IMG/VR virus record: IMGVR_UViG_3300035661_000086
Location: 1-51,101 of that record
Length of the DNA: 51,101 bases
Direction: 5' to 3' (one strand)
Source: a virus
The translations under genes were made by a program, and so were the position numbers. Below, in pieces: positions 1-51,101 of this stretch. The first letter of the stretch is position 1; every line of letters starts with the position of its first letter. Below the pieces are notes generated by a model. It searched no databases and had not been told where the DNA came from. It saw only the letters and a list, made by a program, of their open reading frames with translations.

Positions 1-165
1 GCAGTTATTTGCATGGAAGAATTAGCTAAACGTCGCCTTGATGGTGATGATTTTGATTTTGAATCGCATATAGACGCTGCACATGCCGAATTACCCCCTT
101 TGAATTTTGATATGCCTGATTTAAGAACCATTCTAAATCAAGCCATCAAGCAGGCAAAGAAATGA
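1..165 (+). CDS. Unknown protein, 3' end only
   Basis: The reading frame is open from the first base of the window to a TGA, so only the last 54 residues of this gene are seen. The visible part is acidic in the middle (an Asp/Glu/Phe-rich stretch near residues 14-21) and ends in a lysine-rich helix. The stop overlaps the next start as ATGA, which indicates translational coupling and the same operon. No family is recognised, and the start and true length lie outside the window. Confidence 0.6.
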   Translation, partial: AVICMEELAKRRLDGDDFDFESHIDAAHAELPPLNFDMPDLRTILNQAIKQAKK

Positions 166-698
166 ATACATTGTTAACAGAACAAATAGTTAAGCACATA
201 TTGTCTTCTTTGAAAGTTATTTTTGCTGATTTTATAGACGCGAAATCACAAACATTAATCAGTAGAAAATTTCTATTAAATGATAAGCTGCAACTACAAG
301 TTGAGGATGACGAACTAATTCAAAACAATGTATGGGGATGTAAGTTTCATATAGAGGGTAAAGAGCTTAAAATTATTGTTGGAGATGCCTCTATTGATAA
401 TTCAGTTAGAGAATTTTGTGCTATTATTCATTTAGACGATTCTCCAACATATGGTATGTACATCATTATGGATGAAGATTCTAAACCTTTAATAGCTTGT
501 AGTATGAATGGTAAAGATTGGATGACATGTTCTACTTATTTAGAAGCTACTTTTTTGGCAGGTATGGAACAAATGAAAAGTCATTTACTTCTTCCTCAAA
601 ATTGTGAAAATTACAAATCAGAATTTGAATCTATGATTTCTTTATTGGATTTTCATTCAACAGTATTCGGAGCGATAAATGAAGGGGAAGAAAGTTGA
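162..698 (+). CDS. Unknown protein, 178 aa
   Basis: The ATG overlaps the previous stop, and the C-terminus overlaps the next gene by about 20 bases, so this is one link of a tightly packed operon. The protein is acidic, with mixed alpha/beta character and no signal peptide, membrane segment or recognisable motif. A central stretch (about residues 85-125) alternates hydrophobic strands with short turns, as in a small beta-sheet domain. I do not recognise the family. Its reality is supported by full frame occupancy and coupling to its neighbours rather than by homology. Confidence 0.75.
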   Translation: MNTLLTEQIVKHILSSLKVIFADFIDAKSQTLISRKFLLNDKLQLQVEDDELIQNNVWGCKFHIEGKELKIIVGDASIDNSVREFCAIIHLDDSPTYGMYIIMDEDSKPLIACSMNGKDWMTCSTYLEATFLAGMEQMKSHLLLPQNCENYKSEFESMISLLDFHSTVFGAINEGEES

Positions 699-1134
699 TC
701 AAGAATTTCTTAGCAAATTCATTTCCAATTGCGTTATAGATGGAATTTCTTCCTCGGAAGAAATTGCGGAATTTGCAAAAAAAGAAATATCCAAAATTGA
801 CAAACAAATTAGAGATGTAGAAAAGCTTAAGGTAGTTCGATCCAAACTACTAGATGTTGTAGCTACTTTTGAAAAATCACCTAAGTCTCAAAATAAAGAA
901 GCTAAACTTCTTCCACTTTACAAAATTCAAAATCAAAATATTGCTCATTTCATTTGTTCAAAAATAATGATGAGTAAAATTGATATTAACGATTTATATA
1001 AATCAGATTTTACGAAATCTGATTTAGTTTATTGTATAAAACAGTTGCTTGAAGCCCAGGTCCTGATAAAAGATGGTTGTTTTTTATCACCTGGGGAATT
1101 ATTTGACAGTTATTGTTCTATTATAAGGTTGTAA
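679..1134 (+). CDS. Unknown protein, possible winged-helix C-terminus
   Basis: This 151-residue protein starts within the end of the previous gene behind a GGGGAAG-type ribosome site. The N-terminal 60 residues are rich in Lys/Glu/Ile and likely a coiled coil. Residues about 88-140 run helix, helix, helix, short hydrophobic strand (QVLIKDG), a pattern that would suit a winged helix-turn-helix, but no family signature is visible. A DNA-binding adaptor role is only an inference from that pattern. Confidence 0.72.
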   Translation: MKGKKVDQEFLSKFISNCVIDGISSSEEIAEFAKKEISKIDKQIRDVEKLKVVRSKLLDVVATFEKSPKSQNKEAKLLPLYKIQNQNIAHFICSKIMMSKIDINDLYKSDFTKSDLVYCIKQLLEAQVLIKDGCFLSPGELFDSYCSIIRL

Positions 1135-1136
1135 CA

Positions 1137-1487
1137 ATGTTTATTATGTGTTTAGATAGAAAGAACAATTGTCATATAGTTGATTATGTATTCGGGGGCA
1201 GCATAAAAACAATATGTGGCTTGTCATTAAAAAAGATAGACAGTAGATTAAACACTATTGCATCGGATAATATATTTGACATTCCTTGTGGCAAATGCAT
1301 GAAAAATAGCGATAGAACATCTAATTGGTTAAGCAAAAATCCTAGATTTATGGTAAGTTCAATGGCTAGAAAAAATAACGATGTGGTTTCTAAACCACTT
1401 TTCAAAATAAACTTACTTCTTAAGCGATGGTCTAAATTGATTAGGTTAAACATTTCGATGAATAGAAAGATTAATCCACACAAATGA
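1137..1487 (+). CDS. Small cysteine-containing unknown protein
   Basis: I place the start at the ATG three bases after the previous stop; an in-frame TTG 24 bases upstream is less likely. The product has scattered Cys residues ending in a C-G-K-C knuckle (about residues 51-54), with other Cys near residues 5, 11 and 26, which could bind zinc. The C-terminal third is basic (Lys/Arg with Leu/Ile), as in a nucleic-acid-binding tail. A 99-codon antisense frame over the same bases was judged a shadow. The stop overlaps the next start (ATGA). Confidence 0.62.
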   Translation: MFIMCLDRKNNCHIVDYVFGGSIKTICGLSLKKIDSRLNTIASDNIFDIPCGKCMKNSDRTSNWLSKNPRFMVSSMARKNNDVVSKPLFKINLLLKRWSKLIRLNISMNRKINPHK

Positions 1488-1819
1488 AAGAATTACCCAA
1501 TAGTATTACTAAAAGGGTTTTGTGGAGATATGTTAACAAAAAGATTAAAAGAAGCATTCATCATTATCATGTTTTTAGCATCATTACTATTCTATTTGAA
1601 GAAATGATTAAAGACCTGATATCTGGAAAAGATATTAAAATTCATAATTTGGGCACACTTTCTTTGAAACAACTGCCAGCTAGAAAATATCATGATGTGA
1701 ATGAACGTATTGTTAAACAAGCCCTTCCTCATAGAATTCTTAGACTTTCTCTTTTCAAAAAACTAAGAAATGAGTTAAGAGAACATTTGAATTTAGATGC
1801 AACATTCAGGAAAGAATGA
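1484..1819 (+). CDS. HU/IHF-like DNA-binding protein
   Basis: The protein is 111 residues, a little longer than typical HU (90). The N-terminal half is helical (residues 5-48). It is followed by I-K-I-H-N-L-G-T-L, the counterpart of the HU turn that leads into the beta arms, and then L-P-A-R-K-Y-H-D, matching the R-x-A-R-x-x-R-N region of the HU arm. A final basic helix follows. HU-type proteins bend and compact DNA. The arm lacks the usual R-N-P tip, so the match is at fold level and the exact DNA specificity is unknown. It lies in an operon with a DksA-like factor, suggesting a nucleoid or transcription role. Confidence 0.65.
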   Translation: MKELPNSITKRVLWRYVNKKIKRSIHHYHVFSIITILFEEMIKDLISGKDIKIHNLGTLSLKQLPARKYHDVNERIVKQALPHRILRLSLFKKLRNELREHLNLDATFRKE

Positions 1820-1822
1820 TAT

Positions 1823-2200
1823 ATGCGTGTAAACTTTTTTGTATGTATCAGTATTCGTGATAATAAATTGGTATCCAAAATAATTCCTGCCTCTTCTTCA
1901 GAAGAAGCAGGAAAGTTATTTCATGAACAAGTTGATTTATTTGCTCAAGAAATTCACGGACCATTTCATAAAGTTAGAAAACAAATTCTAGAAAATACAA
2001 GAGTTTTGAAGTTCTCTGACAACACACCTTATAAAGCAATTTATAATGATTGGCTAGTTAATGCCTTCAAGTTAGAAGAACCAGTCAACCATGCATATTT
2101 GATTTTTATTAAAAGGACAGACGATAAAAAAGTCCCTTTTCCCAAAGGAACAATTACAGCACCCATTAGTGATTTGAGGTTTATTAAAGATGAAAAATAA
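1823..2200 (+). CDS. Unknown protein, 125 aa
   Basis: This gene starts three bases after the HU-like gene and overlaps the next gene by 11 bases. The product has alternating hydrophobic strands (residues 2-9, 92-98), a central amphipathic helix with a basic face (about 45-62), and ends in a short charged segment. No Cys pairs, signal peptide or transmembrane segment are present. The family is not recognised. Expression is presumably coupled to the flanking nucleoid/transcription-type genes. Confidence 0.72.
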   Translation: MRVNFFVCISIRDNKLVSKIIPASSSEEAGKLFHEQVDLFAQEIHGPFHKVRKQILENTRVLKFSDNTPYKAIYNDWLVNAFKLEEPVNHAYLIFIKRTDDKKVPFPKGTITAPISDLRFIKDEK

Positions 2201-2543
2201 AGATTTCTTGCAACAAATAAAAAACGATTTACAAAATCAAAAGAATGAGTTATTAATTAAAGCAAATCAACTGCCAGATATAGACACTGATGGCGACGAA
2301 ACCGATGAGGTTCAGGGCAATTTGCTGATTGAAATAGCCAATCAATTATCGTCAAGAGACTTGGCTAAAGTTGCATTAATAAACAATGCTCTAAGGAAGA
2401 TTGAAAGTAATACTTATGGTTTGTGCGAGGATTGTGATGATGATATCCCTGAAAAAAGGTTATTAACAAATCCTTGTTTTGAAACCTGCGTTTTGTGTGC
2501 TGAAGAAAGAGAAGCCGAAGTAAAACAAAGAAAGAGAGCTTAA
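2190..2543 (+). CDS. DksA/TraR-type C4 zinc-finger protein
   Basis: The 117-residue product has an N-terminal helical region with a short Asp/Glu-rich linker (T-D-G-D-E-T-D-E, residues 33-40). A long helix leads into the DksA/TraR zinc finger: Y-G-x-C-E-D-C (C79, C82) followed by C-V-L-C (C100, C103), then the closing E-R-E-A-E helix. Members of this family insert a coiled coil into the RNA polymerase secondary channel and modulate initiation. A phage copy would be expected to redirect host transcription. Only the zinc domain is a strong match; the channel-inserted tip acidic residues are plausibly the D-x-D cluster but that is inference. Confidence 0.88.
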   Translation: MKNKDFLQQIKNDLQNQKNELLIKANQLPDIDTDGDETDEVQGNLLIEIANQLSSRDLAKVALINNALRKIESNTYGLCEDCDDDIPEKRLLTNPCFETCVLCAEEREAEVKQRKRA

Positions 2544-2545
2544 TT

Positions 2546-3130
2546 TTGAATACTCTTGTAACAGAAGCTACGGAGCATGGGGATATCCCTATTGATATCT
2601 ATCAAAAGCTTTCAAATGATAGAATATTATTTGTTTGTGATGTGATAGATGATAAATTGGCTACAGATATTGTAGCCACTTTGCTTTTGAAGGATGCAGA
2701 AGATCCTAATACTAAAATAACTCTTTTCATAAATTCAGAAGGCGGTGACATTAGAAATGTCCTCATGGTTTATGACATGATGTGTTTAGTACAAGCACCC
2801 ATCGAAACTGTGTGTATTGGATCTGCGATGGATGAAGCTGCACTCATTCTGTGTGCGGGCACTCCCGGTATGAGATTTGCTACGAAAAATTCGGTAATTG
2901 CCATTAATCAATTGACTCACGATTGGGTTAATTATTCAGATTTAACAGACGCCAAAAAAGTTCTAGACCAGTTTATGGGAGACAACAAAAAAATGATGGA
3001 AATCATTGCCAAAACTTCTGGTAAGACTTATAAACAAGTAACAGAAGATTTTAATAGAAGAGTGTTTATGACTTGCCATCAAGCAGCCAAATATGGTTTG
3101 ATTGATAAAGTTGTTTCCTTCAATAAGTGA
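2546..3130 (+). CDS. ClpP-fold protein without catalytic triad (ClpR-like)
   Basis: The whole 194 residues align with ClpP. D-I-Y-Q-K-L-S-N-D-R-I at the start matches the ClpP D-I-Y-S-R-L core, followed by the F-I-N-S-E-G-G-D oxyanion strand and the G-S-A-M-D-E-A-A helix. In all three catalytic places the residue has changed: Ser to Asp96, His to Asn121, Asp to Arg172. It therefore should assemble but not cleave, like ClpR subunits of cyanobacteria and plastids. It begins with TTG, the only usable start before the fold. An intact ClpP gene follows 13 bases downstream, so mixed rings are likely (inference). Confidence 0.88.
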   Translation: MNTLVTEATEHGDIPIDIYQKLSNDRILFVCDVIDDKLATDIVATLLLKDAEDPNTKITLFINSEGGDIRNVLMVYDMMCLVQAPIETVCIGSAMDEAALILCAGTPGMRFATKNSVIAINQLTHDWVNYSDLTDAKKVLDQFMGDNKKMMEIIAKTSGKTYKQVTEDFNRRVFMTCHQAAKYGLIDKVVSFNK

Positions 3131-3143
3131 AAGGTATTGTTTC

Positions 3144-3728
3144 ATGTCAATCAATTTTAACGAACATGCGCACGCAATGCCTCCTAAGTTTCCTGGATAT
3201 GCAGAAACTTATATTAAACTATCTAAGGATAGAATTATCTTTTTGAATGAGAATGTGACTAAGCAGTCTGCTTCTGATCTTGCCGCTTTATTGTTGTATT
3301 ATGATAATGTTTCTGACGAAGAAATATCTATCTACTTACATTGTAATGGTGGTGATGCTGCTGGGCTAACCAATATTTACGACGTCATGCAAATGATTAA
3401 ATCTCCTGTAAGAACAGTTTGTTTGGGTAAATGTTATTCTGCGGCAGCAGTAATTTTAGCCGCAGGCACTCCTGGAGAAAGATGTGCTTTCAAACATTCT
3501 AAAATCATGATTCATGGTATTCAAGCCGGATTCCCAATCCCCGGTCATGATATGACTAATTCAAAGAACTATTATCAATTTTTAAAAGACAATAATGATA
3601 ATATTATGAAGATGTTGGCAAAACACACTGGTCACCCATTAGAAAAGATTAAACAAGATTGTACAAGAGATGTTTGGTTGGATGTCAAACAAGCATTAGA
3701 ATATGGAATAATTGACGAGGTTTTATGA
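3144..3728 (+). CDS. clpP: ClpP-like serine protease, triad intact
   Basis: The product is 194 residues, the usual mature ClpP length. Catalytic Ser99 lies in G-K-C-Y-S-A-A-A, His124 in I-M-I-H-G, and Asp176 in T-R-D-V-W-L; the handle helix and Y-G-I-I-D-E-V-L end are typical. I use the ATG after a 13-base gap rather than an upstream in-frame TTG inside the preceding gene. ClpP forms a tetradecameric chamber fed by an AAA+ unfoldase such as ClpX or ClpA. No ClpX/ClpA-type unfoldase is seen in this window, so it probably borrows the host's. It overlaps the next gene as ATGA and directly follows its inactive paralogue. Confidence 0.92.
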   Translation: MSINFNEHAHAMPPKFPGYAETYIKLSKDRIIFLNENVTKQSASDLAALLLYYDNVSDEEISIYLHCNGGDAAGLTNIYDVMQMIKSPVRTVCLGKCYSAAAVILAAGTPGERCAFKHSKIMIHGIQAGFPIPGHDMTNSKNYYQFLKDNNDNIMKMLAKHTGHPLEKIKQDCTRDVWLDVKQALEYGIIDEVL

Positions 3729-4447
3729 AAAATCTAGTTTTAGTATCATTTGTTGGAGTAGACCGTCAAACAAAATTTGAGGATCTATTGGAATTTAAGG
3801 ACGCTAATGTTCCTTATGAATTTAGTGTTCTATACAGTGATTCTAAGAATGATACTCATACTAGATACCCGGGTCATGATCTTTGTAAGAAATTCTTATC
3901 TTGGGCAGATGAAAATAAAGTTTACCATTCTATCCATTTATGTGGATCTTCTATAGACAGATTTTTGATAGAAGATCTACATGTTTTGGAATTGTGTGAT
4001 AAGTCAAATCGTATTCAATTGAATTTGAATATTAAGAAGTATACTGATCACAAACAACTATCAAATTCCATCTTGAGAGTGGCTTCGAAATACAACTATT
4101 GTATCATTTTGCAAAAAAACGGAACTAAAAAGAAGTTTAATGAAGTCTTTTTGGAGCGTATGCAAGCGACAGGAGAGATATCTCTTTCCTGGTTAAATGA
4201 TTCGTCTGGTGGGTTTGGAAGAGAAATTGAACAAGTAGCGCCTCCTGACCCAGATATTTTTACTGGTTTTGCTGGTGGAATAAAACCAGATAATGTGGTC
4301 AAAATTGTTAAATTGATTGAAAAAGAAAATTCAGATGAAATACCATATTATATAGATATGGAATCTGGAGTTAGAGAAAACAACCAATTTTCAATTGTTA
4401 AATGTCAAGAAATTAAGAAGTTATTGGATAATTATCCAGAATTATAA
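3725..4447 (+). CDS. TrpF-like TIM-barrel protein
   Basis: The 240-residue product has the late-barrel signatures of phosphoribosylanthranilate isomerase. An N-D-S-S-G-G-F-G segment occupies the place of the D-S-S-G-G phosphate loop (about residues 158-165). Next come F-A-G-G-I-K-P-D-N-V (about 179-188) and I-D-M-E-S-G-V-R, equivalent to the final strand and phosphate-binding turn. The N-terminal strand lacks the catalytic Cys of TrpF (K-x-C-G becomes V-S-F-V-G), so the classical Amadori isomerisation is unlikely. It is translationally coupled to ClpP. A sugar-phosphate-binding or nucleotide-salvage role is possible but unsupported. Confidence 0.55.
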   Translation: MKNLVLVSFVGVDRQTKFEDLLEFKDANVPYEFSVLYSDSKNDTHTRYPGHDLCKKFLSWADENKVYHSIHLCGSSIDRFLIEDLHVLELCDKSNRIQLNLNIKKYTDHKQLSNSILRVASKYNYCIILQKNGTKKKFNEVFLERMQATGEISLSWLNDSSGGFGREIEQVAPPDPDIFTGFAGGIKPDNVVKIVKLIEKENSDEIPYYIDMESGVRENNQFSIVKCQEIKKLLDNYPEL

Positions 4448-4472
4448 TGGTTAGCAATAATGTACCATTATA
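4443..4472. promoter_or_regulatory. Inverted repeat before the 507-aa gene
   Basis: TATAATGGT (4443-4451) and its exact reverse complement ACCATTATA (4464-4472) are separated by 12 bases, forming a 9-bp arm pair between two genes. The left arm contains a perfect -10 hexamer (TATAAT), and the right arm ends five bases before the next ATG. It could be an operator or promoter overlap, or an RNA hairpin hiding the start. The related TACACTATAATGGT occurs at 22971-22984. Confidence 0.4.
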
Positions 4473-4476
4473 GTGT

Positions 4477-6000
4477 ATGATTAAAACCGCTAAACCATCA
4501 TCCGATCCTGTTCAAGAGAAATTGAGGCAGAATAAAAAGATCTGGAATAAGCAAGTATCAGAATTTGCTGATAACTTATTCCGTCTTAAAGATATGATGA
4601 ATGGCAAACCTTCTAAGTTCTATCCTGAAAAATCATCCATTAAGGAACCAATTCCTGGTGATCCGGTCACTATCATTGGTGCCCTTGCGGGTGATTTTCA
4701 GGAAATTGCTCAAAAAGGTAATGCGTTAGTTCAAGAACAATTAAGCTATTCAAAAAGTAGAAAAAAGAAACAACCAAAACAAACATTGGTTCGAATGCCT
4801 TCGGTTCCACCAGCAGGTGATACTTCGCCTACAGATTTGAGTAAGCAGTTGGCTGCTCAGGCAGAAGTATATGAAATGGTTGCATTAGGATCTAATGTTT
4901 TTACTAGATTTTTTGCCCACCTTCTTAATCCAAGTGTTGGTAGAAGCCCTGCCGCTAGAACAAGAAAATATAGAATGGCTATGTTAAAGTCAGCGGTTGA
5001 AATCTATAAAGATTTAGTAAGACTAGAATCTTATATCGTTGAAAGCTCGCCAGAAAGTATTTTTACTAGTAATAGATTATTAACTAAAATTATGGGCAAT
5101 TGGGATTTTTTCAAAACTGGAATTAAAGCTTATAATGAAACTTATTTTGAAAGATTATCTGAATCTGGCGGCGAAATTTCTTCTAAAGAAGATGGTCGTG
5201 ATAGCATTGTTACTGATACAGCCAAACCAGCTTCTCCAAAGACAAAAAAACCAGACACAGCTTCTACGGTTTCTGCTGTAGCTACTCCACCAGTTCAAGC
5301 ACCTTCTGTACCATCTCCTCCACCATCTGGACCAGATGGTATTATAGATGATTATAAGAAGTATTCTGCTAATTTTACCGACATCAATATGAAAGAATTG
5401 ATTAGATTGATCGGTAAGTATAGGGTAGAAAAGGGACCATATAGAGATCAAACTGGAGATATTCTTACGACAGAATATGCTAATGTATTGGCTCAACTTA
5501 ATGCAGCTAACGGAACTAATGGACAATCTTTCAAGGAAATTTTTGAAGCTAAAAAAGCTAAGGGTTTTGTAATTGCTGAGCATCTTGAGGCTGTAGGACA
5601 ATTAGCCATCCAAAGATGGATAAGTAAATTAAAGCATCAGATAAGTCCACTCGATAAAACTTCTGCTCACAGATTAGATATCTATAATGCGGCGGATGCT
5701 GCTAGAAAAATTATAGATACAATGATGGATTCATTAGAAAAGGAAATGAATGTTGATCATTTGATGAAATTAGCTGGAGATGTAGATTTTAAGTTAAAAA
5801 GAATGGTTCATTTGATGAATGGATTAGAAGGAACTTTAAGAGGAAAAGGTTTTGATCAACCTTTCATGGATCTTTTGGATTCTGGTAAGATAACCAATTA
5901 TGGACCAAACTTAAATGATGATCAACGTAAACGTCTTCAACAGCTAATAGATAGAAGACGTTACAGAGATTTGGCTGATATTTATCAAGGCAGAAGATAA
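4477..6000 (+). CDS. Unknown 507-aa protein with Pro-rich linker
   Basis: Two helical regions flank a low-complexity linker. Residues 1-225 are mostly helical and include a Lys/Arg-rich patch (S-R-K-K-K, near 90). Residues about 255-290 are rich in Pro, Ser, Ala and Val. Residues 290-507 are again helical with many Asp/Lys and end in an Arg-rich tail (R-R-R-Y-R). No enzyme motif is visible. The linker-joined helical layout is common in phage virion or scaffold proteins, but this is only a composition argument. The stop overlaps the next gene as TAATG. Confidence 0.8.
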   Translation: MIKTAKPSSDPVQEKLRQNKKIWNKQVSEFADNLFRLKDMMNGKPSKFYPEKSSIKEPIPGDPVTIIGALAGDFQEIAQKGNALVQEQLSYSKSRKKKQPKQTLVRMPSVPPAGDTSPTDLSKQLAAQAEVYEMVALGSNVFTRFFAHLLNPSVGRSPAARTRKYRMAMLKSAVEIYKDLVRLESYIVESSPESIFTSNRLLTKIMGNWDFFKTGIKAYNETYFERLSESGGEISSKEDGRDSIVTDTAKPASPKTKKPDTASTVSAVATPPVQAPSVPSPPPSGPDGIIDDYKKYSANFTDINMKELIRLIGKYRVEKGPYRDQTGDILTTEYANVLAQLNAANGTNGQSFKEIFEAKKAKGFVIAEHLEAVGQLAIQRWISKLKHQISPLDKTSAHRLDIYNAADAARKIIDTMMDSLEKEMNVDHLMKLAGDVDFKLKRMVHLMNGLEGTLRGKGFDQPFMDLLDSGKITNYGPNLNDDQRKRLQQLIDRRRYRDLADIYQGRR

Positions 6001-6392
6001 TGCGTAAAGGTTATATTTATGTCGATGATAGTGTTTTTCCTACTTATTTTGCTATTTCTCAGCAGGAACAGCAACAAGGGTTAATGAATGTAGAATGGCC
6101 ACCGCCAGTCATGTCATTTGTTTATCCATCTCCACAAAACAATAAATTTTGGATGAAAAATACTCCAAGCCCATTAGATATTGTTTTTTGTAAGGCTGGT
6201 AAAATCATTGCGATTCATAAGGGTGAACCATATAGTACTTCTGCCATCGGACCAAATGATACTAGTGATTTAGTAATTGAATTCCCACATGGCACCATAA
6301 ATTCTTCTGGAATTATGATTGGCAATAAAGTGGGAATAATTTCTCCAACTTCCGGAGAATTGCGCACAATTCTATCGCAACACAAATTTTAA
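6000..6392 (+). CDS. DUF192 family protein
   Basis: The 130-residue product carries the DUF192 core: F-A-x-S-x-x-E-x-x-x-G-L-M near residues 18-29, then F-W-M-K-N-T-P-S-P-L-D-I-V-F (about 50-63), G-K-I-I-A-I-H-K-G-E-P and a closing G-x-x-x-G-N-x-V-G-I. These are small single-domain beta-barrel-like proteins of unresolved biochemical function found in bacteria and phages. There is no signal peptide, whereas many cellular DUF192 proteins are exported. The start is coupled to the previous stop. Confidence 0.85.
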   Translation: MRKGYIYVDDSVFPTYFAISQQEQQQGLMNVEWPPPVMSFVYPSPQNNKFWMKNTPSPLDIVFCKAGKIIAIHKGEPYSTSAIGPNDTSDLVIEFPHGTINSSGIMIGNKVGIISPTSGELRTILSQHKF

Positions 6393-6445
6393 ATTCAACA
6401 AAATTCGGAGAGCCTCCCATCAAAGAATAAGGGCATGGTTAAGTA

Positions 6446-7444
6446 ATGAGCTATACCTATGTGCAGGATTTCAACAAAATACTGCGTAATTTCAATATTC
6501 AGGCAAGTTGTGTTAACTATCAGGTTATAGATAATTATTTCTTTTATGATTTGACCCTCAAGCCTCAAGCAAAAGTAAAAGATATTAGCAAGTTTGTAGA
6601 TGAGATATCTTTGGCTCTGCGTTCACCCAGTAAACCTAATGTAAGAATCCTTCACCAAGAAGGAATTGTAAGGTTAGAGTTTGCTGCCCCTCGCACTAAA
6701 GTATTGAATTTGTTTGATTATTTTACCAATACAGATATTCCTAGTGGTGATCTTATGTGCTTATTGGGGCAGTCTTTGAATGGACAGAGGATGTGGATGG
6801 ATTTAGCTCAAAATCCACATTTAATTATTTCTGGTACCACAGGTTCAGGCAAAAGCACATTGCTTCACAATTTGATTGCTAATCTTTTCAATTACAATAA
6901 GGTGAAACTTTTCTTAGTAGATCCTAAAAGCGTAGAATTTATCGAGTATGATAAAAAGATAAGTAATGATATTAATGTATCATATTCGTATCATGAAGCT
7001 TTGGATGTACTTGATATGTTGATTGAGACTATGGAATTCAGATATTCTATGATGCATGATAATAGCAAACGAAAGTTTCCACCAATTGTTCTTATTGTAG
7101 ATGAGTTTGCAGATCTGATCGTGCAAGATTCTAATAATGAATTTTATGGAAAACTTTGTAAGCTGGCGCAGAAATGCAGAGCTGCTAAGATACACATCAT
7201 ATTAGCTACTCAAAGACCCTCAGTAAATATTATCAATGGAACCATTAAAGCTAATTTTCCAGCTCGTATTGCTTGTAGAGTAGCTAGTCATGTAGATAGT
7301 AAAGTAGTATTAGACGCGGTTGGAGCAGAAAACCTTATGGGAAAAGGCGATGCTCTTCTTAGAGATAATTTTCGTTCCTTAGAAAGATTTCAGATTGCAT
7401 ATACTGATGCAGCTGAGGTATGTAAGTATTTTGGTAATCTATAA
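6446..7444 (+). CDS. FtsK/SpoIIIE-type DNA translocase, soluble
   Basis: The 332-residue motor has Walker A G-T-T-G-S-G-K-S-T (residues 130-138) and the F-L-V-D-P-K strand. Walker B is I-V-L-I-V-D-E-F-A-D-L (D219, E220), followed by the FtsK hallmark I-L-A-T-Q-R-P-S and the R-I-A-C-R-V-A-S-x-x-D-S sensor region. It has a short alpha-type N-terminal domain but no membrane segments and no C-terminal gamma DNA-reader domain. The family forms hexameric rings that pump duplex DNA. In a phage it could act in packaging, genome segregation or concatemer handling. It is coupled (TAATG) to the zinc-rich protein that follows. Confidence 0.93.
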   Translation: MSYTYVQDFNKILRNFNIQASCVNYQVIDNYFFYDLTLKPQAKVKDISKFVDEISLALRSPSKPNVRILHQEGIVRLEFAAPRTKVLNLFDYFTNTDIPSGDLMCLLGQSLNGQRMWMDLAQNPHLIISGTTGSGKSTLLHNLIANLFNYNKVKLFLVDPKSVEFIEYDKKISNDINVSYSYHEALDVLDMLIETMEFRYSMMHDNSKRKFPPIVLIVDEFADLIVQDSNNEFYGKLCKLAQKCRAAKIHIILATQRPSVNIINGTIKANFPARIACRVASHVDSKVVLDAVGAENLMGKGDALLRDNFRSLERFQIAYTDAAEVCKYFGNL

Positions 7445-8775
7445 TGGAAGTTAATAATTTATTAGATATTGATACATTAGTTAATCAGTTTTTGGATGAA
7501 CATAAGCAAGGTATTGCTACTGTTCATCGAACACATTTTCATAATGATAATCCGGTGTCAATTCAAGCTATGATCGCTGAGGTTATGGATGAATTGAAAA
7601 CCGGATGTGTTTCTTTTTTTAATAAAGAAGATCCGCAACAAGATTTAGGATCATATTTGTTTTATATTGTTAATGCTTTTTGTCAAAAAAGAGCATTTGT
7701 TTCTTTTAAGAAGAAAACGGAATATTTATGTCCTGGGTGTCTTTTCTTTAAAAATAAGAATATATTGACATCTGGCACGCTTTTCAATTGTAAAGATTGC
7801 GAAGATAAAATAGAACAGACAACTGACCAGAAGAAGGTTACGCTGTTTAAAACATTTGCTAGCCATAATAAACACGGATATCGTTGTGCTGACTGTGAAA
7901 GATTCATTCCTCATCCTTTAGATAATTTGATGAGAGTGACATGCCCCTATTTAGATTGTTGTTTTGTTGGTAATTGGTCATCCTTGAAAAGGATGAATCA
8001 TCCAACAATACAATCAAATCCAGAAAAATTGATTTTAGACGCAACTATTGATAATAGTACCTCCATGAAAAATAACATTATCGATCCTGATATTGATATT
8101 TTAAATAAAATTGAAGTTTTGCAAGAGTTAAATGGCAAGGTTATCTTGTTGAAAGATGTTATTAATTCTCAAATGAATAGTGTCGCATACTCCAGTTCTG
8201 AGTTTACTGTTCATAATAAATTGTGTTGTTATCAAGCGTTTTTGGAACTATTAGATAAATATCCTATTGAAATGGTGGATTATTTATTGCATGCCAGTAG
8301 GAGTGGCGGGTTTCAGCAAAAAATATTCCAAGAATATATTAACATTTTAGAGAAGTCATTACCGTATTCTTTTAAGAAGAATGGTAAAATCTACAAAATA
8401 GAATCTTTGTTGGATGATGAATTATCTTTATTTGATGGTATTAGCGAATTTGATGGAATTGTTTCTGACAAGTTAGAGGTTAAAAACAATACAAAAGAAT
8501 TCTATATTGGTGGTCGTAAGGCAGCTTATACTAAACCATATTATATTGGCAAACTTTTGTCGGTTTATGATAAAAATACTAAAGAATCTCTTATAAATAA
8601 TGTTGAAGAGTATGGATTTTCCAAACTTAAGATGAAGGATATAATACCAGGTAAGGAAATAGTGGTAACACATTTAAGAATTCCCCCACATTATCAAATG
8701 GGCGGAATGGTTTATGTGAATAGACTTCGTAAAAAAATTGTCGATCGTGCTGCCGCTATGATAGATAATACATGA
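7444..8775 (+). CDS. Zinc-ribbon-rich unknown, possible sigma-like regulator
   Basis: The product is 443 residues. An N-terminal helical region (1-85) with L-G-S-Y-L-F-Y-I-V-N-A-F-C-Q-K resembles the region-2 helix order of small sigma factors. Then come two C-x-x-C zinc ribbon pairs (C-P-G-C and C-K-D-C, near 99-118), a third C-A-D-C (near 147-150) and a further Cys cluster (near 165-173). The C-terminal 60 residues are basic and hydrophobic (H-L-R-I-P-P-H-Y). No family is assigned. The sigma-like reading is speculative; alternatives include a late-transcription adaptor or a packaging partner of the adjacent FtsK motor. Confidence 0.8.
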   Translation: MEVNNLLDIDTLVNQFLDEHKQGIATVHRTHFHNDNPVSIQAMIAEVMDELKTGCVSFFNKEDPQQDLGSYLFYIVNAFCQKRAFVSFKKKTEYLCPGCLFFKNKNILTSGTLFNCKDCEDKIEQTTDQKKVTLFKTFASHNKHGYRCADCERFIPHPLDNLMRVTCPYLDCCFVGNWSSLKRMNHPTIQSNPEKLILDATIDNSTSMKNNIIDPDIDILNKIEVLQELNGKVILLKDVINSQMNSVAYSSSEFTVHNKLCCYQAFLELLDKYPIEMVDYLLHASRSGGFQQKIFQEYINILEKSLPYSFKKNGKIYKIESLLDDELSLFDGISEFDGIVSDKLEVKNNTKEFYIGGRKAAYTKPYYIGKLLSVYDKNTKESLINNVEEYGFSKLKMKDIIPGKEIVVTHLRIPPHYQMGGMVYVNRLRKKIVDRAAAMIDNT

Positions 8776-9203
8776 AAAAAACAAAATCAATCAACCTGTC
8801 TAGTTCCTTTTTAAGTCGCACCTGTTGCATTGCGTGTGGCGGCAGACCAAAATACTATTTTTATTCTAGAAATCCTATTATGTGGTATGATCCATATAAG
8901 AATAGAGAATTATTTGATTTCGTGAAAAAATATATGACTAGAATGTCTCCAGAAGATTATGTTTTGGATGATTTTATATCCGCCAACAAAATTGGTTATT
9001 ATAACCATCCTGTTGCTTATAAAGGATATAATCCTAAATTGCACAGAACAAGGGGTACCAACCCAGTTTTTGATTTAGTAGAGCATTTGACTTGTGAATG
9101 CGGATCTTCTGTTTGGTCTTTTGCTGAAAAATCTATTTCAAATAGACCAGAGATTTCTCAAAGAAAATCAAGACATAAACACAAAAACAAATTTGCCTTT
9201 TAA
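8772..9203 (+). CDS. Small zinc-binding unknown protein
   Basis: This 143-residue product has C-C-I-A-C-G-G near residues 18-24 and C-E-C-G-S near 109-113, which together could form one split zinc ribbon. The C-terminal 20 residues are strongly basic (R-K-S-R-H-K-H-K-N-K). The start overlaps the previous stop (ATGA), placing it in the FtsK operon. The end overlaps the converging antisense gene by four bases. Nucleic-acid binding is a reasonable guess from the composition, but the family is not recognised. Confidence 0.75.
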   Translation: MKKTKSINLSSSFLSRTCCIACGGRPKYYFYSRNPIMWYDPYKNRELFDFVKKYMTRMSPEDYVLDDFISANKIGYYNHPVAYKGYNPKLHRTRGTNPVFDLVEHLTCECGSSVWSFAEKSISNRPEISQRKSRHKHKNKFAF

Positions 9204-9604
9204 AGATGAATAATTTTGAGTTTATTCTTAACTTGAGATTCTAATTCAATGAAGTTATCTGAAAGTTCTTCAAATAATTTCCATTGTCTATTGATCATTT
9301 TGTAACAGGAATAGTATGATAGTCTAGCGATAGTATCATAATAATCTTTACTCGAAAATCTAAGATGATTGGGCGCCATAGTATTTGCAAAAAATATCCA
9401 ATCTCCTAAATTCTGGTAGGCAGAAAAATCTTGTTTTAGACGGGCTTGCGCAAAAAGCAAAGTGACACTATCTTTAGACAAGTCACAGTCCGATTTTTTG
9501 TATTTCCCATAAATGCTAACGATGTAGGCGCGAGTATCTTGCTGGCACTTAACATCTTTAAGCATTTCATCAAAAAAAGTAGTGATATTTTTGTGCATAT
9601 CCAT
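9200..9604 (-). CDS. Unknown protein, antisense gene
   Basis: One of only two reverse-strand genes supported here. The 134-residue product is mostly helical, with a central segment rich in Trp/Tyr/Phe (about residues 60-100). It tightly fills the gap between the converging zinc protein (4-base tail overlap) and TopA. No intact + strand gene fits that interval. TATATAAAG lies immediately upstream of the ATG on the coding strand, so transcription from a -10-like element would give a very short or absent leader. No family is recognised. Confidence 0.7.
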   Translation of the reverse strand: MDMHKNITTFFDEMLKDVKCQQDTRAYIVSIYGKYKKSDCDLSKDSVTLLFAQARLKQDFSAYQNLGDWIFFANTMAPNHLRFSSKDYYDTIARLSYYSCYKMINRQWKLFEELSDNFIELESQVKNKLKIIHL

Positions 9605-9638
9605 CTTTATATACGAAAATATTGAAAGACGTTAATAA

Positions 9639-11420
9639 ATGAAAACATTGATAATAGTTGAATCAGGAACAAAAGCAAAAAGTATCCAAGATATTCTTGG
9701 ACAAGAATATCTTGTAGAAGCCAGCGTAGGGCACATAACAGAATTAGCTAGCGGTGGCAGTCACGGTATAGGTGTAGACATTGATAATGATTTCAAACCT
9801 CATTATGTTTTATCGGATGATAAAGTTTCAGTGTTGAAAAACCTAATGAATGCGTCTAAAAAATGTGATAGAATTATTATTGCAAGCGATCCTGATAGAG
9901 AGGGCGAAGCTATTGCTTGGCATCTTTCTAAAAGATTAGAAGATATGGGTAAACCAATTAAAAGGATGACTTATAGTAAGATAACTAAACCGGCACTATT
10001 AAAATCTTTGAATGAACTTAGAGATGTTGATTTAAATATCTTTCATGCTCAAGAGGCTCGTCGTATTCTAGATCGTTTAGTTGGATTTAGTGCATCACCA
10101 TTTTTAATGAATTTTTTCGGACCCAAGTTATCAGCTGGTCGCGTACAGTCCGTAGTTACAAGAATGATTATTGATCGTGAGCTAGAAATAGAAGCATTTG
10201 TGCCCGAAGAGTTTTATACGATTCAAGTTAATCTTGATAAAAACGGTAAAGAGCCTTTCGTTACAAAATATTCTGGCAGGTTAATCAACGCCAAAGTTGC
10301 GAAGGCAATGCATGATAGATTATCCGCAAACAAAGAATATATAGTTACCGAAGTAAAAGCTGAAGAGGAAAAGAAACCAGCGCCTCCGCCATTGATTACT
10401 GCTACATTATTACAAGCAATGAGTTCTCTTCATAATCTTGATCCAGAAGAAACCATGAAGGCAGCCCAATCTCTCTTTGAGAATAAGTACATCTCCTATC
10501 ATAGAACAGATTCGGTGAGAATTGAAGGAGAAACTATGAAAATGGCGCATGATTGGTTAGATCAAAACAATTTTTCCAGACCCAGTAAACCTAATATCTT
10601 CAAAAATGAAGACGAAACTCAAGATGCACATGAGTGTATCCACCCGTGTGATGTTAATTTTGTGATTGATAACAACAATTATGAAATTGTAGATAAGAAT
10701 GAAAAGCTAGTATATTCCACTATATGGAAATACTTTGTGGCTAGCCAGATGTTGCCTGCTGTATACAATACATTAAAAGTAACGGCTCATGTGTCTGGAG
10801 ATAAATCAGCAGAAGTTAAAGCTTCAGGTAAGGCTCTAAAATCTAAAGGATTTCTTGAGATTTTGGGAGTTGATGATAAGAATAAAATTGAGATTCCCAA
10901 TTTAGAAGTGGGAGATTTAGTTTATCTGTCTGGTAAAATTCCAGTACGTATGGAAAAAAAGCAAACTCAACCACCACCACGTTACTCAATTAATAAAGTA
11001 ATGAGTGAGCTTAAAAGAAGAGGAATTGGTAGACCGGCTACATATGCAGATCTATTAAGTAAAATTTCTGCAAGAAATTATGTTGAAAAGAAGGGTAATG
11101 TTTTTCATGCTACAGATTTGGGCAAAACAATAACAAATGTTTTATCAAATTATTTTACATTCATGGATTATGATTACACCGCTAAGATGGAAAAATCTTT
11201 GGATGAAATTGAAAGTGGAAAAATAAATCATATTGACATGTTGAAAAAGTTTTATCCAGGATTCAAATCTGAATTGGATAAGGCATATTTAGGACATGGT
11301 GGTACACTTTGTGACAAATGCAGTTCTCCTATGAGCACTCGTGTGGCAAAGTCAACAGGCGAAAAGTTTTTAGCATGCTCTGCATTTCCTAAGTGTAGGA
11401 ATACAAAATCTTGTAAATGA
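9639..11420 (+). CDS. topA: DNA topoisomerase I (type IA)
   Basis: The TOPRIM domain opens the protein (I-I-V-E-S-G-T-K-A-K, S-D-P-D-R-E-G-E-A-I-A at residues 83-93). L-S-A-G-R-V-Q-S-V lies at 164-172. The nucleophile is Tyr287 in Y-H-R-T-D-S, and R-R-G-I-G-R-P-A-T-Y-A further on is the conserved DNA-gate element. One C-terminal zinc ribbon (C-D-K-C ... C-S-A-F-P-K-C) is kept. At 593 residues it lacks the extended C-terminal repeats of E. coli TopA (865). It relaxes negatively supercoiled DNA by single-strand passage, probably serving phage replication and transcription. Confidence 0.97.
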   Translation: MKTLIIVESGTKAKSIQDILGQEYLVEASVGHITELASGGSHGIGVDIDNDFKPHYVLSDDKVSVLKNLMNASKKCDRIIIASDPDREGEAIAWHLSKRLEDMGKPIKRMTYSKITKPALLKSLNELRDVDLNIFHAQEARRILDRLVGFSASPFLMNFFGPKLSAGRVQSVVTRMIIDRELEIEAFVPEEFYTIQVNLDKNGKEPFVTKYSGRLINAKVAKAMHDRLSANKEYIVTEVKAEEEKKPAPPPLITATLLQAMSSLHNLDPEETMKAAQSLFENKYISYHRTDSVRIEGETMKMAHDWLDQNNFSRPSKPNIFKNEDETQDAHECIHPCDVNFVIDNNNYEIVDKNEKLVYSTIWKYFVASQMLPAVYNTLKVTAHVSGDKSAEVKASGKALKSKGFLEILGVDDKNKIEIPNLEVGDLVYLSGKIPVRMEKKQTQPPPRYSINKVMSELKRRGIGRPATYADLLSKISARNYVEKKGNVFHATDLGKTITNVLSNYFTFMDYDYTAKMEKSLDEIESGKINHIDMLKKFYPGFKSELDKAYLGHGGTLCDKCSSPMSTRVAKSTGEKFLACSAFPKCRNTKSCK

Positions 11421-11444
11421 AGGACCGGGTTAATCAAAATATAA

Positions 11445-12761
11445 ATGAGTGTCAAAGAAAATAAAGACTACTTAACCCCTTCTGATTTGGAAAGCCAAGA
11501 ACATCTATCTAAAGAGAAATTATTAGCTCTAATGGATAGTGGCTTATTCAATAAGTTGGAGGACACGAGACCTACTGCTAATTTTATTGATCTAATGAAA
11601 TGGGTGGAGGATAATTTCAAATCTGCTCTCAAAGATACTGTAGGAATAAATAGATACATTCATAATAGAATTATTATTGATGGTCAATTCATGAAATTTT
11701 GCGAGGAAAGCGATATCAAGGTAGAATGTTTGTATAAAGATTCTATTATCTCTTGGCAAACGGAGCATGATTTTGAAAAGTTCTTCGTTCAAGGTGTCTT
11801 CTTGATCAAGCATAAGAATTTAGAATTCATTCATGCCGCTTTATTTCATAAGGGAAACCAACAAGAAGATGAAGTAAGTTTCTTTGTTGTGTGTTCAAAT
11901 AAAAATTATGAAGGATATGTTGCTCTGAGAAATTCATTTGATAAATGGGTTCAGAGTAGAGATAGAAGTAATCTTCATATTAGGGTTGTTGATGGTGAAG
12001 ATGTGCCATATACCAAAGATCATACTTGGGATGGACTATTCTTACCTGATAGTATCAAGAATGAATTAAAGAATTTGGTAGAGAATTTTTTGGCTTCTAA
12101 ACAGTTTTACATAGATAACAAAATACCTTGGAAGCGTGGTATTTTGTTATATGGCAAACCAGGTAACGGTAAAACATCTATTATAAAGACAGTTATGTCT
12201 TTATACAATTTCAAACCAGTTACTATTGTTCCTGGAGCAAATGACGAGGCGGTAAGAGAAGCCTTTTCTTATGCAGAAGAACAAAGCCCCTCATTATTGT
12301 ATTTTGAGGATTTGGATTCTATGTTAGAAAAGAATGTAGATATTTCTTCGTTTTTGAATTTGATGGATGGTATTTCTGCAAAAAATGGTTTGTTAGTTAT
12401 TGCGACAGCCAATGATGTTAAGAAATTAAAATCTAATATTACTGATAGACCATCTAGATTTGATAGAAAATTCGAAATTCCTCTTCCAAACCAAGAAATG
12501 GCTTATATATATCTTAAGAGATGGTTCGGAGCACTCTTGTCTGTTAAGAAGTGTCGAGAACTAGCTAAGTTTGCAGAGAAGTCAGCGTTTTCTTATGCTT
12601 ACTTAAAGGAACTTTATATTTCGGCAATGTTTGAGGCTTTAGCTCATAATCGTAAGGCTCCAACAGAAAAAGACATAGAAAGTGCCTTGAGTTGTTTAGT
12701 TAAGGATAAAAATATTCTTAACGCCAGTAAGATAGTGGACACAGATAAGTATTTCAAGTGA
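11445..12761 (+). CDS. AAA+ ATPase, Bcs1-like core
   Basis: A novel N-terminal region (1-190) precedes an AAA+ module. This has Walker A G-K-P-G-N-G-K-T (237-244), Walker B L-L-Y-F-E-D-L-D, a sensor-1 stretch I-A-T-A-N-D, the arginine-finger region R-P-S-R-F-D-R-K-F and a C-terminal lid helix set. The core resembles Bcs1/FtsH-class AAA proteins that unfold or remodel substrates. Neither a protease domain nor a membrane anchor is present. It might act as an unfoldase or disassembly chaperone, but no partner is evident. A link to the phage ClpP pair is untested. It lies 25 bases after TopA. Confidence 0.9.
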   Translation: MSVKENKDYLTPSDLESQEHLSKEKLLALMDSGLFNKLEDTRPTANFIDLMKWVEDNFKSALKDTVGINRYIHNRIIIDGQFMKFCEESDIKVECLYKDSIISWQTEHDFEKFFVQGVFLIKHKNLEFIHAALFHKGNQQEDEVSFFVVCSNKNYEGYVALRNSFDKWVQSRDRSNLHIRVVDGEDVPYTKDHTWDGLFLPDSIKNELKNLVENFLASKQFYIDNKIPWKRGILLYGKPGNGKTSIIKTVMSLYNFKPVTIVPGANDEAVREAFSYAEEQSPSLLYFEDLDSMLEKNVDISSFLNLMDGISAKNGLLVIATANDVKKLKSNITDRPSRFDRKFEIPLPNQEMAYIYLKRWFGALLSVKKCRELAKFAEKSAFSYAYLKELYISAMFEALAHNRKAPTEKDIESALSCLVKDKNILNASKIVDTDKYFK

Positions 12762-12783
12762 AATAGTAGGTTAGTTGATAGTT

Positions 12784-13119
12784 ATGTCAAAAGATAGTGG
12801 ATTTAAGAAAAGCGGAAAAACCTTCAAAAAGGCTCAAAAAGGAGGTGAAATCGTTAGCCATGATTCAAAAGAGAACGAAGCAGTTCTCGCTCAACCATTA
12901 GAAGTTAGAGTTTACAATAACAATTTTGACAAAGCTCTTCGTGCTTTTAGGGCTTTGGTGCAAAAAGAAAGAATTTTGTCTGCTTATAAAGAAAGGCAGA
13001 CATATGAAAAACCTTCTCAAAAGAGGAGAAGGAAGCGCAATGAGATGAAAAGAAAGATAATGGAATTAAACTCAAATAAACCAAGATCTTCCTCTAGAAA
13101 AGATTCTCAAGCAGAATAA
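12784..13119 (+). CDS. rpsU: Ribosomal protein bS21, extended
   Basis: Residues 38-95 match bS21: P-L-E-V-R-V-Y-N-N-N-F-D-K-A-L-R-A-F, then a short helix, Y-E-K-P-S-Q-K-R-R-R-K-R and a K-R-K-I-M-E-L basic helix. bS21 sits on the 30S platform next to the anti-Shine-Dalgarno end of 16S rRNA and helps initiation. Normal bS21 has about 71 residues. Here a 37-residue Lys/Gly-rich N-terminal extension and a Ser/Lys tail are added. I choose the ATG three codons after an in-frame TTG. Phage copies are known from large phages and are thought to exchange onto host ribosomes; that role here is inference. Confidence 0.9.
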   Translation: MSKDSGFKKSGKTFKKAQKGGEIVSHDSKENEAVLAQPLEVRVYNNNFDKALRAFRALVQKERILSAYKERQTYEKPSQKRRRKRNEMKRKIMELNSNKPRSSSRKDSQAE

Positions 13120-13126
13120 GGATCAA

Positions 13127-13825
13127 ATGTCTAATAGAAACGTAAAAGTATATAAAAATTCTGATAGAGAAACCCCTGATGTTGCAAAGAAGTATGTTCC
13201 TCAATATCAATTAAGGGGTATCGAACCTGAAGAATTTGCAAGTGCCGTAGTTCCGGATCATGTATTGATTAAGCAATCTACTACTAAGCTTCCGCCGACG
13301 AATCCAAGAGCACCACGTCCTCCTATTAGACAGCCATATGCTAAGGTTATCCCTTCCCCAGTCGGTAGGGGAAGGGGTCCAGTTCCTAATGTTGGTAACA
13401 ATATGGAACATACCTGGTCATCAGTAGATGGAGAATTGATAGATGATTTGTCTGATGATTCTTCATTTCAGCATGAAATGATTGATAATAATGAATTTGT
13501 TACAGATCAAGCTTTGGGGTTTTCAACAAATCATGTTGAAAAAGTTCCTCAGCCTACCAAGCCTTTTATGACCGAAAAAGATTTACAGGAAGTTATAAAG
13601 GACACTGATTTATCAACATTATCTCGGGCTAATATTGAAGATGATGAGCATATACTATTAGTTAATGGTGTCATATTCGCGTTTGGACCATTAAGTGTTA
13701 TTCAAGAAGAAACTAGAGCGTTGATTTTTGGAGAGCATGAGATATGCGATGGTAATCCGGTACCAGTTGAAGATCTATTAGTTTTGAAAAAAGTTAAGAT
13801 CAAGATTGGTGTATTTTTGGATTGA
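13127..13825 (+). CDS. Unknown protein with Pro/Arg-rich middle
   Basis: The 232-residue product starts with a basic segment. Residues about 50-85 are rich in Pro and Arg (P-R-A-P-R-P-P-I-R, G-R-G-R-G-P). An acidic stretch (D-D-L-S-D-D-S) follows, and a compact beta-like C-terminal domain occupies about 165-232. The start follows an AAGGAT ribosome site directly after bS21. The C-terminal domain (H-I-L-L-V-N-G-V-I-F-A-F-G) is not recognised. The disordered middle suggests a linker or binding platform, and its place before a coiled-coil protein hints at a virion role, weakly. Confidence 0.75.
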   Translation: MSNRNVKVYKNSDRETPDVAKKYVPQYQLRGIEPEEFASAVVPDHVLIKQSTTKLPPTNPRAPRPPIRQPYAKVIPSPVGRGRGPVPNVGNNMEHTWSSVDGELIDDLSDDSSFQHEMIDNNEFVTDQALGFSTNHVEKVPQPTKPFMTEKDLQEVIKDTDLSTLSRANIEDDEHILLVNGVIFAFGPLSVIQEETRALIFGEHEICDGNPVPVEDLLVLKKVKIKIGVFLD

Positions 13826-13834
13826 GGAGTTCCC

Positions 13835-14587
13835 TTGGAAAAAGAACCTAGAAAAGCTTCTGAAGTTTTATTAGAACTTGAGGCAAAAATTGATGTATTA
13901 ATGAGTATTGTTAGAACACAAGACTTAAACATCAAGATATTGTCTAACAAAGTTAACTCTCTTTTAGAAAAGGCTGATAAGCCTACTATTATTTCTCCTC
14001 CAGTTATTAAGGTTGAGGCAGTTGATACAAGACCTTTGTCAGATGACAATAGGCAGATTACAGTGGCTCCCGAACATGCCCTTCCTATTGAAAGAGAACC
14101 TCAAGGATTCAGAAGAACTTCTAGACCTGAAACATACTCGGGAGATGACGCTTACTTAAAGAGATCATCTAGTACTGCTGTTGTAGCTCCTAAATTTCCT
14201 ACACAAATTCCTAAATTGATGGAGCCAGAAGTAGTGGTCCCCAATCAAGCCACAAAGTTTACGGAAATTCCTTCAAAGAAAAAGGCAGATCAACCGGCGC
14301 CTTCCGGCAATAACATTCCTGTTATGCAAAGAATTGTTGATAAAAATGGCAAGTCAGTATTTTTAGCTGATGTCGAGATTATACAATCTGAAAATATGCA
14401 AACAGTAGTTAAAACTAGAACAAATGGGGCGGGCAAATGGATGCAATCTTTGCCAATTGGCACATATAGAGTTTTTGTTCGTAAAAGAGAATCTTTAAAC
14501 AAAGAGAAGTTGGAAATTGTCCAAGATATTCAGGTGGATGGATCAAAGTCTCCATTGGAACTTCAAACAATGATTATCAAAGCGTGA
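13835..14587 (+). CDS. Coiled-coil protein with Ig-like/regulatory beta domain
   Basis: It starts at TTG, five bases after a perfect GAGGAG site; no better ATG exists before the coiled coil. Residues 8-48 form a leucine-rich coiled coil, followed by a Pro/Ser/Arg-rich linker (50-155). The C-terminal 85 residues (D-K-N-G-K-S-V-F-L-A-D-V-E, T-R-T-N-G-A-G-K-W, L-P-I-G-T-Y-R-V-F-V) match the carboxypeptidase-regulatory/CnaB-type beta sandwich. Such domains are common on phage surface or baseplate proteins. The trimer-forming helix plus linker plus beta domain suggests a virion fibre or neck protein (inference). Confidence 0.78.
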   Translation: MEKEPRKASEVLLELEAKIDVLMSIVRTQDLNIKILSNKVNSLLEKADKPTIISPPVIKVEAVDTRPLSDDNRQITVAPEHALPIEREPQGFRRTSRPETYSGDDAYLKRSSSTAVVAPKFPTQIPKLMEPEVVVPNQATKFTEIPSKKKADQPAPSGNNIPVMQRIVDKNGKSVFLADVEIIQSENMQTVVKTRTNGAGKWMQSLPIGTYRVFVRKRESLNKEKLEIVQDIQVDGSKSPLELQTMIIKA

Positions 14588-14644
14588 AAACGTTATTCAA
14601 CTTAATAACGGATCCATATATTGACATGTGGAGAAATCAATCAC

Positions 14645-15346
14645 ATGTCATCAAAATACCAAGTTATAGTGGCTGACCCGCCCTGGGATTTTAAGGATTC
14701 CTTAAAAATGTCCGATGTAGCTCGTGGAGCAAGAGCAAATTATAGTACTATGTCTTTGCGGTCTATTAAAGAGTTACCAATTTCAGATTATTCCGATCCT
14801 ACTGGAACTCTTTTAGCGCTGTGGGTTCCATCATCCATGCTGCAAGACGGTCTGAATATTATGTCTGCCTGGGGTTTTAAGCACAAGCAGACGTATGTGT
14901 GGGTAAAAAATAAGAAAAATCTATTTAAACCCATCGTGACAAATTTGGTAAAAGTACTGAAAACATCCTTCAAAGAAGGCGGTAAGCCAAATTGGTCCCT
15001 CATAACAAAATTATGTAATGATACATCTAAGTTAATTCCTATGGATGATTTGTTAAGTTTTGGTATGGGTCGTTTGTTTAGACAAACACATGAGATTTGT
15101 TTGATTGGTATTAACAATACTGGTATTTATAAAAAATTAACAAATAGGTCCCAACGTTCTGTTTCTTTTGGTGAGAATTTGAAGCATTCTTCAAAGCCAG
15201 AACATTTACAAGTTTCTTTGGAAACCATGTTTCCAAACACTGAAAAATTAGAATTGTTTGCTAGAAGAGTTCGCCCCAATTGGACTTGTTTGGGAAACGA
15301 AATATGTAATGGCGAAGATATCGCGGTGTCACTCGCCAAACTGTAA
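14645..15346 (+). CDS. MT-A70 family adenine methyltransferase
   Basis: The catalytic motif A-D-P-P-W-D-F lies at residues 10-16 and the cofactor-binding region A-R-G-A-R-A-N-Y-S-T-M follows. Q-T-H-E-I-C-L-I-G and K-P-E-H-L-Q-V-S-L are the conserved late MT-A70 elements. The ATG used here has GGAG 11 bases upstream; an in-frame TTG 24 bases upstream is less likely. The family makes N6-methyladenine in DNA or RNA. In phages it often protects the genome from restriction or tunes transcription. No cognate restriction enzyme is present, so it is an orphan methyltransferase. Confidence 0.9.
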   Translation: MSSKYQVIVADPPWDFKDSLKMSDVARGARANYSTMSLRSIKELPISDYSDPTGTLLALWVPSSMLQDGLNIMSAWGFKHKQTYVWVKNKKNLFKPIVTNLVKVLKTSFKEGGKPNWSLITKLCNDTSKLIPMDDLLSFGMGRLFRQTHEICLIGINNTGIYKKLTNRSQRSVSFGENLKHSSKPEHLQVSLETMFPNTEKLELFARRVRPNWTCLGNEICNGEDIAVSLAKL

Positions 15347-15378
15347 CAACCGCATTATCGGAGGCTAATGTTGTAGCT

Positions 15379-15891
15379 ATGTCAAAGAAAACGTTACTAT
15401 TGAATGCAAGTTATGAAGTGCTTAACTTCATTCCAGAAAGAAAAGTTATTAAACACCTTATCAAAGATAAGGTAGAAGTTATTTCTAATTGGGATGATGA
15501 AATCATTTGGGGTACTGGTCACATTAAGCACCCTTCTATCATAAGATTAAAGACTCATGTTAAAAGAAACTACTTTAACGCTAACTTTAGCCGCAAGGCT
15601 TTGGTGAAAAGAGATAGAAGTACTTGCCAGTATTGTAACAAGAAGTTAACCGCTTCTCAAATCACTATTGATCACGTTTTACCACGTGCACAAAAAGGTG
15701 TTACTTCTTTTACCAACTGTGTAGTTTGTTGCCAAATCTGTAACAACAAAAAAGCTGATAGGACCCCCGAACAAGCGGCGATGATTTTGTTGAAAAAACC
15801 AACGCATCCCTCATTTTCAGCAAATCATTATTTGGCTGATCCTCAGGAACACTGGCACCATGATTGGGACGATTTCTTAAGAAATATATAA
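15379..15891 (+). CDS. HNH endonuclease
   Basis: The 170-residue enzyme has the common N-terminal L-L-L-N-A-S-Y-E module of one HNH family. The nuclease follows: C83/C86, catalytic D98-H99 in T-I-D-H-V-L-P, N113 in F-T-N, and C118/C121 with C-N-N-K-K-A-D-R-T-P. The two Cys pairs form the structural zinc site. It is free-standing and ends in an efficient-looking terminator. Relatives of this subfamily are widespread in bacteria and phages. A role in DNA processing or homing is possible; no target is evident. Confidence 0.92.
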   Translation: MSKKTLLLNASYEVLNFIPERKVIKHLIKDKVEVISNWDDEIIWGTGHIKHPSIIRLKTHVKRNYFNANFSRKALVKRDRSTCQYCNKKLTASQITIDHVLPRAQKGVTSFTNCVVCCQICNNKKADRTPEQAAMILLKKPTHPSFSANHYLADPQEHWHHDWDDFLRNI

Positions 15892-15909
15892 AGTTTGGTG
15901 TCATTTGAT

Positions 15910-15958
15910 ATGAAAGGAGGCAATAATGGGTCCCATTACCTCCTTTCATGATATTTTT
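15910..15958 (+). terminator. Rho-independent terminator
   Basis: An 11-bp perfect stem (ATGAAAGGAGG, 15910-15920, with CCTCCTTTCAT, 15939-15949) carries a nested inner stem (AATGGG/CCCATT). It is followed within four bases by five T residues. It sits 18 bases after the HNH gene and ends the TopA-to-HNH block. Confidence 0.8.
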
Positions 15959-16010
15959 CATTCAATAATTATGAATACTATATAGTCTCAATGGATATAT
16001 AGGATGCACC

Positions 16011-16268
16011 ATGACCCAACAGGTAAGTTACAATTGCATAGTATGTGCTGAAGAATTTGCTGATGAAGATACTGAACAACTACACTCTGTAGCCTTGTCA
16101 AGTATAAATATCACTAAATTTAAGATTTGTAAAGCCTGTTTAGATAAGTCCGATCCAACCGATGATTATCGTGAGGTGCGCAGTATTGTTAATTCATATC
16201 TAAAAACTGCTGAAGCCAAGAAATATTTTGAAGAAGCTAGAGAAATATTGAAATCATTGAAGAAATGA
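16011..16268 (+). CDS. Small zinc-ribbon protein, 85 aa
   Basis: N-terminal C-I-V-C (residues 9-12) and C-K-A-C (residues 41-44) pairs form a likely single zinc ribbon. A C-terminal charged helix (residues 55-85) follows. It is the first gene after the terminator and has AGGA six to seven bases before the ATG, preceded by the AT-rich GATATATAGGA. The family is not recognised; a protein- or nucleic-acid-binding adaptor would be typical for this size. Confidence 0.75.
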   Translation: MTQQVSYNCIVCAEEFADEDTEQLHSVALSSINITKFKICKACLDKSDPTDDYREVRSIVNSYLKTAEAKKYFEEAREILKSLKK

Positions 16269-16418
16269 TTAAAGTATTTCTATAATGGCAATTCTTTCTG
16301 GTTCTTCAATTTCAGTTTTTTGTTCAATAATGTCAGGAATGTCATCAATATACAATGATATTTGTTTTACATGTTCTTTTTCTTGCTTCTTGTGAATAAA
16401 GGGAAAGAATAATTCCAT
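16269..16418 (-). CDS. Small antisense unknown protein, 49 aa
   Basis: On the reverse strand GGAG lies nine bases before an ATG that opens 49 codons. The product has a hydrophobic start (M-E-L-F-F-P-F-I) and an acidic, Ile-rich tail (E-I-E-E-P-E-R-I-A-I-I-E-I-L). The frame stays open further upstream, but that part overlaps the divergent zinc gene. It directly abuts the end of the preceding gene without overlap and fills an otherwise empty 187 bases. Support is the ribosome site and protein-like composition; there is no homology. Confidence 0.45.
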   Translation of the reverse strand: MELFFPFIHKKQEKEHVKQISLYIDDIPDIIEQKTEIEEPERIAIIEIL

Positions 16419-16455
16419 AGATTGAATCTCCAGTGAATATACTAGAATAGTAGTT

Positions 16456-16653
16456 ATGCTATGTCCTACTTGTTCAAAACTATTATTTTTACATACAACC
16501 AAAAACTGTATTAAGTGCCAAAGTATTGTATTAAACAATTTATCAGTATTATGTGATTCTTGCTCTGCAATAGAAAAAAAATGCGCTGTTTGTTTGAAGA
16601 AAATCATTTTATCAACCAAACAACCTAGAGGCTGTGCATGTAAGGGTAAATAA
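16456..16653 (+). CDS. Small cysteine-rich zinc protein, 65 aa
   Basis: The product is almost wholly zinc-binding motif: C-P-T-C (3-6), C-I-K-C (18-21), C-D-S-C (33-36), C-A-V-C (43-46) and a final C-A-C (60-62). These are enough ligands for two zinc sites. Such mini-proteins are typical of large phages and may bind nucleic acid or RNA polymerase. It lies 12 bases before the deformylase gene. A longer antisense frame across it was judged to be a shadow because the Cys spacing here is too regular to be chance. Confidence 0.7.
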   Translation: MLCPTCSKLLFLHTTKNCIKCQSIVLNNLSVLCDSCSAIEKKCAVCLKKIILSTKQPRGCACKGK

Positions 16654-16665
16654 TTGGAAAGTTAA

Positions 16666-17196
16666 ATGATCATAAAGAATAACGAAGATTTACTTCGAGT
16701 AAAGTGTGATGATGTTGTACTAGATGAAGTTGGAGAATTAGTTTCTATTCTGGAAAAAGAGTTAGAACATTCTGCAAAACTAGGTGTTCCGGGCATAGGT
16801 TTAGCAGCCCCCCAAATAGGTATTGCCAAAAACATAGCAATAGTTAGAGTTAATAAAGATTTAAATTTCAATTTAATCAATTGTCAAATTGCTCAAGGAT
16901 ATGACCCAACTGTCTTTAGACAGGAGGGTTGTTTATCTTTTCCTGGAAGAGTAGAAGATACTATTAGATTTCAAGAAGTTCATATAGTTAACAACTTAGT
17001 TTATCCCCATAGTTTTATAGCCACAGGTTTGATAGCCGTAGTTTGTCAACATGAGATAGATCATCTTACTAGTAAGCTATTTATTGATCACTTGGCTCCC
17101 CAAGTAGTAACAGTTTCATCCAAAAAAAAAGTTGGACCCAATGAACCATGTATTTGTGGTTCTGGTAAGAAATATAAAAAATGTTGCACTAAGTAA
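16666..17196 (+). CDS. def: Peptide deformylase with C-terminal SEC-C motif
   Basis: All three deformylase motifs are present: G-I-G-L-A-A-P-Q-I-G (43-52), E-G-C-L-S (87-91) and Q-H-E-I-D-H (128-133). The metal ligands are Cys89, His129 and His133, and the catalytic Glu is Glu130. The enzyme removes the formyl group from nascent N-termini at the ribosome exit. After residue 155 a SEC-C zinc motif is fused (V-G-P-N-E-P-C-I-C-G-S-G-K-K-Y-K-K-C-C). That motif is best known from SecA tails, where it contacts SecB and ribosomes. The total is 176 residues, with the catalytic part shorter than usual. Phage deformylases are known, but this fusion is unusual. Confidence 0.93.
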   Translation: MIIKNNEDLLRVKCDDVVLDEVGELVSILEKELEHSAKLGVPGIGLAAPQIGIAKNIAIVRVNKDLNFNLINCQIAQGYDPTVFRQEGCLSFPGRVEDTIRFQEVHIVNNLVYPHSFIATGLIAVVCQHEIDHLTSKLFIDHLAPQVVTVSSKKKVGPNEPCICGSGKKYKKCCTK

Positions 17197-17222
17197 AAGT
17201 TATATAGCTACCTTGAGGACTT

Positions 17223-17444
17223 ATGGAAAAACAAGAAGCACAACAATTGACAAATGATGTATTGATGGCGGATGTCTTAATAAGATTGAAAGCCATAGAA
17301 AATATATTACTTGCTAAGAAGATATTTACAGATCTTGAGTTACAAGGGGAAATTAGAAGTATTACCGAAGTGTTATCAATGACTCTTTTGCAGAAAGCAA
17401 ATGTGTCAGGTGATTTGGATAAAATTGTAGAAGATTTGAAATGA
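17223..17444 (+). CDS. Small helical unknown, 73 aa
   Basis: The short product is predicted to be a helical hairpin or coiled coil with heptad Leu/Ile (residues 14-60) and no Cys or motif. GAGG lies six bases before the ATG, and the TGA overlaps the next start. It is located between deformylase and the thioredoxin-like protein in one operon. The family is not recognised. Confidence 0.65.
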   Translation: MEKQEAQQLTNDVLMADVLIRLKAIENILLAKKIFTDLELQGEIRSITEVLSMTLLQKANVSGDLDKIVEDLK

Positions 17445-17764
17445 TTTTCTTAACTCAAGAAAAAGACATAATAATTACAGGACTCCAGTCTTTGTATTTT
17501 TATTCCTCATGGATGCCTCATCATAAAAAAATGATGAGCATGCTTTCCAAGATGGAAGAGAAGTACAAGGATATGGGGTTTTTTGCCGTTGATGTGGATT
17601 TTTTCAAGGTTTTTTGTAAAAGATTCAACGTAACATCTATTCCAACTATTATCATATTAAATAATGGAAAAGAATTACGTAGAATTAACGGGTTGATTTT
17701 AACTAGTGCGCTGAGGAAAGCGTTTGCTGATATATGTGATTCTATAGGAGATATAAATGGATAA
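17441..17764 (+). CDS. Thioredoxin-fold protein lacking the CxxC
   Basis: The 107-residue product follows the thioredoxin pattern. A strand is followed by S-S-W-M-P-H-H-K-K at the start of the second helix, where thioredoxin has W-C-G-P-C-K. Next comes V-D-V-D and the cis-proline loop T-S-I-P-T with Pro68, then I-I-I-L-N-N-G-K-E. Both redox cysteines are replaced (Met25 and His28), so disulfide reduction is not possible by the usual mechanism. A structural, chaperone-like or processivity-factor role (as for T7 with host thioredoxin) is conceivable. The gene is coupled to both neighbours. Confidence 0.75.
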   Translation: MIFLTQEKDIIITGLQSLYFYSSWMPHHKKMMSMLSKMEEKYKDMGFFAVDVDFFKVFCKRFNVTSIPTIIILNNGKELRRINGLILTSALRKAFADICDSIGDING

Positions 17765-18098
17765 GAAAGCTAAGAAAAAAGTCGTCGCCCCTGTTGTAGA
17801 AACACCTGTTGTAGTGGCACCGGCACCTGCACCTGCCGCTCCCGTTAAGTCTGATGCTGATAAAATTTGGGATGAGATAAAGAATCTTAAGTTAGAAATG
17901 TTTGCGTTGGATAATCAATTTGTACACTTGTATTATAAGCAAGTTCTTATTGATCCATCAAAACTTCATTTAACTGCTTTGACTAAGGCTACATCCGCAT
18001 TACCTGCATTAGAAACTGCGGTTTCACCTAAGTATCAAACAGAGCAAGTAGATAGATTTATTGCAGTTACTTTGGCTCCGCCTAAGGTAAAGAAATAA
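17757..18098 (+). CDS. Unknown protein with Pro/Ala/Val-rich N-terminus
   Basis: The first 33 residues alternate Pro, Ala and Val after a Lys-rich start (K-K-A-K-K-K), a flexible linker-like segment. Residues 34-113 form a compact helical domain. A strong AGGAGAT ribosome site lies in the preceding gene. The family is unknown. The layout suggests a tethered interaction domain. Confidence 0.68.
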   Translation: MDKKAKKKVVAPVVETPVVVAPAPAPAAPVKSDADKIWDEIKNLKLEMFALDNQFVHLYYKQVLIDPSKLHLTALTKATSALPALETAVSPKYQTEQVDRFIAVTLAPPKVKK

Positions 18099-18107
18099 GG
18101 AGTTATC

Positions 18108-18602
18108 ATGCCTTTTGATGAAGAAGATGATGTTCCTTCTACACAGTCTAAAAAAATAGGTTTGAAGAATGTTAGTACTCAAAAATCTATTTTCGACTCA
18201 ATACCAAAAAAACCAACGCAAGAAGAATTGGATAGGAAAGTTAATACAATTCAGGAAAGAGCTTCTGGTCATAAAGTTAAAGCTGCTGAATTGGCATTGC
18301 AATTCAATAAATCTATGATGGATAAGACTCTTAAGACTAATAAAACCATTTTTAGTTCAGAATTAGAAAAAGAACTTCTGACAAGAATGATTCAATTAGC
18401 AATTGAGATTAATGATGATCCTGCTGAGCAAAATGATATGGGATCTTTGAGTTGGATAACCTTATTATTAAGAACCTGTTTTTCTCAAAGAGATAGAATC
18501 AATGATTTAGAATACACACTATCTCAAATTGATAAAAAAATGGACACCCTAATTTCTACGAAAATTACACAGGCTCTTGACAAGAAAAAAGCCAGTGAAT
18601 AA
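18108..18602 (+). CDS. Unknown helical protein, 164 aa
   Basis: It starts after a good AAGGAG site. The N-terminal 45 residues are Ser/Thr/Lys-rich and probably disordered. Residues 46-164 are helical, with a hydrophobic middle (W-I-T-L-L-L-R-T-C-F) and a terminal coiled coil. No motif is recognised. It precedes the primase zinc-domain gene and may belong to the replication block. Confidence 0.7.
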   Translation: MPFDEEDDVPSTQSKKIGLKNVSTQKSIFDSIPKKPTQEELDRKVNTIQERASGHKVKAAELALQFNKSMMDKTLKTNKTIFSSELEKELLTRMIQLAIEINDDPAEQNDMGSLSWITLLLRTCFSQRDRINDLEYTLSQIDKKMDTLISTKITQALDKKKASE

Positions 18603-18605
18603 ACT

Positions 18606-18785
18606 ATGATCACCAAAGAATTATTATTGCTTTTAATTTCTGAGGAAAAAGAGAATTTTAGCAAATATTCACAGCTATGTACAAATTATCAGATAGTTCA
18701 GGATCCGTTAGCGATAGCGAAACATCTCGGTATTATGGAAACTCTTCAGAAACTGTTGCAGGAAAGAAGTTTTACCAAGACTTAA
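18606..18785 (+). CDS. Possible 59-aa protein overlapping the primase start
   Basis: An ATG three bases after the preceding stop opens 59 codons encoding a Leu-rich helix followed by an amphipathic helix (L-G-I-M-E-T-L-Q-K-L-L-Q-E). It overlaps the start of the primase zinc-domain gene by 109 bases in another frame. Either it is a real overlapping gene, or the primase starts later than given, or the two frames are joined by a frameshift. The protein-like composition is the only support. Confidence 0.3.
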   Translation: MITKELLLLLISEEKENFSKYSQLCTNYQIVQDPLAIAKHLGIMETLQKLLQERSFTKT

Positions 18786-19309
18786 TCAAAAGGGCAGATT
18801 CAGTTCCCCTAACTAAACTATTTAAATTGTATGGTTTAAGGCTAGATGAACAGAATAGAAAAGTAATCTGCCCCTTTTCATCTCATAAAGGAGGACGAGA
18901 AAATTCGCCCTCCTTTTATTTTTATCCACAAACAAATAGTTTTTGGTGTTTTGGTTGCAAAACAGGGGTAAGATGTTGTGATTTTGTATCCAACATGGAC
19001 AAAATATCTAGAGTAAAAGCGGCATACAAGATATTGGATATTTTTAAGTCTGATTCTGATGAAGATGCCGTTGTGATTGATAGGGATAACTTCTCTGAAA
19101 AATTAGAGATTATGTTGAATTTCTCAAATGGTGTACGAAGTTTTAGACAACTTAATAATGATGAAAAATCACGTACATTTATCGAAGATATCTGCATGGT
19201 ATATGACACTATAAATGCGAAGCACAATCTTAATAATGAAGCTTTACGTTCAGTAGTTGATCAACTCAAAGAAAGTATAAAAGATTACGTACCATGTCCA
19301 ATGTTATAA
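18677..19309 (+). CDS. DnaG-type primase zinc-binding domain protein
   Basis: The 210-residue product carries the CHC2-type primase zinc site: C65-P-F-S-S-H70, then S-P-S-F-Y-F-Y and F-W-C91-F-G-C94, followed by the D-F-V helix. In primases this domain reads the template start site. The TOPRIM catalytic core is missing and is encoded separately at about 43.2-43.9 kb. The first 30 residues are Ser-rich and may be non-native if the start is later. It overlaps the SbcD gene by 16 bases. Confidence 0.85.
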   Translation: MYKLSDSSGSVSDSETSRYYGNSSETVAGKKFYQDLIKRADSVPLTKLFKLYGLRLDEQNRKVICPFSSHKGGRENSPSFYFYPQTNSFWCFGCKTGVRCCDFVSNMDKISRVKAAYKILDIFKSDSDEDAVVIDRDNFSEKLEIMLNFSNGVRSFRQLNNDEKSRTFIEDICMVYDTINAKHNLNNEALRSVVDQLKESIKDYVPCPML

Positions 19310-20493
19310 TTTTAGGCGATGTACATTTGGGTAAAGGGGTCAATATTGGTAAAACTGGTATCGGTTCAAACTTAAATAGTCGCATTGCTGATCAACTTAA
19401 TCTTCTTGATTGGACTTTGGATCAAGCAGTAGAATCATCTTCTGAGCATATCGTTGTGACTGGAGATATTTTCGAAGATCCTCGCCCACATCCCGCATTG
19501 ATAACATTGTTTATTTCTTGGTTAAAAAGATGTCAAGCTAACGACGTCCATGTTCATTTGATTTTAGGTAATCATGACATGTTACGTAGTGGGTTTGTGT
19601 ATTCATCTCCATTAGATATTATCAGTGAATCTGAAATGGATGGAATTCATGTCTACAAAAACATAGATACGATTGTTATTGGAACCACTGCTTTTACTTT
19701 TGTTCCGTTCAGAGATCGTAAATCTTTTGGAACACCATCAAATCAGGCAGCAATTGCTCTTTTGCAAGATAGCTTGATTTATGAGCAAGCTGCTATGCCA
19801 AAGACCTATAAAAAAGTATTGATTGGACATTTAGCAATAGAGGGTTCTATACCTGTTGGCGATGAAATTGATGACATTACCAATGAATTGTTCTGTCCAA
19901 TTGAAATGTTTAAAGGATATGATTACGTTTGGATGGGTCATGTTCATAAACCTCAAGTCATGAATAAGAATAACCCGTATGTTGCCCATATTGGCAGTAT
20001 GGATATTTCTAATTTTGGTGAAACGGATCAAAAGAAATATATAGTTTTGTTAGATACGAATTCTGATAAGGAATTTACAACTCAATATCTTCCAACACGT
20101 GCTTTGAAGAAAGTTACGATTTCTGTACCAAAAGATACAAAAGACACAACAGCTTATGTTTTATCACAAATTAAAAGCTTAGAAGAAACGTGGGACAAAT
20201 CTATTGTTAAAGTGGATATTGCACTCGAATCATCTGATCTTAAATCAATTGATAAATCAAAAGTTGAGAAATACCTTACTTCACAGGGGGCATTCAATAT
20301 TTCAGGCATTTCAGAGTCTAAAAAAGCTGTTCTTATAAAGAAGGACACTTCCAATACTTTGAATACTAAAATGGACGTACCTATTGCCATCAATAAATAT
20401 GGTGAAACTTATATTCATCCTTCCCAGAAAGATGAGTTTATTAATTTGGCAATGGAAATTTATCAGACATTCAAATCCGAGGGTAAGGAATGA
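19294..20493 (+). CDS. sbcD: SbcD/Mre11-type nuclease (gp47-like)
   Basis: Metallophosphoesterase motifs are in order: G-D-V-H (D9, H11), V-T-G-D-I-F-E-D, L-G-N-H-D-M, I-G-H-L-A and M-G-H-V-H-K-P. The C-terminal third carries the capping and SbcC-binding part. At 399 residues it has family length. With SbcC it forms the complex that opens DNA ends, removes hairpins and feeds recombination. The gene overlaps SbcC by four bases (ATGA), ensuring equal expression. Confidence 0.95.
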   Translation: MSNVIILGDVHLGKGVNIGKTGIGSNLNSRIADQLNLLDWTLDQAVESSSEHIVVTGDIFEDPRPHPALITLFISWLKRCQANDVHVHLILGNHDMLRSGFVYSSPLDIISESEMDGIHVYKNIDTIVIGTTAFTFVPFRDRKSFGTPSNQAAIALLQDSLIYEQAAMPKTYKKVLIGHLAIEGSIPVGDEIDDITNELFCPIEMFKGYDYVWMGHVHKPQVMNKNNPYVAHIGSMDISNFGETDQKKYIVLLDTNSDKEFTTQYLPTRALKKVTISVPKDTKDTTAYVLSQIKSLEETWDKSIVKVDIALESSDLKSIDKSKVEKYLTSQGAFNISGISESKKAVLIKKDTSNTLNTKMDVPIAINKYGETYIHPSQKDEFINLAMEIYQTFKSEGKE

Positions 20494-22697
20494 TTCCGTC
20501 AAAATTATACATTGAAAACTTCATGTGTCACGAAAAGAGTTTTGTGGATTTTTCTCAATTCCAATCGGCTCTAATTGTCGGCAAAATGGAAAATAATGAT
20601 TCTTTCTCTAATGGTGTAGGTAAATCATCTATTTTTAAGGCTATAGAATATGTTCTTTTTAATCAAGCAGATGTCAATCTAGAAAAAATCATCAGAGATG
20701 ATGCAAATATTTGTATGATCACTTTTGATTTTTTAATTGGTGAGCAGGAATATAGAATAATTCGTAAAAGAACAAAAAAAGGTAGTACTGATTTAACTCT
20801 TTTACAAAGAAATTCCGTTGTTGGTTCCGAAATAGAAGTATATCACGATCTGAAATCTGATCCGATATCAGATGACAAATTCTGGAAGGATATTTCTGGT
20901 CGCCGCGCAGCCGATACAGAAAAAGAATTAGAAAAGTTAATCAAGATTAACTTCAAAACCTTTAGAAGTATCGTGCATTTTGTGCAAAATGATTTTTCAG
21001 GTTTAACTACATCTACTCCGGAAAAAAGAAAAGCCCTTTTTAAGGACGCTTTGAATCTTGCTATTTATTCAAAACTGGAAAAAATAGCAAAAGACCGTTC
21101 TTCTGTTTTGGTAAAAGAAATAGATAAACATAAAATATTGATTGATTCTCTAATGTCCGCAGGTGTTGATCTAGAAGAGCTTCAAGAACAGTCTCTAGAA
21201 GTAGAGACTAAGATAGAATCTTTGATTAAAACACTAGAATCTCCAACAGCAAATTTAACACTGCTGAACAGTGAATTAAGCGAATTGTTGCGTACTCATA
21301 AAGATTTGGAAAGTAAATCCATATCTCTGATAGAAAAAGAAAAAGTTCTTTTGGTAGAAAAATCAAGATTAGAATTATCAGTAAAAGATTATCAAGGCAA
21401 AAAGAATGCTGCCGTTAAGCAGGCAAAAGAACTAATAGATGAGGTAAAGAAATCTAAAGAACTATCTAATAGTTTAAGTGAGATAGATTTTTCTGAAATC
21501 AATTCTTTAGCCGAACAAATTAGCGAGCATAAACAAAAATTGGCATATCTAAATGTTTCGGTGCAGAATAATATTGCTGATTATGAAGATTTGAAAATTC
21601 CATTTCCAGATGATAGCGTATGCAAACATTGTCGTCAGCCAATGACACAAGAACATAAGAAAGTTTGCTTAGAGCAAGTTGCTAAGAATATGGAAAAATG
21701 TCAACACAATATTGCTGTGGCGAAAAAAGAAATCGCACTTCTCAATGGAGAAGTTAATAATTATCAATTAAAGATGAATTCTTTAACACGATCTAAGCAA
21801 CAATTAGATGAATTGAACAATAAGCTTACGCTTAAAAATAAAGAGTTGCAAGATAAAAAGAATCTTCATGCAGATTATTCTGGTTTGTATGATAAGTTTT
21901 TGGACGATTTGAATAATAAATTGTCTGAATTAGATGAGATTAAAGCAATGATTGCTATGTCATCCATTTCTGAAGCTAATGAAATCATGACGCGCATAGA
22001 TACTCAGAGGTCAAAGATCGTTGGGACAAATTCTGAAATTGCCTCTCTAAACAAAGAAATTGCGCATTTGACAGCTTCCAGGGCTGTGATCAAGCATAAC
22101 ATCGAACAAAAGAATAAAGAAATAGTTCGAATGAATAGTTTGAAAATTAGATTGCAAGATTTAGAAAAGAAACATGCTATGTACCCAAACGTGATACAGG
22201 CATTTTCTACCACGGGAATTCCAAATCTGATAATACAAAATGTATTGGATGATTTACAATTAAAAGCTAATGATTTGTTGAATAAATTGAGACCTGGATT
22301 ACAGTTATCTTTTTTTATCGAAAAGACAAAGGGGGATGGCACAGAATCAGATACTTTGGATATTCATTACCATGTGAATGGTAAAGATAGGTATTATGAA
22401 CAACTTTCCGGAGCAATGAAGCTAGCTGTGACTTTTAGTTTAAAAATTGGGTTGAATTATCTTTTACAAGATATATTTGGAACTAATATCAAGCTGCTAT
22501 TATTAGATGAGATTGATCAATCTTTAGATAAAGCCAGCGTAGATTCATTTGCCGATATTGTAAAGTTTTTCCAGAAAGATTTTACAATTCTAGTTATTAC
22601 ACACAATGATAGATTAAAAAACAAATTTGCTAATGGTATTTTAGTTGAGCAAGATCTTAATATGATATCTAAAGCCAGAGTAGTTAATAGTTGGTAA
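20490..22697 (+). CDS. sbcC: SbcC/Rad50-type ATPase (gp46-like)
   Basis: The 735-residue SMC-like ATPase has Walker A with S-N-G-V-G-K-S-S (40-47) and Q-N-D-F near 165. A long coiled coil contains a zinc hook C378-K-H-C381. The signature is Q-L-S-G-A-M-K-L-A, Walker B is L-L-L-L-D-E-I-D, and I-T-H-N-D is the switch element. It is shorter than bacterial SbcC (about 1050), close to T4 gp46-like phage forms. Paired with SbcD it processes DNA ends during recombination-dependent replication. Confidence 0.96.
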   Translation: MIPSKLYIENFMCHEKSFVDFSQFQSALIVGKMENNDSFSNGVGKSSIFKAIEYVLFNQADVNLEKIIRDDANICMITFDFLIGEQEYRIIRKRTKKGSTDLTLLQRNSVVGSEIEVYHDLKSDPISDDKFWKDISGRRAADTEKELEKLIKINFKTFRSIVHFVQNDFSGLTTSTPEKRKALFKDALNLAIYSKLEKIAKDRSSVLVKEIDKHKILIDSLMSAGVDLEELQEQSLEVETKIESLIKTLESPTANLTLLNSELSELLRTHKDLESKSISLIEKEKVLLVEKSRLELSVKDYQGKKNAAVKQAKELIDEVKKSKELSNSLSEIDFSEINSLAEQISEHKQKLAYLNVSVQNNIADYEDLKIPFPDDSVCKHCRQPMTQEHKKVCLEQVAKNMEKCQHNIAVAKKEIALLNGEVNNYQLKMNSLTRSKQQLDELNNKLTLKNKELQDKKNLHADYSGLYDKFLDDLNNKLSELDEIKAMIAMSSISEANEIMTRIDTQRSKIVGTNSEIASLNKEIAHLTASRAVIKHNIEQKNKEIVRMNSLKIRLQDLEKKHAMYPNVIQAFSTTGIPNLIIQNVLDDLQLKANDLLNKLRPGLQLSFFIEKTKGDGTESDTLDIHYHVNGKDRYYEQLSGAMKLAVTFSLKIGLNYLLQDIFGTNIKLLLLDEIDQSLDKASVDSFADIVKFFQKDFTILVITHNDRLKNKFANGILVEQDLNMISKARVVNSW

Positions 22698-22699
22698 TT

Positions 22700-22969
22700 A
22701 TGAAAAAAGATAATGATTTTGAATTATTGGTTCGTGAAGAATGTAATGCTCTTGCTGACATGTTGATAGAAAAAAACCGTGCTTATGGTAATAGTGCTCT
22801 AGAACCAGTACGTGTTTTTTCAAAAGCTTCTCCTGAAGAACAAATACTTGTGCGCCTTGATGATAAACTATCTCGTTTGGCTCGTGGAAACAACGCTGGT
22901 GAAGATGTAGTTTTAGACCTTCTTGGATATTTGGTTTTATTGCGCATTTCTCGTCAAGTCAAAAAATAA
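22700..22969 (+). CDS. MazG/DUF1599-like nucleotide-associated protein
   Basis: The 89-residue product has R-E-E-C-N-A-L-A-D-M-L, K-N-R-A-Y-G-N-S-A, D-K-L-S-R-L-A and a closing E-D-V-V-L-D-L-L-G-Y-L helix. This is the all-helical nucleotide-pyrophosphohydrolase-like pattern found in phage DUF1599/MazG-like proteins. Acidic residues on two helices could bind Mg. It may clean or modify the nucleotide pool. An upstream TTG is in frame but the ATG is preferred. It closes the SbcCD operon. Confidence 0.65.
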   Translation: MKKDNDFELLVREECNALADMLIEKNRAYGNSALEPVRVFSKASPEEQILVRLDDKLSRLARGNNAGEDVVLDLLGYLVLLRISRQVKK

Positions 22970-22970
22970 T

Positions 22971-22984
22971 TACACTATAATGGT
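22971..22984 (+). promoter_or_regulatory. Possible promoter or operator with TATAAT
   Basis: The 32-base gap between genes contains TACACTATAATGGT, which includes a perfect -10 hexamer 20 bases before the next ATG. No good -35 is seen 17 bases upstream. The same 14 bases, inverted, lie at 4464-4477, which suggests a shared binding site rather than coincidence. Confidence 0.35.
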
Positions 22985-23001
22985 TATTTAAACATTTATA
23001 C

Positions 23002-23319
23002 ATGAACGTGGAGCTGTTTAAGAAGGAATTTGTTCCAAGATATGTATCGGGAGGGCAGGAAAAGTTCTATAAGAACCTATTAATTGCCTCCCTCAATAAA
23101 TTGGTAGCAATAAGTAATGGTACCTATAAGGGGACTCCTCCCCATTTAGAATTATTAGATTATTACGACCAACTCATAATTTTATATAGAAGAGAGGGTG
23201 AAGGGCTTTATTTGGAAATCGCCAAAACCTTCCGCCGCGCTGCTCATAAAGTATATAGAATTATGTTAAAAAAGAGAATGAGCCAACCAAACCCAAGATT
23301 TCTAAACGTTGTAGTTTAA
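23002..23319 (+). CDS. Unknown basic helical protein, 105 aa
   Basis: The basic, mostly helical product has many Arg/Lys/Tyr residues (I-L-Y-R-R-E-G, F-R-R-A-A-H-K-V-Y-R). No motif is recognised. It follows the TATAAT-containing gap, so it may start a transcription unit, and lies one base before the surface-type protein gene. No clear ribosome site is visible. Confidence 0.68.
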   Translation: MNVELFKKEFVPRYVSGGQEKFYKNLLIASLNKLVAISNGTYKGTPPHLELLDYYDQLIILYRREGEGLYLEIAKTFRRAAHKVYRIMLKKRMSQPNPRFLNVVV

Positions 23320-23320
23320 C

Positions 23321-24304
23321 ATGGCTGTAATTAACTTAACCATTACTGAATCAGCAGAACAAGTAATTGCTGGTATACCTAAAAGTGTCACAATCACTTC
23401 TAATATTCCTTCTTCTATTTTTTATACATTAAATGGTAGTACGCCAACTTTGTTTTCTAATATATATACTGGACCAATACTATTACCTATTAATCAGTTA
23501 TCTGTAATTTTAAGTATAATGGCTACCAATGGGGCAGATTCATCTCCTGTTATTGTTGACGAATATACTACCAATATACTAAGTAACACTAGATTAGCTC
23601 ATTCAGCTACAGATGCTCCCGCTGGCTCTAATATTCCGGGTTTGTATCCTTTTGGTACGCCACCCGCTCAACCTGTGGGGAATTTCTTAAATCCGGGTGA
23701 TGCTGGTACAAATGTTAATGACCCGGCGGTGTCAACCAAATCAACAGGTTTTGATGCAGATGGTTATCCAAACGCATTTACTAACAAACCTTATACTTCA
23801 GAAAATTATAACATTGTTTACACTACTAGAAATGCAACTGGCGAGGCAATTGTTGGTAATTTGCCAGCTCAAGTTAAGATTGAAAATCAGCCTGCTGCCC
23901 CAGAAGAAAGTACACAATTTACAAGCGTGTTCGATCCAAGGGCGTTCGTAATTTTTCAAGACTTTTCAAAAGAAGATCCTAATGGACCAATACAAATAAA
24001 TAGGCAATTTTTCACTTTAGAAAATACTGAACGTGCACGTGATGGAAATGCTTTTTATACGAGTGGATTAGATGCTCCACCAGTTAGTGGATCTTTCTTG
24101 AGATCACATTATAATCCACGTGATAATACAATTACCTATTATTATTTAGACACTTGGACTAATAGGTGGATTATTTCCAAAGCACCTTATCAGCCTACTG
24201 GCACTTTCAATGGCAATCTTTCCAATATTGCCACGGCAGGCGGTGGTGAGGGAAATAAATATATTTTCGAATGGTTGCCTTTTACACGTAGAGTGTTATT
24301 CTAA
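23321..24304 (+). CDS. Probable virion surface protein with chitobiase-type beta domain
   Basis: Residues about 15-60 match the chitobiase/hexosaminidase C-terminal beta domain (S-S-I-F-Y-T-L-N-G-S-T-P-T ... I-Y-T-G-P-I). These domains occur in phage adhesins and structural proteins. A Pro/Gly-rich middle (95-150) and a beta-rich C-terminus ending in F-E-W-L-P-F-T-R-R follow. At 327 residues with no enzymatic motif, a decoration, neck or fibre role is likely (inference). Its C-terminal coding sequence is partly repeated 60 bases downstream, just before the HNH gene. Confidence 0.72.
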   Translation: MAVINLTITESAEQVIAGIPKSVTITSNIPSSIFYTLNGSTPTLFSNIYTGPILLPINQLSVILSIMATNGADSSPVIVDEYTTNILSNTRLAHSATDAPAGSNIPGLYPFGTPPAQPVGNFLNPGDAGTNVNDPAVSTKSTGFDADGYPNAFTNKPYTSENYNIVYTTRNATGEAIVGNLPAQVKIENQPAAPEESTQFTSVFDPRAFVIFQDFSKEDPNGPIQINRQFFTLENTERARDGNAFYTSGLDAPPVSGSFLRSHYNPRDNTITYYYLDTWTNRWIISKAPYQPTGTFNGNLSNIATAGGGEGNKYIFEWLPFTRRVLF

Positions 24305-24340
24305 AATCTATCAATAGTTTGATATTTCGAATGGTTACCA
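24266..24340 (+). repeat. Direct repeat of the 3' coding end, 60 bp apart
   Basis: TTTCGAATGGTT followed by NCC occurs in the last codons of the surface-protein gene and again exactly 60 bases later in the gap before the HNH gene. In matching frame both encode F-E-W-L-P-F. This looks like a remnant of a duplicated or displaced gene end, as left when a homing endonuclease gene inserts with foreign flank. Confidence 0.6.
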
Positions 24341-24352
24341 TTTGGAGATATC

Positions 24353-25021
24353 ATGGAATTTCAAATATGTAAGGTTTGTCTTCTTAGTAAGCAATTAACA
24401 ATAGATAATTTTTCTCAAGGCAGCAATAAAAGAAATGGAGTCTTGTGCTCATATTGGTATAAGACTTGCAAAGATTGCGATAAAGATAGGCTGAACAAAA
24501 AATCGCACAAGTATAAAGAAAAAAATAGAAAATCTATTGCTATTAAGCAAACTAAATATCATGCATTAAATAAAGAACAAGATTCAAATACAAAGAAACA
24601 ATGGTATCAAAATAATAAAGAAGCTGTAAAGGCTCGTGTTAAAAAGAATACATATACACGTCGCAGCAATGATTCAATTTTTAGAATGAAAGAAAGTATA
24701 TCTTCTAATATTCGTTCTTGTATCAAGAAGAATAGACAATCATTTTTTAGATTTTTACAATATTCAATTGATGAATTAAAAAAACATTTAGAGAAACAAT
24801 TCGAATCTTGGATGTCATGGAACAATTATGGTATTTATTGTGTAGATAAATGGAAAGACGATGATCAGTCTACTTGGACATGGCAAATTGATCATATTGT
24901 TCCTCATTCAAAATTTATGTATACTTCTATGGAAGACGACAATTTTAAGAAATGTTGGGCATTAGAAAACTTAAGACCGTACTCGGCTAAACAGAATATA
25001 ATTGATGGTAATAGAAGATGA
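24353..25021 (+). CDS. HNH homing endonuclease, free-standing
   Basis: The 222-residue protein has an N-terminal zinc finger (C-K-V-C ... C-K-D-C, residues 6-42) and a very basic helical spacer (45-130). The C-terminal HNH core is W-Q-I-D-H-I-V-P-H-S-K-F followed by K-K-C-W-A-L-E-N-L-R-P. This arrangement is typical of phage homing endonucleases. GGAG lies seven bases before the ATG. It is coupled (ATGA) to the next gene, and both are more AT-rich than their surroundings, consistent with an inserted unit. Confidence 0.87.
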   Translation: MEFQICKVCLLSKQLTIDNFSQGSNKRNGVLCSYWYKTCKDCDKDRLNKKSHKYKEKNRKSIAIKQTKYHALNKEQDSNTKKQWYQNNKEAVKARVKKNTYTRRSNDSIFRMKESISSNIRSCIKKNRQSFFRFLQYSIDELKKHLEKQFESWMSWNNYGIYCVDKWKDDDQSTWTWQIDHIVPHSKFMYTSMEDDNFKKCWALENLRPYSAKQNIIDGNRR

Positions 25022-25773
25022 ATAAACTTATTGATGCACATCATGTAGAATGTAGACGATCCTCTAAATTCTCTAAAACACCCGCTCAATCTTGTAGAAA
25101 AACAGAATTATATCTTTGGGATAAAAATAAATCAAATAGGTGGAGTGATAAGAAGTATTCTACTGAGAGTATGAATCGCACAAAAAAATCAATTTTTAAA
25201 TCATTAGAAAATGAGTTTACTAAATGTGAATGTAGTTTTAATACTTTTTTAGAAGGAATCAAATCATCAAGTTATCTTATAAATGAAGATAACGAAAAAA
25301 AGATCATGGCTACATACATAGCTATGAATATATGTAGAAATCCAAATAATTTAGATGCTGCCCTAAAAAGAAATAAGAAGAATTTTAAGGACAAAATGAT
25401 AAGAAATCAAACTATTGATAGTTTGATTCGTGCACTTTTTCCAATATTTTATTATAATATGCAACACAATCATTATTTTATCAAAACTACAGATGAACTA
25501 TTAATTTGTCCAGATAGTATTATCTATTCCGTGAGGGATAAAAATTATGTAAATGATACTTATCACATAATGCCTTTAACACATAATAAGTATTTATTAT
25601 GCTGTTATGATTTTCATTCTATGAAAGGTAAACAAATAAAAAGAAATTTTACTGCTAATGAAATTAATAATTTGTCATTTATGTCAAATTGTCAATATTT
25701 GTGTGGAGATGACAATACTATTTGTTTAAACATTATGAATAATTTTATTGTAAATGATTTCGTTTATCATTGA
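25018..25773 (+). CDS. Possible DUF4238-like protein, cargo of the HNH insertion
   Basis: The 251-residue product starts with a basic region. It has a middle helical part and a later segment reading F-I-K-T-T-D-E-L-L-I-C-P-D-S-I-I-Y-S with a following M-P-L-T-H-N-K-Y-L-L. This resembles the F-x-T-S-D-N-P-V and P-L-S-P arrangement of DUF4238 proteins. Those are of unknown function, and relatives turn up near defence or mobile genes. The start overlaps the HNH stop, and the gene has the same high AT content. Assignment to the family is tentative. Confidence 0.5.
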   Translation: MNKLIDAHHVECRRSSKFSKTPAQSCRKTELYLWDKNKSNRWSDKKYSTESMNRTKKSIFKSLENEFTKCECSFNTFLEGIKSSSYLINEDNEKKIMATYIAMNICRNPNNLDAALKRNKKNFKDKMIRNQTIDSLIRALFPIFYYNMQHNHYFIKTTDELLICPDSIIYSVRDKNYVNDTYHIMPLTHNKYLLCCYDFHSMKGKQIKRNFTANEINNLSFMSNCQYLCGDDNTICLNIMNNFIVNDFVYH

Positions 25774-25838
25774 AAATTATTAGTATTTTCGTGATGATAT
25801 ATTGCGTATTACACATTATTTGAAAGACGCGTGACGAC

Positions 25839-26627
25839 ATGTCAAATGAATTAAGATTGTCCGTATCCAAAACAAAAACATTTTTGGATTGTAAGGCTAA
25901 GTTTAAGTATGCTTATGTTGAGAAATTGCCAAGAAAAGATTGGGAATTCCATACCTTTGGAAAGTTTTGTCATAAGGTATTAGAGGATTTTCACAATGCT
26001 TATCTTAATGGTTCTCAGGAAGCTTATAGTGTAGTTATGTCCAAATCTTTCAAAGATGCTGTAGTAGAATATAAGTCAGCTATGACTCCAGAGATGAAGA
26101 AGGATTGTTGGAAGATTATTGATCAATATTTAAAGATTGTTACCACAGATAAAAAAAATAATTTGTCCGCCAACGTAATTGCGTGCGAAAAGAATTTCGA
26201 ATTTTTAGTGGATGGTAAAATTATCTTAAATGGGATGATTGACAGAATCCAGATCGATGACGATGGTGTAGTGCATGTCTGCGACTATAAGACGGTCAAA
26301 AATAAAAAATACTTGAAAGACGATTTTTTCCAATTGTTAACATATGCCTATGTTATAATTTCGGAAGATCCTTCAATTGAGAAAGTTAGAGCATCTTACA
26401 TTTTGCTCAGACATGATTTTGAATATATTACTACAGAATTCGCCGTTCCAGAGATTATGAAAATTCAAGATAAGTATCTTGAATATGCTGAACAGATTTT
26501 AACAGAAAAAGAATATATGCCTAATCCAACGGCTCTATGTAATTTCTGCGATTATTTGAATCTTTGTCCAGAGGGCAAAGCTAAATCTTATGGTCAGAAT
26601 ATTTATGGCGAAGTAACATACGGTTAA
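25839..26627 (+). CDS. Cas4/RecB-type PD-(D/E)XK nuclease with Fe-S cysteines
   Basis: The 262-residue nuclease has His45 in G-K-F-C-H, Asp135 in G-M-I-D-R-I and D149-x-K151 in C-D-Y-K-T, followed by the Q-L-L-T-Y-A helix. Cys18 plus C234-x2-C237-x5-C243 make the four-cysteine Fe-S site of the Cas4/AddB class. Such enzymes are ssDNA exonucleases. Here it likely acts in recombination with SbcCD and RecA, since no CRISPR genes or arrays are present. A GATATAT element lies 40 bases upstream. Confidence 0.9.
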   Translation: MSNELRLSVSKTKTFLDCKAKFKYAYVEKLPRKDWEFHTFGKFCHKVLEDFHNAYLNGSQEAYSVVMSKSFKDAVVEYKSAMTPEMKKDCWKIIDQYLKIVTTDKKNNLSANVIACEKNFEFLVDGKIILNGMIDRIQIDDDGVVHVCDYKTVKNKKYLKDDFFQLLTYAYVIISEDPSIEKVRASYILLRHDFEYITTEFAVPEIMKIQDKYLEYAEQILTEKEYMPNPTALCNFCDYLNLCPEGKAKSYGQNIYGEVTYG

Positions 26628-26654
26628 GTTAAAGACATTTTGGTAAGAGGAAAT

Positions 26655-27902
26655 ATGGAAATCGAAGTTAAAGAGCTAGAGTCATGCAAGTTAAGCATAC
26701 AATATGTGGCTGATGCTGGAGAAATTCTAGACAAACGTGGTCAAGTTCTACAAGCTTTTAAGAAAGCTCCTGTTCCCGGATTTAGACCCGGTAAAGGATC
26801 TTTAGATGCTATTAAGATGCATTATAGATCCCAAATAGAAGAGTCTCTAAAAAGAGGTTTAGCAGAAGATGCGTATCACAATACCATTTTCGAAAAGAAA
26901 TTAAGACCACACGGCGCCCCTCTGTTTAAGTCTGTTTTGATGGCAGATGGCAAATTCACATGTGAATTTGAAATTCATGTTAAGCCAGATTTTACATTAG
27001 CTTCTTATGTGGGAATGGATATTCCAAAACCACACTCTGATACTACAGAAGTTGATTTTGCCGAAAAGTTACTTCAAGAACTTAGAGTTAAGTTTGGTGA
27101 AGTCTCTCCATATACCGAAAGTGACACGGTTCAACCTGGCGACAATATCATTATAGACTATGAGGGAACTCTCGACGGAAAAAAGATTAACAATCTTTCC
27201 GCCGAAGGTGAGATGTTAACTGTTGGTCGCAGCCAATTAATGAATTTTGATGACAGTTTGGTTGGTATGACATTGGGAGAAACTAGAGAATTTGATTTGG
27301 TAGTTCCAGAACATGGTTTACCATCTTTAGCTGGCAAGACTCTTCATTTCAAAGTCACTTTGAATATGGGTTCAAAAACGGAGCCGTGTCCATTAGATGA
27401 TACTCTGGCGCACAAATTAGGCAAGAAAGATTTTGCAGAATTAAGAGAGCATGTCAATGGTATGTCAATGACTAGAATGACAAATAATTTCAAAATGCAA
27501 ATCATAGAGGCTATTTCTGCTCGTTTGGTAGCTGATAATAACTTCACTGTTCCAAATTGGTTAAGTTTGTCAGAGGCTCAATACTTAGTACATAATGCTA
27601 AGGCTGATTGGGACGCCATGGCAGAAGAAGATAAACAAAGATACATTGAAATTGCAGAAAAAAATGTAAAATTGGCTCTTATCTTGGATAAAGTAAGAGA
27701 ATCTGAACTAGATGCACAAATTACAGATCAAGAAGTGTTTGAAGTCATCAAACAGAATTTAATGAAAACTCAAACAAAAGATTCAGTAGATAATGCAATT
27801 AAAGAGATGAATAGAACTGGTTATTTACAAATTCTATTCTCTAGAATCAAAGATGAATACGCATTGGATTTCATCGCTAAGAAGATTAATATTGTTGAAT
27901 AA
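26655..27902 (+). CDS. tig: Trigger factor, full length
   Basis: The 415 residues cover all three trigger-factor domains. The ribosome-binding domain carries the docking loop P-G-F-R-P-G-K-G-S (G42-F43-R44), at the same place as G43-F44-R45 in E. coli. The FKBP-type prolyl isomerase domain (G-D-N-I-I-I-D-Y-E-G-T-L-D-G-K ... P-x-L-A-G-K) spans about 150-240. The helical substrate-binding arms fill 245-415. AGAGG precedes the ATG, and the five codons upstream in frame are not needed. Trigger factor cradles nascent chains at the ribosome exit. With the docking loop kept, competition with the host protein is likely. Phage-encoded versions are rarely noted. Confidence 0.93.
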   Translation: MEIEVKELESCKLSIQYVADAGEILDKRGQVLQAFKKAPVPGFRPGKGSLDAIKMHYRSQIEESLKRGLAEDAYHNTIFEKKLRPHGAPLFKSVLMADGKFTCEFEIHVKPDFTLASYVGMDIPKPHSDTTEVDFAEKLLQELRVKFGEVSPYTESDTVQPGDNIIIDYEGTLDGKKINNLSAEGEMLTVGRSQLMNFDDSLVGMTLGETREFDLVVPEHGLPSLAGKTLHFKVTLNMGSKTEPCPLDDTLAHKLGKKDFAELREHVNGMSMTRMTNNFKMQIIEAISARLVADNNFTVPNWLSLSEAQYLVHNAKADWDAMAEEDKQRYIEIAEKNVKLALILDKVRESELDAQITDQEVFEVIKQNLMKTQTKDSVDNAIKEMNRTGYLQILFSRIKDEYALDFIAKKINIVE

Positions 27903-27913
27903 GGAAGAATAAA

Positions 27914-28240
27914 ATGAGTAAGAAACAAAATGATAGCGCCGATAATGAGATGTTTGCTTTTCCAGAGAAGTGGGCTAAGGTAATTAAAGATATACCTGAG
28001 TTTAAAGATTCCGCTGATGCAGCCAGTCCAGAATCATTGAAAAAGATCATTGTGACTTGTGAAGGCAATATTTATACAATAGAAAAAGAAAAAGAAGGCG
28101 ACATTAAGTTAAATGCTGCTAAGGAAATCAAGAAGGAATTAGAAGCCCCTTATCGTGATGCTGCTAAAGTTCAGATGGCAAAAATCAAGTATGCATTATT
28201 TTTACTTGAAGGTAAGGGTGTGGACATTTCAGATAAGTAA
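27914..28240 (+). CDS. Unknown protein, 108 aa
   Basis: The start follows AAGGA, 11 bases after the trigger factor stop, so it is in the same operon. A charged N-terminal segment is followed by a small alpha/beta domain (I-I-V-T-C-E-G-N-I-Y-T-I) and a helical C-terminus. No family is recognised. A link to trigger factor function is possible only by position. Confidence 0.7.
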   Translation: MSKKQNDSADNEMFAFPEKWAKVIKDIPEFKDSADAASPESLKKIIVTCEGNIYTIEKEKEGDIKLNAAKEIKKELEAPYRDAAKVQMAKIKYALFLLEGKGVDISDK

Positions 28241-28281
28241 ATAACATCTTTAGTATCTATTAATAATTACATATTTTAATT

Positions 28282-29199
28282 ATGTCTAAAATAGATACTA
28301 AAGAGTTACGTTTTATTAAAAAAGCCCAATTAAAACACGGAAATACTTTTAATTATACAAAAGTTGTATTTAAAGATTCTCATACTAAGGTTAGTATTAT
28401 ATGTAATATACATGGTATATTCGAACAATCTCCAACCAATCATTTATGTGGACAAGGTTGTCCAAAATGTGGTAAATTAAGTAGCAATACTACAAGATCA
28501 TTAGGTTTTAAAAATTTTGTAGATCAATCCATAATAGTGCATGATAAAAAATATGATTATTCTAAAGTCAATTACAAAAATAATCATACTAAAATAATAA
28601 TAATTTGTTTAATTCATGGCGAGTTTAATCAAACACCACAAAATCATCTTCTTGGTAAAGGATGTTTTACTTGCGCAATACAATCAATAAAAAATAAGTT
28701 ATCTAAAAGTACTAAGGAATTTATTGATCAAGCATCTGTCATTCATGATAATAAATATGATTACTCTAAGGTTGTTTATTCTAATTCTTTTGATAAAGTA
28801 TTGATCGCATGTAAAAAACATGGTTTGTTTTCGCAACAACCAGTAAAACATTTATGTGGACAAGGTTGCCCGACATGTAACCATTTAATATCTAAAGCAG
28901 AAATTAAATGGTTAGATAGTTTATCTGTTCCTGAAGAATTCAGACATAAAACTATCAAGATTAATGGTAAAAATTATATAGTAGATGCTTTTGACTTTAA
29001 TACTAATACTATTTATGAGTTTTATGGAGATTATTGGCATGGTAATCCTAAAAAATATGATTCACAAAAAATGAATCTTACAGTTAAAAAAACTTTTGGT
29101 AGTTTATATAAAAAAACAGTAGACAGAGAGTTGGCATTAAAAAATGCCAAGTATAATATCGTTTCAATATGGGAATCTGATTTTAATAAGAAAGAATAA
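28282..29199 (+). CDS. Vsr-like (EDxHD) homing endonuclease with three DUF723 repeats
   Basis: Three repeats of about 55-60 residues (starting near 10, 76 and 142) share the pattern H-x-x-K-Y-x-Y-S-K-V ... I-x-C-x-x-H-G-x-F-x-Q ... H-L-x-G-x-G-C-x-x-C. Each carries a Cys/His zinc-type site and is likely DNA-binding. The C-terminal nuclease has K-W-L-D-S-L, V-D-A-F-D and E-F-Y-G-D-Y-W-H-G-N-P, as in the Vsr-related EDxHD homing enzymes such as I-Bth0305I. It is free-standing in a gap between two small genes and has a paralogue at 49.3 kb. Confidence 0.85.
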   Translation: MSKIDTKELRFIKKAQLKHGNTFNYTKVVFKDSHTKVSIICNIHGIFEQSPTNHLCGQGCPKCGKLSSNTTRSLGFKNFVDQSIIVHDKKYDYSKVNYKNNHTKIIIICLIHGEFNQTPQNHLLGKGCFTCAIQSIKNKLSKSTKEFIDQASVIHDNKYDYSKVVYSNSFDKVLIACKKHGLFSQQPVKHLCGQGCPTCNHLISKAEIKWLDSLSVPEEFRHKTIKINGKNYIVDAFDFNTNTIYEFYGDYWHGNPKKYDSQKMNLTVKKTFGSLYKKTVDRELALKNAKYNIVSIWESDFNKKE

Positions 29200-29203
29200 T
29201 TAT

Positions 29204-29449
29204 ATGACAGCCTCTGATAATAAAAAAATAGACGATAAAATAAATGAAGAAAACTCTCAACCTAATAAAGTTATTAATAACTTAGAAAGGAAAATAGAAC
29301 ATCTTTCTAATAAAGGAATAAAAAAACTAGAAGACAAATCATCTACTCATACCATAAAGAATAATCTTAAAGCCATTCGGAATCATTTTGAATCTAAAGG
29401 TTATAAAATTACTTTTGTATGTGATACATTGTATATAAGTTGGGATTAA
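29204..29449 (+). CDS. Small charged unknown, 81 aa
   Basis: The ATG lies five bases after the homing-endonuclease stop. The first 50 residues are Lys/Asn/Glu-rich and likely a coil. The last 30 read as a compact fold (F-E-S-K-G-Y-K-I-T-F-V-C-D-T-L-Y-I-S-W). Whether it was a longer gene before the adjacent insertion is unclear. No homology is recognised. Confidence 0.6.
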   Translation: MTASDNKKIDDKINEENSQPNKVINNLERKIEHLSNKGIKKLEDKSSTHTIKNNLKAIRNHFESKGYKITFVCDTLYISWD

Positions 29450-29452
29450 TTC

Positions 29453-29731
29453 ATGAAGGTTGAAAAGTTTACTATTCAATCCTGTTGTGGAAGAATGTCA
29501 ATAATCTTTAAGACTGACCAACCCTTAACCAAAGTACATTTGGCGGGGTTGGTCAAGGTTGGATTCAACGAGCATCAACATTTTACTAAAGCTGGAATCC
29601 TATATGCCGATAATTCGGACTTTATAGTGACGGGTCCGATCGGCTCGGACCGACTTCAAGTAAAGTGTAAGGCTGCGGAATGCGACCAAAAACTTAATGA
29701 TCTTGAGGCATTACTTCAAACAATAGGGTGA
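29453..29731 (+). CDS. Unknown beta-rich protein, 92 aa
   Basis: The ATG is three bases after the previous stop. Alternating strands with a C-C pair near residues 11-12 and later single Cys (72, 77) give a small beta-rich domain. The stretch K-V-H-L-A-G-L-V-K-V-G-F is hydrophobic but too short for a membrane span. The TGA overlaps the GTG or lies just before the ATG of the metalloprotease gene. Confidence 0.68.
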   Translation: MKVEKFTIQSCCGRMSIIFKTDQPLTKVHLAGLVKVGFNEHQHFTKAGILYADNSDFIVTGPIGSDRLQVKCKAAECDQKLNDLEALLQTIG

Positions 29732-29733
29732 AT

Positions 29734-30393
29734 ATGACTGCTAATAGCTCAGGATCCATAGAAAATATTAGAAAGAAAGTCACTCACACACATGAATTGA
29801 TATCTACCGCTTATCATGAGGCTGGTCATACGATTTATGGGCTATTGCACTATATGAAGGTTAATATGGTGCATATTTTTGAAGATAAGAAATCAAAAAG
29901 AATATGTGGTTTTACACATTTTAACTATCCAATAGCCATGGAAGTAGAAGATTCTGAGCTATCAAAACAATTAATGAAATCAGATATCTGTGTTAATTAC
30001 GCAGGTTTGATTGCCGAAAAGTATCATTTTAAAAATGTTTCAGGATCCGATAAATTTCCCGGATTTTGGAAAAATGGATCATCAAGTGATACTATGGCTG
30101 CTGCGGCGTTGATTAAACAATTAGCAACACCAGGCAGAAAAAGATATAATCTCAAAAAAAAGTTAATTAAAGAAACTCATTATGAGGTTCAACAACATTG
30201 GGAAGCAGTTGTTTTAGTTTCTCATGCTCTTTTCCAAAAGAAAAGACTTTACTTTTCAGATTTGAAAGAGATTCTAACTAAAAAATCTGAAAATAAAGAA
30301 TTTTGGAAAGCGCAATTTAAAAACATTGACTATATTTTCGAAAATGGCGATGACCTTGACGAAAAAAGTCTAAAATCTATACTGTGCGGGTAA
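29734..30393 (+). CDS. M41 (FtsH-type) metalloprotease domain, stand-alone
   Basis: The zinc motif H28-E29-A-G-H32 lies in S-T-A-Y-H-E-A-G-H-T-I, and the helix V-N-Y-A-G-L-I-A-E follows. A later G-S-S-S-D-T-M-A-A-A supplies the Asp that is the third ligand in FtsH. There is no AAA+ domain and no membrane segment, so an unfoldase would have to be supplied in trans. I use the ATG behind AGGGTG; a GTG two codons earlier overlaps the previous stop. The substrate is unknown. Confidence 0.82.
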   Translation: MTANSSGSIENIRKKVTHTHELISTAYHEAGHTIYGLLHYMKVNMVHIFEDKKSKRICGFTHFNYPIAMEVEDSELSKQLMKSDICVNYAGLIAEKYHFKNVSGSDKFPGFWKNGSSSDTMAAAALIKQLATPGRKRYNLKKKLIKETHYEVQQHWEAVVLVSHALFQKKRLYFSDLKEILTKKSENKEFWKAQFKNIDYIFENGDDLDEKSLKSILCG

Positions 30394-30430
30394 GTTTCAT
30401 TTTCACCGGTATTCCCTGACAAACACACGT

Positions 30431-30447
30431 GCCCTATTTATTAGGGC
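30431..30447 (+). terminator. Hairpin in the gap before the polymerase gene
   Basis: GCCCTA and TAGGGC pair around a five-base loop in the 115-base gap. A run of four T residues follows only nine bases later, so it may be a weak terminator or an RNA leader structure. The rest of the gap holds AT-rich sequence (TATTATTGTCATAATA) and an AAGGAT ribosome site, but no gene. Confidence 0.4.
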
Positions 30448-30508
30448 AAAGTGCTTTTACATAAGCCTGATGTGTATTATTGTCATAATACCTTAACAAG
30501 GATAAGTC

Positions 30509-33500
30509 ATGACTGATTTTGTATCGTTACACAATCAAACGTATTTTTCTATTCTAGATTCTCTTATTTCTCCCAAGGAGCTCTTTTTAAGAGCTAAAGA
30601 GCTTGGGCAATCAGCGATTGCAATCACAGATCACGGTACACTTGCTTCTGCATGGGACGCTCTGAAGGCTTCCAAAGAAACAGGGATTAAGTTAATCATG
30701 GGGTGTGAATGCTATTTTCAAAATTCTTCTGATAATGTGGAAGATAAATTCCGCCATGTAATTTTATTGGCAAAGAATGCAATAGGTTACAAAAATCTAT
30801 TAACAATCAATAAAAAAGGTTTCGACCAAGGTGCTTTTTTAGGTAAAAGAGTTTATCCTGTGGTTGACTGGAAACTATTAGAGACTTACGGCGAAGGTCT
30901 AATTTGTTTGACCGCTTGCGGTAATGGTATTGTTTCACAATTGTTGACCAACGGTAAGTTTGATGAGGCAGAAAAAACTCTTCTCAAACTAAAAGATATA
31001 TTTGGAGACAATTTAGGAATTGAAATTCTGCCAAACAATATGGATCGAGGTTCTAATTTCTATTCTGATAAAATTGATCAAAGATTCCTTAATCGTAGAT
31101 TAATTGAATTAGGTAAGAAATATAATATTCGTTTAGTTGCTGCTTGTAATGCTCATTACCTTAAGAAAGAAGATCATGATATCCATGATGTTTTCTTAGC
31201 AATTGGATCGCATCAGCCGGCATATTCTAATTTCAGGCTTAAATATAATGTTCCAGATTTTTATCTCAAGTCTGGTGATGAAGTAAAAAACTTCTTTTCT
31301 AGAAATTTCGGTGAAGAATTTGCTGAACAAGTTTGTGCCAACAGTGTACATTTTGCTTCTCTATGCGAATTCCCCAATTGGATAGATCCAAAATACTCTA
31401 ATCCTTCTGGAAAAGAATTGCCAATTTTCCCTGTTAAAGATGAGGTTGATTATTTAGTTTTTCGTACTTGGGCATCTAAACTGCCAGAAGAATTACAAAA
31501 ACTAGATGAAGACAAATTATTTCTTCGTTATAGGTGCGAAATTAAGTTTGATTCTAGAGTTAATATTCTTTCTGACGAAGAACGTGATATTTACAATAAA
31601 CGCATTGCAGAAGAATTGGACGTACTAGAATATCATGGATTTTCTAGCTATATGTTAATTGTGGCAGATTATATTGATTGGGCACGTCGCCATGATATAG
31701 CAGTTGGTGAAGGTCGTGGTTCAGTAGGAGGTTCTTTAATTGCCTTCTTGTTAGGAATTCATCAAGCAGATCCAATTAAGTATAACTTGATTTTTGCCAG
31801 ATTCCACAATAAAGAAAAATCAAGTTTTCCTGATATTGATACTGATTTTGCTCCATCAGGACGCGCATTAGTACAAGATTACTTAAAAAAGAAATATGGC
31901 GAAGATAGCGTAGCTCACGTTTCTAACGTTAATACCATTACACCAAAAGTTTATGTTAGAGATATTGCAAGATCATGTGAATTAGGTGGCTCCCGTGAGG
32001 AGGCTATTAGAATTGGAAATGATGTTGCAGATTGTCTTCCAGCAGATATTCATTCTATTGATGACGCTTTGAACAAAGTACCTTTGTTCACGGAATATTG
32101 TAAAAAGTATCCTGAATTCATTAGATATAAGGAAATCTGTGGCAAATATAGGGCATGGTCTACTCATGCTGGTGGTATTATTATTTCTGCTAGACCATTG
32201 ACAGGATTAGTTCCGTTAAGAAAAGATAAAGATGGTGCTTTGGCTATCGAATACGATAAAGATAAAGCAGAAGAAAATGGTTTAGTTAAAATGGATACTT
32301 TGGGTCTTTCGACTCTAGATATCATTGGACAAACCTTACAACTAATTAAGGAATCTGGCAAGCCTCTCCCACCAGATCCTTTGAATTATGAAGAATATGA
32401 CCAATTGTCTTACGACTTAATTTCTCATGGAAATACATTCTGTGTATTTCAATTAGGTACCAGTGGTGGTACTATTGATTTATGTCGTAAGATCAAACCA
32501 AAATCCGTCAATGATATTAGCTATGTCAATTCTTTAGCAAGACCGTCTGCAAGAGATATGCGTAGCGATTTTATTGCAACCAAAGATGGTAAAAAGCCAT
32601 TCGCATTATTGCACCCTTCCTTAGGAAGAGCGTTTAATAATACTTATGGATTTGGTTTGTATGAAGAATCTTTAATGTATTTAGCGCAAGATGTTGCCGG
32701 TTGGAACTTGCATTCCGCAGATCGTCTTCGTAAATTAACGAAAGAAAAAGGAAAGAATCCCAAAAAGGCTCAACAATGGAGATTGGAATTCATTAATGAT
32801 GCAGTTAAGAATGATATTAGTGAGGAAATCGCTAAGAAGATTTGGGATGAGGTTGTAGATAAGTTCCAGGGCTATGGTTTTAATATGTCCCACAGTGTAC
32901 TTTATTCTATGACTAGTTATAAGACAGCTTATTTAAAAGCTCATTATCCAGTAGAGTTCTTGATGGCAAACTTAATGGCAGAAGTTAAATCTAACACCCC
33001 TGATGCTAAGGCTAATATTGAAAAAATCAAGAAGGAGTTAAGGCAACATAATGTTAAGATTGTTCCGCCAGATATTAACAAATCACAATTAAGTTACACC
33101 ATATCCAAAGACAATAAGTTGTTAACTGGTTTGGATGCTTTGAAGTTTGTTGGCGAAGATGCAATCAAAGATATTATTGAAAAAAGACCATTCAATAACT
33201 TTTTCGATTTCATGGTTAGAGTAGATTCTAGAAAAGTTAGAGCAAATGCTATTCAGGCATTAGCTGCTGCTGGTAGTATGGACCATTTCGGAATTTCCAG
33301 AAAATCAATTTATCTATATTGTTCAGATTATAGAAAGAAATTGCAAGTTTGGTTAAAGAAGCATGATCTTAACAAAGAAGAATTTATTTATCCTTGGCCA
33401 AAAGAAGCAGAATGGAAGCTGTCAGAGTTGTATGCTTTGGAACAGTATTATTTGGGAGAATCTTTCGTTTGTAAACCTGCTGAAGCTTATGGCAAGTTCT

Positions 33501-34024
33501 TTAAGGATGAGCATAAGACAATAGCAGATGTTAAAAGAGCAAAAGACAAAACCAGATTGTATCCTATCAAAGCTTTGGTTAGGAGTTTCTTTGAATTCAA
33601 AGTCAAGAAAGAAACCAGTAAATATTATGGTCAATCTATGATCAAAGCAATTGTCGAAGATGCTTATGGCGAACAGTGTTTTTGTACTATTTTTCCTGAT
33701 AGATGGAAGATTGTACAAAATAGACTTAAAGAAATTCATAGTAAAGCAGTATTTGATGTGGGTATTGCATTAAGTTTTTGCGGAAATACCAATAACTATG
33801 AAGATGATATGGGTCTTATTCTAGAAGATATGTTCAATATTTCTATGATTCCAAGTTTGCCAGATGACCTTAAAGCCAAAAAGGTAAATCTGAAAGATTC
33901 GAAAGTGAAACTTGTTCAAGAAGCTATCACTAAACTTACCGAAACTCGCAATTTACTCGAACAAATTGAAGACTCTTTATACGATGAGGGGTTAATTGAT
34001 CTTGAAGAAGAGCAAGATGATTGA
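30509..34024 (+). CDS. dnaE: DNA polymerase III alpha subunit (DnaE-type)
   Basis: The 1171 residues match full-length family C polymerase (E. coli 1160). Residues 1-250 are the PHP domain (I-T-D-H-G-T-L). G-R-G-S-V-G-G-S and the catalytic F-P-D-I-D-T-D-F (Asp442, Asp444) form the palm. T-H-A-G-G-I and S-H-S-V-L-Y-S-M-T-S-Y are fingers elements. In PHP the usual H-x-H is H8-N-Q10, so a metal ligand is lost and PHP catalysis is doubtful. No separate proofreading subunit is seen. Phages more often encode family A or B polymerase; DnaE occurs in some large phages. Confidence 0.97.
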   Translation: MTDFVSLHNQTYFSILDSLISPKELFLRAKELGQSAIAITDHGTLASAWDALKASKETGIKLIMGCECYFQNSSDNVEDKFRHVILLAKNAIGYKNLLTINKKGFDQGAFLGKRVYPVVDWKLLETYGEGLICLTACGNGIVSQLLTNGKFDEAEKTLLKLKDIFGDNLGIEILPNNMDRGSNFYSDKIDQRFLNRRLIELGKKYNIRLVAACNAHYLKKEDHDIHDVFLAIGSHQPAYSNFRLKYNVPDFYLKSGDEVKNFFSRNFGEEFAEQVCANSVHFASLCEFPNWIDPKYSNPSGKELPIFPVKDEVDYLVFRTWASKLPEELQKLDEDKLFLRYRCEIKFDSRVNILSDEERDIYNKRIAEELDVLEYHGFSSYMLIVADYIDWARRHDIAVGEGRGSVGGSLIAFLLGIHQADPIKYNLIFARFHNKEKSSFPDIDTDFAPSGRALVQDYLKKKYGEDSVAHVSNVNTITPKVYVRDIARSCELGGSREEAIRIGNDVADCLPADIHSIDDALNKVPLFTEYCKKYPEFIRYKEICGKYRAWSTHAGGIIISARPLTGLVPLRKDKDGALAIEYDKDKAEENGLVKMDTLGLSTLDIIGQTLQLIKESGKPLPPDPLNYEEYDQLSYDLISHGNTFCVFQLGTSGGTIDLCRKIKPKSVNDISYVNSLARPSARDMRSDFIATKDGKKPFALLHPSLGRAFNNTYGFGLYEESLMYLAQDVAGWNLHSADRLRKLTKEKGKNPKKAQQWRLEFINDAVKNDISEEIAKKIWDEVVDKFQGYGFNMSHSVLYSMTSYKTAYLKAHYPVEFLMANLMAEVKSNTPDAKANIEKIKKELRQHNVKIVPPDINKSQLSYTISKDNKLLTGLDALKFVGEDAIKDIIEKRPFNNFFDFMVRVDSRKVRANAIQALAAAGSMDHFGISRKSIYLYCSDYRKKLQVWLKKHDLNKEEFIYPWPKEAEWKLSELYALEQYYLGESFVCKPAEAYGKFFKDEHKTIADVKRAKDKTRLYPIKALVRSFFEFKVKKETSKYYGQSMIKAIVEDAYGEQCFCTIFPDRWKIVQNRLKEIHSKAVFDVGIALSFCGNTNNYEDDMGLILEDMFNISMIPSLPDDLKAKKVNLKDSKVKLVQEAITKLTETRNLLEQIEDSLYDEGLIDLEEEQDD

Positions 34025-34128
34025 TATATAAGATAGTAATCAATAATAAAATGAATCGCAAAAGCAGCTAAGAATCAAAAAATGAAATAAATGATATTAT
34101 CTGTATATGCATAACAAGGAATAAGATT

Positions 34129-35028
34129 ATGAAACTTTCAGATTGGGCAAAAAAGCAGGGCATTTCTTATTTGACCGCTTATAGGTGGTTCAAAGACGGC
34201 AAATTACCAATCAAGGCTTATCAATCTGATTCTGGCACAATAATTGTGCAGGATGAATCTGAAAACTTGGATAGCAACATGGCAGGTAGTATCAGCCAAC
34301 CTAATGAGGCAATGTCTACATTTCTTAAGAAAACTGTAGAATTTAGTAAAAGCAACGCTTCTCTAGAAGACTTTGCCGCTTATATTCTATCTAATTTTTC
34401 TTTGAAATTGAATTCAATGGTCAATGATCTTCCCAAATATTCTAGGAACAAACCTAAACCAGAAGATGTTCAAAAGCATTTTCAGAAGTTCCTAAAACCT
34501 AAAGGAGAGAAGCCTAAGCTAGCAATGCTGATTGCTGACGATGATGAATTCGATAAATTAGCAGAAGCTTCAGAATCATTAGAGACTCAAGAGCTGGCGC
34601 AACATCTTTCTGATGGTACGGCTCCCACTATAGAAGTGCAAGATTTGCTAAAAGATTTAACAGCTGCTTTTGCAACCACTACAGGTGGTGTGATAAGTCT
34701 TAATAATTCTATTAAGACATATAGCAGTGCAGGTGCCGATGGTATTGTTAACAGAATTGAATTAACTCCACAATTAAACTATACCGACTCTAGTAACAAT
34801 ACTATTGGCGACCTGCCAATTTTTAATTTAGAAGATGTATCAAGTAAGATATCTTCTACAATCGCTGCTTCACCAACTTTAACTCCAGCAGTTGATGCCA
34901 GAAGGGCGTTTAAGCCAACACAAAAAGAATTAGATTCAGTCAGTAAGGCTATGGAAACAGTGGCTAATCAATTACATTCTCAAGTGGTTAAAGCAAGAAG
35001 AGGCAGAAAACCTTCTAAAAAGAAGTAA
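34129..35028 (+). CDS. MerR/Xis-type HTH protein with novel C-terminus
   Basis: Residues 1-42 (M-K-L-S-D-W-A-K-K-Q-G-I-S-Y-L-T-A-Y-R-W-F, G-K-L-P, T-I-I-V) match the DNA-binding start of IS607-type recombinases and MerR-like excisionases. No serine-recombinase catalytic domain follows. Instead there is a helical region (60-180) and a low-complexity Thr/Ser-rich region, ending in a basic tail (R-R-G-R-K-P-S-K-K-K). The gene follows a 104-base gap beginning GATATATAAG. A repressor or replication-site binder is plausible. Confidence 0.72.
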   Translation: MKLSDWAKKQGISYLTAYRWFKDGKLPIKAYQSDSGTIIVQDESENLDSNMAGSISQPNEAMSTFLKKTVEFSKSNASLEDFAAYILSNFSLKLNSMVNDLPKYSRNKPKPEDVQKHFQKFLKPKGEKPKLAMLIADDDEFDKLAEASESLETQELAQHLSDGTAPTIEVQDLLKDLTAAFATTTGGVISLNNSIKTYSSAGADGIVNRIELTPQLNYTDSSNNTIGDLPIFNLEDVSSKISSTIAASPTLTPAVDARRAFKPTQKELDSVSKAMETVANQLHSQVVKARRGRKPSKKK

Positions 35029-35039
35029 TTGGGAGATTT

Positions 35040-35720
35040 ATGAGTGATGAGAAAATCTTAAGTGTTGATGAAGATGGATTTGTAATTGAAGTGGATGCGT
35101 CTGAATTTGAAGAAGATCCTGTCAAACTTCTTAGGTTAGAAGAGTCTATAGAGAAAGTAATGGAACTAGCCAGAGAAGTAACTAAAAGACATGATAGTGA
35201 GTTTAATGATTACAATATTGAAGCTTTAGAAAATAGTGTTGAATCTGTTGATGAGCCTGTATATGTAACAGTTCCAGTTGTTAATGATGAGGCGGAAACT
35301 CGTAATCAATATTTACGCGAAGTAAGAGAAAAAGCCAGCAAAGAGGTAGAAAAAAACAAAATCAAATTAAATCCTCATACCAAAGCTCATCTTGATAAGC
35401 ATTTTAAGCAATTTAATGGATCTTGTCAGTCAGGTATTAACAGGACTGGGGTATCTTATGAAAGAAACGTTGTCGCAACGGAGATTGCTGTGGATGAAAA
35501 TAAAAAACATCGTCAAGAAGCTTTGCAAAATATCAATGCCATAACTAAAGCTTTGTTGAAACAATTAGAGGCGCCTCCACCACCGCCAGTTAAGAAAACT
35601 TGGAAAGAAAAGGTGCAGGATAAAGTTGCATTCATAAAAACACGTGCGGAAAATAAGAAAAGAGATATATTCTTCTCTATAGTTAAACATGCTCAGAAGG
35701 TATTGAGTGTTAAGGATTAA
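35040..35720 (+). CDS. Unknown coiled-coil protein, 226 aa
   Basis: The acidic first half (E-D-G-F-V-I-E-V-D-A-S-E-F-E-E-D) leads into a long charged helix (90-185). A proline run (P-P-P-P-P-V-K-K) near residue 182 and a basic C-terminal helix follow. GGGAG lies before the ATG. No enzymatic motif is seen. The proline hinge between helices suggests an assembly or scaffold function. It is in one operon with its neighbours. Confidence 0.72.
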   Translation: MSDEKILSVDEDGFVIEVDASEFEEDPVKLLRLEESIEKVMELAREVTKRHDSEFNDYNIEALENSVESVDEPVYVTVPVVNDEAETRNQYLREVREKASKEVEKNKIKLNPHTKAHLDKHFKQFNGSCQSGINRTGVSYERNVVATEIAVDENKKHRQEALQNINAITKALLKQLEAPPPPPVKKTWKEKVQDKVAFIKTRAENKKRDIFFSIVKHAQKVLSVKD

Positions 35721-35721
35721 T

Positions 35722-36558
35722 ATGAAGTGTATATCTTGTGAAATGCAAATAGATCCAAAATGGAAACACGCTATTGATATTAATACGTGCCCCTTCTGTG
35801 GCAGATTCATAATGGATGAAGAATTGAAAGAATTATTTTCATCATTGTGTGATACTATGGACGATTTAACTCCTTATCAGGACCAATTAGATGATTGGAT
35901 GTTATCCAATCATAATTACATCAAAACAACTTCTGATAAATTAGCTTCTTATATTCCTCAAGAATATTTTGATTCTCTAAAACAAGAAGCCGTTGAAAAA
36001 TTCAAGCAAGGTCTTGATTTAGATACGGAAGATTTTGAAAAACGTAAAAACAAAAAATTCAAGGTTAAGGTAACTACTGAGGCTGGTGAACAAGAAATTG
36101 TAGCTGAAAAAATTCAGTCAGAAGAAAAAACCAATGGATTTTATAGTAGAGCCGAAGCTGTTAAGCCAAATATCGAAGGTTTCAAGAGTGTTACTGAAAA
36201 GACTCAACATCTTAAGGCTATGGCACAACAAATTAGAAGAGAAGGCGCTACCGTTGTTAACCAATCTGGAATGGCAGGAATCATTTCTCCAGAAATGATG
36301 GAGTCAGCAGATCCTAGTGCTGTTGCAGAAATGCAAGCTATGATTGGCGGCGGCGATATGATTAATTCGGCGCTTCCTGATTCAGAATTCACTGGAGAAG
36401 ATGAAATTCCAGCATCTGTTTTAAGAATGGCTAATATGGCACAGAGTGGTGGCAAAGGATCTCAAGCTGATTTAGCAAAATTGCAACAATTACAGAATAG
36501 AGTATCCGGTTCCAGAAAGAATTTCTTATCGGGCGGCGGCGGTTTCTCCAGAGCATAA
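35722..36558 (+). CDS. Unknown protein with N-terminal zinc ribbon
   Basis: The ATG is immediately after the previous stop; an in-frame TTG 15 bases upstream is not needed. C-I-S-C (residues 3-6) and C-P-F-C-G-R-F-I (residues 24-31) form a zinc ribbon. The central part is acidic/helical, and the C-terminus is rich in Gly, Ser and Met (G-G-G-D-M, S-G-G-G-G-F-S). It may bind RNA polymerase or nucleic acid; the family is not recognised. Confidence 0.75.
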   Translation: MKCISCEMQIDPKWKHAIDINTCPFCGRFIMDEELKELFSSLCDTMDDLTPYQDQLDDWMLSNHNYIKTTSDKLASYIPQEYFDSLKQEAVEKFKQGLDLDTEDFEKRKNKKFKVKVTTEAGEQEIVAEKIQSEEKTNGFYSRAEAVKPNIEGFKSVTEKTQHLKAMAQQIRREGATVVNQSGMAGIISPEMMESADPSAVAEMQAMIGGGDMINSALPDSEFTGEDEIPASVLRMANMAQSGGKGSQADLAKLQQLQNRVSGSRKNFLSGGGGFSRA

Positions 36559-36567
36559 AGGTTAAAA

Positions 36568-36867
36568 ATGTCTTTTAGAATCATAGATAATAAAAAGGTT
36601 GACATGACCCAGGATGAGTGGTTAATGTATGAGAAGATCGCTAAATCTTATACAATAGGCACCAACAAGGGAGAAGACTTATTTATCGATTTATTTGAGG
36701 TGGATAATAATGGAATTATCATTTTTTTGAAACCTCCTTCTAAAAGACAAACTTCCTTCGAAGTATTTTTGTTCTTAATGTCTTTGATGCAACATCAACA
36801 TTTGAGATTAATGCACGCTCAAATTGATGATTTATGTGATCAGATTAAAGAAAAAATTAAGAAGTAA
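36568..36867 (+). CDS. Unknown protein, 99 aa
   Basis: AAAGG lies before the ATG. The product is a small alpha/beta domain with D-M-T-Q-D-E-W-L-M-Y-E-K-I early and a Phe/Leu-rich helix (F-E-V-F-L-F-L-M-S-L-M-Q) in the second half. The helix is amphipathic rather than membrane-spanning. No family is recognised. It precedes the recombination operon by 49 bases. Confidence 0.68.
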   Translation: MSFRIIDNKKVDMTQDEWLMYEKIAKSYTIGTNKGEDLFIDLFEVDNNGIIIFLKPPSKRQTSFEVFLFLMSLMQHQHLRLMHAQIDDLCDQIKEKIKK

Positions 36868-36916
36868 TTTGTCGAGACATAGTTAGATATTGTACATTGA
36901 TTAAGAAGGAAAGAAT

Positions 36917-37432
36917 ATGAGCCAACAAGTAAGACTTTCGGATTTTATGGGATCTGAATTGGAAGAAGATTTTTCAAATTTCGACCTAACAGAAATTCAA
37001 TTAGTGTTGGAGAAATTACAAGATATTGACGCAATAGATTTGTCTCACGCAGAACTGTTACAACAACAGGCTTTACGAGGCGCCGATGTTATTACGGGAT
37101 ATCTAGGGAAAATAGTAAAAACAGTAGGTTATTTAGAAGCAAAAGTAAACAGTACAAAAAACAAAGTATCATTAGAGTATCATGCGCCCGACGGTTCTAG
37201 AACTACGGCGGACATGAAAAAGTGGGCTGGCGAATCTTCTCCAGAAGTTGAAGCGGTGCAAATAAAATTAGCAAAAGCTAAAGGCAGCAAGTTAGTATTG
37301 GAAAGAAAATACGAGATTTTAATAAAATCTCATCATCATTTCAAAGATATTGCTAGCGGGCTCAGAAAGACGATCCTTGGATATAGTCTTGGCGCCACAA
37401 CAACGGAGAAAATTCCCGAAGGCTACGAATAA
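36917..37432 (+). CDS. Possible UvsY-type recombination mediator
   Basis: This 171-residue protein is wholly helical. It has a long middle helix (G-Y-L-G-K-I-V-K-T-V-G-Y-L-E-A-K-V), a short loop, and another helix carrying A-K-A-K-G-S-K-L-V-L-E-R-K-Y-E-I-L. This helix-loop-helix layout, the size and the position one base before RecA match phage UvsY-like mediators, which load RecA on SSB-coated DNA. Sequence identity to UvsY itself is not visible, so the call rests on architecture and context. It could instead be a generic RecA-operon protein. Confidence 0.5.
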   Translation: MSQQVRLSDFMGSELEEDFSNFDLTEIQLVLEKLQDIDAIDLSHAELLQQQALRGADVITGYLGKIVKTVGYLEAKVNSTKNKVSLEYHAPDGSRTTADMKKWAGESSPEVEAVQIKLAKAKGSKLVLERKYEILIKSHHHFKDIASGLRKTILGYSLGATTTEKIPEGYE

Positions 37433-37443
37433 TGGGAGATAAA

Positions 37444-38628
37444 ATGTCGAATAAATTAGATGCCTTTTTCAAAAGTTTTGCAGATTCAGACGAACAATTA
37501 GATTTCAGAATGGCTCATGAAACTGTGGGTCAAAAGGTTCCAGCAATTTCTTCTGGTTCCTTACTATTAGATGACGCCCTATCTTCTGGCGGTCTCCCTA
37601 AGGGAAGATTGATTCAGTTTTATGGCGCGCCAGGTAGCGGTAAAACGTTGATGGCAATGATTGCTATCAAAGAAGCACAAATAGAAGATCCATCAGCTCA
37701 ACAGGTATTCATTGACGCGGAACAAACGTTTGATCCTACTTGGGCAGCATCACTTGGCTTAGATACTACTAAGATTATTCTTGTAGAAGGTGATACGGCT
37801 GTAAATGGTCGTAAGTGTTTTGAAATGGTTTTGGGTGTTCCGAAAGAAGATACCAAGACACATATTTTGAAAGGTAAATCAAAAGAAGGGTTATTGGATA
37901 AGGTAGCTTCTGGCGACTTCAACATTAACTTAATTGTATTGGATTCTTTGGGATCTATTATACCTCCAGGAGAAGATATTTCTGCTGTTGGTAAAATGAA
38001 TATGGCGCTTTTAGCAAGATTCTTGACTACCACTTTCCGTAAGCTTTCCTTGGAAGTAAATAAGGCTAAGGTTCCATTTATTATTATCAATCACAAGAAA
38101 GCTAATATGGATCCATACGCATCAGATCATACATATTCTGGTGGTAACACTTACGCACATTTTTTGAGTGCTAACGTATATTTTGAACCAGTCAATCGTG
38201 CTGATGCTCGTATTTTGGATGAAAAAGAAAACAAGATTGGTCAAACCATAAGAGCTACGATTGAAAAGTCGAAATTTGGACCTTGGCCACGCAAGTGCGA
38301 GTTTAGAATTGATTTTGGTATTGGTGTTATTGATAGGCACGAAGAAATTGCACAATTATCTGTTGATTATGGCGTAGTATCAAAAACATCTTCAGTTACC
38401 CATGAATATGGCGAGCATAAGTGGGTAGGTTATAATAAGTTTTGTGATGCCTTGAAAGAAGACACTGATTTAGCTCAAGAATTGGCAGACAAAATTGCGG
38501 AAGCCCGTAACACAAAGTGGGAATTAAAGCTTCTTGAACAAGCTGCCGCTAAATTGCAAAAAGCAATTGATGAAGTTGAAGATGATTCTTCAGAACCTAA
38601 AAAAAGAGGAAGAAAGGCTAAATCATAA
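37444..38628 (+). CDS. recA: RecA/UvsX recombinase
   Basis: The 394-residue recombinase has Walker A G-A-P-G-S-G-K-T (61-68), F-I-D-A-E with the catalytic Glu, Walker B L-I-V-L-D-S-L-G-S and a glycine-containing L2 region (A-S-D-H-T-Y-S-G-G-N). The C-terminus is acidic and then basic (D-D-S-S-E-P-K-K-R-G-R-K). GGGAG precedes the chosen ATG; another ATG four codons upstream overlaps the previous stop. It catalyses strand exchange and probably drives recombination-dependent replication with SSB, SbcCD and RuvC. Confidence 0.96.
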   Translation: MSNKLDAFFKSFADSDEQLDFRMAHETVGQKVPAISSGSLLLDDALSSGGLPKGRLIQFYGAPGSGKTLMAMIAIKEAQIEDPSAQQVFIDAEQTFDPTWAASLGLDTTKIILVEGDTAVNGRKCFEMVLGVPKEDTKTHILKGKSKEGLLDKVASGDFNINLIVLDSLGSIIPPGEDISAVGKMNMALLARFLTTTFRKLSLEVNKAKVPFIIINHKKANMDPYASDHTYSGGNTYAHFLSANVYFEPVNRADARILDEKENKIGQTIRATIEKSKFGPWPRKCEFRIDFGIGVIDRHEEIAQLSVDYGVVSKTSSVTHEYGEHKWVGYNKFCDALKEDTDLAQELADKIAEARNTKWELKLLEQAAAKLQKAIDEVEDDSSEPKKRGRKAKS

Positions 38629-38948
38629 TGTCAGGACCTAGTGATATTGCAATACAAGTAACTGGATTAATGGGTACAGTTGCCATAGCTAAGAAGCCGT
38701 CCTATTTGATTATTATGGATGATTCTTCTAAGAATAAGAATGTAAAAAAATTCATTACTCTGGATAAACCGGAGCTTTTACAGGGTTTTGTGCAGGTTAA
38801 AGGAATTTTTTCTGATTCGACGGAGGACGAGATAATAAAAAACTTTGTCGACATCTTGACTTCCACCCCCAAAGACTTAATATTGGAGGTATTGGTACCG
38901 TGGCACAAAATCTCGTACATGCGCAGCCTGGTATTTAAGCAAAAATAA
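38628..38948 (+). CDS. Unknown protein, 106 aa
   Basis: The ATG overlaps the RecA stop (TAATG), so expression is coupled to RecA. The product has an N-terminal beta stretch (I-A-I-Q-V-T-G-L-M-G-T-V-A-I-A) and a helical second half ending W-H-K-I-S-Y-M-R-S. A RecA-accessory role is suggested by coupling only. No family is recognised. Confidence 0.72.
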   Translation: MSGPSDIAIQVTGLMGTVAIAKKPSYLIIMDDSSKNKNVKKFITLDKPELLQGFVQVKGIFSDSTEDEIIKNFVDILTSTPKDLILEVLVPWHKISYMRSLVFKQK

Positions 38949-38950
38949 TT

Positions 38951-39370
38951 ATGGATGTATTGAAAGACCTCGGCATCTTGCTGGAAGCTGCCGAAACCAA
39001 ATCTACAAACAGTATTACTCTGTATAATTATACAAATGGATTAGATTATAAAAAGGGATTCAAAAGATTTTTAATCGAAACCAAAATGCTAGTTGATAGG
39101 TGGGACTTAGTAGTTGATTATTGGGTAATGAATCCCATTCAAATAATAGAAGTTTCTTCGATGTTTGAAGAAGTTAATATTACCGTCAATAAAAACATAA
39201 GTATTTGGGGCGCTAACGTAATTTTTACAAGAGATATTTCGGAAGGCAAAACGTTAGCAATTGCAGATAACTATCAAGAATGTGATTATGCGGATTACAG
39301 GCATGTTGCATTAGGACTCTGTGATCCAGAGTTGATAAAAAGATTCAATAATTTGAAAGCTTTTTGGTAA
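38951..39370 (+). CDS. Unknown protein ending in KAFW
   Basis: The 139-residue alpha/beta product lies two bases after the previous stop. It is rich in Trp/Tyr/Ile (R-W-D-L-V-V-D-Y-W-V-M-N). The final residues are L-K-A-F-W, a tail shared with two other short genes at 44.7-45.3 kb. No catalytic motif is seen. Function unknown. Confidence 0.72.
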   Translation: MDVLKDLGILLEAAETKSTNSITLYNYTNGLDYKKGFKRFLIETKMLVDRWDLVVDYWVMNPIQIIEVSSMFEEVNITVNKNISIWGANVIFTRDISEGKTLAIADNYQECDYADYRHVALGLCDPELIKRFNNLKAFW

Positions 39371-39395
39371 TAAAAATAGGAAAGTGAGCAATAAA

Positions 39396-39689
39396 ATGAC
39401 ATCTAATGGTAAGACAAATTCGGTTGATAACTTGGTTCTAGAAGGCGTTCTAAGGTCACTTGAGACCTCTCATAATTGGAGAGGCACAATGACACAATTA
39501 GACTCTATTCTAGCTAGAGTTTACAACAGAAGTCAGACAAAAGTAAATAACCTCCCTGGTTCGCCAAGTGCACTAAGAGTGGTTATAAATAGGATAGCAA
39601 ATAGATTACGCACAAGAGGCGTATCAGTTAGATTCGGAAGAGCTAACGATCGTACTCGTACCCGCTTCGTCAAGTTTGCATCAAGATAA
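39396..39689 (+). CDS. Winged-helix-like domain protein, 97 aa
   Basis: The pattern W-R-G-T-M-T-Q-L-D-S-I-L ... L-P-G-S-P-S-A-L-R-V-V-I-N-R-I-A-N-R-L-R-T-R-G-V-S, then a strand and an R-T-R-T-R-F-V-K end, recalls the small winged-helix module at the C-terminus of phage and plasmid primase-helicases. It is highly basic and probably binds DNA. The alternative start is a GTG 12 bases upstream. Here it stands alone, which fits the division of other replication functions among separate genes. Confidence 0.62.
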   Translation: MTSNGKTNSVDNLVLEGVLRSLETSHNWRGTMTQLDSILARVYNRSQTKVNNLPGSPSALRVVINRIANRLRTRGVSVRFGRANDRTRTRFVKFASR

Positions 39690-39771
39690 TTGATAAGGTC
39701 GTAAATACGATCAATGTGTTAAAAAGAAACAAGTACGTTTTGTACAAAATAGATAACAGTAGGAGATCAAA

Positions 39772-40497
39772 ATGACATCAACATTCGGTGAAATTTCTTA
39801 TAACGACGAGATTTACAGTGACAAAAAGACCACCAATTCCAAAGACCTCTTCATGAGATTGGATGAAGGTGATAACGAATTAAGATTGCTAACCAATCCA
39901 TTCCAATATTCTGTACATAAGGTGAAGAAAGACCCTTCAAATCCAAAAGATTTTGGTCAAAAGGTTCCATGCTCAGCCATTCACGGTAGCTGCCCTGTTT
40001 GTGCCTCTGGTGATAAAGCCAAGCTTCGTTGGTTGTATGGTGTCTTGAGCCGTAAGACTGGTACTTACAAGATTTTGGATGTTTCCTTTGCGGTTTTCTC
40101 TCAAATTAGAAAACTAGCCAGAAAAGCTGACCGTTGGGGCGATCCTACCAAGTACGATCTTAACATCGTAGTTGATAAAAACGGTGGAGCTACTGGTTAT
40201 TACTCAGTACAACCAATTCCAAAAGAGCCTCTTTCGGCAGAAGATCAAAAGGTCAAAGATGATGTTGACTTTGATGATTTGAAGCGTAGAGTAACTCCTC
40301 CAACTTCAGATGTTGTCCAAAAGAGATTGGATAAGATTTTTGGTGAGGGCGAAGCTATTCCAACTGCCGCTCCGGCAGCAGCAAAAAAGGCGGCTGCTAA
40401 ACCAGTTGTAAAAGCTAACACTAAAACAGCTCCAGTAAGCATGGCAGATGATGAAGAATTAGAAGAATCATTTCCAGATTATGATAACCAAGCATAA
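39772..40497 (+). CDS. ssb: Single-stranded DNA-binding protein, gp32-like
   Basis: The 241-residue protein begins with a region typical of gp32-type proteins (L-F-M-R-L-D-E-G-D-N-E-L-R-L-L). It has a zinc-type site (C-S-A-I-H-G-S-C-P-V-C, residues 66-76) in the DNA-binding core. The core is followed by an Ala/Lys/Pro linker (195-220) and an acidic tail (D-D-E-E-L-E-E-S-F-P-D-Y-D), as in SSBs that recruit partners. An excellent AGGAGAT site and an 82-base leader suggest high expression. A strong terminator follows directly. Confidence 0.88.
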   Translation: MTSTFGEISYNDEIYSDKKTTNSKDLFMRLDEGDNELRLLTNPFQYSVHKVKKDPSNPKDFGQKVPCSAIHGSCPVCASGDKAKLRWLYGVLSRKTGTYKILDVSFAVFSQIRKLARKADRWGDPTKYDLNIVVDKNGGATGYYSVQPIPKEPLSAEDQKVKDDVDFDDLKRRVTPPTSDVVQKRLDKIFGEGEAIPTAAPAAAKKAAAKPVVKANTKTAPVSMADDEELEESFPDYDNQA

Positions 40498-40517
40498 TCA
40501 ACTGATACAATAACATC

Positions 40518-40551
40518 AAAGGGGGTCCTGAGCGAACTCAGGACCCCTTTT
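40518..40551 (+). terminator. Strong Rho-independent terminator
   Basis: GGGGTCCTGAG pairs perfectly with CTCAGGACCCC across a CGAA tetraloop (11 bp). Flanking AAA/TTT extends the stem, and a T-rich tail follows. It ends the operon of the single-stranded DNA-binding protein. Confidence 0.93.
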
Positions 40552-40620
40552 TCTTTTTCCTGATATATTAACCTATAGTAATATTTGCCGAAACTTCTAC
40601 CAATATTATATCATTCAGAC

Positions 40621-41232
40621 ATGAGAATATGTAATACTTGTCGTGGAGAATTTAATGATTCCTCATTTGCAAAGCCAAATGGTGAATATTTCAAATTATG
40701 TTCTTTGTGTCGAGCCCATGCTCGTCAACAAAATGATCGCAGGAAAGAAGCAAAAAGTGCGCAAGCAAAAGAGTACTATCAACAATACAAAAATGATATA
40801 AGTAAGAAAAATAAAGAATATAGAGAAAAGAATAAAGAAAAACTGCGTATTTACGATAGTAGTCTGGAGCGCAAAGCGTTTCATAAACAATGGATACATA
40901 AAAAAAGACAAGAAGATCCGTGTAGATTTATTTATTACTCGGCTAAACAGCGCTCTAAAGCTTCTGGCATAATATTTGATATTACCAAACAAGATGTAGT
41001 AGACATTTACCCGAGCGATGGTAAATGTCCCATATTTGGTATGTTACTTGTAACAAATGTAGGAAAAACCAAAGATGATTCGCCATCTTTGGATCGTATT
41101 GTTCCAGAAAAAGGATACGTTAAAGGTAATATTGTCGTTATATCTCATAAAGCCAACAGAATAAAAAATAATGCTACACTTGTAGAATTAGAGAGCATTG
41201 TTTCGTTCTTGAAAAGTAAGGAGATAAAATGA
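40621..41232 (+). CDS. HNH-type endonuclease, free-standing
   Basis: The product has N-terminal C-N-T-C and C-S-L-C pairs (residues 4-33) and a strongly basic coil (45-100). The C-terminal core is S-P-S-L-D-R-I-V-P-E-K-G-Y-V-K-G-N-I-V-V-I-S with K-A-N-R-I-K-N-N-A-T, the pattern of a phage HNH-like nuclease family. It is 203 residues from the first ATG; a TTG 36 bases earlier is possible. It was probably inserted after the SSB terminator, and the RuvC ribosome site lies inside its last codons. Confidence 0.82.
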   Translation: MRICNTCRGEFNDSSFAKPNGEYFKLCSLCRAHARQQNDRRKEAKSAQAKEYYQQYKNDISKKNKEYREKNKEKLRIYDSSLERKAFHKQWIHKKRQEDPCRFIYYSAKQRSKASGIIFDITKQDVVDIYPSDGKCPIFGMLLVTNVGKTKDDSPSLDRIVPEKGYVKGNIVVISHKANRIKNNATLVELESIVSFLKSKEIK

Positions 41233-41786
41233 AGACAGTGCTTGGCTTTGACGTGTCTAGTTCGACAATTGGATGGTGTGAGTTAGAAATTCAAGAAGAT
41301 AACACTATCAAGTATATTGATTCGGGTTATTTCAAACCTGTGAAAATAGGTTCAATAGTTGATCGTATAGTAGATACTAGGGATAAAATTCAGGAGATTA
41401 TCAATAAATCAAAACCAGATTATATTGGCGTAGAAGATTTAATAAAATTCATGCCTAAAAGTACGGCTACAACTGTAGTAATGTTGACAACATTCAATCG
41501 TATGGTTTGTTTAACTAGTTATGACTATTTGAAATCCAATCCCGGGTTGTTCAATGTTATGACAATCAGACATGGATTGAAAACTTCTAAAGTGCTGCCA
41601 AAAAAAGAAGATATGCCGGAGCTTGTGGCAAAACATTTAGGAATTACGTTTCCCTATGAGAGAATCACTAAGGGTAAGAATAAGGGTGGCATAAAAGAAG
41701 AAAATAGAGATAGGGCTGACGGTATTGCCGTTGCTCTGTATTATGCATTTGTATTAACAGGTAAGGCTAAAGGTAAACGCAAATGA
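41229..41786 (+). CDS. ruvC: RuvC-like Holliday junction resolvase
   Basis: The 185-residue product has the RNase H-fold residues of RuvC: Asp8 in G-F-D-V-S-S-S-T-I-G, Glu69 in I-G-V-E-D, and Asp161/Asp164 in R-D-R-A-D-G-I-A-V-A-L. A basic tail follows. RuvC cuts four-way junctions made by RecA and resolves branched phage DNA before packaging. GGAG is four bases before the ATG within the end of the HNH gene, so the two are coupled. It also overlaps DnaJ. Confidence 0.92.
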   Translation: MKTVLGFDVSSSTIGWCELEIQEDNTIKYIDSGYFKPVKIGSIVDRIVDTRDKIQEIINKSKPDYIGVEDLIKFMPKSTATTVVMLTTFNRMVCLTSYDYLKSNPGLFNVMTIRHGLKTSKVLPKKEDMPELVAKHLGITFPYERITKGKNKGGIKEENRDRADGIAVALYYAFVLTGKAKGKRK

Positions 41787-42790
41787 ATTTGCAAGAAGCA
41801 TATTCAATATTAGAATTATCTCCGGAAACTTCTCCGGAAGATGCTAAAAAGAAATATAGAGAACTTACTAAAAAGTATCATCCTGATGTTAATAAAGAAG
41901 ATGGTGCTGAAAATAAATTCAAAAAGATTAATGAAGCTTATCGGTGTGTTGTTAATGGAAAAGGCACCGATCCTGAGCCAGTGATACAAGAATCTGGGTT
42001 TAATCCATTTCAAGGATTTCCTGGAATCAATATAAATCCTTTTGGAGGAAGACAGCAGACACAAATAGAACATATTGTACTTCAAATCACCTTATCATTC
42101 AAAGAATCTATTTTGGGTTGTCAAAAGGAAATTTCTTTTACCAGAAATGGTAAGTGTGCAGATTGTAATGGTCAAGGACAGATACAATCTAATAATGGAT
42201 GTGATAAGTGTGGAGGAAAAGGGCAAATTATTGGTAAACAGGGAAACATGATGTTTACCAGGACATGTGATAAATGTTTTGGAAGAATCCCTATTAATCA
42301 ATGTCGCACTTGTTCATCGAAAGGTACTATTAGTACTCAGGTTTCTGGAAGTGTCAATGTGCCACCTGGCGTAGTGTCAGGAAACATTTTGAGGCTGAAT
42401 GGTTTTGGACATTATGTTAATAGCTTTATGGGCATGGATCAATATTCAGAAGCACACCTTCATTTAACAGTTATTCCAGAAGAAGGATTATCGTTGGAAG
42501 GACAAGATGTTGTTTCACACTTAAATCTATCTTTTCTAGATGCGTTACAGGGTATTAATGTTCAAGTAAAAACCATTATGGGAGAAAAAGAATTAATAAT
42601 TCCCCCTTGTTCTAGAAACAAAGATGAAATAAAGATACCTAACCTAGGTGTTAATGGTGTAGGATCTCAAAAAGTAATAATAGATGTTACTTATCCAGAA
42701 GATGTAGAGATAATATCTAGGTTAATCAATGTGTTGAATGGTCATCAAACTTACGATCCAAGTGACATAGATCATTTAGATAAGGATTAA
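41783..42790 (+). CDS. dnaJ: DnaJ (Hsp40) co-chaperone
   Basis: The J domain (1-60) has the essential H33-P-D35 motif. A Gly/Phe-rich segment (F-N-P-F-Q-G-F-P-G) follows, then the zinc centre with four C-x-x-C units (C-A-D-C-N-G-Q-G, C-D-K-C-G-G-K-G, C-D-K-C-F-G, C-R-T-C-S-S-K-G). The third unit has lost its second glycine. C-terminal substrate-binding domains complete 335 residues. It should stimulate host DnaK. Phages often need DnaJ/DnaK to remodel replication complexes, and the gene is coupled to RuvC in the replication block. Confidence 0.96.
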   Translation: MNLQEAYSILELSPETSPEDAKKKYRELTKKYHPDVNKEDGAENKFKKINEAYRCVVNGKGTDPEPVIQESGFNPFQGFPGININPFGGRQQTQIEHIVLQITLSFKESILGCQKEISFTRNGKCADCNGQGQIQSNNGCDKCGGKGQIIGKQGNMMFTRTCDKCFGRIPINQCRTCSSKGTISTQVSGSVNVPPGVVSGNILRLNGFGHYVNSFMGMDQYSEAHLHLTVIPEEGLSLEGQDVVSHLNLSFLDALQGINVQVKTIMGEKELIIPPCSRNKDEIKIPNLGVNGVGSQKVIIDVTYPEDVEIISRLINVLNGHQTYDPSDIDHLDKD

Positions 42791-42793
42791 ATT

Positions 42794-43138
42794 ATGCCGT
42801 TTGCTATGAGTTGTACAAATAAGGGATGCGGAAAAACACAAGAACCATACCTGGATCCCAAAGATAAAGATAATAAAGTATATTGTTCTTTGTGCGATAG
42901 AGAAATAGATAATGTCAGTCATTTTGCTAAAATTCAAATGAAGAATTTAAAGCAATTTAAGCAAAAGAAAAATCTCTCATATTCTGTGAAATGCAAAAAA
43001 TGTGAACGTGAGGGTAGACCAAAAGTAATTAATGATGACGTGGTTTGCGCCTCCTGTTCTAAACCGTTGGATCATTTAAGTCTACCATTCAAAAATATGT
43101 TGAAAGAAAAACTTAAAAATATAAATGATGAATTCTAA
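42794..43138 (+). CDS. Double zinc-ribbon protein, 114 aa
   Basis: C-T-N-K-G-C (7-12) with C-S-L-C (31-34) and C-K-K-C (67-70) with C-A-S-C (86-89) give two zinc ribbons linked by a basic helix (K-N-L-K-Q-F-K-Q-K-K). The layout suits nucleic-acid or polymerase binding. It lies three bases after DnaJ and 27 before the primase core, so a role with primase is conceivable, especially as the primase zinc domain is encoded elsewhere. Confidence 0.75.
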   Translation: MPFAMSCTNKGCGKTQEPYLDPKDKDNKVYCSLCDREIDNVSHFAKIQMKNLKQFKQKKNLSYSVKCKKCEREGRPKVINDDVVCASCSKPLDHLSLPFKNMLKEKLKNINDEF

Positions 43139-43165
43139 AACCTAAGTGTTAAGAAAGTTTAACTT

Positions 43166-43921
43166 ATGTTTGATCAAATTATTAGTTCTTGTCAATTTTT
43201 ACTACATAACTATCCAGAAGCACAAGATTGCAAGACTTATCTTGACTATCGTTTAAGTACTGAAAGTCAGGATAAGTTTCAATTTGGATATTTCCCCAAT
43301 CTTCATAATTTGAAAGCTTTAACTTCTTTGGTTGGAGAAGATTCACTTAGGGAAACGAAAATCTTCTACTCAAGAGAAATTGAAGATTCTCTTTATCCTC
43401 GCACAGTAAACTTTTCATATTTCGATGATTATCCATTAGTAATGCCTTTTAAGGATGCTTATGGAAATATCGTAGCTATAGTTGGAAGGTCGCTACTTCC
43501 AGATAATGAAAGAAAAGTTAAAAACATTTCTAAATATAAGAATACTGTTTTTACTAAAGGTAATTATTTGTTTGGAATGTATGAAAATAAGCAATCTATC
43601 ATAGATAATGATCTAGTGTATGTGGTAGAGGGTCAATTTGATGTAATCAAGGCTCATGAGAAGGGAATGAAAAATGTTGTCGGTTTAGGTAATTCTAATA
43701 TGACTGCCTATCAATTTTCCGTCATTAGCAGATACACTGATAATATAATCTTGCTATTAGATAGTGATGAAGCGGGAGAGAAGGGGAGAAAACGCATCAT
43801 AGATAAATTTGGCAAGCATGCCAATATTCAAAATTTTTACTTACCTGATAATTATAAAGACATTGACGAGTTCTTCGCTAAGAATGAATACGAATCTTTG
43901 TCTTTTGTTGTCAGGGGGTAA
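43166..43921 (+). CDS. DnaG-type primase catalytic (TOPRIM) protein
   Basis: The 251 residues contain the primase N-terminal RNA-polymerase subdomain (F-Q-F-G-Y-F-P, V-M-P-F-K-D-A-Y-G-N-I-V-A-I-V-G-R). The TOPRIM motifs V-V-E-G-Q-F-D (Glu155) and L-L-D-S-D-E-A-G (Asp199, Asp201) follow. Neither the zinc domain nor a helicase-binding C-terminus is attached; the zinc domain is in the gene at 18.7 kb. The product should make RNA primers, perhaps with that partner in trans. The closest bacterial design is one 580-residue protein. Confidence 0.9.
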   Translation: MFDQIISSCQFLLHNYPEAQDCKTYLDYRLSTESQDKFQFGYFPNLHNLKALTSLVGEDSLRETKIFYSREIEDSLYPRTVNFSYFDDYPLVMPFKDAYGNIVAIVGRSLLPDNERKVKNISKYKNTVFTKGNYLFGMYENKQSIIDNDLVYVVEGQFDVIKAHEKGMKNVVGLGNSNMTAYQFSVISRYTDNIILLLDSDEAGEKGRKRIIDKFGKHANIQNFYLPDNYKDIDEFFAKNEYESLSFVVRG

Positions 43922-43953
43922 TTACTATCTGGTATATGATAGTTCGAGGTTTT

Positions 43954-44223
43954 ATGGAACATGTATTGACGGAAGAGCAAAAGGTATTTCTAGACTTAAT
44001 TGCAGGGTGTAAAGTGTGCAAAATGAATGGATCAGTATGGTGTGACAGTAGACCTGCTACACATAAGTTAGCCGAAGAATTAATAAAGAAAGGTTGGCTA
44101 ATTGAAACTACTGAGAAGCATTTTGCACTGGGCGGAAAAGATAGAAGTTTTGAAATAACTGATAAAGGTATGTCTGAAACTACTTGGGTTCAAGTTTCAG
44201 AAAACGATTTAATCGAGGAGTGA
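43954..44223 (+). CDS. Small winged-helix-like protein, 89 aa
   Basis: The ATG chosen has GAGG six bases upstream; an in-frame ATG 18 bases earlier lacks one. The helical N-terminus (T-E-E-Q-K-V-F-L-D-L-I) carries C-K-V-C and a third Cys nearby. L-A-E-E-L-I-K-K-G-W-L-I-E-T and a strand pair (S-F-E-I-T-D-K-G) follow, the order of a winged helix. A transcription-regulator role is plausible but not proven. It lies in one operon with the sigma-like gene. Confidence 0.65.
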   Translation: MEHVLTEEQKVFLDLIAGCKVCKMNGSVWCDSRPATHKLAEELIKKGWLIETTEKHFALGGKDRSFEITDKGMSETTWVQVSENDLIEE

Positions 44224-44225
44224 AT

Positions 44226-44666
44226 ATGGAACGTAGAAAAAATAGATCAGACAAATACCAATGGGTTCTATTAGAAACCGTATGCTCAAACGATATGATG
44301 GAGGCTTTTTGTAACGAAGATAGTATTTACAATAGGCTTAATCCATTTGAATACAATGAGGATTTAATGAATCTTGAAGATCAACTCAAAAAAGAATTTT
44401 GGAGAGTAGTTGATACCCTTTTGACACCAAGACAAAGAGAAGTAATTAGATTATATGCTGATGGTTATACCCAAATGGAAATAGCCAAAATGCTAAATGT
44501 CAATCAAAGCTCTATTACCAAATCTTTGAACGGAAACGTTGACTATAAGAATGGTAAAAAGATTTACGGTGGAGCTAGGAAGAAAATTCGCAAGATTATT
44601 GAGAATGATGAGAAGATCAAAGATATTCTCAAAAAGATGGATGAGATAAGAGAATCAAAATGGTGA
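44226..44666 (+). CDS. Sigma-70 region-4-like HTH protein
   Basis: The start follows a perfect GAGGAG. Residues about 67-105 read L-T-P-R-Q-R-E-V-I-R-L-Y-A-D-G-Y-T-Q-M-E-I-A-K-M-L, continuing as N-V-N-Q-S-S-I-T-K-S-L, a textbook region-4 helix-turn-helix. No regions 2 or 3 are present. The C-terminal part is basic (G-G-A-R-K-K-I-R-K-I-I). It is 146 residues. It could steer RNA polymerase to phage promoters or bind another DNA site; regions that contact the polymerase core are not visible. Confidence 0.8.
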   Translation: MERRKNRSDKYQWVLLETVCSNDMMEAFCNEDSIYNRLNPFEYNEDLMNLEDQLKKEFWRVVDTLLTPRQREVIRLYADGYTQMEIAKMLNVNQSSITKSLNGNVDYKNGKKIYGGARKKIRKIIENDEKIKDILKKMDEIRESKW

Positions 44667-44669
44667 TTT

Positions 44670-44855
44670 ATGTTCAGTGATGGATATGTAAGTTCAAACT
44701 ATCATTATGATCCTAAAAAAGCAGAATTGCTAGATAAATTAGAGATACCTAATGATGGCGTTTCGATAAGCGTTAGAGTATTATATGACATCTTACTTGA
44801 TGAGGGTAAGATTGATGAAATAGTTAGAAAACTCAAGATGAAAGCCTTTTGGTAA
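44670..44855 (+). CDS. Small unknown with KAFW tail, 61 aa
   Basis: The gene is three bases after the sigma-like gene. Its last 27 residues (V-L-Y-D-I-L ... I-V-R-K-L-K-M-K-A-F-W) are clearly related to the end of the next gene, also at DNA level. The N-terminal 30 residues differ. It may be a shortened duplicate. Function unknown. Confidence 0.65.
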   Translation: MFSDGYVSSNYHYDPKKAELLDKLEIPNDGVSISVRVLYDILLDEGKIDEIVRKLKMKAFW

Positions 44856-44859
44856 TAAG

Positions 44860-45300
44860 ATGAGTGAATTCCATGAAATGAGCAGTAAGTTTCGCGAAAT
44901 CATAGAGAAATTATGGAAAATGCCTGCACATAGCAGGCATGACACAAAAGGATTAACAGTTGCAATAACTTATATAGGCAATCTTATGAAAGAGGCAACT
45001 GAGGCATCCGAAGCAAATGAATTGACTAAAGAAGAATCTACCGAAATATTTTCACTCCTTGGACGAGATATACAAAGATTAAAAGATAAAGTCAAATCTA
45101 TTAACTCTATCAATCAAGCCGTCGAAGATCGTAAAAAGTTAATAGAGAAATCAAGAGAGATGTTAACAGCACTTGGAATATTTTATTCAGTTCGGGGTGG
45201 CGAAGACACTGTGAAGATAACTAATTTATATGAAATATTTTCAGATGAAAATAGATTTAATGAAATAGTGAGAAAACTTAAGATAAGGGCTTTTTGGTAA
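44860..45300 (+). CDS. Unknown coiled-coil protein with RAFW tail, 146 aa
   Basis: This helical, charged protein (residues 5-110) ends in L-Y-E-I-F-S ... I-V-R-K-L-K-I-R-A-F-W, paralogous to the preceding gene's end. An ATGCCTGC/GCAGGCAT hairpin with five-base loop lies inside the coding sequence at 44920-44940. The stop overlaps a following small start (TAATG). Function unknown. Confidence 0.7.
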   Translation: MSEFHEMSSKFREIIEKLWKMPAHSRHDTKGLTVAITYIGNLMKEATEASEANELTKEESTEIFSLLGRDIQRLKDKVKSINSINQAVEDRKKLIEKSREMLTALGIFYSVRGGEDTVKITNLYEIFSDENRFNEIVRKLKIRAFW

Positions 45301-45422
45301 TGGAATTAGTAAAACCCTGTATAAATTACGCCAAAAACCCTTTAAAGAAATATAATTTCACAAAGGTATTTGAAAGAAATCTATTACACTGTGTAATGGA
45401 TGTTATGGTATTGGATTTGTAA
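45300..45422 (+). CDS. Possible 40-aa protein
   Basis: The ATG overlaps the preceding TAA and opens 40 codons. The product has a Lys/Tyr/Phe-rich start (K-N-P-L-K-K-Y-N-F) and a hydrophobic end (C-V-M-D-V-M-V-L-D-L). Coupling to the previous stop and filling of an otherwise empty stretch are the only support. The remaining 76 bases before the next gene show only AT-rich sequence and a GGGAG ribosome site. Confidence 0.4.
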   Translation: MELVKPCINYAKNPLKKYNFTKVFERNLLHCVMDVMVLDL

Positions 45423-45498
45423 CCCTTCTATTAAAAAGTAGAGAATTTATCAATATTTCTTTATCTATGGTAGGTATATTGTGTTTACGGGAGACGTA

Positions 45499-45954
45499 AT
45501 GTCAAAATTTTCAATAGATTACTCAAGGCTGGAGAACAAACTTTACAAAAAAGCCTATAGACTTGAAGATGTGAAAGATCGCCTTGAAACTGTTGCGTTC
45601 GATGTTGTAAGATTTAAGGACGGAGACAGTGGCGCTGATTTATGGCAAGTTCAAAGCTCTGATGATGGCGAATACATTGTATCACTTTACCAACCAGAAG
45701 ATGAGAAGACTGCTGCGGTTTGGGATGTCGCAATTAGCAAGACTGCTGGTGATTTACAGATTTCTTATAAAGGTGACCCTATAGTAAGGGTAGCATCTTC
45801 CAAGCTAGGGATACCTAGTAGTGAGATCAGTAAAGTAAAAGATTACTTACCAACTAGATTAGCTGAGAACAAGAAATTGGTAAAGGCATTGCTTAATGAA
45901 TTATCAGCGGCTTCTAAGGAAGCAGTTCTAAACAAATATCCGGAATTGGTCTAA
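45499..45954 (+). CDS. Unknown protein, 151 aa, likely virion block
   Basis: The ATG has GGGAG six bases upstream; a GTG 18 bases earlier in frame is less likely. The product has a helical N-terminus, a beta-rich centre (D-L-W-Q-V-Q-S-S-D-D-G-E-Y-I-V-S-L-Y) and a helical C-terminus. No motif is recognised. It opens a block of four long genes that differ in style from the replication genes, possibly virion components. Confidence 0.72.
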   Translation: MSKFSIDYSRLENKLYKKAYRLEDVKDRLETVAFDVVRFKDGDSGADLWQVQSSDDGEYIVSLYQPEDEKTAAVWDVAISKTAGDLQISYKGDPIVRVASSKLGIPSSEISKVKDYLPTRLAENKKLVKALLNELSAASKEAVLNKYPELV

Positions 45955-45974
45955 CAAACATTATAGGATGCTAA

Positions 45975-47582
45975 ATGAGTCTCGAAAAAATTCAGCAATT
46001 AGTAAGTTCACTAGCTAAATCAATAGACGACAATGAAAAATTGGCTACACCAATTCTTGCGGCTAAATTGGCTAAGTACGTGAACCTCTACCCCCAAGAT
46101 CAGACTTTGGGATCCATGTCTAGAGTAATCGAAAAAATGGCATCCAATAACACACTTTTTATTAAAAAGGCTGATTTCAAATCACTATACAATAAATTGT
46201 ATTCACGTAATAACAAAGTGGCTGAGCTTTTTCAAGATGAGTTAGGTATCATTGATAATGAGCCTAATATCAAGACTTATGAAAGAGATGATGCTGCCAT
46301 GCTTAACCCTTATCAGGTAGGAGATCAAATTTTATCAAATGCTTTAAATAGTGTTTTTGATGGTTCCCCTGTTAAGATGTATAATCAAAGTTTGGCTAAT
46401 CAAGCTATAAAAACCGTTGCTTCTACTTTAGATTCTTGGAACTTGAGACCATCTTCATTAGTAATGGAAGATGGTAATGATAAGTTTTTAATGATTAGAG
46501 CAGAATACGAAACTCCAAAAGGTGTTACTGGATTTTATGTTCCAGTAGAAATTCATCGCGGAAAACTTTCAGAAGCATCTGTTTTTATGGGTAATACTGG
46601 TCCACAAGATTTGGATCATACTAATGTTAAAAAGTATGTTACCACTAATGCTGGTAGCAAATTAAAAGCTAGCGGAACATCTATCTTGAGTTTACTAACT
46701 CAAGCATCTACTGAAAATAGAGAAATTAGTGCGGCTGAATTAGCATTGACTAAACTTAATGCTACTAGACAGGGAAAGTCAGAATTCTTTCACAATCAGA
46801 TTGTTGGTCAAAAGATGGCAGAAGCATCTGTAAAAGATGTTGAACTACCAAAATCTGATGAATTCCAATCATTTGAAGAGAAATTTGCTTCGCCACAAGG
46901 TACGGCAATGTTACAATTTGGAGAACAAGTTGTAAAATTAGCTCGCGAATGTGTTGCTCGTGAAATTCTTGGATTTGGATATAAAAATCCGCAAATTACA
47001 GTATCAGGATCAGAGCCGGGCGCAATTTATTTGAGCGTTGCATTAAATAATGGTCGTGTAGGATTTACTGTGCCAATTAAGGTTGCAAATGGTAAGATCT
47101 CTTCACCATCTGTAATGCTATGTAATGGAACTGTTGGTTCTTTCAGCGAAGAAACCATAAACACTCTAGTTAAGAGTAACCATTCTGACTTCAAAGCTGC
47201 TGCCTCCGCCTCACCTGTGTATAATCTTAAACCAAGTGAATTAATTACTAATATTAAGAAAGCACTAAGTGAAGGAAATCATGAAGGTGCTGAAGATGCT
47301 TTGAATGTATTAGCAAATTCTAGAGATGCAAAAGCATATGCCTTTGGATTCCAAGCTTTTGTTCAAGGATTATCAGGCAAGGTCGCTAACGCTTCTGCCG
47401 AACCAACTTGCAACAAAATGATTAAAAGTGCTTCCAGTGAACATCCAATTTGTTCACACACTGGACTACCGGTTCATAAGACTTACATTGATAAAGAAGG
47501 TAATTGCAGACCTCTATATAGGAAAGGTATGGAAGAAGGTTACGAAGCTGTTACATTTAACAACTACAAGATTTTTGGGTAA
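45975..47582 (+). CDS. Unknown 535-aa protein with internal duplication
   Basis: Two segments, about residues 142-222 and 319-402, share an order of helix, strand, V-x-G-F-x-V-P-V/I strand, G-K-L/I-S-x-x-S-V strand and N-G/T-G turn. They look like one domain duplicated. The N-terminal 90 residues are helical. The C-terminus has C-S-H-T-G-L-P-V-H and a later Cys, possibly a zinc site. No enzyme motif. A virion structural protein is the most likely class, inferred from size and neighbours. Confidence 0.8.
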   Translation: MSLEKIQQLVSSLAKSIDDNEKLATPILAAKLAKYVNLYPQDQTLGSMSRVIEKMASNNTLFIKKADFKSLYNKLYSRNNKVAELFQDELGIIDNEPNIKTYERDDAAMLNPYQVGDQILSNALNSVFDGSPVKMYNQSLANQAIKTVASTLDSWNLRPSSLVMEDGNDKFLMIRAEYETPKGVTGFYVPVEIHRGKLSEASVFMGNTGPQDLDHTNVKKYVTTNAGSKLKASGTSILSLLTQASTENREISAAELALTKLNATRQGKSEFFHNQIVGQKMAEASVKDVELPKSDEFQSFEEKFASPQGTAMLQFGEQVVKLARECVAREILGFGYKNPQITVSGSEPGAIYLSVALNNGRVGFTVPIKVANGKISSPSVMLCNGTVGSFSEETINTLVKSNHSDFKAAASASPVYNLKPSELITNIKKALSEGNHEGAEDALNVLANSRDAKAYAFGFQAFVQGLSGKVANASAEPTCNKMIKSASSEHPICSHTGLPVHKTYIDKEGNCRPLYRKGMEEGYEAVTFNNYKIFG

Positions 47583-47587
47583 TACAA

Positions 47588-48586
47588 ATGACAACAGAGA
47601 GGCTAGCAAAAGCTGTTGAGGTTAAATATGTTCTCAAATTAGCTTCTACTAAATTAGATGAGGCTAAGAAGGAAATTAAGCTAGCTTATCAGCTACATGT
47701 ATCAGAAACTGCAAAAGAACCGGTTATTAGTAAAGTATCAAAAGAGTTTAATGAACCAGAAACTACCAAATTAGTTGAAATAATGGAAGATTTGGTGAAA
47801 AACATAAATGATTACGATGCTCCCACACTTTTTACACAAGTGAATGAAGTTCTAAAAATCATTTCTGAATATAAAAAAGATCCAGAGAAAAAGGTTAGAA
47901 ACTTTATTCATGATGCTATCAGAATCAAAAGACAAAGTGATATTCAATACAGAGAACATATAAAATCAAAGTATGAAACTGCTTTAACCAGGATCTTTGG
48001 ATTATTAGAAAAAGCTGCTATAAAATTAAAAACCTTAGTTCCAGAAGGGTCATTAGCAGGTGGTTTAATTGAACCTCAAAGAAAAGAATTAAGTAAAGAT
48101 AAAATACAGAGATTTTTGATTACTCCAGAAGCTCAAGCTATGGGGTTAACTACTTTAGATATTGTAACGAAAGTTTTGGAGTATCCAGAATTAAGACAAA
48201 AACTAACAACTGTTATCAATGCCATAGATAGAGGTCATCGTCCTGCGGATGCTCCCGAATTAAGCAGAGAGGTAGAATATCTAGCTCAACTTATCAGACA
48301 AAGGTTGTCTGATAATGATAGTTATTTTGAACATGGAGCAGAGCCTGAAACCGAAGTTTCAGAAGATGAGTTAGCTAAAATTAAAGAACTAAAAGAGAAA
48401 TCAAAATTGCGTAAAGAAGAGGCTGCCAGGCTTGAAAGAGAGCGTATGCAACCATTGATTCAACAAAGAGATGATGCACATGCTCAAAGAATAATTGAAG
48501 AAGATCGTCAACGCCTTATTCGAAGCGACGGTGTTTTGAAGTTTCTTGACAAACTTTTATTAAAGGGTACCTATGAGAATAGCTGA
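47588..48586 (+). CDS. Unknown coiled-coil protein, 332 aa
   Basis: The gene starts five bases after the previous stop. It is almost wholly helical: residues 1-140 charged helices, and 260-310 a strongly Glu/Arg/Lys-rich single helix. The last residues overlap the next gene by 14 bases. The long helices suggest a scaffold, tail-rod or assembly protein. No family is recognised. Confidence 0.75.
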   Translation: MTTERLAKAVEVKYVLKLASTKLDEAKKEIKLAYQLHVSETAKEPVISKVSKEFNEPETTKLVEIMEDLVKNINDYDAPTLFTQVNEVLKIISEYKKDPEKKVRNFIHDAIRIKRQSDIQYREHIKSKYETALTRIFGLLEKAAIKLKTLVPEGSLAGGLIEPQRKELSKDKIQRFLITPEAQAMGLTTLDIVTKVLEYPELRQKLTTVINAIDRGHRPADAPELSREVEYLAQLIRQRLSDNDSYFEHGAEPETEVSEDELAKIKELKEKSKLRKEEAARLERERMQPLIQQRDDAHAQRIIEEDRQRLIRSDGVLKFLDKLLLKGTYENS

Positions 48587-49283
48587 ATTATTGAATACTA
48601 TGGCTTCTTGGCTAGAGAGTCCAAACAACGAAGCACTTATGTTAGCAGAAGGTGATGACACTTGCGCTAACATAGTGGCTGAATCTTGTGTTTTAGCTGC
48701 CCAATTGTTAAAAAATGCCGCCGAGCAAGTAGATGCTATTGAACCTGTTGAATCTGTAATTACTCCGGATTCGATAGACGGCATGGCTGCTCTTGCTACT
48801 GCGCTATATTCATCTGGCGATCCAGAATTAAAAAAACAAGCATCTGTAATTGATGAGTTGTTGTTGACTATTGCTGCTCCACCTAATGCTTTAGCTGCTA
48901 GAAAAGATCTAGAAGATAATAGATTAGAAGAGTTGAAAAAGAAATATGAAGATCCTCGTAAAGAATTAGCAAAAACCAATAAAATTGCAGACTCAGAAAA
49001 GGCAATTGATAAGAGCAAGTTTATAAAACAGTTTAATATTCTTGAAGCTCCTTTAAGCACAAGATATTGTCCTGATCATGCGGGTGTTCAAATATCTCGT
49101 GTAGGTGAGCATATTTGGCAATGTGAAATGGATAAAAAAACATACAATTTTGAAACTGGTTTTGAGTTAAATAATGGAACCAAGGTTCCTGGTGGCGATG
49201 TGTCACAACAAACTCAAGGTTTAGGCGTTCCTACTCATGCAATTTTCGATACTAGAAGCGGACGTTTGGGACAAAATAATTAA
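48573..49283 (+). CDS. Unknown protein with C-terminal zinc-type domain, 236 aa
   Basis: Residues 1-110 are Ala-rich helices. A charged linker follows to 150. The C-terminal 75 residues carry R-Y-C-P-D-H-A-G and W-Q-C-E-M-D-K-K-T-Y-N-F-E and end V-P-G-G-D-V-S-Q-Q-T with A-I-F-D-T-R. This is a compact domain with Cys/His ligands. Overlap with the previous gene places it in the same probable virion operon. Confidence 0.76.
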   Translation: MRIAELLNTMASWLESPNNEALMLAEGDDTCANIVAESCVLAAQLLKNAAEQVDAIEPVESVITPDSIDGMAALATALYSSGDPELKKQASVIDELLLTIAAPPNALAARKDLEDNRLEELKKKYEDPRKELAKTNKIADSEKAIDKSKFIKQFNILEAPLSTRYCPDHAGVQISRVGEHIWQCEMDKKTYNFETGFELNNGTKVPGGDVSQQTQGLGVPTHAIFDTRSGRLGQNN

Positions 49284-49322
49284 ACTAGGGAAGGTATTCT
49301 AGGAATAATAACTCATTATTAT

Positions 49323-50225
49323 ATGTGTTTAAAGAAAACAAATTTACAATTTGTCGAACAAGCTAATAAAATTCACCGCAATAAGTATAAATATCCTTAT
49401 ACTTATTGCGGTGATTCTATTAAAATAGGTATTGAATGTCCAATTCATGGAATTTTTGAACAAATTCCAAGTAGTCATTTACAAGGATGTGGGTGCCCTA
49501 ATTGTGCTATAGAATACAGAAAGAATTTGTTCAGAAAATCAAGTGAAGATTTCATAAAAAAAGCTAATATTATTCATAATAACAAGTATATATATTTGGA
49601 AGATTATAAGGGATCCAAAATCAAAATCAAAATACATTGTAAAATTCATGACATGTTTTTACAAACACCTGATAAGCATCTACAAGGAAATGGATGTCCA
49701 AAATGCGCCGGCACTGTTAAGAAAACAAAATTACAATTTGTTAAAGAAGCAAATGCTATTCATAATGATAAATACACTTATCCAGGAGAATATTTAAACG
49801 CCAGAACTGACATTGAAATATCATGCCGCAAGCATGGTTCTTTTTGGCAATGTCCGGATTCATATTTGAATGGTGTTGGATGCCCCACCTGTTCAAGCAA
49901 TTCATCTAAACCAGAAATGGAATGGTTGGATAGTTTGGGTATATCTAATGATAATATACATAGACATTGTAGAATTTATATGAATGATTCGTATATAAAA
50001 CCAGATGGTTTTGACCCACAAACCAATACCATTTATGAATTTTATGGCGATTATTTTCACGGAAATCCGAAAATTTACGATGCAGAAACAATGAATCACA
50101 AAAATAATAAAAGATGTGGTGATCTGTATAAAGATACTATGGTAAGAGAGAAAATGATAAAAAATGCCGGGTATAATTTAGTATCTATTTGGGAATCAGA
50201 TTGGAAAAATAAAAATGAGAAATGA
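49323..50225 (+). CDS. Vsr-like (EDxHD) homing endonuclease with three DUF723 repeats
   Basis: The 300 residues are paralogous to the gene at 28.3 kb. Three repeats (starting near 6, 72 and 138) have the H-x-x-K-Y-x-Y, I-x-C-x-x-H and G-C-P-x-C pattern. The C-terminal nuclease has E-W-L-D-S-L-G, D-G-F-D and E-F-Y-G-D-Y-F-H-G-N-P, ending in V-S-I-W-E-S-D-W. It lies in a gap flanked by probable virion genes. An 18-bp perfect inverted repeat falls inside repeat 1. The downstream 47-codon gene is a partial copy of the gene after it. Confidence 0.85.
   Translation: MCLKKTNLQFVEQANKIHRNKYKYPYTYCGDSIKIGIECPIHGIFEQIPSSHLQGCGCPNCAIEYRKNLFRKSSEDFIKKANIIHNNKYIYLEDYKGSKIKIKIHCKIHDMFLQTPDKHLQGNGCPKCAGTVKKTKLQFVKEANAIHNDKYTYPGEYLNARTDIEISCRKHGSFWQCPDSYLNGVGCPTCSSNSSKPEMEWLDSLGISNDNIHRHCRIYMNDSYIKPDGFDPQTNTIYEFYGDYFHGNPKIYDAETMNHKNNKRCGDLYKDTMVREKMIKNAGYNLVSIWESDWKNKNEK
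49373..49414 (+). repeat. 18-bp perfect inverted repeat inside the homing gene
   Basis: TCACCGCAATAAGTATAA (49373-49390) and its exact reverse complement (49397-49414) are separated by six bases, about 50 bases after the start codon of the homing endonuclease gene. The transcript would fold into a long stable hairpin within coding sequence. Confidence 0.9.
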
Positions 50226-50237
50226 ATGTTATAATTT

Positions 50238-50381
50238 ATGCATATGTATAGAAAAAGAATTAGTCAAGTTTTCAATGAAATTCAAACAAACCCTCATGAC
50301 ATAAAAAATGACAAATTAATGCTTAGTTATTGTGAAGTTTTATTAGATGTTTTAAAGAAACATGAAAAAAGTGAACAATGA
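50238..50381 (+). CDS. Small protein duplicating part of the next gene, 47 aa
   Basis: The product aligns with residues about 122-165 of the following protein (Q-V-F-N-E-I-Q against Q-V-F-D-E-I-Q, then D-K-L-M-L-S-Y-C-E-V-L against D-R-L-M-I-D-Y-A-E-V-L). About 40% of positions are identical by eye. It is therefore a partial duplicate that has diverged, not a recent repeat. It lies 12 bases after the homing gene, and its stop overlaps the next start (ATGA). It may be a remnant or a small functional regulator. Confidence 0.6.
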   Translation: MHMYRKRISQVFNEIQTNPHDIKNDKLMLSYCEVLLDVLKKHEKSEQ

Positions 50382-51101
50382 ACAAAACAGCACTCAAGAA
50401 AATATTGGACCATCCCGACAAGGATGAAATTATTTCTAAACTATTCCTTGGAATATCATCTAAGGATATTTATGATTGGTTAAAATCAAAATACACCAAT
50501 GTCAGCGAAGCAAAATTTGTTATCGCTGAAAAATCTATTAAATCATTCCAAGATAATTATTTAGATATTTATAGTTTGATTCAGGAGGATCTTGTCAAAA
50601 GCAAGGTTGCTCTTGCCACTTCTACAGAAGATAATTTGCAACTAACTGTTAAAAATTCCCCTGCTTACAAAACTATTATGTTAAAGTCAGCAGAAGAAGA
50701 ATTAGATATTAGACAAACTATCAAGAGAATGGTAATTGGATTAGAAACTCGTTTTGCGCAAGTTTTTGATGAGATTCAAGAAGATCCACGAAACATAAAT
50801 ACTAGAATTGATAGATTAATGATTGACTATGCAGAAGTGCTAGGCAATCTATTAGATAAGTGTCATAAATTCACAGAGACACCAGCCGCCGATCAAGTAA
50901 TACAACATAACGTTACTTTGCAGGTGGTAGATCAGCATATTTCTGTATTTCATGATGTAATCAAAGAAGTTCTTTCTCAAATGGATTTGGAAACTTCTTT
51001 ATATTTCATGGAAGTCTTTAACGAGAAAATGGCTAAATTAAAAGCACCAGATAAAGAGTCTGGTACCAGTTCAGAAATGAGGCTGGCAGAAGCTAAGTTA
51101 C
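50378..51101 (+). CDS. Unknown protein, 5' part only (possible packaging/HTH protein)
   Basis: 241 residues are seen before the window ends in mid-gene. Residues 15-60 contain helices with F-L-G-I-S-S-K-D-I-Y-D-W-L, which could be a helix-turn-helix. Long amphipathic helices follow (105-165 and 180-222). The order of HTH then helical oligomerisation region is reminiscent of small terminase subunits, and virion-type genes lie upstream. There is no sequence signature, so this is a hypothesis. Residues 122-165 are duplicated in the small gene just upstream. Confidence 0.6.
   Translation, partial: MNKTALKKILDHPDKDEIISKLFLGISSKDIYDWLKSKYTNVSEAKFVIAEKSIKSFQDNYLDIYSLIQEDLVKSKVALATSTEDNLQLTVKNSPAYKTIMLKSAEEELDIRQTIKRMVIGLETRFAQVFDEIQEDPRNINTRIDRLMIDYAEVLGNLLDKCHKFTETPAADQVIQHNVTLQVVDQHISVFHDVIKEVLSQMDLETSLYFMEVFNEKMAKLKAPDKESGTSSEMRLAEAKL

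Follow-up and report, generated by a model that had tools for sequence, protein, structure and literature searches.

Redirection of host translation has been proposed for huge phages by Al-Shayeb et al. (2020; PMC7162821), and viral control is described there for initiation, elongation and release. In the available part of that paper these phages are listed, as is the case here, with bS21 and peptide deformylase (PDF), their bS21 being N-terminally extended, and also with elongation and release factors and tRNAs. Neither 'trigger factor' nor 'chaperone' is mentioned in its main text, and the available part describes no fixed block of bS21, PDF and trigger factor (TF), in contrast to the clade reported below. 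Bacteroidetes phages with bS21 (Chen et al., 2022; PMC9723584) likewise carry chaperones and a Clp protease in their genomes. Their bS21 is a late-expressed gene located among those for terminase, capsid and protease; the authors name an FKBP-type isomerase, and 'trigger factor' does not occur in the available portion of the text.

As to single proteins, another viral bS21 was incorporated into E. coli ribosomes, which then showed ∼5% activity in vitro (PMC6375957, available part). E. coli PDF contacts the ribosome through its alpha-3 helix; in viral PDFs the ribosome-contacting C-terminal region was reported to be missing, those of Vp16 and S-SSM7 being short (PMC5591237, available part); 'SEC-C' is not mentioned in PMC5591237. 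The isolated SecA metal-binding domain, of the SEC-C type, co-sediments with ribosomes and was placed near uL23; binding was weak by the authors' own account, and SecB was bound as well (PMC6620043, available part). One virome paper, in its available part, detected no TF analogue among its viral proteins (PMC8407431).

Here we describe a window (the whole stretch analysed, 51,101 nucleotides of IMG/VR record IMGVR_UViG_3300035661_000086) in which bS21, a PDF with a SEC-C zinc module and TF are encoded together (Table 1). As the initial annotation had proposed, the three genes lie within about 15 kb; they share one strand and span 15.1 kb. We favour, with modest confidence, the reading that a clade of huge tailed phages keeps them as proteins acting on the host ribosome and serving phage protein production.

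The window comes from a 446.5-kb tailed-phage record, possibly part-chimeric, in which terminase large subunit, portal and tail sheath were all detected, identifying a contractile-tailed phage. By Pfam alone, Terminase_6N was matched in nine of 17 large records (four over cut-off) and sheath in eight, none over cut-off. No window gene (0/66) ends in TAG and the record holds two tRNA-like genes with a CTA anticodon; TAG readthrough gave no gain in coding density within the AT-rich part of the record. SD-like motifs precede 23/66 starts (mean 10.3 and maximum 20 in 200 shuffles), an excess that only hints at a host using Shine-Dalgarno pairing. Three other routes gave no host: the best DnaE matches among those listed in INPHARED had 29–34% identity, a clade-specific core protein found no match, and no bacterial group fell inside the phage clade of the TF tree. 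In Salicola phage SCTP-2, a candidate relative, bS21 adjoins a ClpX gene and a ClpS-like gene; TopA, PDF and TF are not annotated in the 40 kb examined, where most genes are hypothetical.

Table 1. Features of the window and of the 446.5-kb phage record.
Feature	Position	Strand	Evidence
ClpP-1, ClpP-family subunit without catalytic Ser and His (ClpR-like)	2546..3130	+	PF00574, 158.7 bits
ClpP-2, ClpP-family subunit with catalytic Ser and His	3102..3728	+	PF00574, 162.1 bits
Ribosomal protein bS21, basic N- and C-terminal extensions	12784..13119	+	PF01165, phrog_21469
Peptide deformylase with SEC-C zinc module	16666..17196	+	PF01327, 92.6 bits, and PF02810, both over cut-off
SEC-C module of deformylase	17140..17187	+	PF02810, 33.9 bits (cut-off 20.4)
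Thioredoxin-like protein, second gene downstream of PDF	17441..17764	+	PF00085, 47.5 bits; 16/18 regions (tblastn)
PD-(D/E)XK nuclease, conserved upstream neighbour of TF	25839..26627	+	PF12705, 109.9 bits; 17/18 regions
Trigger factor (ribosome-binding domain, FKBP-type PPIase, C-terminal chaperone domain)	26655..27902	+	Three Pfam domains, fold match
Putative ribosome-docking loop of TF, GFRPGK, residues 42–47	26778..26795	+	Aligned with E. coli TF loop
M41-like zinc peptidase domain, HEAGH motif, weak assignment	29728..30393	+	PF01434; 12/18 regions
DnaE-type DNA polymerase III alpha, downstream in block	30509..34024	+	17/18 regions; tblastn
DnaJ co-chaperone	41783..42790	+	PF00226 and PF01556 over cut-off; 17/18 regions
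Terminase	446.5-kb record		phrog_675, E 9.9e-58
Portal	446.5-kb record		phrog_16240, E 1.9e-52
Tail sheath	446.5-kb record		phrog_2839, E 4.2e-12, C-terminal part only

Architecture of the three proteins

The identities first given to the three genes were borne out by Pfam matches over cut-off and, for PDF and TF, by fold matches. The bS21 match reached 58 bits (cut-off 27); its ATG start at 12784 has a TTG in frame at 12775, and INPHARED held one matching record (E 7e-3). TopA, AAA+, PDF and replication genes are its neighbours. Unlike the bS21 of Chen et al., it adjoins the AAA+ gene, at the margin of the replication block; no terminase, capsid or prohead protease gene flanks it, and the terminase gene lies ∼44 kb away in the record.

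The deformylase consists of a PDF core (residues 2–146), a linker and SEC-C (residues 159–174). It carries the GxGxAAxQ, EGCLS and HExxH motifs, and G45, Q50, E87-G88-C89 and H129-E130-H133 are invariant across an alignment of 30 PDF sequences. Its AlphaFold model (pLDDT 92.6, pTM 0.79) matches solved deformylases, and both fold and catalytic motifs are those of the short Vp16 and S-SSM7 enzymes. The C-terminal alpha-3 helix that contacts uL22 in ribosome-bound type 1B enzymes is absent: beyond the HExxH helix (residues 121–134) the model has helices at residues 139–142 and 170–173 only. SEC-C shows the CxC-x(8)-C[CH] zinc ligands and a basic loop, with cysteines 162, 164, 173 and 174 and lysines 168, 169, 171 and 172 likewise invariant across the 30 sequences. 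The gap between the cysteine pairs is longer in a few clade members.

A SEC-C-like four-cysteine module was present in 46/49 clade PDFs examined (38/38, 7/8 and 1/3 in successive sets); the PDFs of TF-bearing records G057, G065 and G103 are without it. It was found in none of the 17 PDFs from those phages of the TopA sample that have no TF, as read by profile, which covered all 17 (one a fragment without C terminus) where a motif rule had left seven unreadable. Among bacterial PDFs, taken from 80 loci that were the best 80 of at least 573 confirmed matches, it was found in 0/77, three loci giving no readable PDF ORF. One bacterial locus aligned to query residue 174, yet no SEC-C motif was found in it. 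INPHARED held 88 records matching PDF. In the phage enzyme SEC-C occupies the place of the ribosome-binding helix of bacterial PDFs, an arrangement that looks new.

TF is complete, with its domains in the usual order and all over cut-off (Trigger_N 73.6, FKBP_C 29.0 and Trigger_C 34.0 bits); Trigger_C was present in 18/18 records tested, 17 over cut-off. The ATG start at 26655 has a TTG in frame at 26640. The N-terminal domain bears the GFRxG-type signature: in 30 phage TFs, G42 and R44 of the loop are invariant and G46 is kept in at least 90%, F43 and K47 varying in a few sequences. Over 429–433 columns, the AlphaFold model (pLDDT 86.7, pTM 0.68) aligned to the complete E. coli trigger factor (Foldseek E 1.1e-22 to 1w26). 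TM scores were 0.56 (1w26) and 0.64 (2vrh), with rmsd of 10 and 7; the domains are therefore placed differently. The phage protein shares three domains, a GFRxGK-type loop and overall fold with bacterial TF, but only ∼22% identity in structural alignment.

No description of a viral TF was found in the literature searched, and the finding looks new. INPHARED held 25 records matching TF, all below 32% identity among the matches listed. Many are short faecal contigs or unannotated laboratory-phage records, which we suspect of containing bacterial DNA; this is a judgement, so cultured phages with TF may be among them.

Conservation and descent of the set

Across a huge-phage clade the three genes belong to a block of conserved synteny and lie within the DNA-replication block. 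Order and strand were common to 41/41 records with all three (four being copies identical in the compared genes); 8/15 further TF records hold all three, in the same order and strand by eye. All three genes are under purifying selection (omega 0.02–0.14 overall): omega was 0.10–0.14 for bS21 and 0.05–0.07 for TF (three informative pairs each), and 0.02–0.04 for PDF (two informative pairs, synonymous sites near saturation); 13 further pairs were identical and uninformative.

A comparison of 18 regions gave 17/18 for bS21, PDF and TF, a count that is not fair against other genes, since the regions were picked for a known bS21 place and most were already known to have TF and PDF; its RecA matches include weak ones (23–32%). 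In one presence survey, one of 40 records (G005) had been located through TF alone; in another, nine of 50 had been located through TF. A sample of 61 records obtained through TopA, drawn regardless of the set, is fairer; one 7.7-kb record was excluded from its TF test, and four duplicate copies were left out of reduced counts. Among its 20 records of at least 200 kb, 15 had TF and all 15 also had bS21, whereas five of the same size (214–494 kb) had no TF, four of these also lacking bS21. Co-occurrence beyond genome size, a check named beforehand, therefore held, and genome size was rejected as its cause.

On the TopA tree (five short rows left out, three TF-negative pairs with identical TopA kept), TF forms a single clade, explained by one change. 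None of the clade's 30 rows is TF-negative; bS21 is present in 30/30 and PDF in 29/30. The TF tree, built from 30 of 43 distinct phage TFs and 20 bacterial proteins (24 genomes, 23 with a match, 21 loci tried, 20 passing), also grouped the phage TFs as one clade (support 100/100), on a long stem of 1.73 changes per column. On these trees the phage TF has a single origin. Pairwise identities track those of DnaE (r 0.92 for TF, 0.91 for bS21, 0.80 for PDF). Since the TopA tree places all TF in one clade, this is an ancestral set kept jointly, with no repeated assembly; shared ancestry explains the co-occurrence, which does not serve as independent proof of a joint system.

These results also suit a reading that we regard as possible, at clearly lower probability: core genes without joint function, gained by the clade ancestor and each kept for its own reason (TF and DnaJ for replication or virion proteins, PDF for deformylation, bS21 for initiation), so that only descent makes them a set. 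Both trees and the DnaE-like identities are as this reading predicts. Beside TF stand the nuclease and small core genes, with DnaE nearby, a position that also fits a chaperone for replication proteins. Furthermore, members occur without TF. PDF-SEC-C is found in phages outside the clade, where TF was present in 0/12 such records tested; the non-clade PDF loci, from which these 12 were drawn, are biased towards SEC-C because one of six scan patterns was the SEC-C motif. TF was likewise present in 0/26 records from a bS21 scan, which used a DNA motif because the alignment across distant phages was too variable; a profile confirmed bS21 in 25/26, and only one record exceeded 100 kb. Two TF-bearing records (G039, G078) have no PDF though the bS21–TF interval is covered. 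Against separate retention stand the ribosome-directed features kept by all three proteins, and the presence of bS21 in every TF-bearing record above 50 kb with a single exception, an 84.7-kb record in which ∼3.5 kb separates TF from the contig end.

Proteases and replication genes of the block

DnaJ, a ClpP pair and an M41-type protease had been proposed to extend the set. DnaJ and the ClpP-family genes were confirmed by Pfam; the M41-like match only just clears its cut-off (30.4 bits, cut-off 29.9, residues 22–105 only) and no AAA domain was found in that gene. ClpP/ClpR heteromeric proteases occur in cyanobacteria and plastids, where, as here, an active and an inactive ClpP-family subunit are encoded side by side. 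In all 12 records with the pair, the window included, ClpP-1 has lost both the Ser and His columns, while ClpP-2 retains them (its Asp column being D in 8/12). The pair is thus ClpP/ClpR-like, with ClpP-1 predicted to be inactive. Scanning of window proteins identified no Clp ATPase. Neither the ClpP pair nor M41 is as widespread as bS21, PDF and TF. Elongation factors were rejected as members, GTP_EFTU being found in just 3/14 records. The window DnaE has ∼30% identity by tblastn to annotated phage DnaE genes.

Possible action at the host ribosome

The first proposal, of a joint set directed at the ribosome, stands in part: the three identities, their co-occurrence, the TF docking loop, SEC-C on most PDFs, bS21 and long joint retention speak for it. 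The occurrence of PDF-SEC-C and bS21 without TF, with the two TF records without PDF, speaks against taking co-occurrence as independent evidence of a joint system. Action of the three proteins on host ribosomes is likely; any coordination among them, such as the takeover first suggested, is a conjecture. Under the favoured reading, phage bS21 would take the place of host bS21, which is loosely bound, on the 30S platform, the site of mRNA choice. In most members, SEC-C would stand in for the ribosome-binding helix and probably dock PDF at the tunnel exit. TF would dock near uL23 through its GFRxGK-type loop, shielding nascent chains or folding them. In combination, the three might allow much phage protein to be started, deformylated and folded without relying on the supply of host factors.

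Identities, architecture, catalytic and docking residues, synteny, purifying selection and the single origin of phage TF are established by the sequences; binding of the individual proteins to ribosomes, anchoring by SEC-C and action on phage chains are putative. The ribosome binding of the SecA domain near uL23 makes SEC-C a candidate substitute anchor; its weakness, and the binding of SecB, mean that SEC-C need not signify the ribosome here. Similarly, the near-stop of E. coli ribosomes carrying a viral bS21 in vitro is as compatible with shut-off or host mismatch as it is with takeover. A stronger version, in which a bS21-swapped 30S picks phage messages and SEC-C-tethered PDF and TF at the exit process mainly phage chains, we consider doubtful.

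Still less probable, and in our estimate improbable, is that PDF-SEC-C and TF crowd the tunnel exit and exclude host SecA, SRP or TF, disturbing host secretion or quality control with catalysis secondary. Binders of the exit site do share ground (PMC6620043, available part) and the deformylase module is of the SecA type, but the PDF catalytic residues are invariant and its omega is low (on the two near-saturated pairs), and TF retains its PPIase and C-terminal domains. That the genes are useless cargo recently captured from a host, for which no support emerged, is refuted by the long stem of the phage TF clade, purifying selection and clade-wide synteny, leaving it a negligible chance.

If the stronger, phage-specific version were true, SEC-C would be a portable ribosome anchor reused by phages, through which a deformylase gains a new docking site. 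A SEC-C-tagged PDF would offer a simple test of how phage PDFs without the bacterial helix reach the ribosome. TF is here a gene kept by a whole phage clade, in contrast to the virome paper that detected none (PMC8407431, available part), and a viral trigger factor would extend viral control of translation to co-translational folding.

Identity of the three genes and their parent genome

Pfam searches on the window confirmed the three genes named in the initial annotation, bS21, a peptide deformylase (PDF) carrying a SEC-C module and a trigger factor (TF). AlphaFold models supported the latter two: that of the PDF (pLDDT 92.6) matched solved deformylases, and that of the TF (pLDDT 86.7) matched full-length E. 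coli TF at a TM of only 0.56-0.64, indicating that its domains are placed differently from those of the E. coli protein. The wider list of the same annotation held in part: DnaJ and two ClpP-family genes were confirmed by Pfam, but the M41 assignment was marginal.

Positions of the three genes, their neighbours and other features (G, IMG/VR virus records; L, loci)
Feature	Source	Positions	Strand	Basis
DksA/TraR-type zinc finger protein	window	2190-2543		PF01258
ClpP pair	window	2546-3728		
bS21	window	12784-13119	+	Pfam
MT-A70-type methyltransferase	window	14621-15346		
PDF with SEC-C module	window	16666-17196	+	Pfam
Core protein, chitobiase C-terminal and Fn3-associated domains	window	23321-24304		
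HNH-type gene 1	window	24353-25021		
TF, all three domains	window	26655-27902	+	Pfam
HNH-type gene 2	window	28282-29199		
HNH-type gene 3	window	40585-41232		
EF-G- or EF-Tu-sized GTPase	G002	426584-427420		
EF-G- or EF-Tu-sized GTPase	G033	67398-68252		
EF-G- or EF-Tu-sized GTPase	G097	391514-392083		
tRNA, anticodon CTA	G001, L514	15230-15303		ARAGORN
tRNA, anticodon CTA	G001, L529	811-884		ARAGORN
Weak second deformylase match	G002, L513	345500-346700		41.8 bits

The window, itself a virus record of 51,101 bases, matched a 446,541-base IMG/VR record (G001) at 99.99-100% identity over the 31.1 kb compared, and its bS21, PDF and TF proteins were 100% identical there. Genes for a terminase large subunit, a portal protein and a tail sheath are present in this parent record. 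ARAGORN reported no tRNA genes for the window and 36 for the 400 kb of G001 scanned; 7 of these lie within the first 140 kb of G001. Between positions ∼20,000 and 140,000 (loci L515-L520) G+C was 43-59%, against 32-37% in nearly all other parts scanned; the first 20 kb stood at 39%. This region may be foreign DNA or an assembly chimera, and since the shift fits a possible chimera, the true size of G001 is uncertain. Elsewhere in the clade, record lengths are 321-481 kb.

Among 66 window genes, 44 ended in TAA, 22 in TGA and none in TAG, and G001 carries two tRNA genes with anticodon CTA. Coding density across the AT-rich part of G001 did not increase when TAG was read through, so TAG may be avoided or suppressed rather than plainly recoded.

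Conservation of the block in a phage clade

The bS21-PDF-TF set is conserved across a clade of huge tailed phages. A profile scan of IMG/VR found related TF at 64 loci. Trigger_N was present in 38/40 records selected by their PDF or bS21 (TF alone had led to one of the 40) and in 15/50 other records, nine of which had been picked for TF. Both bS21 and PDF accompanied TF in 41 of these 53 records, always in the order bS21-PDF-TF on one strand (41/41), with a median bS21-to-TF distance of 13.5 kb (range 11.1-27.4 kb). The ten TF records without bS21 were all fragments of at most 43.2 kb; the nine without PDF comprised seven fragments and two records, G039 and G078, in which PDF was absent from a covered bS21-TF interval. 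Among 15 further TF records, 8 held both partners; six of the remaining seven were at most 45.6 kb long, and the last (84.7 kb) had TF near its contig end. TF was found in none of 26 records, most of them short, detected elsewhere by a bS21 motif, and in none of 12 tested PDF-SEC-C records outside the clade.

Comparison of 56 window proteins with 54-kb regions of 18 large records by tblastn detected bS21, PDF, TF and DnaJ in 17/18 regions each, a figure that for bS21, PDF and TF is not independent of the choice of records, since these were picked via the place of bS21. SbcC, SbcD, DnaE and an SSB-like protein likewise reached 17/18 each, M41 reached 12/18, and the ClpP pair 11/18, with one ClpP in a twelfth record. 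Pairwise identities tracked those of DnaE (r = 0.92 for TF, 0.91 for bS21, 0.80 for PDF). Omega was 0.05-0.07 for TF (three informative pairs), 0.02-0.04 for PDF (two) and 0.10-0.14 for bS21 (three), several pairs being near saturation at synonymous sites. Compared with 20 bacterial TFs, the phage TFs formed one clade, whose stem measured 1.73 changes per column.

Other genes accompany the block. The methyltransferase gene between bS21 and PDF was present in 15/18 regions, and the core protein of the replication block, which had no match in INPHARED, in 17/18. The three HNH-type genes occurred in 7, 3 and 1 of 18 regions respectively, as expected of mobile homing nucleases. In all 12 records with the adjacent ClpP pair, the first protein lacked the catalytic Ser and His columns and the second kept them; judged by these residues, the pair is a ClpP/ClpR-like arrangement in a phage. 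It adjoins the zinc finger gene. GTPase genes of EF-G or EF-Tu size were found in only 3/14 records, which makes elongation factors an accessory trait of the clade.

Co-occurrence, genome size and descent

We sampled 61 viral records by a topoisomerase I (TopA) DNA motif, blind to the three genes. Among the 60 tested, 36 carried all three, 15 PDF alone, 2 bS21 and PDF without TF, 1 TF and bS21 without PDF, and 6 none. After removal of four duplicate copies, the TF-bS21 table was [[21, 2], [0, 33]] (Fisher 1.9e-13), which is not independent support since all 30 TF rows formed one clade on the TopA tree (SH-aLRT 98), with one change and no loss inside. TF was missing from 5/20 records of at least 200 kb; therefore, genome size cannot by itself account for the pattern, although the co-occurrence noted initially traces to a single TF clade.

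Candidate action on the ribosome

In the putative docking loop of the phage TFs, G42 and R44 were invariant (n = 30), and F43 and K47 varied in a few. The PDF catalytic motifs, four SEC-C cysteines and four lysines were invariant in 30 deformylases, non-clade phages among them. A SEC-C-like module was present on 46/49 clade PDFs examined: 38/38 distinct sequences (37 of them in TF-bearing records, the other in a fragment ending before the TF place), 7/8 others and 1/3 more. The exceptions were records G057, G065 and G103, the first two being sisters on the TopA tree. In TopA-sampled phages that lack TF the module was found on 0/17 PDFs, one of which is a fragment, and in bacteria on 0/77 readable PDFs; by eye, many printed bacterial tails resemble the usual basic C-terminal helix. 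The phage PDF scan used the SEC-C pattern among others and gives no SEC-C frequency for phage PDFs at large. A motif rule gave no ORF for the weak second deformylase match in G002.

Interception of translation by huge phages is already known, with bS21 and PDF listed in passages of PMC7162821; 'trigger factor' is absent from its main text. A portion of PMC8407431 reports no TF detectable among that study's viral proteins, and no description of a phage TF appeared among the matches listed in open-licence literature on huge or jumbo phages, bS21 phages and viral auxiliary genes. The same literature gave no match for 'huge phages' with 'trigger factor', for 'deformylase' with 'SEC-C motif', or for all four set terms together. 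Here bS21 lies with replication genes, unlike in the bS21 phages described in passages of Chen et al. (PMC9723584), which suggests that its time of expression may differ from theirs.

According to sections of the following papers, the metal-binding domain of SecA, when isolated, sediments together with ribosomes, with an affinity its authors call weak, and is positioned close to uL23 (PMC6620043); E. coli PDF binds ribosomes via its C-terminal helix (PMC5591237; PMC12690207), a region reportedly lacking in viral PDFs (PMC5591237); and a bS21 of viral origin is taken up into E. coli ribosomes, which it almost halts (PMC6375957). From these reports we infer that SEC-C would serve as an anchor in place of the PDF C-terminal helix, that phage TF would dock on the ribosome in the usual way and that phage bS21 would exchange into 30S. 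A coordinated takeover by bS21, PDF and TF, as initially proposed, is possible; the most interesting parts of the set are the phage TF and a deformylase with a possible substitute anchor.
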